Program-made: the position numbers and the translations under genes
The notes under the pieces: model-generated
What the model was told of the DNA's origin: nothing
Databases searched by the model: none
The model's input: only the letters and a program-made list of their open reading frames with translations
Part shown: positions 1 to 64,000 of the stretch, piece after piece
Layout of the letters: each line of letters starts with the position of its first letter
Numbering within the stretch: position 1 is the stretch's first letter
From: Quadrisphaera sp. INWT6
GTDB taxonomy: Bacteria; Actinomycetota; Actinomycetes; Actinomycetales; Quadrisphaeraceae
Assembly: GCF_015390235.1 (NCBI RefSeq)
Contig: NZ_VUOH01000001.1
Coordinates: forward strand, 124,001 to 188,000
Direction of reading: 5' to 3'
DNA length: 64,000 nt

Positions 1-2072
1 GGGCAGCCGGACCGGGGGCGCCAGCGCCCGGGCCATGCGGCCCAGGACCACGGGCACCTGGTCGGCGCCGAGCCCGGGGCACAGGACGGCGAACTCGTCG
101 CCGCCGAGGCGGGCGACGGTGTCCCCGGCGCGGACGGCGCCGGAGAGCCGCGCGGCGACGGCCTTGAGCAGCAGGTCGCCGGCGGCGTGGCCGTGGGAGT
201 CGTTGACGGGCTTGAACCCGTCGAGGTCGATGTAGATGACGGTGACGCCGACCCGCTGGCGGACGTCGGCGGTCAGGGCGCGCTCGAGGCGGTCGCCCAG
301 GAGCGCGCGGTTCGGGAGGTCGGTGAGGGGGTCGTGCATCGCGAGCCTGACCAGCGCGTCCTCGGCGGCGCGCTGGGCCGTGGTGTCCTCGATGACCGCG
401 ATCAGGAAGGGGTGCTCGCCGTCGGGCCGGAGCACCGACGTCGACTTCCGGGCGTGGCGCACCTCCCCGGAGGGGTGGTGAAGCGGCGCTCGACCCCGAG
501 GGGCTCGGGCTCCCCGCCGCCGGCGGCGCGGACCAGGTAGGTGAGGTGGGCGTCGACGTCGCGCGCGTCGAGCAGGTCGCGCACCCGCAGCTGCAGCAGC
601 TCGGCCTCGGGGCGGCCGGTGAAGGTCGCGAACGACTGGTTGACCCGCAGCACCCTGCCCTCCTCGCCGGGGGCGAGGCTGATGAGGACCAGCCCGGTGG
701 GGGCGGTCTCGAAGGCGTGGCGGAAGAGCGCCTCGGACGAGGCCAGGGCGCTCTCGGCGGTGCGCACCGCGGTGACGTCGGTGAGCACCGAGACGTGGCC
801 CTCCACGACGCCCGTCGCCGACACCTGCGCCGCGAAGCTGAGGACGACGTCGAGCGTCCTGCCGTCCTTGCAGACCGCCCGCTTCGAGAAGACCCCGGAC
901 TCACCGTCCTCCAAGGTCCGGTGCACCTCGGCCCAGGCCACGTCGTCGCGCCCGGCGTGGGGGAACCACAGGTCCAGCGGAGACCTGCCGAGGACCTCCT
1001 CGGCGGTCCAGCCCAGCATGCGCTCGGCCCCGCGGCTGAACATCGAGACCCTCAGGTCCGGGGTGGTGCCGATGACGGCCTGCTCCGTGGTGCCCTCGAG
1101 CACCACCGCGAGGACCTGCTCGTGCTGCTGCGCCAGCGCGACGGCGGCGGTGGCGCGGGCCTGCTGGGCGAGCAGCGTCCCCCGCACCGCGGTGACGACC
1201 AGGACGATGACGGCCAGCTCGCCCAGGGAGGCCTGCCCGTTGGTCATGACCATGAGGTCGTGGACCGTGCGGGAGGCCACCGGGAAGGCGTGCGTCTCGG
1301 TCAGCAGTGACGAGAAGGGGGTCCGTCCGAGGTCGTGGGTGCCGACGACGACGACGGCGGCGCAGGTGGCTGCCAGCTGCAGCGCGACGGCGCGGGCCGG
1401 GAGGCGCAGCGCGGCCCACAGGACGCCCCCCAGCGAGGCCAGGGCCAGGGGGACCGCCTCGGGGGCGACGGCGTGCGCGGCGAGGGCGAGGACGAGGACG
1501 ACCCAGACCCCGGCGTGCTCGAGCGGCCCCACCCCGGGGGAGGGCGCGAGCGCGCCCGGGCGGACCAGCGCCCGCAGCGCCAGGGCGAGGAGCGCCGACG
1601 AGGCGGTGCCGACCGCCCACGCCCAGGCCGCCCCCACCGGCGCCGGCAGGCCCGTGAGCGCGGCCAGCACCCCACCCACCAGCAGGACGGCGGCGCCGCC
1701 CGCGAGCGCACCGAGGCCCAGGTCGACGAAGAGCCAGGGGCTGGCGGTGCAGGCGCCACCGGTGGGGACCGTCCGGTGCGCCCGCCGGCGCCCCAGGTGC
1801 TCGGCGACCACAGCGACGACCGCCGCACCCGTGACGACGGAGGCGGCCGTGACGAGCGCGCGCGCGACCGGGGCGCCGACGGCCAGCAGGCCGAGGGCGG
1901 TGGAGGCCGTCGCCAGCAGGGCGGTGAGCGCCCGCGCGCGGGGCGTGCGGGCGAGGGCGACGGCGAGGACGGCGGCCCCGCCGCTGCACCCGACCGCGAC
2001 GGCGGGGGCGCACGCCAGGAGCGCGAGCGCCGCGACGGCGCGGCGGCGGCCCCGGGGGCTGGAGGTCGGCAC
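1..2072 (-). CDS. PAS-GGDEF diguanylate cyclase, 3' end outside the window, frameshifted as read
   Basis: Membrane sensor that should make cyclic di-GMP from GTP. From the GTG at 2072 there are about 300 residues of hydrophobic segments, then PAS domains near residues 320-430 and 445-530. The frame then breaks: read straight it stops at 402. One extra base in the short G run near 472-475 restores homology through 'LAMHDPLTDLPNRALL' and the catalytic 'RLGGDEF' (about 90-115). An inhibitory RxxD site (RAGD) sits five residues before GGDEF, so product inhibition is expected. The gene runs off the left edge. It is a paralogue of the next gene on the same strand. The lesion may be sequence error; otherwise the enzyme is split between its sensor and its catalytic domain. 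Confidence 0.8.
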
Positions 2073-2089
2073 ACCCCTGTGTCGGTCGA

Positions 2090-4685
2090 TCAGGCACCGA
2101 CCTTGATCGCCCCGGTGCCGCGGGCACCCGGGCGACGGCGCTTGGCGGCGTACATGCGGTGGTCGGCCTCGTCCAGCAGCCGCTCGGCGTCGTCGCCGGG
2201 GGAGGAGGTGGCGGTGCCGGTGCTGGCGCTGACCCGCACGTCCGCACCGCTGGCGAGCCGCACCGGCCGGGCCACCGCGGCCTGCAGCCGCTCCACCAGG
2301 CCGGTGGCGTCGGCCTCGAGCAGGCCGGGGCAGACGATGGCGAACTCGTCGCCGCCCAGGCGCGCCACCACGTCCTCTTCGCGGACCACCTCGCGCAGGC
2401 GCGCCGCGACCTCGCGCAGCAGCAGGTCACCCGCGGCGTGGCCGTGGGTGTCGTTGACCGGCTTGAAGCCGTCGAGGTCGATGAAGACGACCGTCACGCC
2501 GTCCGGGGCGTCCTCCGCCAGGGCGGCCCGCAGGCGCTCGGCGAGCAGCGCGCGGTTCGGCAGCCCGGTCAGCGGGTCGTGCAGGGCGGCGCGGCGCAGC
2601 TCCTCGGCCGCGGCGTGCGCCTCGGTGACGTCCTCGACGGCCACCAGGAGGTGGGGGGGCGCTGCCGTCGGAGGGCTGGATCAGCGACGGCGAGGTCCGC
2701 GCCCACCGCACCGAGCCGTCAGGGCGGGTGAAGCGCTGCTCGAGGCCGTCGGCGGCGACGCGCTCGCCGCGGGCGATCCGCCCCAGGCGGTCGAGGTGGC
2801 CGGCGACGTCGTCGGGGTGCAGCAGGTCGCGCACGCGGCCTCCGAGCAGCTCGGTGCGGCGGCGGCCGGTGAAGGCGGCGAAGGCGGTGTTCACCCTGAC
2901 GAGCCGGCCCACCTCACCCGGGTCCAGGCTCATGACGAGCATGCCCGTGGGGTTGGTCTCGAAGGCGAGGCGGAACTGCTCCTCGGAGTCGGCCAGGCGC
3001 TGCTCCGCGGCGATCTGGGTGGTCGCGTCGGTGAAGACGGCGATGGTGCCGACCACGGCGCCGTCGTCGTCCAGCATCGGGGTGCGGGTGACCTCGGCGG
3101 TGAAGGTGGAGCCGTCGCGGCGCACCAGGTCCCACCGCCCCGTGGCGCTGCCCCCCTCGGCCGGGCCGAGCAGGAGCTCCGGGGGCAGGTGGGCCTCCGG
3201 GGTGGTGCCCACGACCTCGGCGGAGGTCCGGCCCAGCATCCGCTCGGCGCCGGAGCTGAACACGGTGATGCGGTGCTGGGTGTCGGTGGCGACCACACCG
3301 AGCTCCGTGGCGCCGTCGAGCACCCCGGCGAGCAGGTCGCGGGTGCGCGCCGCCGCGGCGGCGCTGGTGCGCTCCTCGGTGACGTCGTGGAAGACGGCGA
3401 CGGCCCCGCCCGACCACGCCGCGCCCTCGGCGTCGGGCAGCGGGTGGGCGTCGACGTTGAGCAGACGGCCCTGCGGGCCCCCGGGGCCGATGACCAGCAG
3501 GTCCTCCCCGATGACGGCCTCCCCGCGCAGGGCGCGGACCACCGGCAGCCGCTGCGGGTCGGGGGTGCTGCCGTCGGGGTGGAGCAGCTGGTAGGCGCCC
3601 TCCCAGGAGCGGGGCTGGCCGCGCCGGGGGTTCGCCCCGAGCAGGGCCTCGGCCGCGGGGTTGCGCGACAGGCTGGCGCCGTCGGCGGAGTACACGACGA
3701 TGCCCTCGGTCACGGCCTGGTGGACGGCCTGCATCAGGGCGGTCTGCTCGCGCGTGCGGGCCAGGGCGGCTCCCAGCTCGGCGGTCAGCACCGAGCGCTC
3801 GTCGCGGTGCAGGCAGATCGACACCGCCACCACCACGAGCACGGCGGCGTAGGCCTGGCAGGTGGCGACGGCGAGGGCGGCCGGCATCGCGGCGAAGGGC
3901 CCGCGGTCCGCCAGCGTGCCCCCCAGCGCGGTGGCCGCGGCGAGCAGCAGGTGCGCGGCGGTGGCGCGGGCGGGCAGGCGCAGCGCGGCCCAGACGGCCA
4001 GGGGGAGCGTGGCGAAGGCGAGCTGCGCACCGTCGAGGACCACGAAGACGCCGACGAAGGCGGCGCCGCCGCCGAGCCACAGGGCCACCGACTCCGCCGG
4101 ACCGGCGAGCCCCTGCTGCCGGTGGCCGCCGCCGGCCCCGGCCCGGGGGCGCTGCAGCAGCAGCCGGACGGCGACCACCACCAGGCCCCCCGCGGCGGTG
4201 CCCAGCACCTGCACCAGCGCGGCGTGCGCGGACTCCGGCTCGGCGGCCAGCAGCGGGGCGGAGACCAGCCCGCCGGCGAGGGCGCCGCACAGGCAGGCGG
4301 CGGCCAGGGCCCAGACGTCACCGCCGCGCTCCAGGCGCAGCGGGCCGCGCTGGGCCGCGCGCAGGACCGCGACGACGACGCCGGCGGCCACCGCGTCGGC
4401 GGCGCCCCCCAGGAGCGCGCTGGTGAGCGGGGCACCGGTCAGCGCCCGCACCAGCGCGCACAGCGCCGCGGTGCACGCCAGGACGGCGGCGCGCTGGCGC
4501 AGCCCGCGGTGCCGGGCGACCCACAGCACGGCCAGACCGGTGACCGGCCACACCAGCGCCACGTCGCTGCCCGGCAGGTGGACCTGGCGCGCCAGCAGGC
4601 CCGCGGCCAGCAGCCACGCCGCGGGGACGGCTCGCGCCGCCCAGCGCCGCACCGGACGCCGGTGCTCCGGCAGCACCTCGCTCAC
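2090..4685 (-). CDS. MASE1-like/PAS/GGDEF diguanylate cyclase, frameshifted as read
   Basis: Predicted membrane diguanylate cyclase of about 864 residues. The GTG at 4685 follows a clear ribosome site (ggggag). Residues 1-300 are multi-span and MASE1-like ('VWPVTGLAVLW'). Three PAS domains follow near 315-440, 448-560 and 563-670, then GGDEF near 690-850 with 'RLGGDEF' and an RxxD inhibitory site (REED) five residues upstream. A run of seven C (minus strand, 2653-2659) puts the GGDEF part out of frame; six C would give an unbroken 'SAPHLLVAVEDV' junction. As read, the first part runs on in the wrong frame to 2427 and the second could start at a GTG at 2644. It lies 17 bp upstream of its paralogue, so the two are probably co-transcribed. 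There is no EAL domain. Confidence 0.8.
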
Positions 4686-4830
4686 GCAGCTCCCCCCGAC
4701 CGTGCCGTCACTCCCGGAGCATCGGCAGCGCCGGCTCCGCGCTTGACGCCGTCCCGTGGGCGGACGGCTGGGCTGCCCGCTGGGCCGCCCGGCTGCGCGC
4801 CCGGTGGCGCCCGCGCGCGACGATGGGCGG

Positions 4831-5709
4831 GTGAGCGAGCACCTGGCCCCGGCGGGGCGCGTCGTCCTGGCGGGCACCCCCATCGGCAACCCCGAGGACG
4901 CCCCGCCGCGGCTGGCGGCCGCGCTGGCCACGGCTGACGTCATCGCCGCCGAGGACACCCGCCGCCTGCGCCGCCTGTGCGCGGCGCTCGGCGTGGTGCC
5001 CACCGGACGCGTGGTGAGCTCCCACGAGCACAACGAGGGCGCCCGCGGCGCCGACCTGGTCGAGGCCGCCGCCCAGGGCGCCACCGTGCTGGTGGTCACC
5101 GACGCCGGCATGCCCACCGTCTCCGACCCGGGCTACCGCGTGGTCGTGGCCGCCGCCGAGGCCGGGGTGCGGGTGACCACGCTGCCCGGCCCCTCGGCCG
5201 TGCTGGCAGCCCTCGCCGTCTCCGGCCTGGCCACCGACAGGTTCTGCTTCGAGGGGTTCCTGCCCCGCAAGGCCGGCGAGCGGGCCTCGGCGCTGGCCGA
5301 GCTGGCCCGCGAGCGCCGCACGATGGTCTTCTTCGAGGCGCCGCACCGGCTGGCGGTGTCGCTGGAGGCGATGGGGGAGGCGTTCGGCGCCGACCGCCCC
5401 GCCGCGGTGTGCCGCGAGCTGACCAAGACCCACGAGGAGGTGCGCCGCGGACCGCTGGCCGAGCTGGCGGCGTGGGCCGGTGAGCTGGCGAAGATCGGTG
5501 AGGTGACCGTGGTGGTGGGCGGTGCGCCGGAGAGCGCCGCCGACCCGCAGCGGGCGCTGGCGGAGGTGCTGGAGCGCGTCGCCGCCGGGGAGCGCCTCAA
5601 GGAGGCCGTCGCCGATGTCGCGGCCGCCACCGGGTGGGCAGGCGCGACCTGTACGAGGCGGCGCTCGCAGCCCGCCGCTGACCACCCGCCGCTGACCGCC
5701 CGCCGCTGA
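4831..5709 (+). CDS. rsmI: 16S rRNA 2'-O-ribose C1402 methyltransferase RsmI
   Basis: SAM-dependent tetrapyrrole-methylase-fold enzyme that methylates the 2'-O of C1402 in 16S rRNA. The GTG at 4831 was chosen because the family N-terminus follows at once ('[15 protein letters not shown]'). Other hallmarks are '[12 protein letters not shown]', '[13 protein letters not shown]' and 'FFEAPHRL'. The last ~20 residues as read are not family-like. Adding one G to the ggg run at 5632-5634 restores the usual end ([16 protein letters not shown]) with a stop at 5679-5681. As read, translation instead ends at the third of four tandemly repeated stop motifs. It is divergent from the upstream diguanylate cyclase and convergent with the downstream membrane protein. 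Confidence 0.9.
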
Positions 5710-5725
5710 CCGCCCGCCGCTGACC
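5671..5725. repeat. 14-bp tandem repeat carrying the rsmI stop codon, four copies
   Basis: The 13-bp core cccgccgctgacc recurs four times with a period of 14 bp. Because 14 is 2 modulo 3, successive copies place TGA in all three frames, so rsmI terminates here whatever the frame. It spans the convergent gap to the gene ending at 5743. Confidence 0.85.
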
Positions 5726-5742
5726 GCGCGGCCGGTGGGTCG

Positions 5743-6885
5743 TCAGCGGACGACGTCGACCACCACGGCGTCCTCGTCCTCGGACAGCTCCACCACCAGG
5801 CCGCGCAGCGTGGCGCTGCGCTCCCGCACGGCGGCGGCCACCGCGGCCATCGAGGCGGCCGAGCCCACGTGCACCACGGTCATGACCACCTCGTGCGGGG
5901 GTCGGCGCGCGGTGATCTCGCCGTCGGTGCTGGCGTCGAGCGCGGCCGCGACCAGGCCCCGGAGCCGGCTGACCGCGCGCAGGTCGGCGCCGGGAGGGGC
6001 GTGGTCGACGACGTCGACGCGCACCCCCCGCGCGCGGGCCTGCGCGGCGGCGCGGCGGACGTCGGCGTCCATGAGGTCGCGGCCCCGCAGCTCGGCGCGC
6101 AGCTCCACCTCGACGGCCGTGAGGCGGGCGCGGACCTGCGCGTCGAGCGGGCCCTGGGCGCGCGCCACCCGCTCCAGCAGCGGCACGGCGGCGCTCTGGA
6201 GCAGGTCGCGGCGCCGGTCGCGGGCCGCCTCGCGCTCGCGGGTGCGCTCGCGCCGGTCGCGGGCCAGGGCGAAGGCGCCGTCGCTGCGGCGCAGGTCGAG
6301 GCGGGTGGTGCGCAGCAGCAGGCGCACCAGCACGCCGCCGGTCCACCACAGCAGCAGGGGCGCCCCGGAGACGAAGCTCTGCGGCATCCACCACCGGCCG
6401 CCGCCGTCGGCGAGGGTGGTCGTCGCGATGACGACGCCGACCACCACACCGGCCACGACGCCGTGCAGGGCTCGTCCGCGCAGGGCGAGCACGCCGATCA
6501 CGGGGGCCACCAGCCCCGGGAAGAACAGGCTCGTCGCGTCGGTGGGCTCGGACCCGACGGCGACGGCGTTGAGGACCGCGACCGCGCCCACGGCGAGCAC
6601 CGCGGCGGTGGCGGGACCCGCTCCCAGGGCGACGCGGCCGCGACCCAGCGGGGCCACTACGGCCAGGCAGAGCGCCACCGCGGTGGCGGCGGCCGCGGCG
6701 CCGAGCAGCGGCTCCGCCAGCCGGGACAGGCCGAAGCCGGCCAGCAGGACCTGGATGCCGAGCCAGGTGACCAGTGCGGCGGTGAGGGGCTCGCGGCGCA
6801 GGCCCAGGGGCCCGTCGGCGTCGAGCGCCGCGTCGTCGGGGGGCGGGGCGGCGCTCGGGGCCCGCGGCGGCGTCACCGGGGCCAC
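5743..6885 (-). CDS. Multi-span membrane protein with a kinase-like cytoplasmic tail
   Basis: 380 residues, no firm family call. A proline-rich start is followed by about eight hydrophobic segments (residues 40-200). Next comes a highly charged, probably coiled-coil stretch ('ARDRRERTREREAARDRRR') and a C-terminal alpha/beta region of about 140 residues, ending 'VELSEDEDAVVVDVVR'. The layout resembles a NarL-type sensor kinase, but I see no phospho-acceptor His motif and no N or G box. It therefore looks like a degenerate kinase or a partner protein. Its start overlaps the end of the histidine kinase gene by 13 bp, so the two are translationally coupled. A function in tuning that kinase is inference. 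Confidence 0.6.
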   Translation of the reverse strand: MAPVTPPRAPSAAPPPDDAALDADGPLGLRREPLTAALVTWLGIQVLLAGFGLSRLAEPLLGAAAAATAVALCLAVVAPLGRGRVALGAGPATAAVLAVGAVAVLNAVAVGSEPTDATSLFFPGLVAPVIGVLALRGRALHGVVAGVVVGVVIATTTLADGGGRWWMPQSFVSGAPLLLWWTGGVLVRLLLRTTRLDLRRSDGAFALARDRRERTREREAARDRRRDLLQSAAVPLLERVARAQGPLDAQVRARLTAVEVELRAELRGRDLMDADVRRAAAQARARGVRVDVVDHAPPGADLRAVSRLRGLVAAALDASTDGEITARRPPHEVVMTVVHVGSAASMAAVAAAVRERSATLRGLVVELSEDEDAVVVDVVR

Positions 6886-8027
6886 CGCAGGCGTCCGGTC
6901 GTGCCCCGGCCAGGAGCGCTGGTCACCTCGGCGTCACCGCCCGCGCTGCGCATGCGGCCCACCACGGACACGCGGATGCCGAGGCGCCCCGCGGGGACGC
7001 CGTCGGGGTCGAAGCCCGCGCCGTCGTCGCTGACCACGAGCCGGGCGCCGTCACCGGCGAGGTGCCCGCGCACGCTCGAGGTGGTCTCGAGGGGGTTGTG
7101 CCGCGCGGTGTTGCGCAGCAGCTCGGTGGTGGCGTCGACGAGGGCCTCGGCAGCGCTGCCCGGCAGGGAGCCGGGCCCCGAGGAGAGGGCGACCTCGGTG
7201 CCGGGGCGGGCGGTGGCCGCCGCGGCCCGCAGCTGCTGCACGGCGAGGGCTGCGCTGACCACGAGGGTCGCGGGCCCGCGGGCGATGCTGTCGAGGGCGT
7301 CCCGGGCGGAGCCGGCGGCGGTGGCGACCTCCTCGGGGGAGCGCGCCGCGGCCGCCACCCGCAGCGCCGTGAGCACGTCGTCGTGCACGGCGGCCTCCCA
7401 GCGGCTCCGCTCGGCCTCGGCGGTGACCAGGGCCTCGGCCTCCGCGTCAGCGCGCACGGCGGCGGCGCGGGCGGTGCGCACCCGGCTGGAGACGTCCTCC
7501 ACGCCGCGCACCGCGGCGTACACGGCCGCTCCCAGCCCGAGGAGGAAGGCCCCGTCGACCAGGGCCATGGTGTGGGTCGCGCCGCTCACCGGGGGGGTGC
7601 TGCGCAGGACGGCGACGGCGGCCGAGCACAGCGTGAGCACAAGGCCCGCCTGCCACGTGCTCCAGCCGCGCACCAGCACCGCGGTCGCGGCGAGCACGGC
7701 GATGGCCAGGAAGTGCGCCCACGGCGGGGAGGGCGCGCCGACCCCCTCGTCCCCGCCCAGCACCCGCTGGGCGAGCAGGGCCCCGCCGGAGGTCATCAGG
7801 AGCGCCAGCGCCGGGGGCGCCGGCGGCGCGGCGCTCACGGCGGCCCTCACGACGGCTGCGAAGGCCACCACCACGGCCACCAGCAGGGCTGCCGCCGCGA
7901 CCGGCGGGCCCTCCGGGCCGTCGACCAGGAGGGTGACCACCGCCGCGACCACCGGCACCAGCGCCGTGAGCCCGAGGGCGGTGCTCACGAGCCGCTGCCC
8001 CGTGGCCTGGGCGCGGGCCGGGCTCAC
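6873..8027 (-). CDS. NarL/DesK-type sensor histidine kinase
   Basis: 384-residue membrane histidine kinase. Paired hydrophobic segments fill residues 10-190. The dimerisation and phospho-acceptor motif is 'AAVHDDVLTAL' near residue 213. The ATPase domain shows an N box ('ELLRNTARHN') and a G1 box ('VSDDGAGFDPDG'). The partner is almost certainly the LuxR-type response regulator just upstream, reading the same way. The GTG start at 8027 lies inside a three-copy 11-bp repeat that contains a GTG in every unit, so the start call is uncertain. The signal sensed cannot be told. Confidence 0.85.
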   Translation of the reverse strand: MSPARAQATGQRLVSTALGLTALVPVVAAVVTLLVDGPEGPPVAAAALLVAVVVAFAAVVRAAVSAAPPAPPALALLMTSGGALLAQRVLGGDEGVGAPSPPWAHFLAIAVLAATAVLVRGWSTWQAGLVLTLCSAAVAVLRSTPPVSGATHTMALVDGAFLLGLGAAVYAAVRGVEDVSSRVRTARAAAVRADAEAEALVTAEAERSRWEAAVHDDVLTALRVAAAARSPEEVATAAGSARDALDSIARGPATLVVSAALAVQQLRAAAATARPGTEVALSSGPGSLPGSAAEALVDATTELLRNTARHNPLETTSSVRGHLAGDGARLVVSDDGAGFDPDGVPAGRLGIRVSVVGRMRSAGGDAEVTSAPGRGTTGRLRWPR

Positions 8028-8051
8028 GTCGGGCTCACGTCGGGCTCACGT
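8019..8051. repeat. 11-bp tandem repeat x3 over the histidine kinase start codon
   Basis: cgggctcacgt is repeated three times without interruption. On the coding (minus) strand each unit reads acgtgagcccg, so GTG recurs at 8027, 8038 and 8049 in three different frames. Loss or gain of a unit would change which GTG is in frame. Confidence 0.85.
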
Positions 8052-8076
8052 CGGGTGTGCGGGCGGCGCGGGGGGA

Positions 8077-8730
8077 TCAGGCGCGCTGCTGCGCGCCGTC
8101 CGCGTCGTCGTCGAGCAGGCCCATGGTCTCGGCGACGTCGCGCAGCTCGAGCTTGCTGGTGGCGTGGACGTCGACGGCCGCCAGCTTGCTGCGGATCCGC
8201 TTCAGGTACTCCTTCACGGTGCCCTCGCCGATGCCCAGGCGCCGGGCCACGGACTTGGCGGGCAGGTCGGCGGCGTACAGGCGCAGCACCTGCCGCTCCT
8301 GGTGGGAGAGCAGGTCGTCGAGGTGGGGGGCGGTCTCCAGGGCGCGCGCCATGCGCACCGAGACCACGGCCTCCCCGCGGTGGGCGGCGCGGACGGCCTC
8401 GACGAGAACGTCGAGCGGCTCGTCCTTGAGCACCACCCCCAGAGCGCCCCGCGCGACGGCGGCGTAGACCTGGGCGGGCTTGGCGCCGTCGGTGTAGACG
8501 ACCACCTGCGCGCCGCCGGCCAGCAGCTGCCCGGTGTTGGTGCCCGGCGTCGAGGCGTCGCCCAGGCGCAGGTCGAGCAGCACGACGTCGAGGTCGGACC
8601 GCTCGGCGAGCAGCTGCTCGACCGTCGGCGCGCAGGCCACCAGCTCGACCTCCGGCGCCGCTTCCTCCAGGACGGTCTTGAGCCCCGCCAGCACCACCGG
8701 ATGGTCGTCGACCGCCCCCACGAGCACCAT
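8077..8730 (-). CDS. LuxR/NarL-family response regulator
   Basis: 217 residues from the ATG at 8730, which has 'gaagggg' upstream and starts directly on the receiver ('VLVGAVDDHPVVLAGL'). The phospho-acceptor Asp is in 'VVLLDLRLGD', and the C-terminal LuxR helix-turn-helix is 'LLSHQERQVLRLYAADLP' to 'TVKEYLKRIRSKLAAV'. The form 'VKEYLKRIR' with a following TK-LR extension is a subgroup I associate with actinobacterial two-component pairs. It sits 49 bp upstream of the kinase gene on the same strand. It is a paralogue of the regulator at 21.8-22.6 kb, mainly in the DNA-binding domain. An in-frame extension to 8883 exists but looks non-coding. Confidence 0.88.
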   Translation of the reverse strand: MVLVGAVDDHPVVLAGLKTVLEEAAPEVELVACAPTVEQLLAERSDLDVVLLDLRLGDASTPGTNTGQLLAGGAQVVVYTDGAKPAQVYAAVARGALGVVLKDEPLDVLVEAVRAAHRGEAVVSVRMARALETAPHLDDLLSHQERQVLRLYAADLPAKSVARRLGIGEGTVKEYLKRIRSKLAAVDVHATSKLELRDVAETMGLLDDDADGAQQRA

Positions 8731-8879
8731 GCCGTTCAACCCCTTCGTCGCCGTCCTGCTGCAGCGTCCATGATGCGCGTCGCAGCGCCTCGTCACGGGA
8801 CTATGCGTCACGGTGGGCGACGACGCCGAACCGGGACGGGCCGCGTCCTCCGCAGTGGAGACGACGAGCCCCCCGAAGA

Positions 8880-10040
8880 TCAACCTTGCGGAGTCAGTCG
8901 GTCACGGTGCGCACCGACACGGCGCCCGGCGTCCTTGAGCCTGAGCGCAGGCGCCTCCACCCCGAACCACGAGGCGGCGGCCACCGCGGTGGTCGCCAGG
9001 GCCACCGCCACCAGCTGCACGGCGACGGGCGCTGCGGCCAGCGGGGTGCTGAGGAGCACCACACCCACCGGCCAGTGCCAGATGTACACGCCGTAGGACA
9101 GGTCGTGCCTCAGGCGGGGGCGCCAGGGCAGCCGCGCCGCCGCCACGAGCACGAGCAGGGCGAAGCCGACGGCGCCGACGGCGCGGTAGTCGTCCAGCCA
9201 GACCATCCCGGCCAGGACGCTCGCGGCCGCGGCCACCAGCAGGGCGGGGTGGGTGGGCACCCGGTCGGCGAAGAGGAAGCCGAGCGCGCCGAGGGCGAAC
9301 ATCAGCAGCAGCCGCTGCACCAGGTCACCGGGGACGACGTCGACGCCCGTGGTCGCCTCGGCGGTGGTGGCCAGCTGCAGGGCCACGACACCGGCCAGCA
9401 CCAGCCAGGTGCGCGAGCGCAGCAGGCCCAGCACGCCCAGCGCGGCGACGGCGAGGTAGCACACGGCCTCGTAGAACAGCGTCCAGAGCGACCCGTTGAC
9501 CACCCCGTCACCGGGCGCGGACGCCGGGATCCCTCCCACCCCGAACTGCGCCATGAAGAGCGCGGCGTTGTGGAGCACGTACGTCACGGCCCCGCCGGGG
9601 GCGGTGAAGACGGCGGTGGCGCTGCCCCCGTTGAGCACGCTGGCCAGCGGCGCGACGACGACGGCCGTGACCACCAGGCAGACCCAGAACGCCGGGAGGA
9701 TGCGCAGCGCGCGGTGCCAGGCGAAGCGGGGGAGCGAGCCCAGGCGGAGCCAGCTCGCGGTGATGAGGAAGCCGCTGAGCACGAAGAAGCCGTCGACGGC
9801 CAGGTCGCTGACGTCGGTGCCGCGGACGCCCGGCTGCCACCCGAACGACAGCTCCGTCGTGTGGGTGACCAGCACGACGCCGGCGAAGACCAGGCGCAGC
9901 ACGTCGAACGCGTTGTGGCGCGGGTCGTACGCGGCGGCGAGGCTCGGGTGGCGCGTGCCGCGCGGGCTCGCCGCGCGGGCCCCGCGGGGAGCGCGCGCGG
10001 CGTCCCGGGCAGGGGGGGCTGAGGCGGTCACGCGCCCCAC
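8880..10040 (-). CDS. Acyltransferase 3 family membrane protein (OafA/NodX type)
   Basis: 386-residue multi-span acyltransferase that would O-acetylate or otherwise acylate a surface glycan. Family marks: 'NAFDVLRLVFAGVVLVTHT' (the family's R..A...V...H), 'FFVLSGFLI', 'RALRILPAFW', and a late 'YGVYIWHWP' segment. The N-terminal 35 residues are Arg/Ala/Pro-rich and cytosolic. Starts at 10040 or 10031 (both GTG) are possible. Its promoter region holds a strong dyad (10061-10088), and a MerR gene lies immediately upstream on the same strand, so MerR control is plausible. The substrate is not evident; the nearby exopolysaccharides are candidates. Confidence 0.85.
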   Translation of the reverse strand: MGRVTASAPPARDAARAPRGARAASPRGTRHPSLAAAYDPRHNAFDVLRLVFAGVVLVTHTTELSFGWQPGVRGTDVSDLAVDGFFVLSGFLITASWLRLGSLPRFAWHRALRILPAFWVCLVVTAVVVAPLASVLNGGSATAVFTAPGGAVTYVLHNAALFMAQFGVGGIPASAPGDGVVNGSLWTLFYEAVCYLAVAALGVLGLLRSRTWLVLAGVVALQLATTAEATTGVDVVPGDLVQRLLLMFALGALGFLFADRVPTHPALLVAAAASVLAGMVWLDDYRAVGAVGFALLVLVAAARLPWRPRLRHDLSYGVYIWHWPVGVVLLSTPLAAAPVAVQLVAVALATTAVAAASWFGVEAPALRLKDAGRRVGAHRDRLTPQG

Positions 10041-10060
10041 CCTGCGACAACCTTTCCCTT

Positions 10061-10088
10061 ACGTCAAGGTGAGGTGCGTCCTTGACGT
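10061..10088 (-). promoter_or_regulatory. Dyad operator/promoter upstream of the acyltransferase gene
   Basis: Perfect 9-bp inverted repeat acgtcaagg / ccttgacgt with a 10-bp spacer. On the minus strand the proximal arm contains TTGACG, a good -35 hexamer, facing the acyltransferase start about 20-30 bp away. The adjacent merR-type gene is the natural candidate binder. Confidence 0.6.
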
Positions 10089-10119
10089 GAACGGAACCCC
10101 AACACCCGGTGCGGGTGCC

Positions 10120-10620
10120 TCACGCACCGCGCTCGGGCAGGAGCGGGTGGAGCGAGGCGAGCAGGTCGTCGGCGCCCTGCAGCTGCTCCACCAGCTTGTC
10201 GCGGCGCCGGCGCACGTCGACCTCGAGGTCGACGAGCTGCTGCACCCGCCCCTCGTGCTCGGGGCCGGCGGCGCCCTCGGCGGAGAGCGCGTCGAGCAGG
10301 GCGAGCACCTCGCGCATCTCGTCGAGGGTGAAGCCGAGGGGCTTCAGCCGGCGGATGGTCAGCATCTTCGCCAGCGCGTCCTCGCCGTACAGGCGGTAGT
10401 TGCCGGGGGAGCGCCGCGCCGGGAGCAGGCCCTCGTCGTCGTAGTAGCGCACCGTGCGGTGCGACAGGGCCACGCGCTCGGCGATCTCCCCGACCGTCAT
10501 CAGGCCCGCGGGCGGGCTGCCGTCCTGCGCCGCCGCGCCGGGTGCTGCCGTCTCCACCGTGCCTCCTGCGCCGAGCTGACGTGCCGGGGGTGCTGTCGTG
10601 CTGCCGTGCTGGCCCTCCAT
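10120..10620 (-). CDS. MerR-family transcriptional regulator
   Basis: 166 residues from the ATG at 10620; a shorter product from the ATG at 10500 starts exactly on the domain ('MTVGEIAERVALSHRTVRYY'). The winged-helix motif 'TVRYYDDEGLLPARRSPGNY' is diagnostic, followed by 'LGFTLDEMREVLALLD' and a C-terminal dimerisation coiled coil (residues ~110-160). No metal-binding Cys cluster or ligand domain is present, so the signal is unknown. It is followed on the same strand by a dyad and the acyltransferase gene. Confidence 0.85.
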   Translation of the reverse strand: MEGQHGSTTAPPARQLGAGGTVETAAPGAAAQDGSPPAGLMTVGEIAERVALSHRTVRYYDDEGLLPARRSPGNYRLYGEDALAKMLTIRRLKPLGFTLDEMREVLALLDALSAEGAAGPEHEGRVQQLVDLEVDVRRRRDKLVEQLQGADDLLASLHPLLPERGA

Positions 10621-10653
10621 CCTGCCCCACGGGCACCCGGTCGCGTCAGTGCG

Positions 10654-11286
10654 TCAGGTCGTCAGCCCGGGACCGCTGGCGGCGGGGTCCCAGTCGCCGA
10701 ACTCCTCCGCGTGCGCGGGGCACAGGGACGTCGTGGCCGTCGCCTCGACGTCGTAGGCGGCGTCCAGGTCCAGGTCGACGTCCGCCCAGCGCTCCAGCAG
10801 CGCCGCGTCGGCCTCCTGCACGCCGGCGCCGCCGTCCAGGTCGTCGCAGAACCCGTGGCCCATGGCCAGGAGGGTCTCGTCGTCGTAGGCGAAGTAGGTC
10901 TCGTCCCACAGCCCGTCGATGAAGTCCTGCTCGTCCTGCGTGAGCGCGGGCGCCGTCCCGTCCTCGACGCGGTCGGCGACCACGGGCCCCACCGCCGAGG
11001 ACAGGCCGACCAGTGCGGCCGCGGGCAGGGCCGCGGCGCAGGCCAGCAGCACGAAGGCCGACGCCGTCAGCCCCACGACGGCGTGGGTGGCGCCCACCCC
11101 GCCCCGGCGGCGCGCCCGCACCAGGCCCAGCACGCCGAGCACCGCGCCCAGCGCCGCGCACGGCAGTGCGACCACCCACGACCACACGGCGGCGCGGTTG
11201 GTGGTGGGCTCCGGCGGTGACCAGGGGGCCCGGGCGCCGTCGGCGGCGGGAGCGGCCTGCTGCTGCGCCCGGGTCGGGTCGTCCAC
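10654..11286 (-). CDS. DUF4190-like membrane protein with DUF732-like C-terminus
   Basis: 210 residues. After a Pro-rich cytosolic start come two hydrophobic segments flanking 'GLVRARRRGGVGATHAVVGL', the DUF4190 pattern. Then comes an extracytoplasmic domain: 'DEQDFIDGLWDETYFAYDD', 'AMGHGFCDDLDGG' and a second Cys in 'TSLCPAH'. The two-Cys layout is that of DUF732, a small secreted actinobacterial domain of unknown function. GTG start at 11286. It reads the same way as merR, 33 bp upstream of it. The following 240-bp gap (11287-11527) to the divergent DUF4397 gene holds no further gene that I can see. Confidence 0.6.
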   Translation of the reverse strand: MDDPTRAQQQAAPAADGARAPWSPPEPTTNRAAVWSWVVALPCAALGAVLGVLGLVRARRRGGVGATHAVVGLTASAFVLLACAAALPAAALVGLSSAVGPVVADRVEDGTAPALTQDEQDFIDGLWDETYFAYDDETLLAMGHGFCDDLDGGAGVQEADAALLERWADVDLDLDAAYDVEATATTSLCPAHAEEFGDWDPAASGPGLTT

Positions 11287-11527
11287 GGCTGCTCCTGGGC
11301 GTCGGCGGGGCGTCGGGGTGGGAACCCGGGGTGGGCCCCCGGGTCATCACCGCGCGAGGGCGCGGCGCCCCGACCGTAGGGACCGGGCGCACCCCGTCGG
11401 AAGGGGCGCCACCCGACCGGAGGGGGCCGTGGGTGAACCCTCCGGAGTCGCCGATCACCGCAGCGTGGCGATCACGCACCGATCGGGCCCCTCCGGTCCC
11501 CGGAGCGCCCGATGTGTCCGTTTCGTG

Positions 11528-12499
11528 ATGCTCGCGACCGAACGCCGGGCGCACCGGCCCCGAACACCACCCGTGAGCCCGTCCACCTCCGCACGCCGAC
11601 GCTGCGCCGTCGTCCTCCTCGCCGCAGCCGCCCTGCTGCTGCCGGCGACCTCCGCCGCGGCGGCCACCGCTCCCGCGGAACAGCCGGAGGCGGGCGAGGC
11701 CCAGCCCGCCTGGGTGCGCGCCACCCACCTCGTGCCCGACCTGCCGCAGATGGACGTCTCCCTGGTCTCGCTCGCCGGCGGCGGCACGACGACGGTCGAG
11801 GGCGCCGGCTACGGCGACGTCTCCACCTACGTGCGCGTCCCGGCCGGCGGGTTCACCGTCGAGGTGCGCGGGGAGGGCGCCGACCCGGCGTCGGTGCCCG
11901 TCCTCAGCACCACCCTCCAGGCCGACCCGGGCCGGGCGTACACGATCGCCGCCCTGGGCACCGCCCAGGACGCCCGCCTGGTGCCCCTGCAGGACGACCT
12001 CACCCCGCCGGCCCAGGGCCAGGCGCGCGTGCGCGTGCTCTCGGCCGCGAGCTCAGCCTCCTCGGTCGACGTGAGCGCCGTCGACGGACCCGTGGTCGCC
12101 CGCGGGGCGGCCTTCGGAGGCTCGACCACGTACGCCGACGTCCCGGCGGGGCGCTGGACGCTCCGGGCCGCCGCGGCCTCCGGCACCACCACCGCCGCGG
12201 CCACCACGGCCGTCGACCTGGCGGCGGGCAGCACCTACACGCTGGCCGTCACCGACGGCCCGGACGGGGAGCTGCAGGTCACGCCCGTGGCGGACGCCGC
12301 CGGGGCCGCTGCGGTGCCCGTGGGCGGCGCGGCCACCGGCGCCGGCGGCACCGCGACCGCTCACCCGGACGCGCCGGCTCTGGTCGGCGGCTCGCTCGGG
12401 GCCCTGGCCGCAGCCGGGCTCGGGGCGCTCGTGCTGGTCCGCCGGTCGTCGCTCAGCGCCCCGGCCGCCGCTGGTGCGCGGACGGCCCTGGACCGGTGA
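11528..12499 (+). CDS. Secreted DUF4397 domain protein, membrane-anchored
   Basis: About 323 residues from the ATG at 11528; a GTG at 11573 is equally possible, because the signal peptide ('CAVVLLAAAALLLPATSAAA') fits both. The mature part has two beta-rich repeats of the DUF4397 type: 'WVRATHLVPDLPQMDVSL' to 'LVPLQDDL', then 'ARVRVLSAASSASSVDVSAV' onward. Each contains the Y-x-D/S-V-P-A-G pattern ('TYADVPAGRWTLRA'). A Gly/Ala linker, one hydrophobic helix and Arg-Arg end the protein. I see no LPxTG or LAxTG signal, although a sortase gene overlaps it by four bases. In other actinobacteria this pair recurs, so a shared envelope role is likely. Confidence 0.75.
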   Translation: MLATERRAHRPRTPPVSPSTSARRRCAVVLLAAAALLLPATSAAAATAPAEQPEAGEAQPAWVRATHLVPDLPQMDVSLVSLAGGGTTTVEGAGYGDVSTYVRVPAGGFTVEVRGEGADPASVPVLSTTLQADPGRAYTIAALGTAQDARLVPLQDDLTPPAQGQARVRVLSAASSASSVDVSAVDGPVVARGAAFGGSTTYADVPAGRWTLRAAAASGTTTAAATTAVDLAAGSTYTLAVTDGPDGELQVTPVADAAGAAAVPVGGAATGAGGTATAHPDAPALVGGSLGALAAAGLGALVLVRRSSLSAPAAAGARTALDR

Positions 12500-13204
12500 G
12501 GCCCCGCCGCCGCGCGGCGACGGTCCTGGTCGCCCTCGCCCTGGTGGGTGGTGCCGCCGGTGCCGCCGCGGGCGCCGCCGCCGACCGGTCCGCCCCCGCT
12601 GTCGAGGCGGCCCCCGCGGCCGCCTCGACAGGGGCTGCGGCCGCGGCGCAGCCCGCGGCCACCCCGCTGCCGCCCCGGGAGCCCACGGGCGACCGGGAGG
12701 GCTTCGCCCGCTCGGTCGCGCTGGACGCCGACGCGCCCCACCGAGCAGGACGCCGCGGCGTCGACCCCGGTGGAGGTGGCGGTCCCGCGCATCGGCGTCG
12801 ACACGCCCCTGGTGCCGCTGGGCATCGCCTCCGACGGGTCGCTGGAGGTGCCCGGCCGCGGCGACTTCGACCGCGCGGGCTGGCTCACCACCAGCGCCGT
12901 GCCGGGAGAGGCGGGTGCCAGCGTCATCGCCGGCCACGTCGACTCGACGTCAGGTCCCGCGGTCTTCTACCGCCTGCACGAGCTCGTGCCCGGTGACGAG
13001 GTGCGGGTCCAGCGCGCCGACGGCGAGGTGGTGGTCTTCACCGTCGACGAGGTCCGGCGCGTGGGCAAGGACGCGTTCCCCACGGCGGAGGTCTACGGGC
13101 CCCAGCCGGGGCCGGTCCTCCGCCTGGTCACGTGCGGTGGGGAGTTCGACCGGGCCACCGGCCACTACACGGACAACGTCATCGCTTTTGCGAGCGCAGC
13201 GTGA
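12496..13204 (+). CDS. Class F sortase, frameshifted as read
   Basis: Cysteine transpeptidase of the outer face of the membrane. The GTG at 12496 overlaps the DUF4397 stop (GTGA). The first frame gives a signal-anchor ('ATVLVALALVGGAAGAAAG') and a Pro/Ala linker to about 12735. The catalytic domain lies in another frame: 'VPRIGVDTPLVPLGI', the active His in 'VIAGHVDST', and the active Cys in 'LRLVTCGGEFD'. Removing one C from the cccc run at 12736-12739 joins the frames. The catalytic Arg that often precedes 'DNV' in homologues is Thr here ('HYTDNVIAFA'), so I cannot place that residue. The single-base lesion resembles others in the window and may be sequence error. Confidence 0.78.
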
Positions 13205-13355
13205 CCGGGCGTCACGCTGGGTATGAACCCGCCTCCGGTGCGGATCTCCGCGGGACCACTCACCGTCCAGACCCCTTACTGTCGTACCACCGACCGCTGA
13301 CCGGCGGCTGTGCGACGGGGCACTCGGACCGAGGAACCGTCGCCGGGGGGCCGTA

Positions 13356-13895
13356 GTGCCAGTGGAGAAGCTCGTCGCGCTCAGCCGCGACCACCGGGCG
13401 CGGTTCGCGCTCGTCGGGCTGGGCGTCACCGGGGTGCACTTCGTGGTCCTGGCGGCCCTGCTGCCGGTGGTCGTGCCCGAGGCCGCCAACGCCCTCGCCT
13501 TCGTGGTGGCCACCCAGGTCAACTTCGCGGTGAGCTACTCATGGACCTGGGCCTCGCGCCGGGGTCCCGGCCGAGAGAGCGCGCGCCAGCTGGTGCGCCG
13601 GCTCGGCCTCTTCAACGCCTCCGCGCTGGTGGCGTTCGCCGTGAACGCCGGCGCCTTCGCCGCCGCCCACCGGCTCCTCGACGCCCCGCCCCTGCTCAGC
13701 GCGGTCGTCGCCACGGTGCTCAGCGCCGTCGTCTCCTTCGTCGTCAGCTCCCGGCTGGTCTTCGCCCAGCGGACGCTGGCGCCGGCTCCCGGCCCCGTGG
13801 TGCAGCTGCCCGCCGCCCACGGCCCGGTGCTCGAGCTCCCCGTCGACGCCGTCGACGCACAACCGTCCCGGGCCGCCTCCACGCGCTCCGCCTGA
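13356..13895 (+). CDS. GtrA-family membrane protein
   Basis: 179 residues, four hydrophobic helices, GtrA/DPMS fold. Members of the family help move lipid-linked sugars across the membrane or anchor a partner glycosyltransferase. Typical marks: 'RFALVGLGVTGVHFVVL', 'ANALAFVVATQVNFAVSYSWTW', and 'SAVVSFVVSSRLVF'. The GTG start follows a G-rich ribosome site. It leads an operon with a GT2 of the dolichyl-phosphate-sugar synthase type 122 bp downstream, the usual partner. The 151-bp gap upstream has a possible -10 (tactgt, 13277-13282). It is a paralogue of the GtrA gene at 21.2 kb, sharing 'AAHRLLDAPPL'. Confidence 0.85.
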   Translation: MPVEKLVALSRDHRARFALVGLGVTGVHFVVLAALLPVVVPEAANALAFVVATQVNFAVSYSWTWASRRGPGRESARQLVRRLGLFNASALVAFAVNAGAFAAAHRLLDAPPLLSAVVATVLSAVVSFVVSSRLVFAQRTLAPAPGPVVQLPAAHGPVLELPVDAVDAQPSRAASTRSA

Positions 13896-14017
13896 CGCAC
13901 CCACCCAGACCCGCACCTCCACCGCACAGCACGCGGACCCCGATCGATGGCCCGGTCGGTCCGCGGCTCCAGCCCGCGCGCCCCGCGGCGCCGCCCGACC
14001 CGAGGAAGAGGCACTCC

Positions 14018-14764
14018 GTGAACCACCCCCCGAAGGACCCGCGCGACGACCTCGACGTCGTCGTCCCCGTCTGGAACGAGGAGCTGCGCCTCGGCCCGAC
14101 CCTGGGCGCGCTCCTGGCCCGCGCCGGTGACCTGCCGATGCGCGTGTGCGTGACGGTGGTCGACAACGGCTCCGTGGACCGGACCGCCGAGGTGGTCGAC
14201 GAGGCCGCCCACCTCGCGCCCGAGAACACGCGGGTGCGGCTGATCGGCTGCTCGCGGCAGGGCAAGGGCGCCGCGGTGCGCCGCGGGATGCTCGCCAGCT
14301 CGGCGCGCTGGCGCGGTTTCGTCGACGCCGACCTGTCGACCCCGCCGTCCCTGCTCCTGCCCGTCGCCAGCGCCCTCCTCGCCGGCGACCCCGTCGTCAT
14401 CGGCTCGCGGCGCGTGCCCGGGGCCGCCTACGTGGTGCCGCAGCCGCTGGTCCGCCGGCTCGGCTCGCGGGCCTTCCGCGCCATGACCAGCTCGCTGACC
14501 GGCGGCGTGGCCGACACCCAGTGCGGCTTCAAGTTCTTCAGCGCCGACGCCGCCGAGGCGATCTTCCACCGGGTCACCGCCTCCGGGTTCGCCTTCGACG
14601 TCGAGGTCCTCGCCGTCGCCGCCCGCCTGGGCCTGCCCGTCACCGAGGTGCCGGTGCAGTGGACGGACGACGCCGGCGGCTCCTCCTTCAGCCTGTGGAC
14701 CCACGGCCCGCGCGTCATCTCCGAGATCCGCGCGCTGCGCGCCTCCCTGGGCAGGGCCGCGTGA
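14018..14764 (+). CDS. GT2 glycosyltransferase, dolichyl-phosphate-glucose synthase type
   Basis: 248 residues. The GTG follows a strong ribosome site (ggaagagg). It is a GT-A fold transferase expected to charge polyprenyl phosphate with a sugar on the cytosolic face. Motifs: 'VVVPVWNEELRLGPTL', 'VVDNGSVDRTAEVV', 'RQGKGAAVRRGML', the metal-binding 'VDADLSTPP', and 'DTQCGFKFF', which is typical of the Alg5-like branch. No C-terminal membrane segment is present, which fits a soluble enzyme working with the upstream GtrA. Its stop overlaps the start of the next transferase by 4 bp. Confidence 0.87.
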   Translation: MNHPPKDPRDDLDVVVPVWNEELRLGPTLGALLARAGDLPMRVCVTVVDNGSVDRTAEVVDEAAHLAPENTRVRLIGCSRQGKGAAVRRGMLASSARWRGFVDADLSTPPSLLLPVASALLAGDPVVIGSRRVPGAAYVVPQPLVRRLGSRAFRAMTSSLTGGVADTQCGFKFFSADAAEAIFHRVTASGFAFDVEVLAVAARLGLPVTEVPVQWTDDAGGSSFSLWTHGPRVISEIRALRASLGRAA

Positions 14765-16377
14765 GCCGGCCGGAGGCGGCGGCCGCACCCGGCGCGCCGG
14801 CCGCCCCGGGGCGCGAGCGCATCGCCGTCCTCAACTGGCGCGACCGCCGGCACCGCGCCGCCGGTGGTGCCGAGCTGTACTGCGAGCGCATCGCCCGCGA
14901 GCTGGCCGCTGCGGGCCACGAGGTCGTGCTGGTGACCAGCCGCCCCCGCGGCACCGCGGCCCGCGAGCGCACCGACGGCTACGCCGTGCGGCGCCTGGGC
15001 GGGTGGGTCAGCGTGTACCCGCTGGCGCTCCTGTGGCTGGCGCGGCACCGGGACGACGTCGACGCCGTGCTCGACTCCGCCAACGGCGTCCCCTTCTTCA
15101 CCCCGCTCGTGGCGGGCGAGCGGCCGGTGGTGCTGCTCGTCCACCACGTCCACCAGGACCTCTTCGCCCGGGCGCTGCACCCCCTGGCCGCCCGCCTGGC
15201 GCGCTGGCTCGAGGGTCCGGCGACGCGCTCGGTCTACGGCCGGCGCACCGTCGTGGTGCCCTCGCCGTCGGCCCGCACCGCCGTGCGGCGCAGGCTGCGG
15301 CTGCGCGGACGGGTGCGCGTGGTCCCCGGCGGCACCGACACCCGGCTGCTGGAGCACCGCCGCGCCCCGCGGCCCCGGGTGGTCGTCGTGGGCCGGCTCA
15401 CGCCCTACGAGCGCCTCGACCCCCTGGTCGACGCGATGGTCGACGTCGCGGCGCGCGTCCCCGGCGCCGAGCTGCACCTCGTGGGCGACGGCTGGGGCCG
15501 CGAGCCCCTGCAGGACCGGGTCCGCGCCACCGGCGCGCCGGTGGTGTTCCACGGCCGGCTCTCCGACGACGAGCGCGACCGCGTGCTCGCCACCGCCTGG
15601 CTCACGGTCAGCTCCTCCGACGGGGGTGACTGGGCCCTGTCGCTGCTCGAGGCGAACGCCGCGGGCGTCCCGGCCCTGGCGCGCCGCGTCACCGGGGTGC
15701 GCGACACCGTGCGCCACGGCGAGACGGGGTGGCTGGTCGACGAGACCAGCGCAGCCGGTGGCGCCGACGGGGGCGCCGCCGTGCTGGCCGACGCCCTCGT
15801 GCGGGCCCTCACCGAGCTGCAGGACCCGGCCGAGGCCGCCCGGCTCTCCGCCGGCGCCCGCGCCTGGGCCGCGCGCTTCACCTGGCAGCGCAGCGCCGAG
15901 GGCGTGCTGGCCGCCGTGCGGGCGGAGGCCGCCCGCGGCGCCCGCGCCCGGCGGCGCCGCGCCCGGGCCACCGGTGCGGGGGAGCGCCGCGCCGGCAACG
16001 ACGTGACGGTCGTGCTCGACGTGCCGGTCACCTCCCTGCCGGACGGGTGGGAGGACGGCGCCCGCCGCGGCGACGACGTGTGGGCCCGCGACGGCGAGCG
16101 CGTGCGCGCCCTGCTGCCGGGCGCCGACGAGGTCGACGCGCTCGGCCTGCTCCGCCGCCTGGGCGCCGACCCCGCCGACCCGGGCGTCAGCGTGCTGGTC
16201 GCCCGCCACGCCGACCTCCTGGACGCCGACCCGACGGTCGGCGCCGCCCGCGCGGCTGCCGCGCGGGAGGTCATCGACCTCACCACCGCCGAGCAGCCCG
16301 CCGACCAGCACGCCGGGCAGCCCGCCGACCAGACCCCTGACCAGAGCCCGACCTCCGGAGGCCGTCGTGTCCGTTGA
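14761..16377 (+). CDS. GT4 glycosyltransferase with C-terminal extension
   Basis: 538 residues, GTG start in a GTGA overlap. Residues 15-390 form a GT-B GT4 enzyme: the N-terminal 'LNWRDRRHRAAGGAELYCER', the central 'VVVGRLTPYERLDPLVDAM', and a late nucleotide-sugar site in which 'SLLEANAAGVPALARRV' takes the place of the usual EGFG/E-x7-E. About 150 residues then follow that are not part of the fold ('NDVTVVLDVPVTSLPDGWED' onward), ending in an Asp/Gln/Pro tail. I do not recognise this extension. It overlaps the GH8 gene by 11 bp, so all are one transcription unit. Confidence 0.83.
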   Translation: MSRPEAAAAPGAPAAPGRERIAVLNWRDRRHRAAGGAELYCERIARELAAAGHEVVLVTSRPRGTAARERTDGYAVRRLGGWVSVYPLALLWLARHRDDVDAVLDSANGVPFFTPLVAGERPVVLLVHHVHQDLFARALHPLAARLARWLEGPATRSVYGRRTVVVPSPSARTAVRRRLRLRGRVRVVPGGTDTRLLEHRRAPRPRVVVVGRLTPYERLDPLVDAMVDVAARVPGAELHLVGDGWGREPLQDRVRATGAPVVFHGRLSDDERDRVLATAWLTVSSSDGGDWALSLLEANAAGVPALARRVTGVRDTVRHGETGWLVDETSAAGGADGGAAVLADALVRALTELQDPAEAARLSAGARAWAARFTWQRSAEGVLAAVRAEAARGARARRRRARATGAGERRAGNDVTVVLDVPVTSLPDGWEDGARRGDDVWARDGERVRALLPGADEVDALGLLRRLGADPADPGVSVLVARHADLLDADPTVGAARAAAAREVIDLTTAEQPADQHAGQPADQTPDQSPTSGGRRVR

Positions 16378-17722
16378 CCACCTCGACCGCGCCGGTGGCC
16401 CGCCTCCGGGCGCTCCGCCGCAGGAGCCCGACCGCAGCGGCGGGGGGCGTCGCCCGCGCCGCCGCCTGCTGCGCGGGGCCGCCCTCGCGATGGCCCTCGT
16501 GCTGGTGCTCGGCGTCGCCGTCGCCCTGGCGGGCGGCCCGCGCCGCGCGGTGGACGCCGTGAGCTCCGACCCCGCCCTGGCCCAGTCCGACCAGACGATG
16601 CTCGAGGACCTCTGGCTCGGGTACCGGGACGACTTCCTGGAGGAGGGCACGCGCCGCACCGTCGACCCCGTCGACGGCGGCATCACCACCTCCGAGGGCC
16701 AGAGCTACACGATGATGCGGGCCGTCTGGAGCGACGACCAGCAGACCTTCGACGAGAGCTGGCAGTGGGCCAAGGACAACCTGCAGCGCCCCGACGGGCT
16801 GCTGTCGTGGCGCTTCGGCCCCCTCACCGACAGCGCTGACGGCACCTACGGCATCCAGACCGACCGCGGCGGGCAGAACACCGCCAGCGACGCCGACGTC
16901 GACGTCGCCTTCGCGCTGCTCATGGCCCACTCGCGCTGGAAGGACGACGACTACCTCTACGACGCGCTGCCGCTGGTCGGCGCGATCTGGCAGGCCGAGG
17001 TCGTCGAGGTCGCCGGGCGCCCGGTGCTCGTGGCCAACGACCTGGAGCGCAACGACGCCACCTCGGTGCTCGTGAACCCCAGCTACTTCGCGCCGTACGC
17101 CTACCGCGCGTTCGCCCACGTCGACCCCGAGCACGACTGGAACGGGCTCGTCGACAACACCTACACCGTGCTCGAGCAGCTCAGCACCGAGCAGATCGGC
17201 GACGGCCCCGAGGCCGCCGGGGTGGGCCTGGTGCCCGACTGGGTGCGCCTGGACCGCGAGACCGGCCAGGCGCTGCCCGCCGACCTCGCCGCCACCAGCG
17301 GGGGCTCGGGCACCGACTTCGGCTACGAGGGCCTGCGCCTGCCGTGGCGCCTGTCGCTGGACCACCTGTGGCACGGCGAGCCGCGCGCCCTCGCGCTGCT
17401 GCAGCAGCAGGCGCCGGTGCTCGCCGCAGCGCGGGACGACGCCGGCGAGCTGCCCGCGGTGTACCAGCGCGACGGCCAGCGCGCCGTCGACTACACCTCG
17501 GTCGCGATGGCCGGCGGCGCGATCGGCGCCCTGGACGCCGCCGACCCCCGCGCCGCCGACGAGGTCTACCGCACCCAGCTGCGCCCCCAGTACGACGCCG
17601 ACCTGCGCCGCACCCCCGAGCGCCTCGGCTACTACGACGCCAACTGGCTGTGGTTCGGCACGGCCCTCCACCTCGGCGCGCTGCCGAACCTGAACACGAG
17701 CCCCGGGAGCGACGTCCCATGA
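16367..17722 (+). CDS. Glycoside hydrolase family 8 (BcsZ-like endoglucanase)
   Basis: 451 residues, GTG start. A positively charged N-terminus and one hydrophobic segment (residues 33-52) export or anchor it. The (alpha/alpha)6 GH8 domain shows the signature 'TTSEGQSYTMMRAVW', carrying the acid Glu, and 'TASDADVDVAFALLMAH', carrying the key Asp. In bacterial cellulose operons a GH8 enzyme trims or edits the nascent beta-1,4-glucan. Here its stop overlaps the start of a cellulose-synthase-like gene (ATGA), which strongly suggests the same task. The C-terminal region is complete. Confidence 0.88.
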   Translation: MSVDHLDRAGGPPPGAPPQEPDRSGGGRRPRRRLLRGAALAMALVLVLGVAVALAGGPRRAVDAVSSDPALAQSDQTMLEDLWLGYRDDFLEEGTRRTVDPVDGGITTSEGQSYTMMRAVWSDDQQTFDESWQWAKDNLQRPDGLLSWRFGPLTDSADGTYGIQTDRGGQNTASDADVDVAFALLMAHSRWKDDDYLYDALPLVGAIWQAEVVEVAGRPVLVANDLERNDATSVLVNPSYFAPYAYRAFAHVDPEHDWNGLVDNTYTVLEQLSTEQIGDGPEAAGVGLVPDWVRLDRETGQALPADLAATSGGSGTDFGYEGLRLPWRLSLDHLWHGEPRALALLQQQAPVLAAARDDAGELPAVYQRDGQRAVDYTSVAMAGGAIGALDAADPRAADEVYRTQLRPQYDADLRRTPERLGYYDANWLWFGTALHLGALPNLNTSPGSDVP

Positions 17723-19404
17723 GCCAGACCACCTCCGCCCGGCCCGCCGGGCCGCCGGTGCCCGCCGGGCAGCAGCCGGCCGCGCAGCACGTCCCCGACG
17801 AGTCCTTCCTGGAGCCGGTGCCCAGCCGCGTACTCCTGGTCGGCAGCTTCGTGCTCGCCGTGGCCTACGTGGCGATGATCTGCTTCGCCTTCCAGCGCGG
17901 CAACGCCCTCCTGTTCTGGCTGCTCGTGGTGACCGAGGTCTTCCACCTCGCCCAGCTGGCCGGCTACTGCCACACCGTGTGGGGCCGCGACCGCGCCCGC
18001 CCCTTCGCCGCGGGCTTCGCCGGCGGCGTCGACGTCTTCATCACCGTCTGCGGTGAGCCCGTCGAGGTGGTCCGCGAGACCGCGCTCGCGGCGCTGGCCA
18101 TGCGCTACCCCGGGCCGGTGCGCATCGCGCTGCTGAACGACGGGCTGGTGGCCAAGAAGGCCGACTGGCGCGACGTCGAGGTGCTGGCCGCCGAGCTCGG
18201 GATCGAGTGCTTCACCCGCACCACCCCCGGCGGCGCCAAGGCCGGCAACATCAACCACGCGCTGCGCCGCACCGAGAACCCGTTCGTCGTGGTCTTCGAC
18301 GCCGACCACGTGCCCCACGACGACTTCCTGCTCCACGTCATGGGGTACTTCACCGACGAGCGGCTCGGCTTCGTGCAGACGCCGCAGTACTACAAGAACT
18401 TCGACGAGAACCGCGTCACGCGGACCTCCTGGCAGCAGCAGACCCTGTTCTTCGGGCCGATCATGAGCGGCAAGTCGCGCCTGGACTCCGCCTTCCTGTG
18501 CGGCACCAACATGGCCATCCGGCGCACGGCGCTGGAGCAGGTCGGCGGCATGTGCGAGGAGAACATCGCCGAGGACTTCCTCACGTCGCTGTTCCTCCAC
18601 GAGAAGGGCTGGCGCAGCGTCTACGTGCCGAAGGTCCTGGCGCAGGGCCTGGCCCCGGACGACTTCCTCAACTACTACAAGCAGCAGTTCCGCTGGACCC
18701 GCGGCAGCCTCGAGGTGATCTTCAAGTACAACCCGCTGCTGCGCCGCGGCCTGTCCTTCTCGCAGAAGGTGCAGTACCTGACCTCGGCCAGCTACTACCT
18801 GTCCGGCGCCGTGGTGCTGGCCGGGGCGCTGCTGCCGATCATCTTCCTGCTCACCGGCCAGACCCCGATCGTCACCTCGACGATGGTGCTGGCGCTGGTC
18901 TTCGTGCCCTACCTGTGGCTGAACCTCGCGGTGCTGCAGCGCACCAGCAACGCCTCCTACAGCTTCCAGGCGATCGCCTTCTCGCTGTCGGCGTGGTGGC
19001 TGCAGCTGTCCGCCCTGACCGCGGTGCTGCTGCAGCGCAAGACCAGCTTCGTGGTCACCAGCAAGGCCGTCGGCGCCGGCGGGCAGCCGAACTTCCTGCG
19101 GCTCGTGGTCCCGCAGCTGGTGTACATCGGCGTCGCCCTCACGGCGCTCGCCGTCGGCCTGGCCCGCGAGGGGACGTCGGCCTCCCTGATGGCCAACGCC
19201 GCGTGGCTGTCGGTGCACGTCGCCATCTCGCTGCCCTTCATCGCCGCCGCGGCCCCGCGCCGCGCGCAGCCCGCCGCCGGCGGTGCTGACGACGCGGTGC
19301 TCGACCTGCGCGAGCGCGACCTGCGCGACCAGCCGACCGCCGTCCGCCCGACGGCCGGCCCCACCGCCACCGCGCCCGCCCTGGCGGGGGAGGAGACCCG
19401 ATGA
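17719..19404 (+). CDS. Cellulose-synthase-like processive GT2
   Basis: 561 residues. Two N-terminal membrane helices (about 42-90) precede a GT2 core with 'LLNDG', 'FDADHVPHDDF', 'ENIAEDFLTSLFLHEKGW' and 'QQFRWTRGSLEVI' (the Q-x-x-R-W signature near residue 322). At least five further helices follow. This is the D,D,D,QxxRW pattern of processive beta-glycan synthases that couple synthesis to export. There is no PilZ domain: the C-terminus after the last helix is a short charged tail. Direct cyclic di-GMP activation as in BcsA is therefore not expected. ATGA overlaps on both sides place it between the GH8 and GT39-like genes. The product could be cellulose or another beta-glucan. Confidence 0.87.
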   Translation: MSQTTSARPAGPPVPAGQQPAAQHVPDESFLEPVPSRVLLVGSFVLAVAYVAMICFAFQRGNALLFWLLVVTEVFHLAQLAGYCHTVWGRDRARPFAAGFAGGVDVFITVCGEPVEVVRETALAALAMRYPGPVRIALLNDGLVAKKADWRDVEVLAAELGIECFTRTTPGGAKAGNINHALRRTENPFVVVFDADHVPHDDFLLHVMGYFTDERLGFVQTPQYYKNFDENRVTRTSWQQQTLFFGPIMSGKSRLDSAFLCGTNMAIRRTALEQVGGMCEENIAEDFLTSLFLHEKGWRSVYVPKVLAQGLAPDDFLNYYKQQFRWTRGSLEVIFKYNPLLRRGLSFSQKVQYLTSASYYLSGAVVLAGALLPIIFLLTGQTPIVTSTMVLALVFVPYLWLNLAVLQRTSNASYSFQAIAFSLSAWWLQLSALTAVLLQRKTSFVVTSKAVGAGGQPNFLRLVVPQLVYIGVALTALAVGLAREGTSASLMANAAWLSVHVAISLPFIAAAAPRRAQPAAGGADDAVLDLRERDLRDQPTAVRPTAGPTATAPALAGEETR

Positions 19405-21074
19405 GCACCGCCCTGGACGACCGCACCCTCGCCCCGGGCGAGCGGCCCGGGGCGCCGGCCGGCGGCGCCCGCGCAGGGGCCCCCGCGGGCGGCCTGCCCG
19501 CCCTGCGCCGCCGGACCCGGCGCACGTGGGACGGGGTCGAGGGCTTCGCCGCGCGGCACCGCCTCGCCGTTGTCGCCGGCGTGCAGCTCGCGTGCGCCGC
19601 AGCGGTCCTGCTCCTGTCGCGCCTGTACTTCGCCGGGCTCAGCATGCGCCTGGACGAGGCGCAGAGCCTCGGGCAGACGGACCACCGCTACTCCGAGGTG
19701 CTCGTCACCGTCGCCCAGGACGTGCACGTCCCGGGCTACCACCTGCTCCTGCGCACGTGGCGGCTGCTGTACGGGACCGACCTGGAGACGGCTCGCGCCC
19801 TGTCGCTCATCTTCTTCCTGGCGTCGATCCCCCTGCTGTACCTGGTCGCGCGCAGGGCGCTCGACACGCGGTGGTCGCTGTTCGCCGTCGTCGTCTTCAG
19901 CCTGTCGCCGTTCATGAACTGGTACGGCAACGAGGCGCGGATGTACACGATGCTCGTGCTGGTCACCCTGGCCAGCCAGCACTTCTTCCTCAAGGTGCTC
20001 GACCCGGCCACCACCGGCCGCTGGGGCGCCTGGGCCGGGTACGCCGCCACCGCGGTGGTCGGGGCGTACACCCACTACTTCTTCCTCTTCGTGCTCTTCG
20101 CCCAGGGCGCGTTCTTCCTCGTCGCGCGCCTCGCGCCGTCGGGACGCAGCTGGCGCGGGGTGGGCCGCATGGCCGGCACCGCGGCGCTGGTGTGCCTCGC
20201 GCTCGTCCCGTGGCTGCTGTACTTCACCGCCAGCGGCGCCGCCTCCGACACCCGGCCCCAGCTGCCCTCGCCGTCGTCGGTCGACTTCTCCAACGTCTAC
20301 TCGCAGTTCCTCTTCGGCTTCCAGAGCGACGCCGCCAACACGGTGCTCGTGGCCACCTGGCCGCTGCTCGCGCTCGCGGGCCTCGCCAGCGTGCGCGTCG
20401 GGGTGCGGATGTCGCGCGCCACGGCGTACCTGCTGGTGGCGGCCTTCGGGCCGGTGCTGATGGCCTTCGCCGTCAGCCACCTCATCACCCCGTTCTTCCT
20501 GTCCCGCTACATGATCGCGGCGCTGCCGGCGCTCCTCGTGGTCGTCGCGGCGTTCCTGCGGATGCTGTCGAAGCGGGTCGGGGTGGCGCTCGCGGCGGTG
20601 CTGCTGGTCGCGACGGTGGTGGGCACCGGGGTGCAGGCCACCTCCGCGGCCACCCCCGTCAAGGAGGACTACCGCGGCGCGGCCGAGCTGCTGGAGGCCA
20701 AGGTGACGCCGTCCGACCTCGTCGTGGTCAGCTCGCCCTTCACCATCTGGCCCTTCGAGCGCTACTACGACGGCGCCGCCCGCGTGGTGACCCTGCCCGA
20801 GTGGGACCGCCGCCAGGAGGGCGGCCTGCCCGCCTTCGACGAGGCCGCGCTGCCCGGTCAGGTCGACGAGCTCGTCGCCGGCCACCAGCGGGTGTACCTG
20901 CTGCTGAGCTACGACCAGGGCTACGAGGACGCGGTGGAGCAGTACTTCCGCGGCCACTACCAGCAGGTCTACGCCCAGGAGGTCTCCCCGGGGATGCAGC
21001 TGGTGGGCTTCCGCACGGGGTACAGCCAGAACAGCGCCGTCGAGGACCAGCAGCGCACGGCGCCCCGCCGCTGA
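19401..21074 (+). CDS. GT39/PMT-like membrane glycosyltransferase
   Basis: 557 residues, ATGA overlap with the synthase gene. A Pro/Ala/Arg-rich cytosolic start (1-50) leads to about ten membrane helices. The first external loop has the acidic pair 'MRLDEAQS', and the next loop has 'HVPGYHLLLRTW', as in polyprenyl-phosphate-sugar-dependent transferases of the GT39/GT83 type. 'NEARMYTMLVLVTLASQ' is another hallmark. The C-terminal third is a soluble outer domain ('DYRGAAELLEAKVTPSDLVV'). It probably decorates the exported glycan or a protein with a lipid-carried sugar made by the GT2/GtrA pair. It is the last gene of the operon. Confidence 0.82.
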   Translation: MSTALDDRTLAPGERPGAPAGGARAGAPAGGLPALRRRTRRTWDGVEGFAARHRLAVVAGVQLACAAAVLLLSRLYFAGLSMRLDEAQSLGQTDHRYSEVLVTVAQDVHVPGYHLLLRTWRLLYGTDLETARALSLIFFLASIPLLYLVARRALDTRWSLFAVVVFSLSPFMNWYGNEARMYTMLVLVTLASQHFFLKVLDPATTGRWGAWAGYAATAVVGAYTHYFFLFVLFAQGAFFLVARLAPSGRSWRGVGRMAGTAALVCLALVPWLLYFTASGAASDTRPQLPSPSSVDFSNVYSQFLFGFQSDAANTVLVATWPLLALAGLASVRVGVRMSRATAYLLVAAFGPVLMAFAVSHLITPFFLSRYMIAALPALLVVVAAFLRMLSKRVGVALAAVLLVATVVGTGVQATSAATPVKEDYRGAAELLEAKVTPSDLVVVSSPFTIWPFERYYDGAARVVTLPEWDRRQEGGLPAFDEAALPGQVDELVAGHQRVYLLLSYDQGYEDAVEQYFRGHYQQVYAQEVSPGMQLVGFRTGYSQNSAVEDQQRTAPRR

Positions 21075-21085
21075 CCCGCCGCTGA
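21064..21085. repeat. 11-bp tandem repeat x2 carrying a stop codon
   Basis: cccgccgctga occurs twice back to back, with a partial third copy. The first copy contains the stop of the GT39-like gene. The same stop-codon motif is amplified after rsmI and after the flippase gene. The rest of the gap to 21182 has a G/C-rich stretch and a possible -10 (tactgg near 21152). Confidence 0.8.
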
Positions 21086-21182
21086 CCCGCCGGGGGAGGA
21101 CCCCGGGACGGGCTCCGCGAAACCCCTCCCGGCGGCGTCGCGCGACCACATACTGGCCGCAGGTGACGTCCCGGGAGGGATC

Positions 21183-21809
21183 ATGACGACGCAGCGCGCC
21201 GTGGCGCTGGGAGTGCTCCGCGACCCGCGGGCCCGCTTCCTCGTGGTGGGTCTCGCCTCGACGGCCGTGCACCTGGCGGTGCTGTCGCTGGCGGTGCACC
21301 TGGTGGTGGCCGAGGCCGCCAACGCCGTCGCCTTCGGCGTCTCCGTCCAGGCCAACTTCGCCGCGAGCTACTGGTGGACGTGGTCGAGCCGGCGCGCTCC
21401 GGGCCGTGAGAGCGCCGGCCGCCTGGTGCGGGCGTGGGCGCTGTTCCACGGGTCGGCGCTGGTGGCCTTCGGGGTCAACTCCGCCTGCTTCTCGGCCGCC
21501 CACCGCCTCCTGGACGCCCCGCCGCTGGTCAGCGCGCTGCTCGCGACGGCCGTCAGCTGCCTGGTGTCCTTCGCGGTGAGCAGCCGGCTCGTCTTCGCCC
21601 GCCGCGAGGTCCTCGTGCTGCCGGAGGCGGCGCTGGTGTCGTTCGCGGGCCCCGCCGCCGCGCTCGCCCCCGCCGCCGTGCTCGCGCCGGTGGCGGGGGC
21701 GGCGCTGGCGGTCGCCCCGGTGGTGCCGGTGCTGGCCGTGGTGCTCCCGGCGCAGCGCACCCCCGCGGGGCGCGAGGCGTCCGCGGTGCCCGTGCTCGCC
21801 GTCCTCTGA
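21183..21809 (+). CDS. GtrA-family membrane protein
   Basis: 208 residues from an ATG with a strong ribosome site (cgggaggg). Four hydrophobic helices: 'ARFLVVGLASTAVHLAVLSL', 'ANAVAFGVSVQANFAASYWW', 'ALVAFGVNSACFSAAHRLL', 'SCLVSFAVSSRLVF'. A C-terminal Ala/Val/Pro-rich hydrophobic tail of about 60 residues is absent from the first GtrA. It is about half identical by eye to the GtrA at 13.4 kb, so the exopolysaccharide operon is bracketed by two copies. It is separated from the GT39-like gene by 108 bp and convergent with the LuxR gene. A role in sugar-lipid translocation is inferred from the family. Confidence 0.82.
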   Translation: MTTQRAVALGVLRDPRARFLVVGLASTAVHLAVLSLAVHLVVAEAANAVAFGVSVQANFAASYWWTWSSRRAPGRESAGRLVRAWALFHGSALVAFGVNSACFSAAHRLLDAPPLVSALLATAVSCLVSFAVSSRLVFARREVLVLPEAALVSFAGPAAALAPAAVLAPVAGAALAVAPVVPVLAVVLPAQRTPAGREASAVPVLAVL

Positions 21810-21822
21810 GGTCGGCGGGCGG

Positions 21823-22590
21823 TCAGCCGACCTCGGCGCGCAGGTCGACGACGGCCGGTGCGCTCCCGCACTGCGCCCGGGGCGAGAGCAGGCCGAGCTG
21901 CTCGGCGAGGACCCGCAGGTCGACCTTGGTGCCCACGGGCACGCCGCGCACCGCGAGCTTGGCCCGCATGCGCTTGAGGTACTCCTTCGCCGTGCCGACG
22001 GTGATGCCCATCCGGCGGGCCACCGACTTCACGGGCAGGTCCGCGCCGTAGAGGCGCAGCACCTCGCGCTCCTGGCGCGAGAGCAGGGCGCGCACCTCGC
22101 GCACCTGGGCGCCTGCCGCGGCGGCGGCGGGGGAGACCCACGGGGTCCCGGCCGCGGCGGCGGCCACCGCGCGCCGGAGCTCCGCGACCGGCTCCCACGC
22201 GCCGACGGAGCACAGCGCGCCGTCGGCCAGCGCCTCCTCGGCCAGGCCCACCTGCCCCTGGCCCATGAGCAGCACCAGGCGGTGCTGGCGGGCCAGCTGC
22301 GCCAGGTCGGCGGTGGCCGGCGAGCAGCCCGAGCAGGTCAGGTCGGCCACCACCACCGAGCGCGGGGGCAGCGCCCCGCTGCCGACGGCGACCACCTCGG
22401 AGCCCCCGAAGGCCGCGGACAGGCCGACCGCACCCAGGGGGTGCCCGCCGACCAGGCCCAGCGCCGGGCCCGGGCGGGCCGCGCCCCGTGCGTCTGCGGT
22501 GTCCGTCCGCTGCAGCAGGTCCGTCGTCCCCCGCGGGCGTCCGTCGCCCCCACTGCCGTCCACCTCGTGCTCCACCAGCACCGTGCTCAC
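21823..22590 (-). CDS. LuxR-family regulator with degenerate receiver
   Basis: About 255 residues from the GTG at 22590; an extension to a GTG at 22701 is open. The C-terminal LuxR domain is clear: 'LLSRQEREVLRLYGADLP', 'ARRMGITVGTAKEYLKRM', then the TK-LR extension, closely matching the regulator at 8.1 kb. The N-terminal half looks like a receiver but is eroded: the usual acidic pair before HP is Gly-Gly ('LGLVGGHPLGAVGL'), while a possible acceptor Asp survives in 'SVVVADLTCSG'. No kinase gene is next to it. It may work without phosphorylation, and could control the neighbouring polysaccharide operon or the divergent TetR-like gene. Confidence 0.75.
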   Translation of the reverse strand: MSTVLVEHEVDGSGGDGRPRGTTDLLQRTDTADARGAARPGPALGLVGGHPLGAVGLSAAFGGSEVVAVGSGALPPRSVVVADLTCSGCSPATADLAQLARQHRLVLLMGQGQVGLAEEALADGALCSVGAWEPVAELRRAVAAAAAGTPWVSPAAAAAGAQVREVRALLSRQEREVLRLYGADLPVKSVARRMGITVGTAKEYLKRMRAKLAVRGVPVGTKVDLRVLAEQLGLLSPRAQCGSAPAVVDLRAEVG

Positions 22591-22722
22591 CCCCGTGCGC
22601 GCCCGGACCTCGCCGGGCAGGTCGACAGGGTGTTCGGCAGCGGGGGCGCGGTGCCAGTCGAGCGCGACACTTCCACGAGCGTTCGAGGAGACCCGCGGCA
22701 CACCGGGAGCGCCATGATCACC

Positions 22723-22736
22723 GTTCGGTCACGAAC
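22723..22736. promoter_or_regulatory. Short dyad in the divergent promoter region
   Basis: GTTCG-gtca-CGAAC, a perfect 5-bp inverted repeat with a 4-bp spacer. It lies between the LuxR-type gene (minus) and the tandem TetR-like gene (plus), an expected position for autoregulation by either. Short dyads also occur by chance. Confidence 0.35.
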
Positions 22737-22772
22737 CCTGACGCAGCGGCACCCTCCGGGGCAGAGTCACCG

Positions 22773-24515
22773 GTGGTGGACGACGTGACGAGCGCTGGCG
22801 CGGGGGGCGGTGGCGGCGCAGCGCCGGGGGTGCCCCCCGGCCTGGAGGCCGTGCTGGTCCGCCTCGTCGACCCCGCGACGTCCACCCGGCGCACCGCCGC
22901 CGCACGCACGCGCCTGGCCAACGACCCCACCACCCGGGCCCTGCTCGAGGCGGGCGTGGCCGTGCTCATGGAGGAGATCGGCGGCACCGGGGAGGTCTCC
23001 GCCGCCGGCTCGGGCGTCGCCGGCCTGCCCCAGGCCCGGTTCCTGGAGGTGCTCTCGGCCCGCCGGGTCGCGGCCGCCGCCACGGCCGCCGGGCCGCTGC
23101 GCGTGACCTCGTGGCACCTGCGCGACCGGTGGCCGCGCTCGGCCCCCTACGTCGACGACCTGCTCGCCTACGCCCTGTGGCCGCAGCACTGGCTGACGGC
23201 CTACGCGACGCGGATGCGCGACCTGCAGCCGCCCGCCGGGCCCGCCGACGTTCCCCGGGTCCTCGCCGCCGTCGCCGACGCCACCCTCGTGGTGGGCGCC
23301 CTGCCCATCTCCAGCCGCCTGGAGGTGCTGGCCAGCGCGCTGGGGCCGGTGCGCCCCGGCCTGCGGGCGGAGCGCGCCCGCGCCCAGGCCCGCCTCAACG
23401 CCACCTGGGCCACCGCGTGGACCGAGCTGTTCCGGGCCGCCGGGTACCGGCCGCGCTCGCCGCGGCACCTGCTCGACGGCGTCCGTGCGGCGGCGGCGCT
23501 CGCGGAGGGGGCCAACCTGCGTCTGCTGGCCCTCGGAGACACCCCCGAGCGCCGGGCCGAGGCGGTGCGGCTGCTCGTCGCCGGCGGGACGGCGCTGGCC
23601 CGGGCCTGCCTGGAGCCGGCGGAGCCCGCGGAGGCGCCGGGGGCCCCGGGCGCTCGGGGTGCTCCCGGCGGGGCCTTCGGCCGGTGGCCGGTGTGGGCGG
23701 CCGACCCCGAGGGCGACCTCCCCGCCGTCCTGACCCGCCTGACCGACCCGCTCTCGGGCGCGCGCCGCACCGCCGCCGCGCGCGAGCGCCTCGCGCGCGA
23801 CGGCATCACCCGCCAGCTGCTCGTCGGCGGCCTGGAGGTCCTGGCGGAGGAGTTCGGCGTCACCCGGCCCCGGCCGGGGGGAGCGCCCGCGCCGCCGCCG
23901 GCGCCGTCGCGCTTCTTCGACGTGCTGTCGGTGGCGCGGGTCGTGCAGGTCGCCCGGGCCGCCGGCGGGGCCGGGGCGAGCGCCACCAGCGCCCGCCTGC
24001 GCGACCGGTGGCCCAACCGGGAGCACTTCGTGGACGACGTCGTGGCCTTCGCCGTCCGCGACGCCTCGCTGGTGGTCGCCTCCGTCCCCGACCAGCGCCC
24101 CCGCACCGGCGTGGAGCTGCGCGACGCGACGCGGCGCTCGGCGGAGGCCGCCTTCACCAGCCACGACCGCAGCCCGGGGCTGCGCCTGCGGCTGCTGCTC
24201 ACCACCCTCGCCCGGGCGCGCCCGGTGGTGGCCGCGCGGCTGCGCGAGGCGTACGCGCGCGAGGACGCCGTGGTGGCCGCCCGGCTGGAGGCGGTGGCGA
24301 CCGCCACGGGGGCCGGGCTGCGCGACGACGTCGACCCGACCGACCTGTGCCGGGCGATCGGGGCCCTGGGCGAGGGGACGGCGATGCGGGTGCTGGCCAC
24401 GGGCGACGACGGCCGCGACGACCCCGGCGCGGCCGGTGAGTCCCTCGCGCTGCGGGCCGCCACCTGGATCTACTGGGGCGCGATGGTCCAGGGGGTGCCG
24501 CCCCACCGGCGGTGA
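22773..24515 (+). CDS. Tandem double TetR-like protein
   Basis: 580 residues from the GTG at 22773 (22776 and 22785 also possible). It is made of two homologous units of about 290 residues. Each starts with a 'R-L-x-DP....RRTAAAR' segment ('LVRLVDPATSTRRTAAAR' and 'VLTRLTDPLSGARRTAAAR'), then 'TR-LL--G--VL-EE', then 'RF--VLS--RV'. A helix-turn-helix-like stretch follows, ending 'LRDRWP' at residues 116 and 409, then 'VDD--A-A'. The C-terminal part of each unit is helical and ends with 'EG---R-LA-GD'. The pattern is that of TetR-like regulators, but the leading segment is unusual and two DNA-binding units are fused. It lies directly upstream of the secretion operon, which it may control; that is inference. 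Confidence 0.65.
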   Translation: MVDDVTSAGAGGGGGAAPGVPPGLEAVLVRLVDPATSTRRTAAARTRLANDPTTRALLEAGVAVLMEEIGGTGEVSAAGSGVAGLPQARFLEVLSARRVAAAATAAGPLRVTSWHLRDRWPRSAPYVDDLLAYALWPQHWLTAYATRMRDLQPPAGPADVPRVLAAVADATLVVGALPISSRLEVLASALGPVRPGLRAERARAQARLNATWATAWTELFRAAGYRPRSPRHLLDGVRAAAALAEGANLRLLALGDTPERRAEAVRLLVAGGTALARACLEPAEPAEAPGAPGARGAPGGAFGRWPVWAADPEGDLPAVLTRLTDPLSGARRTAAARERLARDGITRQLLVGGLEVLAEEFGVTRPRPGGAPAPPPAPSRFFDVLSVARVVQVARAAGGAGASATSARLRDRWPNREHFVDDVVAFAVRDASLVVASVPDQRPRTGVELRDATRRSAEAAFTSHDRSPGLRLRLLLTTLARARPVVAARLREAYAREDAVVAARLEAVATATGAGLRDDVDPTDLCRAIGALGEGTAMRVLATGDDGRDDPGAAGESLALRAATWIYWGAMVQGVPPHRR

Positions 24516-24646
24516 TCACGGTGCGTGACCCCCGAAGGGGAGGCCCCCACCACGGGTGCGGCCCCCTCCCGCGGCCTGCCGTCCGGTGCCACGATCGGGG
24601 CTGACGGCCGTCCAGCAGCGGGCGCCGCCCGTTCTGAGGACCACCC

Positions 24647-24853
24647 GTGCCCCCCACCGCCGACCGCCGCCGCCGACCGGGGGGCATCGCCGATGCCGCC
24701 CGCCGCGCCCGTGACGCCCGATGGGCCGCCGAGGCCGAGGAGCGGGCCGCCGCCGCGGCAGCTCCGGCCGCAGCCGCAACCCCCGCAACCCCCGCAACCC
24801 CCGCCGTCCCGGCCACCCCCGTGGCCGACGAGCCCGCGACGCCCGCGGACTGA
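24647..24853 (+). CDS. Small Ala/Pro/Thr-rich hypothetical protein
   Basis: 68 residues. The GTG at 24647 has a fair ribosome site (tgagga). The N-terminus is basic ('DRRRRPGGIADAARRARDAR'), then comes an Ala/Glu-rich helix and a Thr-Pro repeat ('ATPATPATPAVPATP') made by a 9-bp DNA repeat. No family recognised. It sits between the tandem TetR-like gene and the secretion operon on the same strand. It may not be expressed. Confidence 0.4.
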   Translation: MPPTADRRRRPGGIADAARRARDARWAAEAEERAAAAAAPAAAATPATPATPAVPATPVADEPATPAD

Positions 24854-24932
24854 CCCGGCCGCGCCTCCGCCGGCGCCCCCGGGCTGCCGCCCTCCTGCTG
24901 CGCCCTTCCCCAGACCTCCCCCTGCGGGGGAC

Positions 24933-24958
24933 CCATCTGGTACACATGGGACAGATGG
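24933..24958. promoter_or_regulatory. Dyad upstream of the secretion operon
   Basis: CCATCTG and CAGATGG form a perfect 7-bp inverted repeat with a 12-bp spacer that itself contains a part-symmetric gtac core. It ends 37 bp before the first gene of the operon and is noticeably A/T-richer than its surroundings. It is a plausible operator, with the adjacent double TetR-like protein as candidate binder. Confidence 0.45.
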
Positions 24959-24995
24959 TGCAGTTGTGATCTGCTGCGCCCGGAGGAGGAACCTG

Positions 24996-25394
24996 GTGGG
25001 CGTCTCAGCGGTCGCGGTGCCGGCGGTGCAGGCCGCCCACGCGCTGCACGGCTCGCTCCTGGCAGCCTCGGCCACGCCGTCGCCCACCGACGACACCGAC
25101 TACGGCACCTCGCGGGAGTTCCTGCGCCGGATGCTGGAGGAGTCCTCGCCCTCCCCGGGGCCCTTCTCCTCCTTCGCCGGCCCCGCCGGGCGCCTGCTCG
25201 GCGTGGTGCTGTTCCTGGTGCTCGTGGCCGCCGTCCTCGGCCTGGTGATCTCCCTGATCGCCGCCGTCGGCGGGCTCCGCAAGGGCTCGAAGGCCACCGG
25301 GTCGCTGCTGTCAGCGGTGGGCTGCGCCCTCGTCATCGTCATCATCGGCGCGTTCTCCACCTTCACGCTCGGCTGGTTCGACCTCCTCACATGA
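24996..25394 (+). CDS. Two-helix membrane protein, VirB2-like candidate
   Basis: 132 residues. The GTG is preceded by a very strong ribosome site (ggaggagga), which favours this start over the long upstream open frame. An N-terminal ~60-residue polar/Ala region precedes two hydrophobic helices ('LLGVVLFLVLVAAVLGLVI' and 'SAVGCALVIVIIGAFSTF') joined by a short basic loop. Size, helix pair and first place in a secretion operon are what VirB2/TrbC pilin-like subunits show, but I see no direct sequence signature. It overlaps the next gene by ATGA. Confidence 0.55.
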   Translation: MGVSAVAVPAVQAAHALHGSLLAASATPSPTDDTDYGTSREFLRRMLEESSPSPGPFSSFAGPAGRLLGVVLFLVLVAAVLGLVISLIAAVGGLRKGSKATGSLLSAVGCALVIVIIGAFSTFTLGWFDLLT

Positions 25395-26953
25395 GGCCGG
25401 TCGCCGGTGGAGCACCCGTGCGGGCCGAGCCGGCCGCGCCGGGCCTCGCGACGTCGCTGCTGCTCGCCCTGCTCCTCGTGCTCGTGCCCACCGGCGCGGC
25501 GCTCGCGGCGTCGGCGCTGCCGGTGCCGCCCGACACCTCCGGCGCCGCCGCGGCCCCCGGCGCCGACGACCCGGTCTCCCGAATCCCGGTGCCCTCGCCC
25601 TCCACCGGCGCCACCGGTGACGCCACCGGCACCGCCGCGGGGGCGGACGGCGCCGCGGGCTCCGGTGCGTGGGCGGCGTCGTGCCCCAGCGGCCTGTTCG
25701 GCTGGGTGAGCTCGCCGGGGGCCGCCGACGACTGCCTGGCCGACACCCTCGGCGACTCGGTCAGCTGGATGTTCGAGTACTCGGTCACCACCGTGACCAC
25801 GTACGTGGCCTTCAACCCGCTGCGCGGGAACTACTGGCAGGTCTACCTCTGGCACTTCGGGCTGCTCGTCGTCGTCGCGCTGCTCGTGGCGGTGGTGCAG
25901 TGGATGGTCTCGCTGGTCGTGAACGGTGCCGCCGAGGGGATGCGCTCGGCGGGACGGTCGTTCGTGCTGCTGGCGGTGGGCCTGCCGGGGGCGTTCTCGG
26001 TGCCGTTCTTCCTGCTGCTGGTCGACGCCGGCGTGCTCGCCGTCACCGGTGCCTTCGCGGGGGTGTTCGCCTCGCGCGTCACCGAGCTGGCCGGGCAGGT
26101 GTCGAGCGCCGTCGCCCTGGGCGACTCACCCGGCGCGCTCCTCGCCGCGGTGCTGCTGACGGCGTTCCTCTTCCCGCTGCTGCTGGTGGTGCTGTTCGCG
26201 TTCGTGCTGCGCCAGATCGCCGTCTACGCCATCCCCGTCTTCGGGCAGTTCGGCCTGCTGCAGGCCATCGCGGGCGACGACGGCGCCGCGCTGCGCACGT
26301 ACTTCCGCATCATGGCGGGGACCCTGCTCTTCCCCCTGCAGTTCGTCGACCTGATGGTCATCGGGGTGTCGTTCCTCGACTTCTCGACCGCCGACGAGAG
26401 CTTCATCAGCCTGCTCTACATCATCGGCGTGGTGCTGTTCGCCCTGCTCGGGGGCTCGTTCCTGTCGCTGGTGTTCGGCACCTACGCCGGGCACGCCGCC
26501 TACGCGGGCGCCCGGCGGGCCGGCCAGCGGCGCCGGCAGCGCGGCCGGTTGTGGCGGCCCTCGCGCAGCGGTGACCGGCCCCCCTCGCGGCTGGAGCAGA
26601 GCCGGCTGGCTTCGGCCGCCGGGGCCCGCTGGGACGCCCGCCGCGCCGACCGCGAGGCACGCCGCGAGGATCGCGCCGCCGCCCGCAGCCGCGCCAACCC
26701 CCTGTACTGGCTCGGCCGCGCGCCCGAGCACCGCACCCCCGCGGCGGGCACCCGCCCCGACGGCGCGCCCGGCGGACCGGGCGCGACCGGCTCCGGGGAC
26801 CCGTCGGGCCCGCGCACCTACGGCGACCGCGCCCGCGAGCGCCGGGGACGGCGCGTCGGCGGCTCCTCGAGCAGCGCCGGCGGCAGCGGTGGTCCGGGCC
26901 GGTCCGGCCGCCCCCCGAGAGGCAGGAGCCCCCGTGGCCCGCGTCCCCAATGA
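25391..26953 (+). CDS. VirB6/TrbL-like polytopic membrane protein
   Basis: 520 residues, ATGA overlap. A signal peptide ('ATSLLLALLLVLVPTGAALA') and a Pro/Ala outer region (30-110) holding two Cys ('SCPSGLFGW', 'ADDCLAD') come first. Then at least five membrane helices fill residues 145-370, including 'LLLVVLFAFVLRQIAVYAI'. A basic, low-complexity cytosolic tail rich in Arg, Ala and Gly follows (about 375-520). This is the layout of the VirB6/TrbL channel component in actinobacterial type IV secretion clusters. Context with the next two genes supports the call. The tail overlaps the SCO6880-type gene by 20 bp. Confidence 0.65.
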   Translation: MRPVAGGAPVRAEPAAPGLATSLLLALLLVLVPTGAALAASALPVPPDTSGAAAAPGADDPVSRIPVPSPSTGATGDATGTAAGADGAAGSGAWAASCPSGLFGWVSSPGAADDCLADTLGDSVSWMFEYSVTTVTTYVAFNPLRGNYWQVYLWHFGLLVVVALLVAVVQWMVSLVVNGAAEGMRSAGRSFVLLAVGLPGAFSVPFFLLLVDAGVLAVTGAFAGVFASRVTELAGQVSSAVALGDSPGALLAAVLLTAFLFPLLLVVLFAFVLRQIAVYAIPVFGQFGLLQAIAGDDGAALRTYFRIMAGTLLFPLQFVDLMVIGVSFLDFSTADESFISLLYIIGVVLFALLGGSFLSLVFGTYAGHAAYAGARRAGQRRRQRGRLWRPSRSGDRPPSRLEQSRLASAAGARWDARRADREARREDRAAARSRANPLYWLGRAPEHRTPAAGTRPDGAPGGPGATGSGDPSGPRTYGDRARERRGRRVGGSSSSAGGSGGPGRSGRPPRGRSPRGPRPQ

Positions 26954-28460
26954 GTACGTGGTCGGCGAGCGGTCGGTGACGTTCGCGGCGCTGGCCCGCG
27001 GCAGGTTCGCCCGCGAGGCGCTGCTGCCCTGGTTCTTCGTCGGCGTGTTCGTGCTCAGCGTGCCGCTGGGCGTGTGGGCGCGCAGCCCCGAGCTGATCGT
27101 CACCGGGGCGGTGCTCGGGGTGGCCGGCGTGGTGCTGTTCTCGGCCCCGTTCGGGGTGCGGCCGCTCTACCAGCGCCTCCTCGACGTGGTCCGCTGGCGC
27201 ACCCTCGCGCGCGGCGGCGAGCTGCGGTACTCCTCGGCCGGCGGCTTCGCCGGCATGGAGGGCGGGCGGCACGCGCCGGGGCGCCCGCCGTCGGCCTTCG
27301 GGCGGATCACCTGGCGCGACGTCCCCGTGTCCCTGGGCCGCCCCGCTGCCGACGGCGACGTGTGCGTGTTCTTCCAGCCCGAGGCGGGCGGTGGCGGCCA
27401 CTACGGGGTCACCGTGCAGGTCGACGCCGCGTGGGGCGGCCTGCCCGACGTGCTCCGCTCGGACCGCCTGCGCGGTGGGCTGGCGCGGGCGCTGGGGCAG
27501 CTGTCGGACTCCTTCGACAGGGTCGCCATGTACTCGGTGTGCTCCTACACCGACGTGAGCGCCCTGCCGCCGCCGTCGGACGCGGCCCCGGCGTCGTTCC
27601 GGGCCGCCACCGAGGCCTCGCGCGACGACGCCGCGGCCCACCCCACCTACGAGCACTTCCTCACCCTGTGGGCCACCTCCTCGGCGCCGCTGCGGGCCGC
27701 CGCCCGCCAGGCCCGGGCCCGCGGGGAGAGCGACCCGCACCTGGCCGCTGCGCGCGTCGTCGCCGCCCGGCTGGAGGCCGCGGTGCCGCTGCTGGCCGCC
27801 GCGGAGGTGGTGGTCCGCCGGCCGCTGGACGCCCAGGCCCTCGCCGGGGTGAACCGCGGGCTGCTCGACAGGTCGGTGTCGCTGTGGGACGACGCGCCCA
27901 CCGACCTCTCGCGCATGGTGCCCCCGATGGAGGTGCACCCCACGCACGTGGGCGTGCACGGCCGCCACGGCGACGGGTTCCTGCGCGGCTTCGAGGTGGC
28001 CGGCTTCACCGACGAGGTGAAGACGTCGCAGTCGCTGGTGCCGCTCCACACCCTCGGCGCCGCCGTGCGCGGGCGGACGCTGGAGTACGTCACCGCGGTG
28101 GTGGTCGACGTGCGCGGGCGGGTGGCCACCCTCAACGAGGCCCAGCGCCACGACCAGGGCACCGAGCTGCGCCGGCAGGTCCGCGAGTCCACCTCCCACC
28201 TGCGCGCCAGCCTCGACCGGCCCGCCGACGAGCGGCAGCACAACGTCTCCTCCGCCGGTGGCGGCTGGCACGGCGGCTACGGCGCGGGGTTCTTCGTGGT
28301 CAACGCCGCCTCCCTCGACGACCTCGACGCCGACTGCGAGGCCCTCGTCGCCGCCGCCCGGGGCTGCGGGGTGCACCTGTCCCCCGTGGCCGCGCTGCGC
28401 CAGGACCAGGCGGTGGTGGCGGGCACCCTGCTGGGCCGGGGGCTCGCGCGTGTCCTCTGA
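26934..28460 (+). CDS. SCO6880-family protein (VirB3/VirB4 N-domain-like)
   Basis: 508 residues from the GTG at 26934, which starts 'VARVPNEYVVGERSVTFAAL'. Two close hydrophobic helices (residues 28-75, PrgI/VirB3-like) are followed by 'GVRPLYQRLLDVVRWR' and a large soluble part. A mid 'HPTYEHFLTLW' region and a late section ('YVTAVVVDVRGRVATLNEA', then a Gly-rich 'GGGWHGGYGAGFFVV') match my memory of SCO6880 homologues. In this family the ATPase motor is a separate gene, as here. It should sit at the membrane as the platform of the secretion machine. Overlaps on both sides indicate tight coupling. Confidence 0.72.
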   Translation: MARVPNEYVVGERSVTFAALARGRFAREALLPWFFVGVFVLSVPLGVWARSPELIVTGAVLGVAGVVLFSAPFGVRPLYQRLLDVVRWRTLARGGELRYSSAGGFAGMEGGRHAPGRPPSAFGRITWRDVPVSLGRPAADGDVCVFFQPEAGGGGHYGVTVQVDAAWGGLPDVLRSDRLRGGLARALGQLSDSFDRVAMYSVCSYTDVSALPPPSDAAPASFRAATEASRDDAAAHPTYEHFLTLWATSSAPLRAAARQARARGESDPHLAAARVVAARLEAAVPLLAAAEVVVRRPLDAQALAGVNRGLLDRSVSLWDDAPTDLSRMVPPMEVHPTHVGVHGRHGDGFLRGFEVAGFTDEVKTSQSLVPLHTLGAAVRGRTLEYVTAVVVDVRGRVATLNEAQRHDQGTELRRQVRESTSHLRASLDRPADERQHNVSSAGGGWHGGYGAGFFVVNAASLDDLDADCEALVAAARGCGVHLSPVAALRQDQAVVAGTLLGRGLARVL

Positions 28461-30336
28461 GCGGCGCCCCGCGCAGCCGGTGGCCCGCCGCCGCGCTCCG
28501 CAGGTGCGCCCCATCGCGGTGACCGACCGGTCACTCGCAAGGGGCCCATCCGCGGAGCCTCCCGTCGACGACGCACCGGGTCGGACACCCGCAGACCGGG
28601 TGTCGACCACGCGCCCCGCGCCGCCTGAAGGCCCGTCACCACGGAGCTCGTCATCGGGGAGCTCGTCATCGCGGAAGGCGCCGCGCTCTGGTGGGGGCGC
28701 TCCGAGGATGCGCCCCATGGTTGTGACCGACCGGTCACTCCCAAGGGGCCCATCTGCGGAGCCCCGGGAACCGGCTCCACCGGCCCCGGTCGCGGTGCAC
28801 CCGGCCCCGGCCCCTCCGGCCCCGGCACCTCCGAGTCTGGCCCGCGCTCGCGAGCGGGGCCGGCGCGCCACCGAGGCCGCGTGGGACGGCGTCGCCCGCG
28901 CAGCGGCCGCGATCGCCTACCGCCTGCGCGAGCCGGGTGACGGCACGGGACCGCGGCCGCCCGTCGAGCACGGCGCGTCGCTGGCGCCCACCGGTGACGA
29001 GCGGTCCCGCCTGGTCGCCCTCGCCCGGGGCCCGCTGGGGATGGACGACTACGGCGCTCCGCCCATCCGCAGCGACCTGTACGCCCTGCAGCCGCTGTTC
29101 CCCTTCGCGCACAGCGCGCCGTGGGACTCGCCCGAGGGCGTCTTCGTCGGGTACGACGCGCACACCGGCGAGCCGGTCCGCCACAGCGGCCGCGCGTGGT
29201 TCTCCGCCGGGACGTCCGGGTCGGCGACGCTGGTGCTGGGGTCGAAGTACGCGGGCAAGAGCGCCCTGCTGAAGTCGTACCTGGTGCGGGCCGTCGCCGA
29301 GCACGGGTTCCGCGCCTGGGTCTACGACACGCGGGCCGTGAACTACGTCGAGCGGGTCGACGGCGTGGAGCGGGAGGTCTCCGAGGGGGAGTTCTGCGCC
29401 CTGGTGCGCGAGGCCGGCGGCTCGGTGCACCGCTTCTCCAGCGGCGGGCCGCTGCGGCTCAACCTGCTCGACCCCCGCCTCTTCGGCGCCCGCGACGCCG
29501 GGGGCCGGGAGGGGCTGGTCCGCTCGGTGCTGCAGTTCCTCGCCGGGCGCCGCCTCACCCCGCAGGAGGGGTTCGCGCTGCGGGTGCGGCTGGCCCGCCT
29601 CCTCAGCGCCCCGCACGACGACGAGCGCGCTCCGACCGTCGTCGACCTGCGCGCGGCCCTGCTCACCGCGCCGGCGGACCCCGCGGCGCCGGTGCCCGAG
29701 GAGCCCACCGCCTCGACCGTCACCGAGGGCGAGCTGTTCGCCTGGGGGCGCGACCTCGGGCTGCTGCTCGACAGGCTCGTGCACGGTGACCTCGCCGGAT
29801 TCGTTGACGGGCCCACCTCCGACACCGTCGACCTGGACGCCGACGTCGTCACCTGGGACCTGTCGGAGGTGGCGAGCACGCACCCCGACGTCGTCCCCGT
29901 GCTCATGGCCGCCTCGGCGGCGCTCGTGCTCGGCAGCTGGACCGCGCCCGGCAAGGGGTGGGGCGTCGTCGTCGTCGACGAGCTGTGGAACGCCTTCCGG
30001 GTGCCCGAGCTGGGCGTGGTGGTCCAGGAGGTGATGAAGAAGGCGCGCACCCTCGGCGTGGAGTTCCTGGGGGCCACCCAGCACCTGGTCGACATGCTTG
30101 AGGGCGGCAGCTTCGTCAGCGACGCCGACATCGTCGTGTCGTTCCGGCAGGAGCCCGTCAACGCCCGCGTCTTCGGGCGTCACCTGGGGTTCTCCGACGT
30201 CGAGGTCGACGCCCTGGAGCAGCTCGGCGCCCACCAGGCGGTGTGGAAGGTGCCCGGCGAGCCCGCCCGCGCCGTGCAGCACGTGCTGCACGGCTGCGAG
30301 CAGCGCATCGCCGACACCTCCCAGCGGCTCGTCTGA
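28450..30336 (+). CDS. VirB4/TraC-like secretion ATPase
   Basis: Up to 628 residues from a GTG overlapping the previous stop by 11 bp. From about residue 195 the protein looks normal: 'YALQPLFPFAHSAPWDSPEG', Walker A 'LGSKYAGKSALLKSYLVRA', Walker B 'WGVVVVDELWNAF', and the VirB4-type 'MKKARTLGVEFLGATQHL' and 'SDADIVVSFRQEP'. It would energise substrate transfer or pilus assembly. The first ~110 residues are odd: they are low-complexity and contain two translated copies of the 64-bp palindromic element. A later GTG (28795) could be the true start, which would make the elements intergenic. Confidence 0.78.
   Translation: MSSERRPAQPVARRRAPQVRPIAVTDRSLARGPSAEPPVDDAPGRTPADRVSTTRPAPPEGPSPRSSSSGSSSSRKAPRSGGGAPRMRPMVVTDRSLPRGPSAEPREPAPPAPVAVHPAPAPPAPAPPSLARARERGRRATEAAWDGVARAAAAIAYRLREPGDGTGPRPPVEHGASLAPTGDERSRLVALARGPLGMDDYGAPPIRSDLYALQPLFPFAHSAPWDSPEGVFVGYDAHTGEPVRHSGRAWFSAGTSGSATLVLGSKYAGKSALLKSYLVRAVAEHGFRAWVYDTRAVNYVERVDGVEREVSEGEFCALVREAGGSVHRFSSGGPLRLNLLDPRLFGARDAGGREGLVRSVLQFLAGRRLTPQEGFALRVRLARLLSAPHDDERAPTVVDLRAALLTAPADPAAPVPEEPTASTVTEGELFAWGRDLGLLLDRLVHGDLAGFVDGPTSDTVDLDADVVTWDLSEVASTHPDVVPVLMAASAALVLGSWTAPGKGWGVVVVDELWNAFRVPELGVVVQEVMKKARTLGVEFLGATQHLVDMLEGGSFVSDADIVVSFRQEPVNARVFGRHLGFSDVEVDALEQLGAHQAVWKVPGEPARAVQHVLHGCEQRIADTSQRLV
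28495..28558 (+). repeat. 64-bp palindromic element A, copy 1
   Basis: Imperfect palindrome. Outer arms are gctccgc / gcggagc, inner blocks gcgcccc / ggggccc, with a central gtgaccg-ac-cggtcac. It lies in the open 5' part of the secretion ATPase gene, where it reads as 'APQVRPIAVTDRSLARGPSA'. Confidence 0.85.
28699..28762 (+). repeat. 64-bp palindromic element A, copy 2
   Basis: Same length, orientation and reading frame as copy 1, exactly 204 bp (68 codons) downstream. It reads as 'APRMRPMVVTDRSLPRGPSA'. Between the copies, gagctcgtcatcg is directly repeated at about 28645-28670. Confidence 0.85.
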
Positions 30337-30339
30337 GGC

Positions 30340-31413
30340 GTGCCGGGAGTGGGGCTGCGCCGCCAGCTGTGGTGGTTCGCCGGCATCGCGACCGCCCTGG
30401 TCGTGGCGCTGGTGGCCGTGGCGGTGACGCTCGCGGGCGTGGTCGTGGTGGTCGGCGTGCTGGCCGCCCGAGACCCCCAGCGGGGGACGGCGCCCTCCAC
30501 GTCGTCGGTGGCCGTGGCCGACGGCGCCGTGCCCCAGCGCTACCGCGCCGCCTTCGACTACGCCCTCACGCTCTGCCCCGCCCTGCCCGCTCCCGTGCTC
30601 GCGGCGCAGATCACCCAGGAGTCGGGGTGGGACCCCCGCGCGGTCAGCTCCGCCGGCGCTCGCGGGCTGGGCCAGTTCATGCCCGGCACGTGGAAGGAGC
30701 ACGCCGTCGACGCGAACGGCGGGGGAGCGGAGATCACCGACCCCGCCGACTCCCTGGCCTCGGCCGCCGCCTACGACTGCCACCTGATCGACCAGGTGAG
30801 CGGCAAGGGGTACGACGGCGACGCGGTCTCCCTGATGCTCGCCGCCTACAACGCCGGGCCGGGTGCCGTGGCGCGGTACGAGGGGGTGCCGCCGCCGTCG
30901 TTCTCCGCGGGGCAGACCCACGACTACGTCGCGGCCATCACCGCGATGGCCGCGCGCGACACCGTGGAGACCGTCCCGGGCCTGGTGGTGGCGGGGTCCG
31001 TCCCGGAGCGGCCGCTGCCCGCGTGGCCGGTGGGCGCCGACGGGCTCGCACCGAACGCGGAGTTCGGGCGCCGGTGGCTGCAGGCGAGCTTCGGCGTCGT
31101 GGTGCCGGTGTCCTCGTGCGTCGCGAGCGCCGGGCACGTCGAGGACAGCTACCACTACGACGGCCACGCCTGCGACGTCATGGTCTCCACCGCCGGCTCC
31201 GTGCCCGACGCCGCGGGCACCCAGCTGGGGTGGGCCGTGGCGAACGCCCTCGTGGCCGACCACCGCGGCCTGGGGGTGGAGCAGGTGATCTGGCAGGGCC
31301 GGATCTGGACGGCGCAGCGGCCCACCTGGCGCGACTACGAGAACCCCCTGGGCTCCTCGGTGACCCTCGACCACCTCGACCACGTGCACGTCTCCTTCGA
31401 CCGCGGGCGATGA
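30340..31413 (+). CDS. Lytic transglycosylase with C-terminal VanY/ARB_07466-like domain
   Basis: 357 residues, GTG start three bases after the ATPase stop. An N-terminal membrane helix (residues 8-42) anchors it outside. A goose-lysozyme-like SLT domain follows with the catalytic Glu in 'AAQITQESGWDPRAVS', then 'GARGLGQFMPGTW' and 'LMLAAYNAGPGAVARY'. The last ~130 residues form a second domain with 'HYDGHACDVMV' and a final 'DHLDHVHVSF', the metal-ligand pattern of VanY-superfamily peptidases. It is the wall-opening enzyme expected in a type IV secretion cluster and could cut both glycan and peptide. Confidence 0.82.
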   Translation: MPGVGLRRQLWWFAGIATALVVALVAVAVTLAGVVVVVGVLAARDPQRGTAPSTSSVAVADGAVPQRYRAAFDYALTLCPALPAPVLAAQITQESGWDPRAVSSAGARGLGQFMPGTWKEHAVDANGGGAEITDPADSLASAAAYDCHLIDQVSGKGYDGDAVSLMLAAYNAGPGAVARYEGVPPPSFSAGQTHDYVAAITAMAARDTVETVPGLVVAGSVPERPLPAWPVGADGLAPNAEFGRRWLQASFGVVVPVSSCVASAGHVEDSYHYDGHACDVMVSTAGSVPDAAGTQLGWAVANALVADHRGLGVEQVIWQGRIWTAQRPTWRDYENPLGSSVTLDHLDHVHVSFDRGR

Positions 31414-31420
31414 TCACGGG

Positions 31421-32021
31421 GTGCCGCGCCGCCTCCTCGACCCCGGGACGTCGACGCGCCGCACCCCGCAGGCCCGCGAGCGCCTCGCCGCGCACCCCAT
31501 GACCACCGCTCTGCTCGACGCGGGGGAGTGCGCCTGCTGCTCGCCGAGCTCCAGCCCGCCGCCGCCGGTGCACCCGGCGCCCCCAGCAGCGCCAGGTCCT
31601 TCGAGCACCACTCCGCCGCGGCCATCGCCCAGGCCGGCCAGCTGCTTGCGCTCCTGCCGCCCGGCCCGACCGTCGACGACGCGGCCGCCGTCCCCGCCCG
31701 CAGCGACCTGCACGCCTGGAGCGACCCGGTCACCACGCGGGCCGGGGTGCTCTCGTGCGCGCTCGCGGCGTCGCACCCGTGGCTGCGTGACGTGCAGCGG
31801 CGCAACGACGCGGTGTACGACGCCGCGTGGGGCACCGCGCTCGCCGGGGTGCCGCGCGGCGCGGGCCGGGGGATGCGCGAGGGCGTCGCGCTCCGGCTGG
31901 TGGCGCACGGGGAGACGCCCGCGGACCAGCGGCTGGCCGACGCCGACCTCACCCGCGGCTGCGCGGCGCTGCTGCGCTCGCCCGGTCCACCACCGCGGTG
32001 CTCATGGCCCTCCTCGCGTGA
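31421..32021 (+). pseudogene. Single-unit homologue of the tandem TetR-like protein, broken
   Basis: From the GTG at 31421 the peptide starts 'RRLLDPGTSTRRTPQARERL', nearly the opening of both units of the 22.8-kb protein. The frame breaks near 31525 (gcgggggag run) and continues in the next frame ('VRLLLAELQ', then 'RSFEHHSAAAIAQAGQ'). A C-terminal 'MREGVALRLVAHGETPADQR' matches the end of unit 1. A second shift near 31980 would give the natural end 'ARSTTAVLMALLA' at 32021. The 'LRDRWP' helix-turn-helix stretch is missing. It may be a pseudogene or carry sequence errors, but lacking the DNA-binding core it could not act as a normal regulator. Confidence 0.6.
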
Positions 32022-32175
32022 TGCGATGGGTGTCAGCTGGAGTTGAGGTGTGTCACGTCCGATGCACATGGGGGGGCGGTCCTCTTCGCGCTGTGGCGTC
32101 GTCCCGTCCCCCTCACCGGTCGAGCCGCGCACCTCGCGTCGGGCGCGGGCGCTGCCCCGGGCACGCTGAACGGCG

Positions 32176-32355
32176 GTGAGGGTCCTGGAGACCGTTCGCG
32201 GGGCTGAGGCGAGCGCGAAGGCGCTCACGAGGCTGCTCGACGAGAAGGACGACGCGCACCACGGCACCACCCACCCGTCTCGTGATCGGGTTCGACAGAT
32301 GCTCGAGCACGCCGTGACGATGGTGGCGGAGGTGGACGCGCTGCTCGCTCGGTGA
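32176..32355 (+). CDS. Small hypothetical protein, 59 residues
   Basis: Open frame from GTG 32176 to TGA 32355. The peptide is mixed-charge and helical ('VRVLETVRGAEASAKALTR', 'RVRQMLEHAVTMVAEVDALL'), with none of the Arg/Pro bias of shadow frames. No family recognised and no convincing ribosome site. It lies 31 bp before the GH4 gene on the same strand. The stretch 32022-32175 before it holds nothing I can name. Confidence 0.4.
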   Translation: MRVLETVRGAEASAKALTRLLDEKDDAHHGTTHPSRDRVRQMLEHAVTMVAEVDALLAR

Positions 32356-32386
32356 GCGCCGGTCATCGGAACCCCAGGAGGACCCC

Positions 32387-33673
32387 GTGAAGCTCGCCAT
32401 CGTCGGCGGCGGCTCGACGTACACCCCCGAGCTGGTCGACGGCTTCCAGCGCTACCGCGACGTGCTGCCGCTCGACGAGCTGGTGCTCGTCGACCCCGAC
32501 CCGCAGCGCCTGGAGCTAGTCGGCGGCATCGGGCGGCGCATGCTCGCCCGCGCCGGCCACCCGGCCCGGCTGACCACCACCAGCGACCTCGCCGCGGGCG
32601 TCGACGGCGCCGACGCGGTGCTGCTGCAGCTGCGCGTCGGTGGGCAGGACGCGCGGCACGCCGACGAGACGTGGCCCCACGAGGTGGGCTGCATCGGCCA
32701 GGAGACCACTGGTCCCGGCGGACTCGCCAAGGCGCTGCGCACCGTGCCGGTGGCCCTGGCCATCGCCGACGTCGTCCGGGAGCGCGCGAAGCCGGGCGCG
32801 TGGATCGTCGACTTCACCAACCCCGTCGGCATCGTCACGCGGGCGCTGCTGCAGGCCGGGCACCGCGCCGTCGGCCTGTGCAACGTGGCCATCGGGTTCC
32901 AGCGGCGCTTCGCCGCGGCGCTGGGGGTGCCCGCCGACGACGTGCAGCTCGGCCACGTGGGGCTGAACCACCTGACGTGGGAGCGCAGCGCGGTGGTCGG
33001 CGGCGTCGACAGGCTGCCGGGGCTGCTCGCGGAGCGGCTGCAGGAGGTGGCCGACGACGTCGAGCTGCCGCCCGCGCTGCTGGCGGAGCTGGGGTCCGTG
33101 CCGTCGTACTACCTGCGCTACTACTACGCGCACGACGAGGTGCTCGCCGAGCAGCTCACCAGCCCCACCCGGGCGGAGGCGGTGCGCGCCATCGAGCGCG
33201 AGCTGCTGGCCGTGTACGCCGACCCGTCGGTCGACACCAAGCCGGCGGCGCTGGAACGCCGGGGTGGGGCGTTCTACTCCGAGGCCGCCGTCGAGCTGCT
33301 GGTCGCGATGCGGGGCAGCCGGTGGGGTGGAGCCGCCGGCGGTCCCGTCGGCCGCCCGCGCGTGGTGGACCTGCGCAACGACGGCGTCCTGCCGTTCCTC
33401 CCGGACGACCACGTCATCGAGGTGCCCGCCACCTTCACGGGCGGCCGGTTCGTGGCCGAGCTGGTGGCGCCGCTGCCGGAGGCGGCCCGCGGGCTGGTCG
33501 CCGCCGTCGCCGGGTACGAGCGGCTGGCGCTGGACGCGGCCGTGCACGGGGGCCGCGGGCGGGTGCTCGCCGCGATGCGGGCGCACCCGCTGGTGCTGCA
33601 GCACGCCCGGGCCGAGAGGCTCACCGACCTGCTGCTCGCGCAGAACGCAGGGTTCCTGCCGTGGGCGCGGTGA
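32387..33673 (+). CDS. Glycoside hydrolase family 4 (6-phospho-beta-glucosidase type)
   Basis: 428 residues, ATG with a clear ribosome site (caggagga). GH4 enzymes use NAD+ and Mn2+ and split sugars by a redox-elimination route. Visible marks: the NAD fold 'KLAIVGGGSTYTPELVDGF', 'LRVGGQDARHADE', 'QETTGPGG', the Mn-ligand Cys in 'GLCNVAIGFQRR' and the His in 'GLNHLTWER'. The C-terminal 'AERLTDLLLAQN' is also family-like. The usual substrates are 6-phospho-beta-glucosides or chitobiose-6-phosphate. The next gene, coupled by a GTGA overlap, is a sugar kinase, suggesting uptake and phosphorylation of an amino sugar or glucoside. No transporter is in view. Confidence 0.88.
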   Translation: MKLAIVGGGSTYTPELVDGFQRYRDVLPLDELVLVDPDPQRLELVGGIGRRMLARAGHPARLTTTSDLAAGVDGADAVLLQLRVGGQDARHADETWPHEVGCIGQETTGPGGLAKALRTVPVALAIADVVRERAKPGAWIVDFTNPVGIVTRALLQAGHRAVGLCNVAIGFQRRFAAALGVPADDVQLGHVGLNHLTWERSAVVGGVDRLPGLLAERLQEVADDVELPPALLAELGSVPSYYLRYYYAHDEVLAEQLTSPTRAEAVRAIERELLAVYADPSVDTKPAALERRGGAFYSEAAVELLVAMRGSRWGGAAGGPVGRPRVVDLRNDGVLPFLPDDHVIEVPATFTGGRFVAELVAPLPEAARGLVAAVAGYERLALDAAVHGGRGRVLAAMRAHPLVLQHARAERLTDLLLAQNAGFLPWAR

Positions 33674-34656
33674 CCAGTCCGCGCGTGGTCGTCGCCGTCG
33701 ACGGCGGCGGCAGCAAGACCGACGCCGTCGCCCTCGACCTCGAGGGCCGCGTGCTGGCCCGCGCCCGCGGCACGGGCAGCAACCCGCAGACCGTGGGGCT
33801 CGCCCCCTCGGTGGAGGTGGTGGGCGCCCTGGTGCGCGACGTGAGCGCCGCGGCCGGCGGCGCCGAGCGCGTGTCCGGCGTCGACCTCTACCTGGCGGGC
33901 ATGGACCTGCCCGTGGAGGTCTCGACGTACGCGCGGGCCCTGGACGGCTGTGACTGGGCCGTGGACCCCCTGATCGACAACGACCTGTTCGCCCTCCTGC
34001 GCAGCGGCACGAGCGCCCCCGACGCGATCGCCGTGGTCTGCGGCACCGGCATGAACGCCGTCGGCCTGCGGGGCGACGGCGAGCGGGTGCGCTTCCCGGC
34101 GCTCGGCGCGCTCTCCGGAGACTGGGGCGGCGGGGCCGGCCTGGGGGCGGAGGCGCTGTGGCACGCCGCGCGCGCCGTCGACGGCCGCGGTCCTGCCACC
34201 GCTCTGGTCGAGGGCGTGTGCCGGGTGATGGGCGTCGCGTCGGTGCTGGAGGTGGTGGAGCAGATCCACCTGGGACAGCGCCCGGGGTCGGACCTCAACC
34301 GCATGGCCCCGGAGGTCTTCCGCGCCGCCGGGGCCGGAGACGAGGTGGCCGGTGCGCTGGTCGACCGGCAGGCCGACGAGGTGCTCGCCTTCGTCGCGGC
34401 GATCGTCAGGCGGCTCGACCTGGCCGCCGAGCCGGTGCCCGTGGTGCTGGGCGGCTCGGTGCTGCAGGCCGGGCACGCCCGCCTCACCGAGCGGACCACC
34501 CGGGGGATCCTCGCCCTGGCCCCGCACGCCCGCGTGCTGCGCCCGAGCGGGGCGCCCGTCACGGGCGCGGCGCTGCTGGCGCTGGAGCGGGCCGGTGCCG
34601 GCGCAGCGGCGCTGGACCGCGCGCGCTCCGAGCTGGAGTCACCCGCGACGCCGTGA
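33670..34656 (+). CDS. BadF/BadG-type sugar kinase, N-acetylglucosamine kinase-like
   Basis: 328 residues, GTG start overlapping the GH4 stop. ASKHA-fold ATPase: phosphate-1 motif 'VVAVDGGGSKTDAVALDLEG', a second 'VVCGTGMNAVG', 'LSGDWGGGAGLGAEALWHA', and a late adenosine motif 'VPVVLGGSVLQAG'. Eukaryotic and bacterial N-acetylglucosamine kinases share this layout, and pairing with a GH4 gene favours an amino-sugar or glucoside kinase. Its stop codon lies inside a long terminator-like hairpin shared with the convergent gene. Confidence 0.82.
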   Translation: MTSPRVVVAVDGGGSKTDAVALDLEGRVLARARGTGSNPQTVGLAPSVEVVGALVRDVSAAAGGAERVSGVDLYLAGMDLPVEVSTYARALDGCDWAVDPLIDNDLFALLRSGTSAPDAIAVVCGTGMNAVGLRGDGERVRFPALGALSGDWGGGAGLGAEALWHAARAVDGRGPATALVEGVCRVMGVASVLEVVEQIHLGQRPGSDLNRMAPEVFRAAGAGDEVAGALVDRQADEVLAFVAAIVRRLDLAAEPVPVVLGGSVLQAGHARLTERTTRGILALAPHARVLRPSGAPVTGAALLALERAGAGAAALDRARSELESPATP

Positions 34657-34711
34657 TCATGCAGAGGACCCGCACCTCGAGCCCCGAGGTGCGGGTCTTC
34701 TGCATGATCAC
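34653..34711. terminator. Bidirectional terminator hairpin between convergent genes
   Basis: 27-nt arms (34653-34679 and 34685-34711), complementary except for one G-T pair, with a 5-nt loop. The stop codons of both flanking genes lie inside the stem (TGATCA at each end). There is no U tract, as is usual for GC-rich actinobacteria. Confidence 0.8.
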
Positions 34712-36294
34712 CGGGAGCTGGTCCAGACGGTCCAGGTGCGGCCGCCTTCGGGGGAGCTGACCTGCGCCGCCTGCTCGAACCCCAGCCCGGGCATCTGCGG
34801 CTCGAGCTCGCGGCCCGTGGCCGAGGAGCCGTCGAAGAAGACCACCGAGAAGTCACCGGCGGAGAGGGCGGCCTCGTAGGCGGCGGCGTCGACGAGCCCG
34901 TCGCGCTGGTAGGCGCCGGGGTAGAAGGCGCCCCAGCGCTGCGACGGCACCTGCTCCCACAGCGGGTACTGCATCGTCTCGGGGTTGTCCCCGGCCACGC
35001 CGGCGCCCGGACGCTGCTCGACCAGCGGCACGAGGACGTCGCGCAGGGGGTCGGAGCTGGCCCAGCTGCCGAAGAGCCGCGAGGCGGTGCCCGCCCCGAG
35101 CGCGACGGCGACGACGAGCGCTGTCACCACCAGCGCCGAGGCCCACCACGCGCGGGCCGCGGCGACGAGCACCCCGGCGGCGACCGCCCCGAGCACCGTC
35201 CCGAGCGCCGGGGCCTTGTAGAGGGAGACCTGCTCGCCGGTGACCACCTGCAGCACCGCGGGGGCGAGCGCCCCGAGCCCGAGGGCGGCGCCCAGCAGGG
35301 GCCGGTGACGGAAGAGGACGACGGCGCCCGCGACGGCCAGCAGCAGCGGGAGGCCTGCGTCGCGGAGCACCTCGAGCGCCAGCTCCGACGCGGGGGCGGG
35401 TGCCACGGGCTGCCGGGCCAGGGTGCTGGAGACGAACCCGGCCACCAGCCCGCGGCCCCAGGTCAGCGCCGAGAGCAGCAGCACGAGCGCGCCCGTCCCG
35501 GCGGCGACCGCCGCGACGCGCACGGCCCGGGGGCGACCGACCGCGGGCGCCGCGCCCACCAGGGCGAGCAGCACGAACGGCACCGCGATGCCGGAGGTGT
35601 ACTTCAGCAGCACCGCGAGCCCCAGCAGCGCGCCGGCGCCAGCGCCCCACCAGGCCCAGCGCGACCCACCCCGTCGCACGGCGTGCAGCCCCAGCGCCAG
35701 CGCCCACGCCAGGCAGGCGTACGCGGCGGCGTCCATCGACGCGAAGTGCCCCAGCGCCAGCAGCGGCCCCGTCGCTGCGACCGCCAAGGCCGCGCCCGCC
35801 GCGGCGCGCCGCGCGGCCCTCGCGGTGCCGCCAGCGCCAGCGTCGTCACCGTCGCCGTCGCCGTCGTCGTCGCTATCGCTGTTCAGGGCGCCCCCGAGCA
35901 GGTGCATGACGCTGCTGGCCGACCACGCCACAGCCGCCGTCGTCGCCAGCAGCAGCACCGTCGACGCGGTCCGCACCAGGCCGAGCCCACCCGCGCTGTC
36001 GAGCAGGGCCGCCAGCACCGGGTAGAGCTGCGGCGCACCGGTGAACCAGCCCTCGGGGGCGGAGGTGAGCGGCGGGCCGCCGGCCCGGTCCTGGAGGAGC
36101 CAGTGGCCGGTGGCCAGGTACAGCGCCTCGTCCTGGAAGGCCGAGTTGTGCAGGCGCAGCGCGATCACCGCCTGGAGGGCCAGCGCGAGCACCACCAGCG
36201 GGTTCCGGCGCGCGAGGGCGACCACGCGCGAGCGCGGCGTCGGCGGCGGAGCGGGCGGTCCTGTGGCGGGGGTGGTCGCCTGGTCGGTGCTCAC
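34708..36294 (-). CDS. GT39/GT87-like integral membrane glycosyltransferase
   Basis: 528 residues from the GTG at 36294, chosen for its ribosome site (ggagga); an open extension reaches 36333. About ten hydrophobic helices. The first outer loop carries the acidic pair 'AFQDEALYLATGHWLLQ', typical of polyprenyl-sugar-dependent transferases. A cytosolic or outer loop near residues 155-170 is almost pure Asp/Gly/Ser ('SDSDDDGDGDGDD'), coded by a GTC-type triplet run. The last ~90 residues are soluble. It probably adds a sugar to the exopolysaccharide outside the membrane. The neighbour upstream is a Wzz-like protein on the same strand. Confidence 0.75.
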   Translation of the reverse strand: MSTDQATTPATGPPAPPPTPRSRVVALARRNPLVVLALALQAVIALRLHNSAFQDEALYLATGHWLLQDRAGGPPLTSAPEGWFTGAPQLYPVLAALLDSAGGLGLVRTASTVLLLATTAAVAWSASSVMHLLGGALNSDSDDDGDGDGDDAGAGGTARAARRAAAGAALAVAATGPLLALGHFASMDAAAYACLAWALALGLHAVRRGGSRWAWWGAGAGALLGLAVLLKYTSGIAVPFVLLALVGAAPAVGRPRAVRVAAVAAGTGALVLLLSALTWGRGLVAGFVSSTLARQPVAPAPASELALEVLRDAGLPLLLAVAGAVVLFRHRPLLGAALGLGALAPAVLQVVTGEQVSLYKAPALGTVLGAVAAGVLVAAARAWWASALVVTALVVAVALGAGTASRLFGSWASSDPLRDVLVPLVEQRPGAGVAGDNPETMQYPLWEQVPSQRWGAFYPGAYQRDGLVDAAAYEAALSAGDFSVVFFDGSSATGRELEPQMPGLGFEQAAQVSSPEGGRTWTVWTSSR

Positions 36295-36402
36295 GGGGGT
36301 CCTCCGTGCCTCGCGGTCGGGTGGGAGCACCACCGCGTCGCTGGGCCGGTGCTGGCCGTCCCGCAGGACGGCGCGCTCTCCGACGGTAGGCGCGTCGAGC
36401 CG

Positions 36403-37809
36403 CTAGAGCGAACTCCGCGCGGCGGCGGGAGGGACCACCGGGAGGCTGCCGGTGGTCGTGACGTCGAACGGCGTCAGGCCCGCGGGCACCGTCAGCAGCA
36501 CCACGTGCACGGGGGCGCCCAGGGGGGCCAGCGCGGTGGTGGCCTCGTCGGCGAGCGCGCGCGAGCTCGACCCGTACGGGGCCACCAGCACCACCTGGGC
36601 GGCGCGGGTGGCGTCGACGTAGCGCCACCACGGCTGGTCGAGGTTGACGACGACGAGGTGCGCCGACCCGGCCCCGGCCGGAGCCACCATCGAGGCGGCC
36701 TCGCCGCGGGTGGCGCCGGGGGCCACGAGCACCACCACCTGCTGGCCGGCGGCCAGCGCGCTGCCCACAGCGGCGCGCAGGGGGAGCAGCGCCGAGGTGC
36801 CCACCGGGTCGCGGGGCACCTCGAGGTAGGAGCCGAGGCCGCGCCGCGCGAGGCGGCGCCCCGTCGCGCGGGTCAGGGCGTGACCGCGCCGTCCGGCGAG
36901 AGCCGTGGCCAGCGCGGCCACGAGCAGGGCGGTGACCACGAAGGCGACCGCGGCGTCGCGCCAGGCCCGTCCTGCGGTGCTGGCGGGGACGACGTCGGGC
37001 AGCGCGACGGCCTGACCGGAGCTCATGAGCGCCGGGGGCTGGGCGCGCTCGATGCGGCTCAGCTGCTGGACGCGCAGCTCGGCGTCGGCGGCGAGGCGGT
37101 TGGCGTCGGCGGAACCGGGGGCGGTGGCGTTGACCTGGGCGAGCTGGGCCTGGACGGCGGCCAGCTGCTCGTCGAGCTGGTCGGTCCAGGTCTGGACCGC
37201 CGCGGTGTGCTCGGCGAGCACCGCGGGCTCGAGGGCGGGGAGGACGGCGGCGGCCACCTCCTGCGCCTGCTCCGTGGAGGTGCCGGCGCCCGAGGTGGTG
37301 ACGGTGACGTCGACGACGCCCGGCGTCTCGCCCAGCGCGACGGCGATGCGCTCCGAGGCCTGCTCCGCGGTCCAGCCGGTGCCGGCCGCGGCGGTGGCCA
37401 GCAGCTCGGGGTCGGTGGCCGCAGCGACGTAGGCGGCGGCGACGCGGGCGGCGTCGTCGGGGTCGGTGGTGTCACCGGCAGACCCCGGGACGACGACACC
37501 GCTGGTGGTGGCGCGGTGCACCACCTCGGCGCGGGCCCCCAGCGGGCCGGTGAGGAGGCCGACGAGCAGGGCCACCGGCAGCGCGACCGCCAGGGCGAGG
37601 GGGGCGTGGCGGGCGAGCTCCCGCAGCAGGCCGGTGGCCCGGCTGGAGGCGGCGGGGACGCGGCGCCCCCGGACCCAGCGGGAGGGCCGCGCGGCGCGGG
37701 GCGCCGGGGCCTGGGGCGGGCCGGGGGGCGCCGTGGGGGAGGCGGCGGGGGAGGCGGCGCCCCCGCGGGCGGGGTCGGCGTCGGGGCGCTGGGGAGCCGT
37801 CGCGGTCAC
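36403..37809 (-). CDS. Wzz-like chain-length protein with degenerate BY-kinase tail
   Basis: 468 residues from the GTG at 37809 (uncertain; the frame is open further upstream). A long Pro/Ala cytosolic start leads to a first helix ('HAPLALAVALPVALLVGLL'). A periplasmic-type helical region follows ('TWTDQLDEQLAAVQAQLAQV', coiled coil), then a second helix ('AVAFVVTALLVAALATAL') and an alpha/beta domain. That domain resembles the ATPase half of tyrosine autokinases but lacks a Walker A ('VVLVAPGATRGEAASMVAP'). A role in controlling polymer length is inferred from the two-helix layout and neighbourhood. The 275-bp gap upstream contains no other gene. Confidence 0.65.
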   Translation of the reverse strand: MTATAPQRPDADPARGGAASPAASPTAPPGPPQAPAPRAARPSRWVRGRRVPAASSRATGLLRELARHAPLALAVALPVALLVGLLTGPLGARAEVVHRATTSGVVVPGSAGDTTDPDDAARVAAAYVAAATDPELLATAAAGTGWTAEQASERIAVALGETPGVVDVTVTTSGAGTSTEQAQEVAAAVLPALEPAVLAEHTAAVQTWTDQLDEQLAAVQAQLAQVNATAPGSADANRLAADAELRVQQLSRIERAQPPALMSSGQAVALPDVVPASTAGRAWRDAAVAFVVTALLVAALATALAGRRGHALTRATGRRLARRGLGSYLEVPRDPVGTSALLPLRAAVGSALAAGQQVVVLVAPGATRGEAASMVAPAGAGSAHLVVVNLDQPWWRYVDATRAAQVVLVAPYGSSSRALADEATTALAPLGAPVHVVLLTVPAGLTPFDVTTTGSLPVVPPAAARSSL

Positions 37810-38084
37810 AGCAGGCAGGTCCTTGTCGTCCGAGGGGGCCGCTGGCCCCCGGGGTGCGGGAAGGAGGCGCGAGACGCGCGCGACCACCCAAGCACGCAGC
37901 GCCTGCCGGAGCGGCACCCGACGATCACCAGCGGTGCGAGAGGGACCGTTCGGAGGGTGCTGCTCACGCCGCGTGCTCTGGCGACCACGCGCGGCGCGCC
38001 GGTGCTGGGTCTGTGCCGACGCCGCCCGCGCGCCTACCGTGGTGGGCCAGCGCGGCCGACGGCCACTGGCCACCGGGGGAGTCC

Positions 38085-38522
38085 ATGAGCACCGACGACG
38101 TCTACGGCCAGCCACCGCACACCGGGCCCCAGCCCCAGGGGACGCCGGGGTACGGCGTGCAGCCCTACGCCGGACAGCCGCACCCGGGGCAGCCCCCTGC
38201 GTACGGACCGCCGCCGGGGTACGGGATGGGCCAGACGGTCTTCCCCCAGCCGTACAAGGACACGACTGCCGCGTGGCTGTTCTGGGTGTTCCTCGGCGGG
38301 TTCGGCGCCCACGACCTCTCCCTGCGCCACACCGGCGCCGGCGTCGCCAAGCTGTGCCTGAACCTGCTGGGCTGGCTGCTGACGCTGGTGCTCATCGGCT
38401 ACGTGCTGCTGTTCGCGCTCTTCGTGTGGTGGGTCGTCGACGCCTGCCTCATGAGCAGCCGGTTGCAGCAGGTGAACAACCGGATCTACGCGCACGACCG
38501 CGCCATCGGCGCCGCTCACTGA
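38085..38522 (+). CDS. TM2 domain protein
   Basis: 145 residues from an ATG with 'gggggag' upstream. A Pro/Gly/Gln/Tyr-rich cytosolic start ('GYGVQPYAGQPHPGQPPAYG') is followed by a TM2 pair: 'TAAWLFWVFLGGFGAHDLSL', where the usual FY is replaced by DLSL, and 'LIGYVLLFALFVWWVVDACL'. The tail is polar ('MSSRLQQVNNRIYAHDR'). TM2 proteins have no defined biochemical role. It is isolated: divergent from the Wzz-like gene and followed by a palindromic element. Confidence 0.75.
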   Translation: MSTDDVYGQPPHTGPQPQGTPGYGVQPYAGQPHPGQPPAYGPPPGYGMGQTVFPQPYKDTTAAWLFWVFLGGFGAHDLSLRHTGAGVAKLCLNLLGWLLTLVLIGYVLLFALFVWWVVDACLMSSRLQQVNNRIYAHDRAIGAAH

Positions 38523-38545
38523 CCCCACCGGCCGCTCGTCCGGTC

Positions 38546-38609
38546 GCTCCGCAGATGTGCCCCATCAGCGTGACCGCCCGGTCACTCCGAAGGGGCGCTT
38601 CTGCGGAGC
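38546..38609 (+). repeat. 64-bp palindromic element A, copy 3
   Basis: Intergenic, 24 bp after the TM2 gene. The arms gctccgcaga / tctgcggagc match perfectly, with the centre gtgaccg-cc-cggtcac. Same orientation as copies 1 and 2. It could serve as a terminator for the TM2 gene. Confidence 0.85.
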
Positions 38610-38706
38610 ACCGCTCAGCCCTCGGGCCGGGCCGCGGAGCCCGCCACCTGTCGGCGGAACCCCGGGCAGAACCGGCCGGGTGGAGATCCGGACCCTTGGA
38701 GCGGCG

Positions 38707-39789
38707 TCAGCCGGTGGGCGTGAAGACCGTCATCGTCGGTCGGTGCCGCGTTCCCGAGCCGTCTTCGCTGCTCAGCACGGTGAAGCTGGTGACCCGCCCG
38801 ACCGCCGGGGTGGCCAGCACGTGGTCGATCGGCATCGCCAGCAGCGGCGGCAGTCCCGTCCGCCACGTGCCCACCCCAGCGCTGTGCCGCAGCGACGCGG
38901 CGTCTGCGCAGAGGCCGAGGCGCGGACCGCCGAAGTCGTCGACGCTCGCGTTGAAGTCGCCGGCCACCAGCACGGGCGAGGTGGTGGAGCACCTCGCCGC
39001 GACCCAGTCGACGTCGCGCTCCCACCCCGGCAGCCCTGGCCCCACCGGCCAGGGGGCGTGCAGCGCCAGCACCGTCGGCAGCGACGCGTTGTCGGGAACC
39101 AGCTCGACCGCCTTCCTCGGGTCGGGGCCCGGCAGTGCGGTGTAGCGCCCGGCGAGGCCGGGGGAGGCCCACACCGCGACCTGCTCCGACGGCAGCTCGT
39201 CGTTGACGCGGACCATGCGCTGCCCAGCGGCGGTGAAGGCGGCGCGGTAGTCGTCGTCGGTGCGTAGCGCCTGCTGCGGCAGGACGACGAGGTCCGCGTG
39301 CTGCGCCACCGCCAGCTCCGCCACGACGTCCGGCGTGGTGAGTCGCCCGTTGGTGTTCCACTCCAGCACCCGCAGCTGCCCGGCGGCCGGTGCCGCGACC
39401 GGCTCGCCGACCACCCCGCGCGCGAGCACCACGGGTAGGTGCAGGCCCACGGCGAGAGCGAGTGCAGCGGCGAGCGGCAGTCCGAGCCGCAGCCGCACGA
39501 CGCGCGTGACCAGCAGGAGCAGGACGACGACGAGGGCCGCGCTCGCGGCGACCGCCAGGGCCCCGCGCGCGGGGAGCGCCGGGGCGATGACCTGCCAGCG
39601 TTCGACGCCGACGTGCGGAGCGGCGAAGAGGACCACGGCGCCCGCCGCCACGAGGGCGGCGAGCACCCGCACCGCTACCACGGCCGCTCTCCGCACGGGT
39701 CGGCCGTCCGCGGCCCGCCTGGGTGTCCTCCGAGCGGGGCCAGCGCCCGGGTGTCCGTGCTCTGCGTTTTCCTGGTCAGTTGTCGACAC
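38707..39789 (-). CDS. Endonuclease/exonuclease/phosphatase-fold membrane protein
   Basis: 360 residues from the GTG at 39789; a TTG at 39813 is possible. A basic start and three hydrophobic helices (residues ~40-125) place the catalytic domain outside. EEP motifs: 'LRVLEWNTNGRL' (metal site), 'DLVVLPQQ' (the usual Glu of this motif is Gln), 'VLVAGDFNASVDD', and the C-terminal 'PIDHVLATPAVG' with 'RHRPTMTVF', where the usual SDH is RHRP. The fold is clear, but these changes at metal and catalytic positions make the activity uncertain. It could be a phosphodiesterase or nuclease at the cell surface. It follows rmlD's 3' end on the same strand. Confidence 0.7.
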   Translation of the reverse strand: MSTTDQENAEHGHPGAGPARRTPRRAADGRPVRRAAVVAVRVLAALVAAGAVVLFAAPHVGVERWQVIAPALPARGALAVAASAALVVVLLLLVTRVVRLRLGLPLAAALALAVGLHLPVVLARGVVGEPVAAPAAGQLRVLEWNTNGRLTTPDVVAELAVAQHADLVVLPQQALRTDDDYRAAFTAAGQRMVRVNDELPSEQVAVWASPGLAGRYTALPGPDPRKAVELVPDNASLPTVLALHAPWPVGPGLPGWERDVDWVAARCSTTSPVLVAGDFNASVDDFGGPRLGLCADAASLRHSAGVGTWRTGLPPLLAMPIDHVLATPAVGRVTSFTVLSSEDGSGTRHRPTMTVFTPTG

Positions 39790-39851
39790 CCTCTCGGGGC
39801 TCTGCGGGCGCAAGACCCCGGTAGTCGATCGCCAGCGTCGAGAGCGTCAGC

Positions 39852-40700
39852 TCAGGGACCGAGCACGGTGCTGCTCGCAGCTCGCCACCTAGCGCTCCAC
39901 GGGCCGATAGGCGTCACACCGACCGCTTCCAGCGCGTCGTGCCCCAGCACCGACCACGCCGGCCGGGGCGCCGGGCGCACGAAGGCGGCGGACGTGGTCG
40001 CGGAGACGACGTCGCGGTCCAGCCCCGCGGAGCCGACCACCTCGCGGGTGAAGCCGTACCAGCTCGTCGAGCCGCTCGACGTCGCGTGGTACGTCCCTGC
40101 TGGGGCGCCGACGTCCAGGAGGTCGGCGATCACCCGTGCGACGTCGACGGTCCACGTCGGCTGGCCGATCTGGTCGTCGACCACGCTGACAGCGCCGCGC
40201 TCCCGCGCCAGCTTGAGGATGGTCTTGGGGAAGCACGGGCCACCCGCGCCGTAGAGCCATGCGGTCCGTAGAACGAGGGTGTCGGGGCATGCGCGGCGGG
40301 CCGTGCGCTCGCCGTCGGCCTTCGTGCGCCCGTAGACGGACTTGGGGGCCACAGGTGCGTCTTCCGCGTACGGCTCCGTGGCGTCGCCGGCGAAGACGTA
40401 GTCCGTCGACACCTGCACCAGCCGCGTTCCGGCCTTGGCGCACGCCGCGCCGATGTACCCGGGAGCCACGGCGTTGAGGTCAGCCGCCGCCTCGGGGTCC
40501 GTCTCCGCGGCGTCCACCGCCGTGTAGGCGGCGCAGTTGATGACCGTGTCGTGGCCCGGCACCAGCTCGGCCAGCGCGCGCGGGTCCAGCACGTCCAGGT
40601 CGGCGCGCGTCGCCGCCGTCACCTCGTGGCCACGCTCGCGGAACAGCGCCACGACGTCCTGCCCGAGCATGCCGCCCGCGCCGGTGACCAGGACCCTCAT
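39852..40700 (-). CDS. rmlD: dTDP-4-dehydrorhamnose reductase
   Basis: 282 residues, last step of dTDP-L-rhamnose synthesis (NADPH reduction of dTDP-4-keto-L-rhamnose). SDR marks: 'RVLVTGAGGMLGQDVVALF', 'DTVINCAAYTAVDAAETDPE', the catalytic YxxxK in 'SVYGRTKADGE', 'VQVSTDYVFAGD', and 'VVDDQIGQPTW'. Its ATG overlaps the rmlC stop (ATGA), so the two are translated together. A complete rmlCD / rmlAB divergon lies here. Confidence 0.93.
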   Translation of the reverse strand: MRVLVTGAGGMLGQDVVALFRERGHEVTAATRADLDVLDPRALAELVPGHDTVINCAAYTAVDAAETDPEAAADLNAVAPGYIGAACAKAGTRLVQVSTDYVFAGDATEPYAEDAPVAPKSVYGRTKADGERTARRACPDTLVLRTAWLYGAGGPCFPKTILKLARERGAVSVVDDQIGQPTWTVDVARVIADLLDVGAPAGTYHATSSGSTSWYGFTREVVGSAGLDRDVVSATTSAAFVRPAPRPAWSVLGHDALEAVGVTPIGPWSARWRAASSTVLGP

Positions 40701-41293
40701 CGGACCAGCGCCGGGTAGGTGGGCAGCAGGCCGGCCTCGCGGGCCTGCGCCAGCGTGGGGGCCTGCTGGTCCTTGGCGGACAGCTCGTAGGTCAGCGGCT
40801 CACCGTTGCGCCCGACCGTCGGCCACTCGATGCCCAGCTCCGCGTCGAGCGGGTGCGTGCCGTGCTCAGCGGTCGGGTTGTAGCCGGTGGAGCACAGGTA
40901 GGTCACGGTCGAGCCGTCCTCGAGGGAGCAGAAGCCGTGGCCCAGGCCCTCGGAGAGGTAGACGGCGCGGCGGTCGACGTCATCGAGCAGCACCGAGGTC
41001 CACTGGCCGAAGGTGGGGGAGCCCACGCGGATGTCGACGATGACGTCGAGCACCGCCCCGGCCGTGCACATCACGTACTTGGCCTGCCCCGGGGGTACGT
41101 CGGCGTAGTGGATGCCGCGCAGCACGCCCGCCGCGGAGACTGAGCAGTTCACCTGCTCCACGAAGAGCGGGTGGCCGACGGCCTCGACGAAGGCGTCGGA
41201 CCTGAAGGCTTCGAGGAAGGTGCCGCGGTCGTCACCGAACTGCTTCGGGGTGAACGACCAGGCGCCCTCGAGGGGAAGGGCCTCGATCTGCAC
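40697..41293 (-). CDS. rmlC: dTDP-4-dehydrorhamnose 3,5-epimerase
   Basis: 198 residues from the GTG at 41293, cupin-fold epimerase acting on dTDP-4-keto-6-deoxyglucose. Family marks: 'DDRGTFLEAF', 'QVNCSVSAAGVLRGIHY' with the catalytic His, 'KYVMCTAGAVLDVIVDIR', 'EGLGHGFCSLEDGSTVTYLC' and 'YNPTAEHGTHPLD'. It is divergent from rmlA; the ~130-bp gap holds a G/C palindrome near 41310-41330 and a promoter for rmlA. Confidence 0.93.
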   Translation of the reverse strand: MQIEALPLEGAWSFTPKQFGDDRGTFLEAFRSDAFVEAVGHPLFVEQVNCSVSAAGVLRGIHYADVPPGQAKYVMCTAGAVLDVIVDIRVGSPTFGQWTSVLLDDVDRRAVYLSEGLGHGFCSLEDGSTVTYLCSTGYNPTAEHGTHPLDAELGIEWPTVGRNGEPLTYELSAKDQQAPTLAQAREAGLLPTYPALVR

Positions 41294-41388
41294 CCGTCGA
41301 CGGTAGTGGGGGAGGGGCCCCCTCCCGGGGGAGGTTGCGCCGGTCGGGAGCGGCAACCACTCGGGCGGAGCGAGCAGCCCAAGTGCCC

Positions 41389-41416
41389 TTCACCTGGTCG
41401 GCGGCACCGATACCGT
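41389..41416 (+). promoter_or_regulatory. Candidate rmlA promoter, leaderless
   Basis: ttcacc (41389-41394) and taccgt (41411-41416) with a 16-bp spacer. The expected transcription start is close to the GTG at 41424, so the message may be leaderless, which is common in actinobacteria. Confidence 0.45.
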
Positions 41417-41423
41417 GCGTGAC

Positions 41424-43369
<1,946 letters not shown>

Positions 43370-43396
43370 CCCCTCTCCTCCGCCCCGCCCCCCTCA

Positions 43397-43422
43397 GCGA
43401 CGATCAAGCGCCTCAGCGCCAC
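43397..43422 (+). repeat. Inverted repeat B, left arm (split copy)
   Basis: 26 bp starting gcgacgatcaagc. Its reverse complement recurs at 43813-43838 with 25 of 26 matches. The same sequence forms an intact hairpin at 49383-49443. The two arms here enclose a 390-bp segment with one small gene. Confidence 0.85.
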
Positions 43423-43485
43423 CTCCCAGGCTCGACCGAGTGCTCCCGTCCGCCGGGGGGCCTGGGGGCAGGGCACGATGCCCTG

Positions 43486-43788
43486 ATGCCCCTCGACGCA
43501 CGCCCTTCCCTCGTCGTCGCCGTCCTCGTCGGGCTCGCGCTGGTGGCGCTGACGCTGCAGTGCCTCGCGGTGCTGGTGCAGGCGCCCGTTCCGCACGAGG
43601 GGTGGCGCGTCGGGCTCAGCGCCGTCGTGGTCACCGGGGTGTGGTGGCTGCTGAACGGGCCCCTCGAGGGGCCGATCCTGCTGACCTTCTCGCCCGAGCA
43701 CGGTTTCACCCTGGGAGACCTGGTCGCTGTGCCGGCGCTGCTGGCCGGCGGCGCGGTGCTCGCCCTCGCCGTCCCCGCGCCTGCCTGA
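43486..43788 (+). CDS. Small membrane protein enclosed by inverted repeat B
   Basis: 100 residues from the ATG at 43486. Three hydrophobic stretches: 'LVVAVLVGLALVALTLQCL', 'VGLSAVVVTGVWWLLNG', and 'LVAVPALLAGGAVLALAV'. No family recognised. It lies wholly between the two arms of inverted repeat B, which suggests it came in as, or was captured by, a mobile segment. Codon use does not look foreign by eye. Confidence 0.6.
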   Translation: MPLDARPSLVVAVLVGLALVALTLQCLAVLVQAPVPHEGWRVGLSAVVVTGVWWLLNGPLEGPILLTFSPEHGFTLGDLVAVPALLAGGAVLALAVPAPA

Positions 43789-43812
43789 ACTGCCACGCAC
43801 GGGCGACTGCAC

Positions 43813-43838
43813 GTGGCGCGGAGGCGCTTGATCGTCGC
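43813..43838 (-). repeat. Inverted repeat B, right arm (split copy)
   Basis: 26 bp ending gcttgatcgtcgc, complementary to 43397-43422 with one mismatch. Seven bases after it begins the right half of a palindromic element A, so the two repeat families abut. Confidence 0.85.
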
Positions 43839-43845
43839 GGGAGGG

Positions 43846-43885
43846 GTGACGGAGCGGTCACCGCGAAGGGGCGCATCCGCGGAGC
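43846..43885 (+). repeat. Palindromic element A, right half only
   Basis: 40 bp: the central gtgacgg-ag-cggtcac and the right arm through gaaggggcgcatccgcggagc in pieces. The left 24 bp of the 64-bp element are missing, replaced by the right arm of repeat B. Confidence 0.75.
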
Positions 43886-44011
43886 CGCCTCCAACCGCAG
43901 GACCAGGCGGTATGTCGGATGTGTCCCCCTGGAGGTGTCACTTGAGGGCGACACGGCGCGCGCCACGCCCCTGGCGGGTTTGATCTTGCCTCGGAGGGGT
44001 ACAACTGGCGC

Positions 44012-44215
44012 ATGCTCATCGTCGCGCTGGTCGGCCTGTGGGTCGTGGTCGCCCTCGGTCTGGCCCTGGTGGTCGGGCGCTCGCTCGCCATCTCCGGCAA
44101 GTCAGACCGCTGGAGGCACGGCCACCGCGAGGTCCGAGACCTCCGGAAGCTCAAGCCCGTCCCGGACCTCGCCGAGGTCCGCACCCTCAGGCCCCGCGGC
44201 AGGTCCGCCGCCTGA
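44012..44215 (+). CDS. Single-helix small membrane protein
   Basis: 67 residues from an ATG. One N-terminal helix ('VALVGLWVVVALGLALVVG') is followed by 'RSLAIS' and a basic cytosolic tail ('DRWRHGHREVRDLRKLKP'). A cggagggg ribosome site lies about 12 bp upstream, and gtacaac nearby could be part of a -10. It is similar in size and helix sequence to the protein at 44.5 kb (both have LVVGR/LLVGR then a polar tail), so the two are probable paralogues. Function unknown. Confidence 0.6.
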   Translation: MLIVALVGLWVVVALGLALVVGRSLAISGKSDRWRHGHREVRDLRKLKPVPDLAEVRTLRPRGRSAA

Positions 44216-44234
44216 GCACCCACTCCCACGACTT

Positions 44235-44279
44235 CTGCGGGCGCGGGCTCCTCACCAGGTGAGGGGCTCGCGCCCGCAG
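44235..44279. terminator. Bidirectional terminator hairpin
   Basis: 22-nt arms (44235-44256 and 44258-44279) starting ctgcgggcgcg, with one or two mismatches, between the small membrane gene (plus) and the small Cys-rich gene (minus). It includes the stop codon of the latter. Confidence 0.7.
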
Positions 44280-44374
44280 CGTTCGCAGACGTAGGCGGGC
44301 TCCCCGGCGTCCTGCCGGAGCGTGGCGGGGTAGAGCACCCACCGGTGCCACCCCAGCCGGCAGCGCCACGACAT
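44252..44374 (-). CDS. Very small Cys-rich protein, zinc-ribbon-like
   Basis: 40 residues from the ATG at 44374; the frame is open back to 44452. It starts 'MSWRCRLGWHRWVLYP' and ends 'YVCERCGREPLTW'. A Cys and a His in 'CRLGWHRW' together with the CxxC would bind one zinc. Tiny proteins with this C-x3-H...CxxC pattern are widespread in actinobacteria and phages and have no defined role. It is flanked by the two small single-helix paralogues. Confidence 0.55.
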   Translation of the reverse strand: MSWRCRLGWHRWVLYPATLRQDAGEPAYVCERCGREPLTW

Positions 44375-44434
44375 CCCACGATGGTGCGCCGGGCGAACGG
44401 TGACCGGCCAGACCAGATCGGGTGACGACGGCGG

Positions 44435-44456
44435 GCCGGTGCGCGAACGCACCGGC
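44435..44456. other. Perfect 9-bp hairpin with CGAA loop
   Basis: gccggtgcg-cgaa-cgcaccggc. It lies in the 144-bp gap between the Cys-rich mini-gene and the next small gene, about 60 bp upstream of the latter. A GNRA-like or CGAA loop on a 9-bp stem would be stable as RNA; its role is unknown. Confidence 0.6.
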
Positions 44457-44505
44457 GTCCAGCACGCTCACAGGCTCCGTGGACCTACCGCCCGGTCGCA
44501 CGGCC

Positions 44506-44511
44506 TAGAAC
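44506..44511 (+). promoter_or_regulatory. Candidate -10 of a leaderless promoter
   Basis: tagaac, eight bases before the GTG start at 44519. Transcription would begin almost at the start codon. Confidence 0.4.
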
Positions 44512-44518
44512 TGGGTCC

Positions 44519-44722
44519 GTGGACATCTGGCTCGTCGCCGTTCTCGTCGCCTGGATCCCGGTCGCCGCGCTGCTGGCGCTGCTGGTCGGGCGCACCGTCG
44601 CCCAGTCCGAGGCACGGGAGCGCCTGGTCACGCGTCGCCTGCGTGCGGGTGACCCCGTTCCCGTCGTCGTCCCGCGGCAGGTGCATGCGCACGCCGCGGC
44701 TCGCCGCCACCTGGCGTCCTGA
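44519..44722 (+). CDS. Single-helix small membrane protein (paralogue of 44012)
   Basis: 67 residues, GTG start, no Shine-Dalgarno, consistent with a leaderless message. The N-terminal helix 'VAVLVAWIPVAALLALLVGR' is followed by 'TVAQSEARERLVTRRLRAG' and a basic tail. It has the same length and plan as the protein at 44.0 kb. Its TGA abuts the stop of the convergent transferase (shared TGATCA). No function known. Confidence 0.55.
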   Translation: MDIWLVAVLVAWIPVAALLALLVGRTVAQSEARERLVTRRLRAGDPVPVVVPRQVHAHAAARRHLAS

Positions 44723-45976
44723 TCACGGACGGGGGGCGGTCCCCAGGGGCGGGCGGAGCGCCGCCGGCGCGCCCACCACGGGGGTGACCGGCAGCTCCAC
44801 CGGCAGGACGACGGGCTCGGTCTGCTCGGAGCGGGGCTGCGGCACGGCGGGGCCGTCGAGCACGTCCTGCACCACCCGCGCCATCGAGGCCGTGAAGGCG
44901 GCGCGCGAGAACGTCTCGGCGTGCGCGCGCACCCGGCGGGCGTCGTACGCGGCGGCGTCGAAGGCGCGCAGCACCTCGGCCCAGCGGTCGACCTCGGCCT
45001 CGTCGTCGCCGGCGGCCGCGGGGCCCGCCATCGGGGCGACCAGCTCACCGGTCAGGCCGGGCAGCACCGTGTCGAGGTTGCCCCCGGCGCGGACGCCGAT
45101 CACCGGCGCGCCGCAGGCCTGGGCCTCGACGGGGACGATGCCGAAGTCCTCCACGCCCGGCATGAGCAGCGCGCGGCAGCGCCGGAAGAGGTCGCGCAGC
45201 TCGTCGTCGTCCACCCGGCCCACGAACGTCGTCTCCGGACCGGCGAGCGCCTGCGCCTGCCGCAGCGCGCGACCCTCGCCGGCCACCACCAGGCGGACCC
45301 CGGCGCGCGCCGCGGCGCGGACGGCCAGGTCGGGGCGCTTGTAGGGCACCAGCCGGCCGGCGAGGAGGAAGAATTCCTCGCGGGGCACGGACGCGTCGGG
45401 TCGGTAGAAGCCGGTGTTCACCGGCGGAGCGACCACCTGCGCCTCGCGGCCCCACCAGGTGCGGATCCGCTCGGCGACGGCGCTGGAGTTGGCCAGCAGC
45501 GTGTGCACCTGCTGGGCCGCCGCCACGTCGAACGGCTTGAACGCGCTCGAGAACGCCGCGAGGCCCGCAGCGCCCAGGCCTGCGCCCTCGCCGCGGCGCA
45601 TCGACGCCTCCCAGATCCACCGCGCGGGGCTGTGCACGTACGCGACCACGGGGGCGCCACCGGCCCGGACGGCCACCTGCGTGGCGAACGCGTGGTGGCT
45701 GGCGATGACGACGTCGGACGCCGGCAGGCGCATCGCGCGCATCGCCAGCGGCAGCGCTGGCAGCAGGTGCGCGTACCGGCTGCCGCGCAGCAGGCGGCTC
45801 AGCGGGGTGGAGCGCACGCGGTGCTCGAGGTCGGCGGGCATGACGCCCGGCAGCGCCACCGGCGCGTGCAGGGGTGCCTGGGGCCAGCGTCGGGCCATCG
45901 CCTCGACCACGGCCTCGGAGCCGGCGAACTCCGTGAAGCGCTCGTGGACGATCGTGACACGCGGGGAAGCGGGCAT
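44723..45976 (-). CDS. GT4 glycosyltransferase
   Basis: 417 residues from the ATG at 45976 (ribosome site ggaagg). GT-B fold: 'VTIVHERFTEFAGSEAVVEA', an acceptor-side 'YVHSPARWIWEASMRRG' common in mannosyltransferases of this type, 'LLAGRLVPYKRPDLAVRAA', 'LVVAGEGRAL', 'TTFVGRVDDDELRDLFRRC', and the sugar-nucleotide site 'PGVEDFGIVPVEAQACGAPV'. It has a Pro-rich C-terminal tail. The 169-bp leader upstream has ttgcac as a possible -35. It is probably one of the repeat-unit transferases of the 35-63 kb polysaccharide. Confidence 0.87.
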   Translation of the reverse strand: MPASPRVTIVHERFTEFAGSEAVVEAMARRWPQAPLHAPVALPGVMPADLEHRVRSTPLSRLLRGSRYAHLLPALPLAMRAMRLPASDVVIASHHAFATQVAVRAGGAPVVAYVHSPARWIWEASMRRGEGAGLGAAGLAAFSSAFKPFDVAAAQQVHTLLANSSAVAERIRTWWGREAQVVAPPVNTGFYRPDASVPREEFFLLAGRLVPYKRPDLAVRAAARAGVRLVVAGEGRALRQAQALAGPETTFVGRVDDDELRDLFRRCRALLMPGVEDFGIVPVEAQACGAPVIGVRAGGNLDTVLPGLTGELVAPMAGPAAAGDDEAEVDRWAEVLRAFDAAAYDARRVRAHAETFSRAAFTASMARVVQDVLDGPAVPQPRSEQTEPVVLPVELPVTPVVGAPAALRPPLGTAPRP

Positions 45977-46145
45977 GCGGGCACCTTCCATGGGGCTCGT
46001 ACCCGGCCATCCTGGCGCACGGGTCTGCCGCCCGAGGGGCGTTCCGCTAGATCCGGCGTGTCCGAACCGGTGCAAGATCGCCGAAAAGGGGCGTCTGGTG
46101 CTCCTGTGGCCCCTGCCGGTCGGAAAGCGCTCCTGAAGCCCATGA

Positions 46146-47276
46146 TCACGTGCGGGGGTGGGGGAGGACAGCGCGGACGGTCTCGGCAGCGACCGCGTCC
46201 CAGGTGCGGGGGTGCGCGCGCGGCGCCGGCCGGGGCGCCCCGGGTGCCAGGTGCTCGACGACGGCGCGCGCCCACGCCTCCACGTCGGTCGCCGCGACGT
46301 GCCGCGCCGTGCCCCCGCTGACCTCCACCAGCGCCGGGTCGAGGGAGGTCACCAGCGGCGCGCCCAGGTCGAGGGCCTCCTGCGCCGGCAGGCCGTACCC
46401 CTCCACCAGGCTCGGGGCCAGCACCACCGCGGCGTTCTCGTAGCACCAGCGCAGGGCCGCGTCGTCGACCCCCTGCAGCTGCACGAGGTGCCCCGACGCC
46501 ACCAGCCGGGCGTGGTCGGGCCCGTACGCCTCCTCGCCCCACGGCGGCGGACCCACCAGCGCGAGGGCCGCGTCGGCGTGCTCGGGGTGGGTGTCCACCG
46601 CGCGGGCCCACGCCGAGACGGCCGTGGCGAGGTTCTTGCGGGGGGAGGAGTCGCCCACCACCAGCCCGAACCGCCGCCCCGCCAGCTGCGGCACCGGGGT
46701 GGCGGGCGCCTCCAGCAGCGCCGGGCCCGTCGCCGACAGCACCACCGCGGCGCGGTCCGCCACCTGCGGGTGGTGCGCCAGCAGCGCGGCGCGCGTCGCC
46801 TCCGAGACGCACACCAGCGCGTCGGCCTGGCGGATCGAGGCGGCGTACGGCCGCTGCAGCAGCACCCGCTTGGCCGGCGGGAAGTCCTGCGGGCGGTCGG
46901 CGAGCACCATGTCGTGCACCGTCAGGGCGGTCCGCGCCCCCACTCCGCGCGGCACCAGGTGCTTCACGCCGTGGACGACGTCGAACGCGCCGTCGGCCAG
47001 ACCCAGCCCGCCGAGGCGCGTCCCGAGCACCCACCGCTCCCACGCCGGGAGCGCCTTGTCGGCCGCCGCGGGAGCCGCGTGCACCCGCGACGCGTCCCCG
47101 CCGACCAGGGCCGCCAGCGGCTGCGCGGCCGCCGCTGAGGTGAGCAGGTGCAGCTCGACGTCGTCGCGCCGCTCCAGCGCCCTGGCCAGCTCGACGGTGT
47201 ACCTGACGATGCCGCCGAGACGGCCGCTGGCGGGGACGTGGCTCGCCATCAGCAGCCACCGGGCTCGTCGCGTCAC
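46146..47276 (-). CDS. GT4 glycosyltransferase
   Basis: 376 residues from the GTG at 47276 (an ATG at 47249 is possible). Marks: 'RLGGIVRYTVELARALER', 'VVHGVKHLVPRG', 'TVHDMVLADRPQDFPPAKR', 'ALVCVSEATRAALLAHHP', 'LVVGDSSPRKNLATAVSAW', and the nucleotide-sugar site 'LAPSLVEGYGLPAQEALDLG'. This is the WbaZ/mannosyltransferase-like branch of GT4. It is divergent from a GT2 gene; the ~95-bp gap must hold both promoters. Confidence 0.86.
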   Translation of the reverse strand: MTRRARWLLMASHVPASGRLGGIVRYTVELARALERRDDVELHLLTSAAAAQPLAALVGGDASRVHAAPAAADKALPAWERWVLGTRLGGLGLADGAFDVVHGVKHLVPRGVGARTALTVHDMVLADRPQDFPPAKRVLLQRPYAASIRQADALVCVSEATRAALLAHHPQVADRAAVVLSATGPALLEAPATPVPQLAGRRFGLVVGDSSPRKNLATAVSAWARAVDTHPEHADAALALVGPPPWGEEAYGPDHARLVASGHLVQLQGVDDAALRWCYENAAVVLAPSLVEGYGLPAQEALDLGAPLVTSLDPALVEVSGGTARHVAATDVEAWARAVVEHLAPGAPRPAPRAHPRTWDAVAAETVRAVLPHPRT

Positions 47277-47371
47277 CCGCCCAGGACTACCACGGAGCCG
47301 CTCGCGAGCAGCCACCCCGCGGTCCCACCCCGCAGCCCCGCAGCCGACCGCCGTGCGCCACGCTGGCTCCC

Positions 47372-48433
47372 GTGCCCGACCAGAGCGACCTGACCGACGC
47401 ACGCGCTGCACCCGGTGTCTCGGTGGTGATGGCGACGTACGACGGGGCGCGCCACCTGCGGGAGCAGCTCGACAGCATCGCCGCGCAGACGCTGCAGCCG
47501 TGCGAGCTCCTCGTCGGCGACGACGGCTCCACCGACGACACGCTGCGCGTCCTCGAGGAGTTCGCCGCCACCAGCGCGTTCCCCGTGCACGTGGTGCGCA
47601 ACCCCACCAACCTCGGCTTCGCCGACAACTTCCTCGAGACCGCCCGCCGGGCGCGCGGCCGCTACATCGCCTTCAGCGACCAGGACGACGTGTGGCTGCC
47701 CCGCAAGGTCGAGGAGTCGGTGGCGGCGATCGTCGCCCACGACGCCGTGATGGCCACCCACCAGGTGGTGCTCGTGGACGTCGAGGGCACCCCGATCCGC
47801 CTCGACCCGCAGCTCATCACCCACGACGCCGTGGTCGAGCCCGGCGCGTCGGAGCCCTTCGGCCTCTACTTCGGCTTCGCCATGACCATCGACGCCCGCC
47901 TGCTCCAGCTGCTCCCGCACGCCGAGCGCGGCACCGACACGTACACCGCCACCAAGGTGCTCCCGCACGACCGGTGGGTCTACTTCCTCGCCACCAACTT
48001 CGGCCGCAGCGCGCTCATCGCCCACCCGCTGGCGCACTACCGCCAGCACCCCACCCAGTCGTACGGGGTGCGACCCGTGCCGTTCGTGCAGCGGTACCGC
48101 AACAAGGTGGCCGAGGGTTCCGAGCGGCTCGACTTCCTCTCCCGCACCGCCGCGCACCGCGCCGAGCTGGCCACCCGCCACGCGCCGTCCGCCCCCGCCA
48201 GCGTTCTCGACCGCGGGGTCTGGCGCGCCGTCGTCGAGCGGTACGAGCGGGTGGCGCGGCTGTACGCCCTGCGCAGCGAGCTGCACCGCGCCGCCGGGCT
48301 GCCCGCCAGGGCCCGCCTGCTCGCGAGGCTCGCGGCCGCCGGCACCTACGCCCCGGTCACCCGCGGCGGGCTCGGGCGCCGCCGGCTCGCCGAGGACGTC
48401 GTGCTCGGTCTCCTGAGGGCGAGCTGGCTGTGA
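47372..48433 (+). CDS. GT2 glycosyltransferase, rhamnosyltransferase-like
   Basis: 353 residues. GT-A fold: 'VSVVMATYDGARHLREQLDS', 'LLVGDDGSTDDTLRVLEEF', and the metal-binding 'AFSDQDDVWLPRKVE', the S-D-Q-D-D-x-W form typical of rhamnosyltransferases. 'VLPHDRWVYFLA' and 'PLAHYRQHPTQSYG' are further marks. The C-terminal 100 residues are helical. A dTDP-rhamnose supply (rmlABCD) is 4 kb away. Its stop overlaps the next GT2 by 4 bp. Confidence 0.87.
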   Translation: MPDQSDLTDARAAPGVSVVMATYDGARHLREQLDSIAAQTLQPCELLVGDDGSTDDTLRVLEEFAATSAFPVHVVRNPTNLGFADNFLETARRARGRYIAFSDQDDVWLPRKVEESVAAIVAHDAVMATHQVVLVDVEGTPIRLDPQLITHDAVVEPGASEPFGLYFGFAMTIDARLLQLLPHAERGTDTYTATKVLPHDRWVYFLATNFGRSALIAHPLAHYRQHPTQSYGVRPVPFVQRYRNKVAEGSERLDFLSRTAAHRAELATRHAPSAPASVLDRGVWRAVVERYERVARLYALRSELHRAAGLPARARLLARLAAAGTYAPVTRGGLGRRRLAEDVVLGLLRASWL

Positions 48434-49356
48434 GCGCGCCCGCCGCCCAGCGGGACGGTCAGCCCCGGGTCGCCGTCGTCCTCGCCTCCGCGGGGCGCCC
48501 CGAGCTGCTGGGGGAGGTCGTCGCCGACCTCGCCCACCAGACCCTCCCCGGCCTGGGCGTCGACGTCCGCGTCGTGGTGTCCGTGCCCGACGCCGCGAGC
48601 CTGCCCGCCGCGCCGCTGCCCGACCACGTGCGCGTCGTCCACGCCCGCGGCCTCACCAGCCAGCGCAACGCCGGCCTCGACGCCGTGCCCGACGCCACCC
48701 ACGTCTTCTTCTTCGACGACGACGCCGTGGTCCGCCCCGACTACCTCGCCGAGGCGATGCGCTTCTTCGCCGCCCACCCCGACGTCGTCGCCCTCACGGG
48801 GCGGGTGCTCCTCGACGGCGCCGTCGGCGACGCCGTCGACCCCGAGACCGCCCGCGCCGCCCTCGAGCGCTCCACCACCGAGCCCCTCGGCGGCACCTGG
48901 CAGCCCAGCCTCACCCTCTACGGCTGCAACTTCGCCGTCCGCCGCGACGGCGTGGCCCACGAGCGCTTCGACGAGCGGCTGCCCCTGTACGGCTGGCTCG
49001 AGGACCACGACTACGCCCGCCGCATGCTGCGCCACGGGCCGCTGGCCTCCGTCGACGACTGCGTCATCGTCCACCGCGGCGTGAAGTCCGGCGGTCGGAC
49101 CGCCCACCGCCGCCTCGGGTACGCCCAGGTCATGAACCCGGCGTACTTCCTGCGGCACGGCAGCTTCCCGCCGCTGCTCGCCCTCGACGAGGGAGGACGG
49201 CGCGTCGCCAAGAACGCCGTGCTCGCGCTCGCGGGCCCCGAGCGCCGGTGGCGCCGCCAGCGCCTGCGCGGCAACCTCCTGGCCGCCGCCGACGTGCTCC
49301 GCGGCCGGTTCACCCCCGAGCGGATGGCGCAGCTGCCCCCCGACGGCCCGTCCTGA
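48430..49356 (+). CDS. GT2 glycosyltransferase
   Basis: 308 residues, GTG start in a GTGA overlap. Motifs: 'VAVVLASAGRPELLGEVVAD', 'GLTSQRNAGLDAV', the metal site 'VFFFDDDAVVRPDYLAEAM', 'YGCNFAVRRDGVAHERFDE', and 'PLYGWLEDHDYARRMLRHG' (catalytic ED). It ends with a basic helix. It forms a two-gene unit with the preceding transferase and ends just before the intact inverted repeat B. Confidence 0.86.
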   Translation: MSAPAAQRDGQPRVAVVLASAGRPELLGEVVADLAHQTLPGLGVDVRVVVSVPDAASLPAAPLPDHVRVVHARGLTSQRNAGLDAVPDATHVFFFDDDAVVRPDYLAEAMRFFAAHPDVVALTGRVLLDGAVGDAVDPETARAALERSTTEPLGGTWQPSLTLYGCNFAVRRDGVAHERFDERLPLYGWLEDHDYARRMLRHGPLASVDDCVIVHRGVKSGGRTAHRRLGYAQVMNPAYFLRHGSFPPLLALDEGGRRVAKNAVLALAGPERRWRRQRLRGNLLAAADVLRGRFTPERMAQLPPDGPS

Positions 49357-49382
49357 CCCCCTCCGACTCCTCCACCCCCCCT

Positions 49383-49443
49383 CCGCGACGATCAAGCACC
49401 TCAGCGCCACAACGAGTGGCGCTGAGGTGCTTGATCGTCGCGG
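49383..49443. repeat. Inverted repeat B, intact hairpin
   Basis: Perfect 28-bp arms (49383-49410 and 49416-49443) with a 5-nt loop, between convergent genes, so it can act as a bidirectional terminator. Its core is the same sequence whose arms are split around the gene at 43.5 kb. Confidence 0.88.
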
Positions 49444-49452
49444 GGAGGGGGA

Positions 49453-51789
49453 TCAGGTGTAGGCGCGGACCCAGTCGACGTAGAGGTCGCTCGTGCCGCC
49501 GGTGGGGCCCAGGTCGACGGGCCAGCCGCCGCCGAGCGCCATGTCGAGCAGGAAGAACATCGGCTCGTCGGAGCGCCCCAGGCCTCGCCGCTCGGCCACC
49601 TGCACGCCGTCGACGTAGAACGTCGCGCCGTCGGGTGTCACCCGGACCCCGAAGTCGTGCCACCCCTGCGACCAGTCCGGCAGCGACGGCGGCGACAGGC
49701 ACGACGACGCCGTGGAGCCGGAGTCGTCGGGGGCGCCCCAGTCGTGGAGCGTGTGGCAGGTGAACGAGGTGTCGTGACCGTACAGCTCGACGGCGTCGAC
49801 CTCGCCTGCCGTGCTGTTGTCGGGTGTGGCCGACTGGCTGTTCAGCATCCAGAACGCCGGCCAGGTGCCCTTGCCGGCACCGGAGAGCATCCGCGCCTCG
49901 AAGTAGCCGTACTGCGCGCTGAACCCCGCCGCACCGACCCGCGCCGAGCTGAGGATGCCGCCCGCGTGCTGCTGGCCGTAGGGCCTCTCGACGGCGAGGT
50001 CGCCGATCGGCTGGGCGCGCAGCCGCAGGTACCCGCCCTGGGAGTCGGCCTGGGCGTCGCCGCCGGCCAGCGTCGCGACGGTGTCAGCGCCCAGCGCCGG
50101 GTCGGGGAAGACCGCGTCGCCGAACTGCGCCCCGCCCCAGTGCTCGGGCTTGGTGGCCGCGTACACGGCGCCCGCCCCGGTGCCGCTGACCGGCAGCGGC
50201 CCGGCGAAGTCGTCCTCCCACTGGAGGGTCATCCCGGCGGGGGCGTGGCCGGCGTCGTCGGTCGGCTGGCCCCCGCCGTGCACCAGCTGCACCTGCAGCG
50301 GGGTGGTGTCACCGGAGGCCTGCGTCACGTCGAGGGCGAACGGCCCGGCCGGGAAGGCGCTCGTGTCGACGACGAGCTGGGCGCGCCCGTCGGCGTCCGC
50401 CGTCGCGCTCGCCACCTCGACCGGCTCCGCCTCGGCGCCCGCGCTGGCTGTCGTGGCAGCGCTGCCGGCGGTGGTGGCCGCGGTGGTGGCCGTCACGACG
50501 GCGCCCGGCTGCCCGCTGACCACGACCTCGGCGGAGCCGCCGACCACTGAGCCCACCGCGGGGCACACCAGCGCCAGCGCACCGCCTGCCGCCGAGCCCA
50601 CCGGGTCGCCGCCGCACTGCGCCGCGGGCGGCTCCACCGCGTACGTCTCGCCGTCCTGCTCGGCGGTGCTCTCGCCGTCCCACCGCACGGGCGTCGCACC
50701 GACGCCGTAGGCGGCGAGCTCGCGCAGCCCCGCCCGCGCCGAGGAGAAGTTCTCGGTCAGCGTCAGCCGCACCGACGTCACCGTCCGCGGGGCGACGGCG
50801 ACCGTGGTCGGCTGTCCGGCCCCGCCGTCGATGCCGGAGACCACGGCGCTGGAGCCGTCGGAGAAGTACAGGCGGCCCGACAGCGGCGAGGCGCCGGTGG
50901 CCGACGGGTCGCTGGCCGCGCGCTCGGGCCCGAAGACCTGCACCGCGCTGAGCAGCTGAGGCTGCGGCCACGCCAGCTCGACCCAGGGGGCGTCGTCGTC
51001 GGTCGCCGAGCGCCACTCGCTGCCGGTCTGGCGCTCCGGCAGGTCGCCGTCGACCAGGGCCCCGGGGGCGGTGCCGTCGGCGCTGCTCGACGCGGTGGCG
51101 GTCGCCCCCGCCAGCGGCGGGGAGTCGCCGCCCGAGGACGTCCGCGCGAGCGCGAGGACGGGCGGGTCGCCGCCGTCGTCGACCAGCAGGCCCGCCAGGC
51201 CCGCGCCGGACTCCCCGCCGGACGCCGTGAACCGCGCGGTGCTCACCGACCGCTCGGGGAAGGAGGCCTCCGCCGTGCCGTCGGCCCCGGCCGTGACCAT
51301 CACCGACGCGCCGCCGTCGAGGGTGAGCAGCCCGGAGGTCACCGGGGGAGCGCCCGCGGCGGGCACCAGGCGGACCCGGTCGACGGTCCGCGGGGAGGTC
51401 CAGTGCAGCTGCACCCACGCGCCGACCGGGTCGCCGCTGGCCGCCCATGCCGCTTCCGCGCGGGAGCCGCCCTCGGTCACCAGGGCGGTGGCGTCGGCGG
51501 TGGCGCTGTCGTTGGAGGCGGTCACGCGCGGTGCCTGGGGCGCGGTGCGGTGCGCCAGCACCCACACCCCGCTCGCCACCAGCACGGCGGTGGCGGTCGC
51601 CGCGGCCACCAGCACCACCGCGCGGCGCTGCCGGGAGCGGCGCTCGGCGCGGGGGCGGGCGCGGCGGCCGGGTGCCTCCTCGACGGTGGCAGCGGCGGCG
51701 CCGCCGGGCTCGGGGGGCGGGCCGTCGGTGGGGTGCGAGGGCAGTGCGGGGCTCCGTGACGTCGTGGCCTCCGCTGCTGCGACGACCAC
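49453..51789 (-). CDS. Glycoside hydrolase family 16 with discoidin-like domains
   Basis: About 778 residues from the GTG at 51789 (start uncertain; open to 51876). A cytosolic Arg-rich start ('RARPRAERRSRQRRAVV') and one helix anchor it. Two galactose-binding/discoidin-like regions follow ('WVQLHWTSPRTVDRVRLVP' and 'WVELAWPQPQLLSAVQVFG'), then a linker domain with two Cys. The C-terminal GH16 jelly roll shows 'GYFEARMLSGAGKGTWPAFW', the catalytic 'GEVDAVELYGHD' (ExDxxE) and 'DEPMFFLLDMALGGGWPVD'. It should cut beta-1,3 or mixed beta-glucan or a related polymer at the cell surface. It is a paralogue of the enzyme at 60.1 kb. Confidence 0.83.
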   Translation of the reverse strand: MVVAAAEATTSRSPALPSHPTDGPPPEPGGAAAATVEEAPGRRARPRAERRSRQRRAVVLVAAATATAVLVASGVWVLAHRTAPQAPRVTASNDSATADATALVTEGGSRAEAAWAASGDPVGAWVQLHWTSPRTVDRVRLVPAAGAPPVTSGLLTLDGGASVMVTAGADGTAEASFPERSVSTARFTASGGESGAGLAGLLVDDGGDPPVLALARTSSGGDSPPLAGATATASSSADGTAPGALVDGDLPERQTGSEWRSATDDDAPWVELAWPQPQLLSAVQVFGPERAASDPSATGASPLSGRLYFSDGSSAVVSGIDGGAGQPTTVAVAPRTVTSVRLTLTENFSSARAGLRELAAYGVGATPVRWDGESTAEQDGETYAVEPPAAQCGGDPVGSAAGGALALVCPAVGSVVGGSAEVVVSGQPGAVVTATTAATTAGSAATTASAGAEAEPVEVASATADADGRAQLVVDTSAFPAGPFALDVTQASGDTTPLQVQLVHGGGQPTDDAGHAPAGMTLQWEDDFAGPLPVSGTGAGAVYAATKPEHWGGAQFGDAVFPDPALGADTVATLAGGDAQADSQGGYLRLRAQPIGDLAVERPYGQQHAGGILSSARVGAAGFSAQYGYFEARMLSGAGKGTWPAFWMLNSQSATPDNSTAGEVDAVELYGHDTSFTCHTLHDWGAPDDSGSTASSCLSPPSLPDWSQGWHDFGVRVTPDGATFYVDGVQVAERRGLGRSDEPMFFLLDMALGGGWPVDLGPTGGTSDLYVDWVRAYT

Positions 51790-51894
51790 GGGTGTCCACG
51801 GGGGACCGCGGGGGCGTCCGGACAGCGCGGAGGCGGGCGGGGAAGGTGGGCCTCGGGCTCGCCGCGACGGTAGCACCGGGACCTGGCCGGCCCA

Positions 51895-51954
51895 GCTGCC
51901 TCGAGCTGCCTCGAGCTGCCTCGAGCTGCCTCGAGCTGCCTCGAGCTGCCTCGA
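51895..51954. repeat. 10-bp tandem repeat, six copies
   Basis: gctgcctcga six times without a mismatch. It lies in the 387-bp region 51790-52176 between the GH16 start and the divergent flippase gene, which otherwise holds only element A copy 4 (52006-52069) and no further gene. Confidence 0.9.
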
Positions 51955-52005
51955 CGGACCGCTGCCGGTGCCCCTGGACGCCGCTCGCGGTGACCCGGGC
52001 GCGGT

Positions 52006-52069
52006 GCTCCGCGGATGGGCCCCTTCGCGGTGACCGAGCGGTCACGCTGATGGGGCGCATCTGCGGAGC
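52006..52069 (-). repeat. 64-bp palindromic element A, copy 4 (inverted)
   Basis: Full 64-bp copy in the opposite orientation. Its reverse complement matches the other copies, with centre gtgaccg-ct-cggtcac. It is intergenic, upstream of the flippase gene. Confidence 0.85.
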
Positions 52070-52176
52070 GACCCCGTGGGGAGGGCGCCGCCCTGCGCGG
52101 GCGCTGCTGCCCGTGCGCCACCGGAGCGCCGGTGGTGGGGCGGGTGCCCGCCGGGCGTGTGCCACAGTCGGCCCCG

Positions 52177-53628
52177 ATGACGACCCCGCCGACCGCGGAC
52201 GGGTCGGCCCCCGAGCCCGCCGTCCAGCCCGCCGTGCCGACGGAGGACACCGTCCCCGCCGAGAGGCCCCCGGTCTCCATGCGCCGGGCGATGGCGTTCA
52301 TGACCACCACGAGCATGCTCGTGCCGCTCATCGGGGTGGCCAGCGCGCCCGTGCTCGCGCGGGCGCTCGGCGTCGAGGGCCGAGGCGAGGTGGCCGCCGC
52401 CATGGCCCCCGCCGCGCTGGTGGTGGCCGTCGGCACCCTCGGCCTGCCGGAGGCGCTGACCTACCACCTGGCCCGCCGCCCCGAGGCCGCCCGCCGAGCG
52501 CTGGCCAGCTCCTCCGCCATCAGCCTGCTGCTCGGCGCCCTGTGCTGGACGCTCAGCTGGGCCTTCGCCGACTCGCTCACCGGCGGGGACTCCTCGTTGG
52601 TCGGGATCATGCTCGTGGGCACCGCCCTGGCCCTGCCCACGATGGTCGTCGGCCTGCTCCGCGGGGCGGCCGCTGGCCTGCAGATGTGGGGCACCATCGC
52701 CGCCGACCGCGTGCTGTCGTCGGTGCTGCGTCTCGTCGTCCTGCTCGTGCTCGCACTCGCGGGGCTGCTCGACGTGCGGGTGGCGGTCATCTCGATGTCG
52801 CTCGTGCCGGTGCTCACCGGGCTCGTCTACTGGCGCGTGCTGCGACGCCGCCCGCCGCTGCCCCCCGACGACCCCCTGCTGCGCGAGCGGGAGCAGGAGG
52901 GACCGCAGCGGCCCGTCACCGCCGACGTCGTCGCCTTCGGCAGCCGCACCTGGCTCGGGTCGGTGGCGAGCATGGCCACCGGCCGCGTGGCCCAGCTGCT
53001 CACCGCGCCGCTCGCGGGCACCACGCAGCTGGGCCTGCTCGTGGTGGCGATCACCATCTCCGACGTTCTGTTCATCCTGGTCACCGCGGTGCGCGACGCC
53101 CTCTTCGGCGTCAGCGCCCGCGTCGACGACCGCGAGCAGCTCATGGCCATCTCGCGGTCGGCCACGCTCGTCGGTGCGGTCGGCGCCCTGGTGATCGGCG
53201 CGACGGTGCCGCTGTGGATCGGCCCCGTCTTCGGCGAGCAGTTCACCGCCGCCACGGCGCCCACCTGGTGGCTGCTGCTGGCGGCCGTGGCCAACGTCCC
53301 CGGCCTGATGGCGGGTGCGGGCCTGGGGGCGTGGGGGCGGCCGGGGCTGCGGTCGGCGTCGTTCGTGGTGGCCCTCGTGGTGCTCCTGGCCGGGTTCGTG
53401 CTGCTCGTGCCCAGCGGCGGGGCGGTGGGGGCCGGCATCGCCGCCGTGGCCAGCGGCGCGGCGATGTCGGTGTTCGCGGTGGCCGCCGCGGCGCGCCTCA
53501 CCGGGGCTCGGGCCTCGGCGTTCGTGGTGCCGCGCCGCAGCGACGTCGTCGCGCTGGGCTCCGAGGGGCGCCGCGCGGTCAGGGCGCTGCTGGCCCGCTC
53601 ACCCCTGCGCCGCGGCCCCCGCCGCTGA
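52177..53628 (+). CDS. Oligosaccharide flippase (Wzx/MATE-like)
   Basis: 483 residues from the ATG at 52177, which gives a 50-residue polar start before the first helix. About twelve to fourteen hydrophobic helices in the arrangement of polysaccharide flippases: 'FMTTTSMLVPLIGVASAPVL', 'LARALGVEGRGEVAAAMAP', 'GTLGLPEALTYHLARRPE', and late 'PLWIGPVFGEQFTAATAPTW'. It moves lipid-linked repeat units to the outer face for polymerisation. The convergent gene is the polymerase candidate, with the Wzz-like gene beyond it. No ribosome site is obvious. Confidence 0.82.
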   Translation: MTTPPTADGSAPEPAVQPAVPTEDTVPAERPPVSMRRAMAFMTTTSMLVPLIGVASAPVLARALGVEGRGEVAAAMAPAALVVAVGTLGLPEALTYHLARRPEAARRALASSSAISLLLGALCWTLSWAFADSLTGGDSSLVGIMLVGTALALPTMVVGLLRGAAAGLQMWGTIAADRVLSSVLRLVVLLVLALAGLLDVRVAVISMSLVPVLTGLVYWRVLRRRPPLPPDDPLLREREQEGPQRPVTADVVAFGSRTWLGSVASMATGRVAQLLTAPLAGTTQLGLLVVAITISDVLFILVTAVRDALFGVSARVDDREQLMAISRSATLVGAVGALVIGATVPLWIGPVFGEQFTAATAPTWWLLLAAVANVPGLMAGAGLGAWGRPGLRSASFVVALVVLLAGFVLLVPSGGAVGAGIAAVASGAAMSVFAVAAAARLTGARASAFVVPRRSDVVALGSEGRRAVRALLARSPLRRGPRR

Positions 53629-53652
53629 CCCCGCCGCTGACCCCGCCGCTGA
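53617..53652. repeat. 12-bp tandem repeat x3 carrying a stop codon
   Basis: ccccgccgctga three times. The first copy holds the flippase stop. With a 12-bp period all three TGA are in the same frame. Same motif as at the ends of rsmI and the GT39-like gene. Confidence 0.88.
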
Positions 53653-53661
53653 CCCCGCTGC

Positions 53662-55038
53662 TCACCCGGGTGCGGCCGCCGGGTCCGCCGAGCCGGCGGC
53701 GGCCCTGGCCTGCAGGCCCCGCGGGGTCGACTCCAGCGCCTCCTGCTGCTGGCGCCGGGCCGCGGCGTGCGCGAGCACGCCCAGGCAGAGCCACAGCAGG
53801 CCGCTGGTGTCGTTGAGGTCGGGTCCGCTGACGAGCTTGGTGATGAGCGCGGCGAGCAGCGCCCACACCACCGGGCGCTGGTCGCGCAGCGTCCAGGTGC
53901 GCGTCAGCAGCACCAGCACCACCGCCGCGAACAGCACCGTGCCGATGAGCCCGACCGTGCTGAGCATCCCGGCGAGGAACGACGACGGCCGGTTGGACCC
54001 CAGGCCCACGCCGAAGCCGAAGGTGTCGAGCAGGATGCGGTAGGAGTCGCTGTCGGCGCCGGAGCGGTCGCGGAACGACGACGTCCCGACCTTGGCCCCC
54101 ACCTGCTCCGCGAGCACCTGCACCACGAGGGGCAGCACGAACGGCAGCGCGGCCACCGCCGCAGCGGCGCCCGCTACCCCGGGCAGGGTGAGCGCGCGGC
54201 GCGCCAGCACCACCTCGACCAGCCACACCACCACCGCCAGCATGACCAGCGCGGCAGCGGCCACCACGAAGGTGGTGGAGGTCGACGCCGCGCCGAGCAC
54301 CGCGGCGACGGCCAGCACCACCAGCACGCCGACGCGCCGGGCACCGCGCACGTGGGGGAGCCGCGCGGTGCAGTACGCCACGGCCACCAGGCAGGCGACC
54401 GCCAGGCCCGCGGGCTCGGAGAAGATGCCGCGGTAGCGCACCGCGCCGCCGGGCGCCCCGTCGATGTAGGCGAAGGCGGGGGAGTTGTCGAAGAAGCCGA
54501 ACGGGAACGGCACCCCGAGCTCGCGGCCGAGCACGGCCCACGCCGACAGCAGCACCGTGGCGCCCGCGGCCAGCCCCACCACCTCGACCCGGGCCCCCGC
54601 GCCGCGGGCCAGCAGCTGCACCACCGCCACCGACAGCACCAGGTAGACCAGCTGCGCCTGGTTGGAGCTGGTGAGCTGGCCGGCGCGCAGCTCGTTGGGC
54701 ATGCCGCCCGAGGCGTAGACGGTCATCCCGTCGAAGAGCAGCGGCGCCGCCACGGTGACCACCACGGCCCACAGGGCGAGCAGCAGCAGGGGCGTCATGC
54801 CGGGGGTGGCCGCCTCCTCGAGGCGCCGGCGCTGGTGGGAGCGGTGCACCAGCTGCACCGCGAGCAGCAGCAGCGCCCCCAGCGCCACGAAGTAGAAGGT
54901 CGGCACCGCGGTGCTGCCGGCCACCAGGGCCGCCCCCGCGGGCGTCGCCCCGCCGAGGGCGAGGGCCGTGGCGTACCGGTGGGGCTTCCACAGCCCCCAG
55001 GCCACGACGGCGAGGGCGACCAGCGTCAGCGTCGTCAT
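53662..55038 (-). CDS. O-antigen ligase/polymerase-like membrane protein (Wzy candidate)
   Basis: 458 residues, about eleven helices, with one large outer loop near residues 300-350 ('AEQVGAKVGTSSFRDRSGAD', 'DSYRILLDTFGFGVGLGSNR'). That loop has the Arg and 'G-G-GS' features common in Wzy/WaaL-type proteins ('RYRGIFSEPAGLAVACL' is another). It should polymerise the flipped repeat units. Its convergent partner is the flippase, and the Wzz-like gene lies immediately upstream on the same strand, a typical Wzx/Wzy/Wzz set. The C-terminus is a polar Gln/Ala-rich tail. Confidence 0.75.
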   Translation of the reverse strand: MTTLTLVALAVVAWGLWKPHRYATALALGGATPAGAALVAGSTAVPTFYFVALGALLLLAVQLVHRSHQRRRLEEAATPGMTPLLLLALWAVVVTVAAPLLFDGMTVYASGGMPNELRAGQLTSSNQAQLVYLVLSVAVVQLLARGAGARVEVVGLAAGATVLLSAWAVLGRELGVPFPFGFFDNSPAFAYIDGAPGGAVRYRGIFSEPAGLAVACLVAVAYCTARLPHVRGARRVGVLVVLAVAAVLGAASTSTTFVVAAAALVMLAVVVWLVEVVLARRALTLPGVAGAAAAVAALPFVLPLVVQVLAEQVGAKVGTSSFRDRSGADSDSYRILLDTFGFGVGLGSNRPSSFLAGMLSTVGLIGTVLFAAVVLVLLTRTWTLRDQRPVVWALLAALITKLVSGPDLNDTSGLLWLCLGVLAHAAARRQQQEALESTPRGLQARAAAGSADPAAAPG

Positions 55039-55091
55039 GCCGGTCCCTCCCTCGGTCTGTCAGCCGCTCGGCTCGCAGCGCGCGGGTGCGC

Positions 55092-56393
55092 TCAGCCGGC
55101 CCAGGCCTCGTCGAGGCGCGCGCCCACCAGCACCACGCCGACGGTCGGGACGCCGGCGGCGGTCAGGCCCCCGGCGGCGCGCTGCAGCTCCGAGCGGGTG
55201 GTGCGGCCGGCGTCGGCCACCAGCAGCGTCGCGGTGGCCCGGGCCCCCACCACGGAGGCCTCCGAGCGGTCCAGCGCCGGCGGGCACAGCAGCACGCGGT
55301 GCTCGTAGCCGCCGGTCTGCTCGTCGAGGACGGCGCGGCCGCCCTCGGTGCCGACCAGCTGCGCCGGGGTGGTGCCCAGCGCCTCGGGCACCAGCCAGGC
55401 GATGTCGGAGCCCTCCCCGGCCAGCGAGGCCAGGTCGGTGCGCGGGGGTGTGGGCGCCGAGCCCGCGGCGGTGCGCCGCGAGCCGCGGACGCCCAGGGGG
55501 CGGCTGGGTGCGGTCAGGTCGACCACGAGCACCGAGGAGCCGGTCTCCACCAGGGCCTGCGCGAGGCCGACGGCGGCCTCGTCGGCGTCCTTCGCGGACG
55601 ACGACGACACCGCGGACACCACCACCACGGAGCCCCTGCCCGCCCCGCCCGGCGACGCCGCGGCCAGCACCGAGCGCAGGCGGCGCAGGGCCTCGCTGCG
55701 CTCCTCGTCCTGGCGGCCGCGGCGGCCGCGGGGCAGCACCGAGAGCACCCGGAGGCTGCGGCTGCGCGGCACGTCGGCGGCGCTGCGGATCCTGTCGTCC
55801 AGGGCGTGGCGCAGCGCCAGCACCAGCACGCCGAGGGCCAGGCCCACCACCGCGCCGGAGATGACGTCGTTGCGGGGCCGGGGGGAGTCGGCGCGCAGCG
55901 GCACCTGCGCGGCCTGCACCGTGGAGAGGACCACGGCGCCCTCCGCGCCGCCGCCCGGGGCGTCGAGGGAGGGGGCTTCCTCCTGCAGCGCGGCGGCCAC
56001 CGCGTTGGCGCGGTTCGCCGCGGCGGCCGCCGAGGGGGCCTCGGCGTCGACGTCGATCAGCGCGCTGTCGGCGCGGGCCGAGACGTTGACGGCCTCCGCC
56101 AGCTGCGTGAGCGTCGTCCCGTCACCGAGCTGGGCCACCGCCTTCTCGAGGACCACGGAGGTCTGCGCGAGGCCGGCGTACGTGGGCGTGCGCTGCACCG
56201 CGAACGAGCTCGCCTGCGACAGCCCGCCGGGCGTGGTGTCGCCGGTCGCCGAGACCATCACGGTCGCCCGCGTGAAGTAGGTGGGGGTGGCGGTCGCCGC
56301 GAAGGCGAAGCCCGCCGCGGCCCCGACCACCACGAGCGCGACGAGGAGCCAGGCCCCGCGGCGCACGATGCGCACGTAGTCTTGCAGGATCAA
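55092..56393 (-). CDS. Wzz/CapA-CapB-like fusion with degenerate tyrosine-kinase domain
   Basis: 433 residues from a TTG at 56393 ('ILQDYVRIVRRGAWLLVAL', the family N-terminus). Helix 1 at residues 14-35, an outer region with Wzz character ('TYFTRATVMVSATGD', 'AAAAANRANAVAAALQEEAP'), and helix 2 at 'DVISGAVVGLALGVLVLAL'. A cytosolic ATPase-like domain follows. In active BY-kinases the P-loop reads roughly GEGKS; here it is 'SAVSSSSAKDADEAAVG', and the Walker A' Asp region is 'VLVVDLTAPSRPLG'. ATP binding is therefore doubtful. No Tyr-rich tail. It probably sets chain length. A possible -10 (tatcgt) lies near 56510-56515, giving a leader of about 110 nt. Confidence 0.77.
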   Translation of the reverse strand: MILQDYVRIVRRGAWLLVALVVVGAAAGFAFAATATPTYFTRATVMVSATGDTTPGGLSQASSFAVQRTPTYAGLAQTSVVLEKAVAQLGDGTTLTQLAEAVNVSARADSALIDVDAEAPSAAAAANRANAVAAALQEEAPSLDAPGGGAEGAVVLSTVQAAQVPLRADSPRPRNDVISGAVVGLALGVLVLALRHALDDRIRSAADVPRSRSLRVLSVLPRGRRGRQDEERSEALRRLRSVLAAASPGGAGRGSVVVVSAVSSSSAKDADEAAVGLAQALVETGSSVLVVDLTAPSRPLGVRGSRRTAAGSAPTPPRTDLASLAGEGSDIAWLVPEALGTTPAQLVGTEGGRAVLDEQTGGYEHRVLLCPPALDRSEASVVGARATATLLVADAGRTTRSELQRAAGGLTAAGVPTVGVVLVGARLDEAWAG

Positions 56394-56559
56394 CGGTCAC
56401 GTCCAGACGTCGGGGCCGGGGTGGGCCGGGGCCGCGGGGCGCGCGCCGGAGGCGCTGGCGGTCGAGGGGCGGTCGTGCGTGCGCTCGGGAGGCGCGTCCG
56501 AGCGCGGCGACGATAGCAACCGGACCTCCCCGCCGACCGGTCCTCGCGGGGGTCCGGCC

Positions 56560-57627
56560 TCACCGCAGCGACCGGTACACCTCGGCGTAGGCCGCCGCCA
56601 TGGCCGCGGGCGCGAACCTGTCGAGCCCCTCCCCGCCGCGGCGCACCAGGTCGGAGCGCAGGGCGTCGTCATCGAGCACCGAGCGCAGCGCCGCGGCCCA
56701 CGCGTCGACGTCGTCGGGGGGCACGAGCACCCCGGCGCGGCCGCCGTCGAGCGCCTCGGGCAGACCGCCGACGTCAGAGGCGACCACCGCCGCGCCGGCG
56801 GCGCGGGCCTCCACCGCCACCAGGCCGAAGGGCTCGTCGCGGGAGGGCACCGCCACCACCCCGGCCGCGCGCATCGCGGCGCGCGGGTCGCGGGTGAAGC
56901 CCTCGAAGTGGACGCGCCCGGCGGCCACGAGGGGAGCGGCGAGCTCCTCCAGCCACGGCTGGTCGCGGTTGCCGTAGACGAACAGCTGCACCGGGTCGCC
57001 GGCCGCGGCGAGCCTGCCGACCGCCTCGACCAGCACGTCGACGCCCTTGCGGTGGTGCAGCCCGCCGACGTGCACCACGGACCGGCGGGGGAGCGGCGGG
57101 GCCGACGGCGCGGCGGTGGACGGCGCCGTCGTCGCCAGGTCGAGGTCCACGGCGTTGTGGACGACGCTGACCCGTCCCGCCGCCCAGGGCGCCATCCGGC
57201 GGAACCGCTGGTGCGCCGACTCCGAGATGCACACCACCGCGGCGCACGCCCCCATCAGCGCGCTGGAGCGCTGGAACACGTTGTGCACGGTCGCGACGCT
57301 CCGCCGCCGCAGGGCGCGGGGGAGCAGGGGGACGGCGAGCGCCGTCCTGCCGGTGTGCACGTGCACCACGTCGGGCCGCTGCCGGGCCACCAGGCGGGCC
57401 AGGCCCCGCGCCCGCCGCGGGCCCACCACCCGCTCGAACCGCACGAAGCGCACCCCGAGCGCGGCGAGCTCGACGTGGTAGGCGGAGGTCTCGACCTCGC
57501 TCGCGACGGAGACCTCGACCCCGGCGGCGCGCTGCGCCACGGCGAGCGTCCTCACCAGGTTGGTGATGCCGGTGCCGTTGTCCTGGAAGTCGTTGGTGAC
57601 GTGGACGACGTGCACGCCCGCCAGCAT
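56560..57627 (-). CDS. GT4 glycosyltransferase
   Basis: 355 residues from the ATG at 57627. GT-B fold: 'HVVHVTNDFQDNGTGITNLV', 'DVVHVHTGRTALAVPLLPRA', 'ATVHNVFQRSSALMGACAAV', 'SVVHVGGLHHRKGVDVLVEA', and the nucleotide-sugar site 'PSRDEPFGLVAVEARAAGAA'. It is the first gene of the leftward unit that continues with the Wzz-like and Wzy-like genes after a 166-bp gap. It is divergent from the aminotransferase. Confidence 0.86.
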   Translation of the reverse strand: MLAGVHVVHVTNDFQDNGTGITNLVRTLAVAQRAAGVEVSVASEVETSAYHVELAALGVRFVRFERVVGPRRARGLARLVARQRPDVVHVHTGRTALAVPLLPRALRRRSVATVHNVFQRSSALMGACAAVVCISESAHQRFRRMAPWAAGRVSVVHNAVDLDLATTAPSTAAPSAPPLPRRSVVHVGGLHHRKGVDVLVEAVGRLAAAGDPVQLFVYGNRDQPWLEELAAPLVAAGRVHFEGFTRDPRAAMRAAGVVAVPSRDEPFGLVAVEARAAGAAVVASDVGGLPEALDGGRAGVLVPPDDVDAWAAALRSVLDDDALRSDLVRRGGEGLDRFAPAAMAAAYAEVYRSLR

Positions 57628-57642
57628 GGCCCATGCCCGGCC

Positions 57643-57648
57643 TAGGAT
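57643..57648 (+). promoter_or_regulatory. Candidate -10 of the aminotransferase gene
   Basis: taggat, nine bases before the ATG at 57657. The gap to the divergent transferase is only 29 bp, so the message would be nearly leaderless. Confidence 0.4.
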
Positions 57649-57656
57649 CTGCCGCC

Positions 57657-58850
57657 ATGGAGTTCCGGCGGATCCAGGGGCTGCCCCCGTACGTCTTCAC
57701 CATCATCGACGGGCTGAAGCAGCAGGCCCGCCGCGACGGCCGCGACGTGGTCGACCTGGGGTTCGGCAACCCCGACCTGCCGTCCCCGGCCACCGCCGTC
57801 GAGAAGCTCGCCGAGGCCGCGCACAACTCCCGCAACCACCGCTACTCCTCATCGCGCGGGCTGCCCAAGCTGCGCGAGGCCGTCGCCGGGCTCTACCAGC
57901 GGCGCTTCGGGGTCACCCTCGACCCGGACAGCGAGATCATCAGCACCATCGGCGCCAAGGAGGGCTTCTCCCACCTGATGTGGGTGCTGCTGCAGGCCGG
58001 TGACGCCGCGCTGGTGCCCTCCCCGAGCTACCCGATCCACATCTGGGGCCCCTACTTCGCCGGCGCCGACGTGCGCCAGGTGCCGATCGGCCCCAAGGGC
58101 GCCGACGGCGAGGCCCACGACTACGTCGACAACGTCATGGAGGCGTGGGAGTACGGCTGGCCCAAGCCGCGCGTCGTCGTCCTGTCGTTCCCCCACAACC
58201 CCACGACGGCCGTGGTGTCCAAGGCCGACCTGCAGCGCCTGGTCGACTGGGCGCGCGAGCGCGACGTGGTGCTCGTGCACGACTTCGCCTACGCCGATAC
58301 CACCTTCGACGGCTACCAGCCGCCGTCGATCATGGAGTGCGAGGGGGCCACGGAGGTCGCCGTCGAGCTCTACTCGATGACCAAGTCGTTCTCGATGGCC
58401 GGCTGGCGCGTGGCCTTCATGGTCGGGAACCGCGAGGTGGTGGCGGCGCTGCAGAAGCTGAAGAGCTACCTCGACTACGGCACGTTCCAGCCGATCCAGA
58501 TCGCCGCGACGGTCACCCTCAACGAGGAGGTCGACTACCCGCAGTGGACGTCCTCGGTTTACGAGTCTCGCCGCAACGCCCTGGTCGAGGGCCTCGACCG
58601 GGCAGGCTGGCACCTCGAGAAGCCCAGGGGGACGATGTTCGCCTGGGCGCGGATCCCTTCGGCGTACGCGGAGCTGAAGTCGATCGAGTTCGCGAAGCTC
58701 ATCGTGAGGGACTGCGACGTCGCGGTCTCGCCCGGCGTCGGCTTCGGGCCCCAGGGCGACGACTACGTGCGCTTCGCCCTCATCGAGAACGAGCAGCGCA
58801 TCGCCCAGGCCGCCCGCCAGCTCAAGCGGGGCCTGACGAAGCTCGGCTGA
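57657..58850 (+). CDS. PLP-dependent aminotransferase, AlaC-like
   Basis: 397 residues, class I/II fold. Marks: 'LPPYVFTIIDGLKQQARRDG', 'VDLGFGNPDLPSPATAVEKL', 'SEIISTIGAKEGFSHLMWVL', 'VVVLSFPHNPTTAVV', 'DFAYADTTFDGY', and the PLP Lys in 'YSMTKSFSMAGWRVAFMVG'. 'ISTIGAKEG' and 'FPHNPTT' are close to the glutamate-pyruvate (alanine-synthesising) aminotransferase AlaC. It is a housekeeping enzyme lying within the polysaccharide region, so a link to glycan synthesis is not implied. It ends before a strong hairpin. Confidence 0.88.
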   Translation: MEFRRIQGLPPYVFTIIDGLKQQARRDGRDVVDLGFGNPDLPSPATAVEKLAEAAHNSRNHRYSSSRGLPKLREAVAGLYQRRFGVTLDPDSEIISTIGAKEGFSHLMWVLLQAGDAALVPSPSYPIHIWGPYFAGADVRQVPIGPKGADGEAHDYVDNVMEAWEYGWPKPRVVVLSFPHNPTTAVVSKADLQRLVDWARERDVVLVHDFAYADTTFDGYQPPSIMECEGATEVAVELYSMTKSFSMAGWRVAFMVGNREVVAALQKLKSYLDYGTFQPIQIAATVTLNEEVDYPQWTSSVYESRRNALVEGLDRAGWHLEKPRGTMFAWARIPSAYAELKSIEFAKLIVRDCDVAVSPGVGFGPQGDDYVRFALIENEQRIAQAARQLKRGLTKLG

Positions 58851-58863
58851 CCCCCTGTTGGCG

Positions 58864-58906
58864 CAGGGTGGCCCCGCACCAGCAGGACTGGTGCGGGGCC
58901 ACCCTG
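58864..58906. terminator. Bidirectional terminator hairpin
   Basis: Perfect 19-bp arms (58864-58882 and 58888-58906) with a 5-nt loop between the convergent aminotransferase and membrane-protein genes. Confidence 0.85.
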
Positions 58907-58912
58907 GGCCAG

Positions 58913-59869
58913 TCAGGGAGTGGCGCGGATCCACCCGCCGCGGCGCGAGACGACGGCCACCCCCGCGGCCACCCCCGCTGCGACCACGGCGACGACCAGC
59001 AGCTGCGTCCCGATCCGCACCGGGTCGGTGAGCGCGGCCTGCAGCACCTGGACGCCGTACGCCGCCAGCTCGGCGGGGTAGCGCATGGCGACCCGGTAGC
59101 CCGCCACCGAGTCGACCGCGGTGAACACCGCCGGGACCGCCCACAGCGCGAGCACGACGACGGCGGCGGCCGCGACCCGGCCGACCGTGCGCACCCCCGC
59201 CCAGCCGACCGCGGCCCCCACGAGCGCGGGCGGCAGCCACAGGTCGCACCACGCCGCCAGGCCGTAGAGGTGGTCCTGCCCCGGCAGCCCCACCGGTGCT
59301 GCGAGCGCGTACACCCACCGGCCGACCAGCAGGGCGACGACGCCCGTGCCCAGCACCAGCGCAGCACGCGCCCGGGCGGCCAGGAGCGCCAGCGCCGCCA
59401 GCCCCAGGAGAACCCCGGTGACCACCACCGCCATGAGCACGGCGAGGTACGCCTGCGAGGCCGTGCGGTGCGTCAGACCACCGGCGACCACGCCCAGCGA
59501 CTGGACGGCGACCACCGCGTGCACCACCAGCACCCCGTGGGCCGCGCCCAGCGCAGCGCGGGGGCGCACCTGCACCTGCCGGACGTGCCGGAGCACCCGC
59601 AGCACGAGCCCGGCCGCTGCCGGCCCCAGCGCGAGCAGCCCCAGGAGCTGCACCAGCGCGTATTGGCTCAGGGGCAGCAGCACCACGGGCATGTCGCCGG
59701 GCGTCGTCTGCACCGCCCACAGGTTCTGCAAGGGCAGGCGCCTGTCCGTGACCAGCCACGGGACCAGTCCCAGCACCGCGGCGACGGCGCCGAGACCGGC
59801 TCCGGCCAGCGGGCCGACGGCGGTCGGGACGCGGGTGGCGTCCGGGGCGTCGTGCACCTGCGCGCTCAT
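58913..59869 (-). CDS. Multi-span hypothetical membrane protein
   Basis: 318 residues from the ATG at 59869, about eight hydrophobic helices. The first outer loop is 'VTDRRLPLQNLWAVQTTPGD'. Later loops contain 'TAVDSVAGYRVAMRYPAELA', and the protein ends with a basic tail ('VVSRRGGWIRATP'). No family recognised. No good ribosome site; tagcgt just upstream could be the -10 of a leaderless message. It is divergent from a GH16 gene across a 268-bp region with three hairpin repeats. Confidence 0.65.
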   Translation of the reverse strand: MSAQVHDAPDATRVPTAVGPLAGAGLGAVAAVLGLVPWLVTDRRLPLQNLWAVQTTPGDMPVVLLPLSQYALVQLLGLLALGPAAAGLVLRVLRHVRQVQVRPRAALGAAHGVLVVHAVVAVQSLGVVAGGLTHRTASQAYLAVLMAVVVTGVLLGLAALALLAARARAALVLGTGVVALLVGRWVYALAAPVGLPGQDHLYGLAAWCDLWLPPALVGAAVGWAGVRTVGRVAAAAVVVLALWAVPAVFTAVDSVAGYRVAMRYPAELAAYGVQVLQAALTDPVRIGTQLLVVAVVAAGVAAGVAVVSRRGGWIRATP

Positions 59870-59952
59870 GAAGATCACGCTAGTGACGCGCCTCCCGCCG
59901 AGGGCGTTCTTCGCCTCGACGGTGTGTGCGGGCCTGTGCAGGGTCTGCCTAC

Positions 59953-60062
59953 CCGCAGCCGAGCGCCTGGTTGCGGTTCCAGACCCGCTCGGAACCGCAG
60001 CCGAGCGCCTGGTTGCGGTTCTCGACCCCTCCGGAACCGCAGCCGAGCGCCTGGTTGCGGTT
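59953..60062. repeat. Three 26-bp repeats at 42-bp period in a divergent promoter region
   Basis: An identical 26-bp core (ccgcagccgagcgcctgg then ttgcggtt) occurs at 59953, 59995 and 60037. In copies 2 and 3 the aaccgca / tgcggtt ends pair, so each can form a small hairpin. The linkers differ ('agacccgctcgg', 'ctcgacccctccgg'). Regular spacing of four helical turns upstream of a secreted-enzyme gene suggests a regulator-binding array. Confidence 0.85.
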
Positions 60063-60137
60063 CGCGAGAGGCGAGGACGGACGACGCGCCGGGCGCGCCT
60101 CCCGCGAACGGGGCGGGTCCTCGGCGAGGGTCGGACC

Positions 60138-61856
60138 ATGAGGAGGTCTGCGCTCGCCGCGCTGCTCGCCGCCGGCGTGCTCGCCGCTCCCCTCACGGCC
60201 GGCGACAGCGCCGCCCTCGCCGCGGGCCCCGCGGGCGCGACGGCCACCGCCTCCTCCGGCAGCCCGTCGGCTCTGGCCGACGGCGACCCCGCCCGCGGAG
60301 CGCTGGGGGCGGAGTGGTCGGCGTCGTCCAGCGACACCGCTCCCTGGGTGCAGCTGACGTTCCCGTCGGCGCGCCGCACGGCGAGCGTCCAGGTGTTCGG
60401 TTCCTCGGCCGACGCCTTCGACCCCGCGCAGTCGACCGCCGCAGCCCTCTACGGCGTCCTGCGCTTCTCCGACGGCTCGACCGTGGACGTCCCGGGCATC
60501 GCCGCGGGCGCCGGCATGCCCACCACCGTCGCGTTCACCCCCCGCACGACGACGTCGGTGCGGCTCGAGCTGCGGCGGCAGGTCGGGAGCGCCCCCGTCG
60601 CGCTGCGCGAGCTCACCGCCTACGACGCCGGCTCCACCCCGCCGCAGTGGGCGGCCCCTGCAGGCTCGCCCACCTACGCCGCGACCCCCGCGGCCGCGAC
60701 CTGCCCCACCTCGACCGCGCCCACCCAGTCCGTCGCGCCAGCGCTCGCGGGCCGTCTGTCGCTGGCCTGCCCGACGCCGGGGTCGAGCACCGGCGACGCC
60801 GCGACCGTCGTCGTCAACGCCCCGGCGGGCACGGCCCTCACGGCCTGGGTCTCCGTCACCGGCGGCGCCCGGGGCACCACGGGGCGGCAGGTGCCCCTGC
60901 GCCGTGCCGCGACGGCCACCGCCGACGCCTCCGGCCGCGCCGTCCTGACCGCCGACGTGCGCCGCCTGCCCCAGGGGCCGTTCGCCCTCAAGGTGACGGC
61001 CGCCCCGGGCACCGCCGGCCCGCAGCTGGTGCCCCTGTACGTGCAGCTCTTCCGCAGCGGTGGGGTGCCCGCCTCCACGCCGTCGTCACCCGCCGGGTCG
61101 AGCCCGCCGCAGGGGACGACGCTGGTGTACGCCGACGACTTCGACGCCCCGCTGTCGGTCAGCGAGTCGGGGTGGGGCACCCGCTACGCCGCGGTGAAGC
61201 CCGAGCCGTGGGGCGGCTCGCAGTTCGGCGACGCGCTCTTCGCCGACCCCGCCCGCGGCGCCGGCACCCTCGCCACCCTGCCCGGTGGGTACCTGCGCGT
61301 GCGGGCCCAGCCCATCGGGGTGCTCGCGCCGCAGCAGACGTGGGGGCAGCAGCACGCCGCCGGGATCCTGTCTTCGCAGCGCTTCGGCGGCTCTGGGTTC
61401 AGCGCCCAGCACGGGTACTTCGAGGCGCGGATGCTCGGCGCCCCCGGTCCTGGGGCGTGGCCCGCCTTCTGGATGCTGAACAGCAGCAGCGGCACCGGCC
61501 GCGCCGACGGGACGGCGGCCGAGGTCGACGCCGTCGAGCTCTACGGCCACGACACGGACGCCACCTGCCACACCACCCACAGCTGGGGGCCCGCCAAGGG
61601 CGGACAGAAGGCGTGCGGAGAGCAGCCGCTGGACTGGGCCGCGGAGTGGCACACCTACGGGGTGCGGGTGCTGGACGGGAGAGCCGACTTCTTCGTGGAC
61701 GGGCGGAGGGTCGCGTCGCTGGCCGAGCTCAGCCACACCGACGAGCCGTTCTTCTTCATGCTCGACCTCGCCACCGGCGGCGGCTGGCCCGTCGACCTCG
61801 CGGCGACGGGCCAGACCACCGACCTGTACGTGGACTGGGTCCGCGTCTACACCTGA
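60138..61856 (+). CDS. Secreted glycoside hydrolase family 16 with discoidin-like domain
   Basis: 572 residues from the ATG at 60138. A signal peptide ('SALAALLAAGVLAAPLTAG') releases it. One discoidin/galactose-binding-like domain follows ('WVQLTFPSARRTASVQVFG' to 'TTTSVRLELRRQVG'), then a two-Cys beta domain and a Ser/Pro linker. GH16 comes last: 'GYFEARMLGAPGPGAWPAFW', catalytic 'AEVDAVELYGHD', 'DEPFFFMLDLATGGGWPVDL'. It is a clear paralogue of the anchored enzyme at 49.5-51.8 kb, with one fewer N-terminal domain and no membrane anchor. It is probably an endo-glucanase acting on the exported or environmental polymer. Confidence 0.86.
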   Translation: MRRSALAALLAAGVLAAPLTAGDSAALAAGPAGATATASSGSPSALADGDPARGALGAEWSASSSDTAPWVQLTFPSARRTASVQVFGSSADAFDPAQSTAAALYGVLRFSDGSTVDVPGIAAGAGMPTTVAFTPRTTTSVRLELRRQVGSAPVALRELTAYDAGSTPPQWAAPAGSPTYAATPAAATCPTSTAPTQSVAPALAGRLSLACPTPGSSTGDAATVVVNAPAGTALTAWVSVTGGARGTTGRQVPLRRAATATADASGRAVLTADVRRLPQGPFALKVTAAPGTAGPQLVPLYVQLFRSGGVPASTPSSPAGSSPPQGTTLVYADDFDAPLSVSESGWGTRYAAVKPEPWGGSQFGDALFADPARGAGTLATLPGGYLRVRAQPIGVLAPQQTWGQQHAAGILSSQRFGGSGFSAQHGYFEARMLGAPGPGAWPAFWMLNSSSGTGRADGTAAEVDAVELYGHDTDATCHTTHSWGPAKGGQKACGEQPLDWAAEWHTYGVRVLDGRADFFVDGRRVASLAELSHTDEPFFFMLDLATGGGWPVDLAATGQTTDLYVDWVRVYT

Positions 61857-61870
61857 ACCGGCACGGGGCG

Positions 61871-63244
61871 TCAGGCGTTGGGGCGGCCCAGGGCGCGGTA
61901 GGTGAACCCGGCGGCGCGCCACGCGGCGGCGTCGAGCACGTTGCGCCCGTCGATGACCTGCGTGCCGCGCACCAGGGTGGCGACGTGGGCGGGGTCGAGC
62001 CCGACGTACTGGGGCCACTCGGTGAGCAGCAGCACCACGTCGGCGCCGGACAGGGCCTCCTCGGTGGAGGTGGTGTACGTCAGGTCGCCCCACAGGCGCT
62101 GGGCGTTGGCGACGGCCTCGGGGTCGGTCACCACGACGTCGGCGCCCTGCAGGCGGGCCTGAGCGGCGATGGAGATGGCGGGGGAGTCGCGCACGTCGTC
62201 GCTGTGGGGCTTGAACGCCGCGCCCAGCACGGCGACTTTGCGGCCGATGAAGGAGCCGCCGCAGGCCTCGCGGGCCAGGTCGACGACCTTGGCGCGGCGG
62301 CGCATGTTGATGCCGTCGACCTCGCGCAGGAAGGTCAGGGCCTGGTCGGCGCCGAGCTCGCCGGCGCGGGCCATGAAGGCGCGGATGTCCTTCGGCAGGC
62401 AGCCGCCGCCGAAGCCGACGCCGGCGTTGAGGAACTTGCGGCCGATGCGGTCGTCGTGGCCGATGGCGTCGGCCAGGACCTTCACGTCGCCGCCGGCGGC
62501 CTCGCAGACCTCGGCCATGGCGTTGATAAAGGAGATCTTGGTGGCCAGGAAGGCGTTGGCGGCGACCTTGACCAGCTCGGCGGTGGCGTAGTCGGCGATG
62601 AGCACGGGGGTGCCGGCGGCGATGGGGCGGGCGTAGACGCGGCGCAGCAGGGCCTCGGCGCGGGGGCTGGTGGTGCCCAGCACGAAGCGGTCGGGGGAGA
62701 GGGTGTCGGTGACGGCGTGCCCCTCGCGCAGGAACTCGGGGTTCCAGGCCAGCTCGAGGTGCGGGGCGCGCTCGGCGAGGACGTCGGCCAGGCGGGCGGC
62801 GGTGCCGACGGGGACGGTGGACTTGCCCACCAGCAAGGCCGGGCCCTTGACCACGTCGGCCAGGGCCTCGAAGGCGCGCTGGACGTAGGTGGTGTCGGCG
62901 GCGAGCTCGCCCTTGCGCTGGGGGGTGCCGACGCAGACGAAGACGACGTCGCACGCCTTGAGGTCGCCGACCTCGGTGGTGAAGGTGATCTCGCCGTCGG
63001 CCTCGCCGGAGCAGACGCGGGTGAGCAGCTCGGGCAGGCCGGGCTCGAAGAAGGGGGCGCGGCCCTCCTTGAGGGCGTCGAGCTTGGCCTGGTCGATGTC
63101 GTAGCCGACGACGTGGTGGCCCAGTTCGGCCATGCAGGCGGCGTGGACGGCGCCGAGGTACCCCAGGCCGACCACGCCGACGCGCTGGGCTGCGGTGGCA
63201 GCGGCGTCGGTCGGCGCGGGGGAGGCGTCGGTGGTGGCGGTCAT
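61871..63244 (-). CDS. ugd: UDP-glucose 6-dehydrogenase
   Basis: 457 residues from the ATG at 63244; the open extension to 63346 has no coding character. It oxidises UDP-glucose to UDP-glucuronate with two NAD+. Marks: 'QRVGVVGLGYLGAVHAACMA', 'EPGLPELLTRVC', 'VFVCVGTPQRKG', 'LVGKSTVPVGTA', 'WNPEFLREGHAV', the catalytic Cys in 'GVGFGGGCLPKDIRAFM', and 'VAVLGAAFKPHSDDVRDSPA'. It supplies an acidic sugar for the exopolysaccharide. It is convergent with the GH16 gene, 14 bp apart. Confidence 0.93.
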   Translation of the reverse strand: MTATTDASPAPTDAAATAAQRVGVVGLGYLGAVHAACMAELGHHVVGYDIDQAKLDALKEGRAPFFEPGLPELLTRVCSGEADGEITFTTEVGDLKACDVVFVCVGTPQRKGELAADTTYVQRAFEALADVVKGPALLVGKSTVPVGTAARLADVLAERAPHLELAWNPEFLREGHAVTDTLSPDRFVLGTTSPRAEALLRRVYARPIAAGTPVLIADYATAELVKVAANAFLATKISFINAMAEVCEAAGGDVKVLADAIGHDDRIGRKFLNAGVGFGGGCLPKDIRAFMARAGELGADQALTFLREVDGINMRRRAKVVDLAREACGGSFIGRKVAVLGAAFKPHSDDVRDSPAISIAAQARLQGADVVVTDPEAVANAQRLWGDLTYTTSTEEALSGADVVLLLTEWPQYVGLDPAHVATLVRGTQVIDGRNVLDAAAWRAAGFTYRALGRPNA

Positions 63245-63502
63245 GGCCACAGCATGGCCGACTCCGGAAGACCTGTGAGACCACCGCAGCGGGTCTGCGC
63301 ACCGACAACGGACCACGTTTGGCGCGGTCCGCTCCCGGGTAGCCAAGGAGGGCCCCAGCAGGGCCTCCTACCAGCGCCGGGAGGTCTCCCCGAGGGGGCC
63401 TTGTCACGGCCGGATCACGACCGGTCACGGTGTGGACACGACACGGTCCCGACACGCCGCGAGCGGTTCCTGCCGGTGCTCGCACCGGCCGACGATTGCC
63501 TC

Positions 63503-63739
63503 GTGATCCTGATCGCCGCCGCGCTCCTCGTCCTCGTCGTCGCCGGTGTCGCCGGGCTCGTGGCGCTGGGCGTCTGGGAGTCGCGGATGGCCGAGAGCGC
63601 CCCCCGCCGGGGCGCCCTGCTGGTCGCGGCCGACGAGCTGCTCGCCGCCCGCCGCGCCGGCGGAGAGACCGTCGCCGAGGCCCCGGCGCGCGCGCTGCGC
63701 CCGGTCCGCGCCCTGCGCGCGGCCCTCGCCCAGGGCTGA
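63503..63739 (+). CDS. Single-helix small membrane protein
   Basis: 78 residues from a GTG at 63503. The N-terminal helix is 'ILIAAALLVLVVAGVAGLVA'; the remainder is a charged helical tail ('AADELLAARRAGGETVAEAP'). No family recognised. The plan is like the two small proteins at 44.0 and 44.5 kb, but the sequence is different. The 258-bp gap before it contains several gtcac/gtgac-like half sites and no gene. Confidence 0.5.
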   Translation: MILIAAALLVLVVAGVAGLVALGVWESRMAESAPRRGALLVAADELLAARRAGGETVAEAPARALRPVRALRAALAQG

Positions 63740-63830
63740 CCCGCACCACCACCCCCGAGCCGCGGCGGCGGCCTCGCGCGCCGGACAGCGTCGTCTGGCA
63801 GCGCGGGGCCTGCCGCCGCACCATCGCGGG

Positions 63831-64000
63831 ATGAGCCCGCGCGCGAGCCGCCCCGTCCCCGAGCCCGCAGGCCCCGGCCAGGAGTCCGTCTGGGACTACC
63901 CGCGCCCGCCGGCCGTGGACCCGTCGTCTCGGCGCGTGGTGGTCGCGTTCTCCGACGACGACGGCGGGGGCGAGCTCGCGGCGACGTCGTCCGCCGTCCG
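63831..64000 (+). CDS. DUF427-family protein, 5' part only
   Basis: 57 residues visible, running off the right edge. After a short Pro/Ser start the peptide reads 'ESVWDYPRPPAVDPSSRRV' then 'VVVAFSDDDGGGELAATSS', the typical opening of DUF427 proteins (E-S-V-W-D-Y-P-R-P-P). The family is a small beta-rich fold of unknown biochemical role. An acidic DDDGGGE insert sits in the first strand-loop region. ATG start; no upstream overlap. Confidence 0.7.
   Translation, partial: MSPRASRPVPEPAGPGQESVWDYPRPPAVDPSSRRVVVAFSDDDGGGELAATSSAV

Follow-up and report, generated by a model that had tools for sequence, protein, structure and literature searches.

Dispersed intergenic hairpins in Quadrisphaera and their probable link to proteins with an AbiEi-like head and a DUF559 nuclease domain

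The 64-bp near-palindrome of a soil-type actinobacterium described here, which we call family A, is probably the Quadrisphaera representative among a class of hairpins, dispersed between genes, that are tied to proteins with an AbiEi-like head and, mostly, a DUF559 nuclease domain. Several of the families in this apparently undescribed set are paired with a gene whose product is a DNA-binding protein of nuclease type, and copies of the hairpin concerned lie at one or both ends of that gene. The arrangement resembles that of the REP/RAYT 'REPtron' with an unrelated enzyme, and by analogy the two may work alike, with the partner protein binding, cutting or copying the hairpins.

The window, a 64-kb stretch of genome G000 (G000:C1:124001-188000), holds four 64-bp copies and a right half, all of which we read where the earlier note had placed them. 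The first copy (28495..28558, + strand; sequence reading, blastn and covariance model) lies 34 bp past the stop codon of the gene at 26934-28460, and forms a doublet with a second copy at 28699..28762 (+; covariance model). A third at 38546..38609 (+) lies between the convergent genes 38085-38522 (+) and 38707-39681 (-), and a fourth at 52006..52069 (-) between the divergent genes 49453-51789 (-) and 52132-53628 (+). With the first copy as query, blastn matched further copies down to E 1.5e-16. The half copy (43846..43885, +; sequence reading and blastn) comprises the right 40 bp of family A and is fused on its left side to a sequence that, by eye, is the same as one arm of the family C hairpin CGACGATCAAG at 49375..49451, a family for which a partner gene was not found.

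The ends, inner blocks and centre that all copies were said to share do recur in general, but copy 28699 begins GCTCCGAG, copy 38546 reads GTGCCCC at the inner block, and the centre of the half copy is GTGACGG-AG-CGGTCAC. The asymmetry of the inner blocks is likewise real but loose, as the arms are drawn from a common pool (CTTCAGCGTGA, CTTGGGAGTGA and others) and the inner columns of the left arm show no significant match to those of the right (p 0.21-0.51). In the outer columns the two arms match in two genomes, G000 with p 0.004 and G004 with p 0.03, and not in G003 (p 0.38). An arm test made along with the gene-end counts used 38 pairs from a single-arm search, both arms of which fitted the pattern. 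Stem positions pair in 86.7% of cells, versus 35-44% with slid partners, and the stems are stable (mean MFE -51 kcal/mol). No Rfam family reached its gathering score within the window and the hairpins have no strand preference, on which grounds we rejected a known structured RNA.

A covariance model built from 17 of the genome's own copies found at least 22 full-length 64-bp places in G000 at E < 1e-7, with 150 of 7,957 first-look candidates scored; all copy numbers from model searches, for which 150 or 35 candidates per genome were scored, are lower bounds. Among the 94 proteins within two genes of these copies just two pairs drawn from different sites resemble each other (67% and 43%), and thus duplicated loci are not the source of the family. 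The genome therefore holds far more than the window's copies, nor does ancient duplication account for them, the two outcomes on which the earlier note had made the idea of a mobile family depend. Family A is confined to Quadrisphaera: it is found in five of six genomes of the genus, with three weak single places among 143 other genomes of the order, while G002 has neither a copy nor the partner gene described below. A viral or plasmid origin was rejected, as neither plasmid sequences nor viral sequences, the latter scanned with an exact pattern, gave a match. Mapped to genes with our own gene caller, all 24 rows from G000 are intergenic, and in relatives the same caller gave a few overlaps; these rows, like the gene-end and orientation counts below, include the half copy and C4:50258 (L011:13259), a place of another sequence that was also taken into the region alignments. 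Rickettsia palindromic elements insert within genes, and the suggested kinship with them is not supported by copies that lie outside genes. The literature searched contained nothing like family A, in line with the earlier view that it is not a described actinobacterial element.

A gene that we term T-type occurs in four genomes, in each of them 80-136 bp downstream of a family A copy. The gene is fast-evolving, its protein being 57% identical between G001 and G004 where neighbour proteins are 96-99% identical, and the protein is without the nuclease domain that its full-length relatives possess. As hairpins bracket none of the four T-type genes, three of which are orthologous to one another, the link between family A and the T-type gene derives from few independent events. 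The gene was not found in G005, a 94% complete draft, despite at least five family A copies, and G001 has the gene together with two copies among the matches listed. Altogether we collected 18 homologues, namely four T-type proteins, 12 full-length proteins and two short frames (L117 and L120). The nuclease domain present in most members is of the DUF559/MTES_1575 type (Vsr-fold), with DUF559 above the curated cut-off in three of six full-length proteins in one set and two of five in another, and weaker in the others; profile matches of the nuclease protein include PDB 3hrl (E 0.036) and 3r3p (E 0.44), the latter a mobile intron protein and a relative at best. AbiEi models from PADLOC match the N-terminal part of the Arthrobacter and Tsukamurella proteins, up to E 2.8e-13, while the C-terminal nuclease differs from AbiEi antitoxins; the T-type protein and two of the three scanned Quadrisphaera full-length proteins gave no match, and the AbiEi link of the unmatched Quadrisphaera proteins is their alignment to other members. 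A single-sequence structure prediction of the T-type protein was of no use (pLDDT 35), and in viral contigs three stretches fit the peptide pattern of the nuclease protein, none of them confirmed.

Seven of the 12 full-length Quadrisphaera genes are bracketed by the same hairpin on both sides at E <= 1e-5, versus none of 200 Quadrisphaera control genes, the downstream piece of which starts after the stop codon where that of the observed genes has 12 more bases. L106 passes only at 4.5e-6; the five that fail are L110, L112, L113, L115 and L121 (E 7e-4). The two short frames stand outside this count, and L120 has similar hairpins on two sides. Bracketing was also found for five of six genes in other genera (three Arthrobacter and two Tsukamurella; Nonomuraea not), the controls being Quadrisphaera genes throughout. 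Upstream, the hairpin is no more than about 225 bp from the start codon; downstream, its first base falls anywhere from about 11 bp ahead of the stop codon to 52 bp past it. With family A copies set aside, a hairpin of any kind scoring at least 15 lies within 200 bp of eight of 14 non-T loci versus 44 of 480 control genes; at a score of at least 11, hairpins are common near genes in the loci analysed (144 of 480 control genes). The families that bracket or adjoin such partner genes differ in arm sequence, and in one case, L115 versus L112, the hairpin type follows the N-terminal domain type with the locus and nuclease domain unchanged.

Some of the bracketing hairpins are, in addition, dispersed elsewhere in the same genome. 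Family B (TGATCATGCAGARGACCCGCAC, 34653..34711 in the window) is a second dispersed family in G000, where two of its hairpins bracket a wHTH-DUF559 gene (C3:14898-15449, L119). Of four foreign hairpins searched, three are dispersed within their own Arthrobacter or Tsukamurella strain and are present in no other organism of a plasmid collection of 72,556 records: two in Arthrobacter sp. StoSoilB13, whose two records hold 10 strand-places of one and 38 of the other, and one in Tsukamurella tyrosinosolvens, at 20 strand-places in eight records. These strand-places include the bracket sites, and a palindrome is usually matched on both strands. The fourth, from Arthrobacter ERGS1:01, has two sites, both of them brackets. 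Family B and the three dispersed foreign hairpins therefore combine a repeat dispersed elsewhere with a flanked partner gene.

Five family A sites are common to different species. Outer-arm identity is 0.69-0.80 within each of G000, G004 and G003, and 0.35-0.42 at orthologous sites involving G003, such that the outer arms are largely genome-specific, orthologous sites included. Homogenisation is incomplete, since orthologous copies of the nearer genomes G000 and G005 keep similar arms (0.85-0.88), G000 and G004 have an old arm type in common at site S-III (0.92), and arm identity between G001 and G004 is 0.62 at site S-II. In six family A regions aligned to G005 and other genomes, copies were kept, altered or missing, with no target duplication seen and no clean empty site. 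The window's doublet, which likewise has no clean empty site, illustrates this: copy 28699 has orthologous counterparts in G005 (L064:3730) and G003 (L066:5295), and of copy 28495 just about the first 14 bp are left in G005. Recent mobility of the family is not supported by these shared sites and alignments.

These observations suggest a scheme in which the N-terminal domain recognises the hairpin arms, and the copies of one genome consequently drift together with the protein, as the largely genome-specific outer arms, at orthologous sites too, lead us to infer. The nuclease may cut or nick hairpin DNA, and repair may then copy hairpin ends into new intergenic places, a route modelled on that thought for REP and TnpA-REP; new copies would subsequently persist as hairpins near gene 3' ends. 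Family A itself is probably no longer spreading and retained as putative binding or termination sites, because its partner, the T-type gene, encodes no nuclease domain and has no hairpin downstream. An insertion event was never caught and the copy-less regions are not clean empty sites, both of which count against this explanation, as do the Tsukamurella copies, whose arms are conserved and whose length is fixed at 64 bp while the central 14-18 bp differ in each, unlike the outcome of recent copying.

The most serious alternative, which we nevertheless regard as unlikely, is that the hairpins are operators or sites of an autoregulating AbiEi-like protein, the dispersed copies forming a regulon or structural sites with the nuclease uninvolved in their spread. 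AbiEi proteins bind inverted repeats upstream of their own genes, and in most hairpin-bearing loci there is a hairpin within 225 bp upstream of the gene; moreover, family A copies stay similar within a genome though the T-type protein has no nuclease domain, and the conserved arms, variable centres and constant length in Tsukamurella would suit binding sites. A plain operator, however, would not call for a further copy beside the stop codon. Family A also favours gene 3' ends, 34 of 72 lying within 40 bp of a copy, and avoids 5' ends, with two of 58 that close (ends from 65 of 69 rows, including six from G009 and one from G028). The seven dispersed Tsukamurella copies lie between convergent (5/7) or tandem (2/7) genes, and 20 scanned proteins neighbouring family A have no shared functional theme.

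Still less probable is that these are ordinary bidirectional terminators conserved by function, with the bracketed genes merely among them. Stable stems would fit this reading, as would the excess of family A in convergent-gene gaps (18 of 49 sites versus 19% of free intergenic bases, p 0.003) and the placement of family B (10 convergent and four tandem of 14). Against it, 10 of the 49 family A sites lie in divergent-gene gaps, the sense strand is the more stable RNA strand in only seven of 19 tandem cases, and the sequence families, the bracketing by the same hairpin seen in none of the 200 controls, and the genome-specific arms are left unexplained.

That family A is a classical REP served by a RAYT, or a MITE of a transposon, is highly improbable. 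Part of that original assignment stands, since these are dispersed, intergenic, genus-specific palindromes with a partner gene, a REP-like arrangement and doublets at five places, but several marks of these systems were not found. RAYT is refuted, as PF01797 is absent from all 13 family genomes searched, G000 included (one of 29 genomes in all has it; five of 14 control genomes were positive), and among the 22 own full copies the foot tetranucleotide GTAG occurs in none and CGTC in one. As to a MITE, no target duplication was seen in the six aligned regions, and a transposon with family A arms as its distant ends was not found, there being no two unpaired arms within 3 kb on a contig in the single-arm search and no transposase among the 20 scanned neighbour proteins. 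Arms that lack a partner at a distance of 23 bp are scarce overall (G000 2, G001 2, G003 about 10, G004 0, G005 5; reversed-pattern control 1, 3, 8, 3 and 1, respectively), and G005 exceeds its control, five versus one.

Least credible of all are matS-like chromosome-organisation sites, in which a terminus or domain protein would recognise the GTGAC...GTCAC core. The half-site GTGAC recalls matS, and 12 of 22 G000 copies cluster within a 235-kb part of a single contig (P 3.6e-10; 9/18 with doublets collapsed, P 1.6e-7) with no match on C5, the dnaA contig. Against this reading, which we rejected, MatP (PF06303) is missing from all six genus genomes with E. coli as a positive control, family A half-sites are spaced by N6 and not by the N3 of matS, and G003 and G004 have their copies distributed across a larger number of contigs.

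Our preferred reading, a hairpin class tied to AbiEi-like and nuclease-type proteins, finds its nearest parallel in REPtrons, described as short imperfect palindromes (REP/BIME) in intergenic DNA with a TnpA-REP (RAYT) partner gene flanked by copies (PMC8266576; PMC3116915; PMC3733652). Both systems have dispersed intergenic imperfect palindromes, a copy-flanked partner gene that is a resident and not a multi-copy transposase, and a protein and repeat that seem to diverge jointly; they differ in the enzyme (an AbiEi-like head with a DUF559/Vsr-type nuclease here, a Y1 HUH domain there), and in that our elements are about 50-75 bp in tens of copies where REPs number hundreds (PMC8266576; PMC3116915; PMC3733652). 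The GTAG tag of REPtrons is absent here. TIRtrons similarly have inverted repeats that flank the TIRYT gene and form a dispersed family, with a tyrosine transposase in place of a Vsr-type nuclease protein (PMC3733652). DUF559/Vsr-like nucleases have the nuclease domain in common with our proteins, at weak to moderate matches, and the portions available of the literature on them contained no association with dispersed hairpins (PMC12907096; PMC3710099).

We tentatively extend this reading, with less assurance than we attach to family A itself, to propose that a second and widespread class of enzymes, beside tyrosine transposases, makes and homogenises hairpin families in bacterial genomes: proteins that join an AbiEi-like head to a Vsr-fold nuclease. 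Each would recognise the arms of its own hairpin, seed copies between convergent genes through cut-and-repair, and hold all copies to in-step evolution; if so, such nucleases would have produced many 'terminator' hairpins of Actinomycetota. Work on the origin and uniformity of REP-type repeats, an unsettled issue, has dealt with a single enzyme class, and a second, unrelated protein class in the same genomic arrangement would reveal the essentials of such partnerships and hint at the role of the unnamed family of DUF559 proteins with an AbiEi-like head. It would also caution annotators that a conserved hairpin between convergent genes can belong to a protein-linked sequence family and need not be just a terminator.

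Two smaller observations concern individual copies. Six of the seven dispersed Tsukamurella copies lie outside annotated genes, and one overlaps an annotated start by 4 bp. Alignments of close doublets of family A overlapped themselves, and from them we used the G005 comparison and the tandem unit at L049; a few doublets are local tandem duplications, with a 146-bp unit at L049 and a 196-bp unit at L063.

Reading the window sequence confirmed the positions that the earlier note had assigned to four 64-bp copies and a half copy of the near-palindrome studied here, family A. Using a model built from 17 own copies, we found at least 22 full copies in the Quadrisphaera sp. INWT6 genome (G000), a 4.2-Mb draft of eight contigs: contig C4 carries 12, all inside 235 kb, C1 five, C2 three and C6 two, with the dnaA contig C5 free of matches. 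The C4 stretch (8,715–234,333) holds 12 of 22 copies in 5.6% of the genome. The stems are paired in 86.7% of cells versus 35–44% with slid partners, and two-sided changes occur at nine pairs. Five places carry doublets spaced 143–204 bp apart; the genes flanking the window doublet (26934–28460 and 28795–30336) show weak likeness to SCO6880-family and VirB4-like conjugation ATPases. At 43822–43885 the half copy is chimeric, with an arm of another hairpin family, C (GCTTGATCGTCGCGG), on the left joined directly to the right-hand 40 bp of a family A copy. Family C itself (CGACGATCAAG...CTTGATCGTCG) is intergenic at window 49375–49451 and at L051:2225–2284, and further long hairpins, unassigned to a family, adjoin gene ends at window 44235–44279 and 58859–58911.

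A named scan with the core pattern, from which the own genome was possibly omitted, gave matches confined to 15 stretches of Quadrisphaera granulorum DSM 44889 and two of one MAG. Across 149 genomes from the order, a broader model was positive in eight: five of the six members of the genus, plus three others in each of which it found a single weak place. By this model the other genus genomes G003, G004, G005 and G001 have at least 18, 14, 5 and 2 places, respectively, and G002 none, alongside the 22 or more found in G000 with the 17-copy model; a looser search gave 54 strand matches in G003. Searches of viral contigs, plasmids and phages yielded no match. A sister genus has a separate palindrome family, GTCCACGAGCGTGACCGTGCACGGTCACGCTCGTGGAC, with a similar core, at 16 and 10 places in G009 and G012 and absent from two congeners (two of four genomes).

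With gene positions from our own gene caller, the own copies are intergenic. Of the family A sites, 18 of 49 in five genus genomes were convergent, 21 tandem and 10 divergent, compared with 19%, 48% and 32% of free intergenic bases (convergent excess, p = 0.003). Gene 3' ends lie a median of 56 bp from a copy (34 of 72 within 40 bp) and 5' ends 140 bp (just 2 of 58 within 40 bp). Twenty neighbouring proteins that were scanned had no common theme and included no transposases.

Five sites, with the same flanking genes, are common to at least two species. At the one common to G001, G003 and G004, flanking proteins are 92–99% identical and each genome has outer arms of its own; between G001 and G004 the remaining spacer is hardly alignable. 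Over all copies, outer-arm identity is 0.80, 0.78 and 0.69 within G000, G004 and G003, respectively, and 0.44–0.61 between them, and inner-arm identity is 0.77–0.80 in every such comparison. Orthologous outer arms are 0.35–0.42 identical where G003 is involved, 0.62 between G001 and G004, and 0.85–0.88 in the nearer pair G000–G005; at the orthologous site S-III an old arm type is common to G000 and G004 (0.92). A clean insertion was never seen in regions aligned to G005, where copies are kept, altered or missing. Comparison of L048 with L053 showed a cassette-like gain or loss, with an extra cell-wall-binding-domain gene between two copies in G004 and a single copy in G000.

In G000, G001, G003 and G004, a family A copy lies 80–136 bp before a gene for a 205–240 aa protein, here called T-type, which Pfam and NCBIfam leave unnamed. 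The G001 and G004 proteins are 57% identical and their neighbours 96–99%. The G000 gene is at a different locus, adjoining a peptidase gene at whose end homology to G005 breaks off; G005 carries a full-length relative there. A profile search returned 18 homologues in six genomes, the full-length ones with a C-terminal match to DUF559/MTES_1575, a domain type that PMC3710099 treats as a Vsr-type restriction endonuclease. Against AbiEi models, the scanned Arthrobacter and Tsukamurella proteins gave matches in their N-terminal part, one Quadrisphaera protein a weak match and the T-type protein none; its alignments to other members suggest that it belongs to this AbiEi-like/DUF559 family.

A common hairpin (E <= 1e-5 between the upstream and downstream 260 bp) brackets 7 of 12 full-length Quadrisphaera genes and 0 of 200 controls drawn from the same genomes; as many of these genes are orthologous, independent lineages are fewer than the gene count. 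All four T-type genes have a hairpin on the upstream side only. A single hairpin close to a gene is not unusual: among 480 control genes, 84 had one of score 15 or more within 200 bp (44 once family A copies are set aside), and among 14 non-T loci 8 did (p = 1.6e-5 versus controls). Family B (window 34653–34711) stands on both sides of a full-length gene of this kind in G000, G004 and G005. Elsewhere it is solitary, being present in 14 of 15 places fetched from relatives (10 convergent, four tandem), and none of the 15 fetched 3-kb stretches contained a homologue of that gene. At L011:11894–11943 (G000) there is a solitary 86% match to the GTCGGAACC hairpin that adjoins full-length genes in G002 and G005. 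L121 (G001:C12) and L119 (G000:C3) are the same locus with colinear flanks and a reversed wHTH-DUF559 gene, 69–70% identical, which may mean that the inter-hairpin unit was inverted or replaced.

In plasmid records, tblastn identified homologues in Arthrobacter, Tsukamurella and Nonomuraea. Five of six foreign loci are bracketed, every one by its own hairpin, and on Tsukamurella plasmid 12 the gene has a 64-bp hairpin directly adjoining each end. Among 72,556 records, two StoSoilB13 hairpins occur at 10 and 38 strand-places, matches being counted per strand, in its two records (~5 and ~19 sites, brackets included), the second being that which brackets the L145 gene. The Tsukamurella hairpin has 20 strand-places in eight records of the same strain (~10 sites), and the ERGS1:01 hairpin two sites only, both brackets. 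Seven dispersed Tsukamurella copies, five convergent and two tandem intergenic by the records' own annotation, have conserved arms and different centres.

Protein type and hairpin type go together. At one partner-gene locus, common to five species, the N-terminal domain of L115 (G002) is 67–72% like those of L109 and L110, both from another locus, and its hairpin is of the GTCGGAACC type found at those two; its nuclease domain is nearest to that of the positional orthologue L112 (84%). L112, L106, L113 and L114 have another N-terminal type (69–92% among themselves, 51–58% versus L115) and hairpins or arrays based, by eye, on GCCCCWT, a word also contained in the family A arms. T-type N-termini are 48–56% identical to L106, L112 and L113 versus 40–44% to L109.

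Because outer arms at old sites are genome-specific and N-terminal and hairpin types change together, the simplest reading is that the N-terminal domain binds the hairpin arms. To hold that the nuclease spread the hairpins would go one step beyond this; the variable centres and the age of the positions favour long retention following whatever spreading took place. Since its protein lacks the nuclease, family A would be a retained remnant. We consider it less probable, though plausible, that the hairpins are purely binding sites, with no nuclease-driven spread. REP/RAYT was rejected for family A as the Y1 transposase is absent from the 13 family genomes searched, and no GTAG foot was found at its hairpins; likewise rejected were a transposon with the arms as distant ends (no two unpaired arms within 3 kb of each other), a matS/MatP-type reading (MatP absent from the six genus genomes), an RNA hairpin (no strand preference) and a known structured RNA (no Rfam family found in the window). 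REPtrons, RAYT genes flanked by their own REP palindromes, have the same arrangement of hairpins and partner gene as described in PMC8266576 and PMC3733652, but the enzyme differs. Our literature search, which covered few subscription journals, found nothing linking the protein family described here to repeats. Beside the wHTH-DUF559 gene at L114 and L113, CGCCCCWT repeats were seen by eye at intervals of ~20 bp, a pattern that would fit the binding of several protein units in a row.
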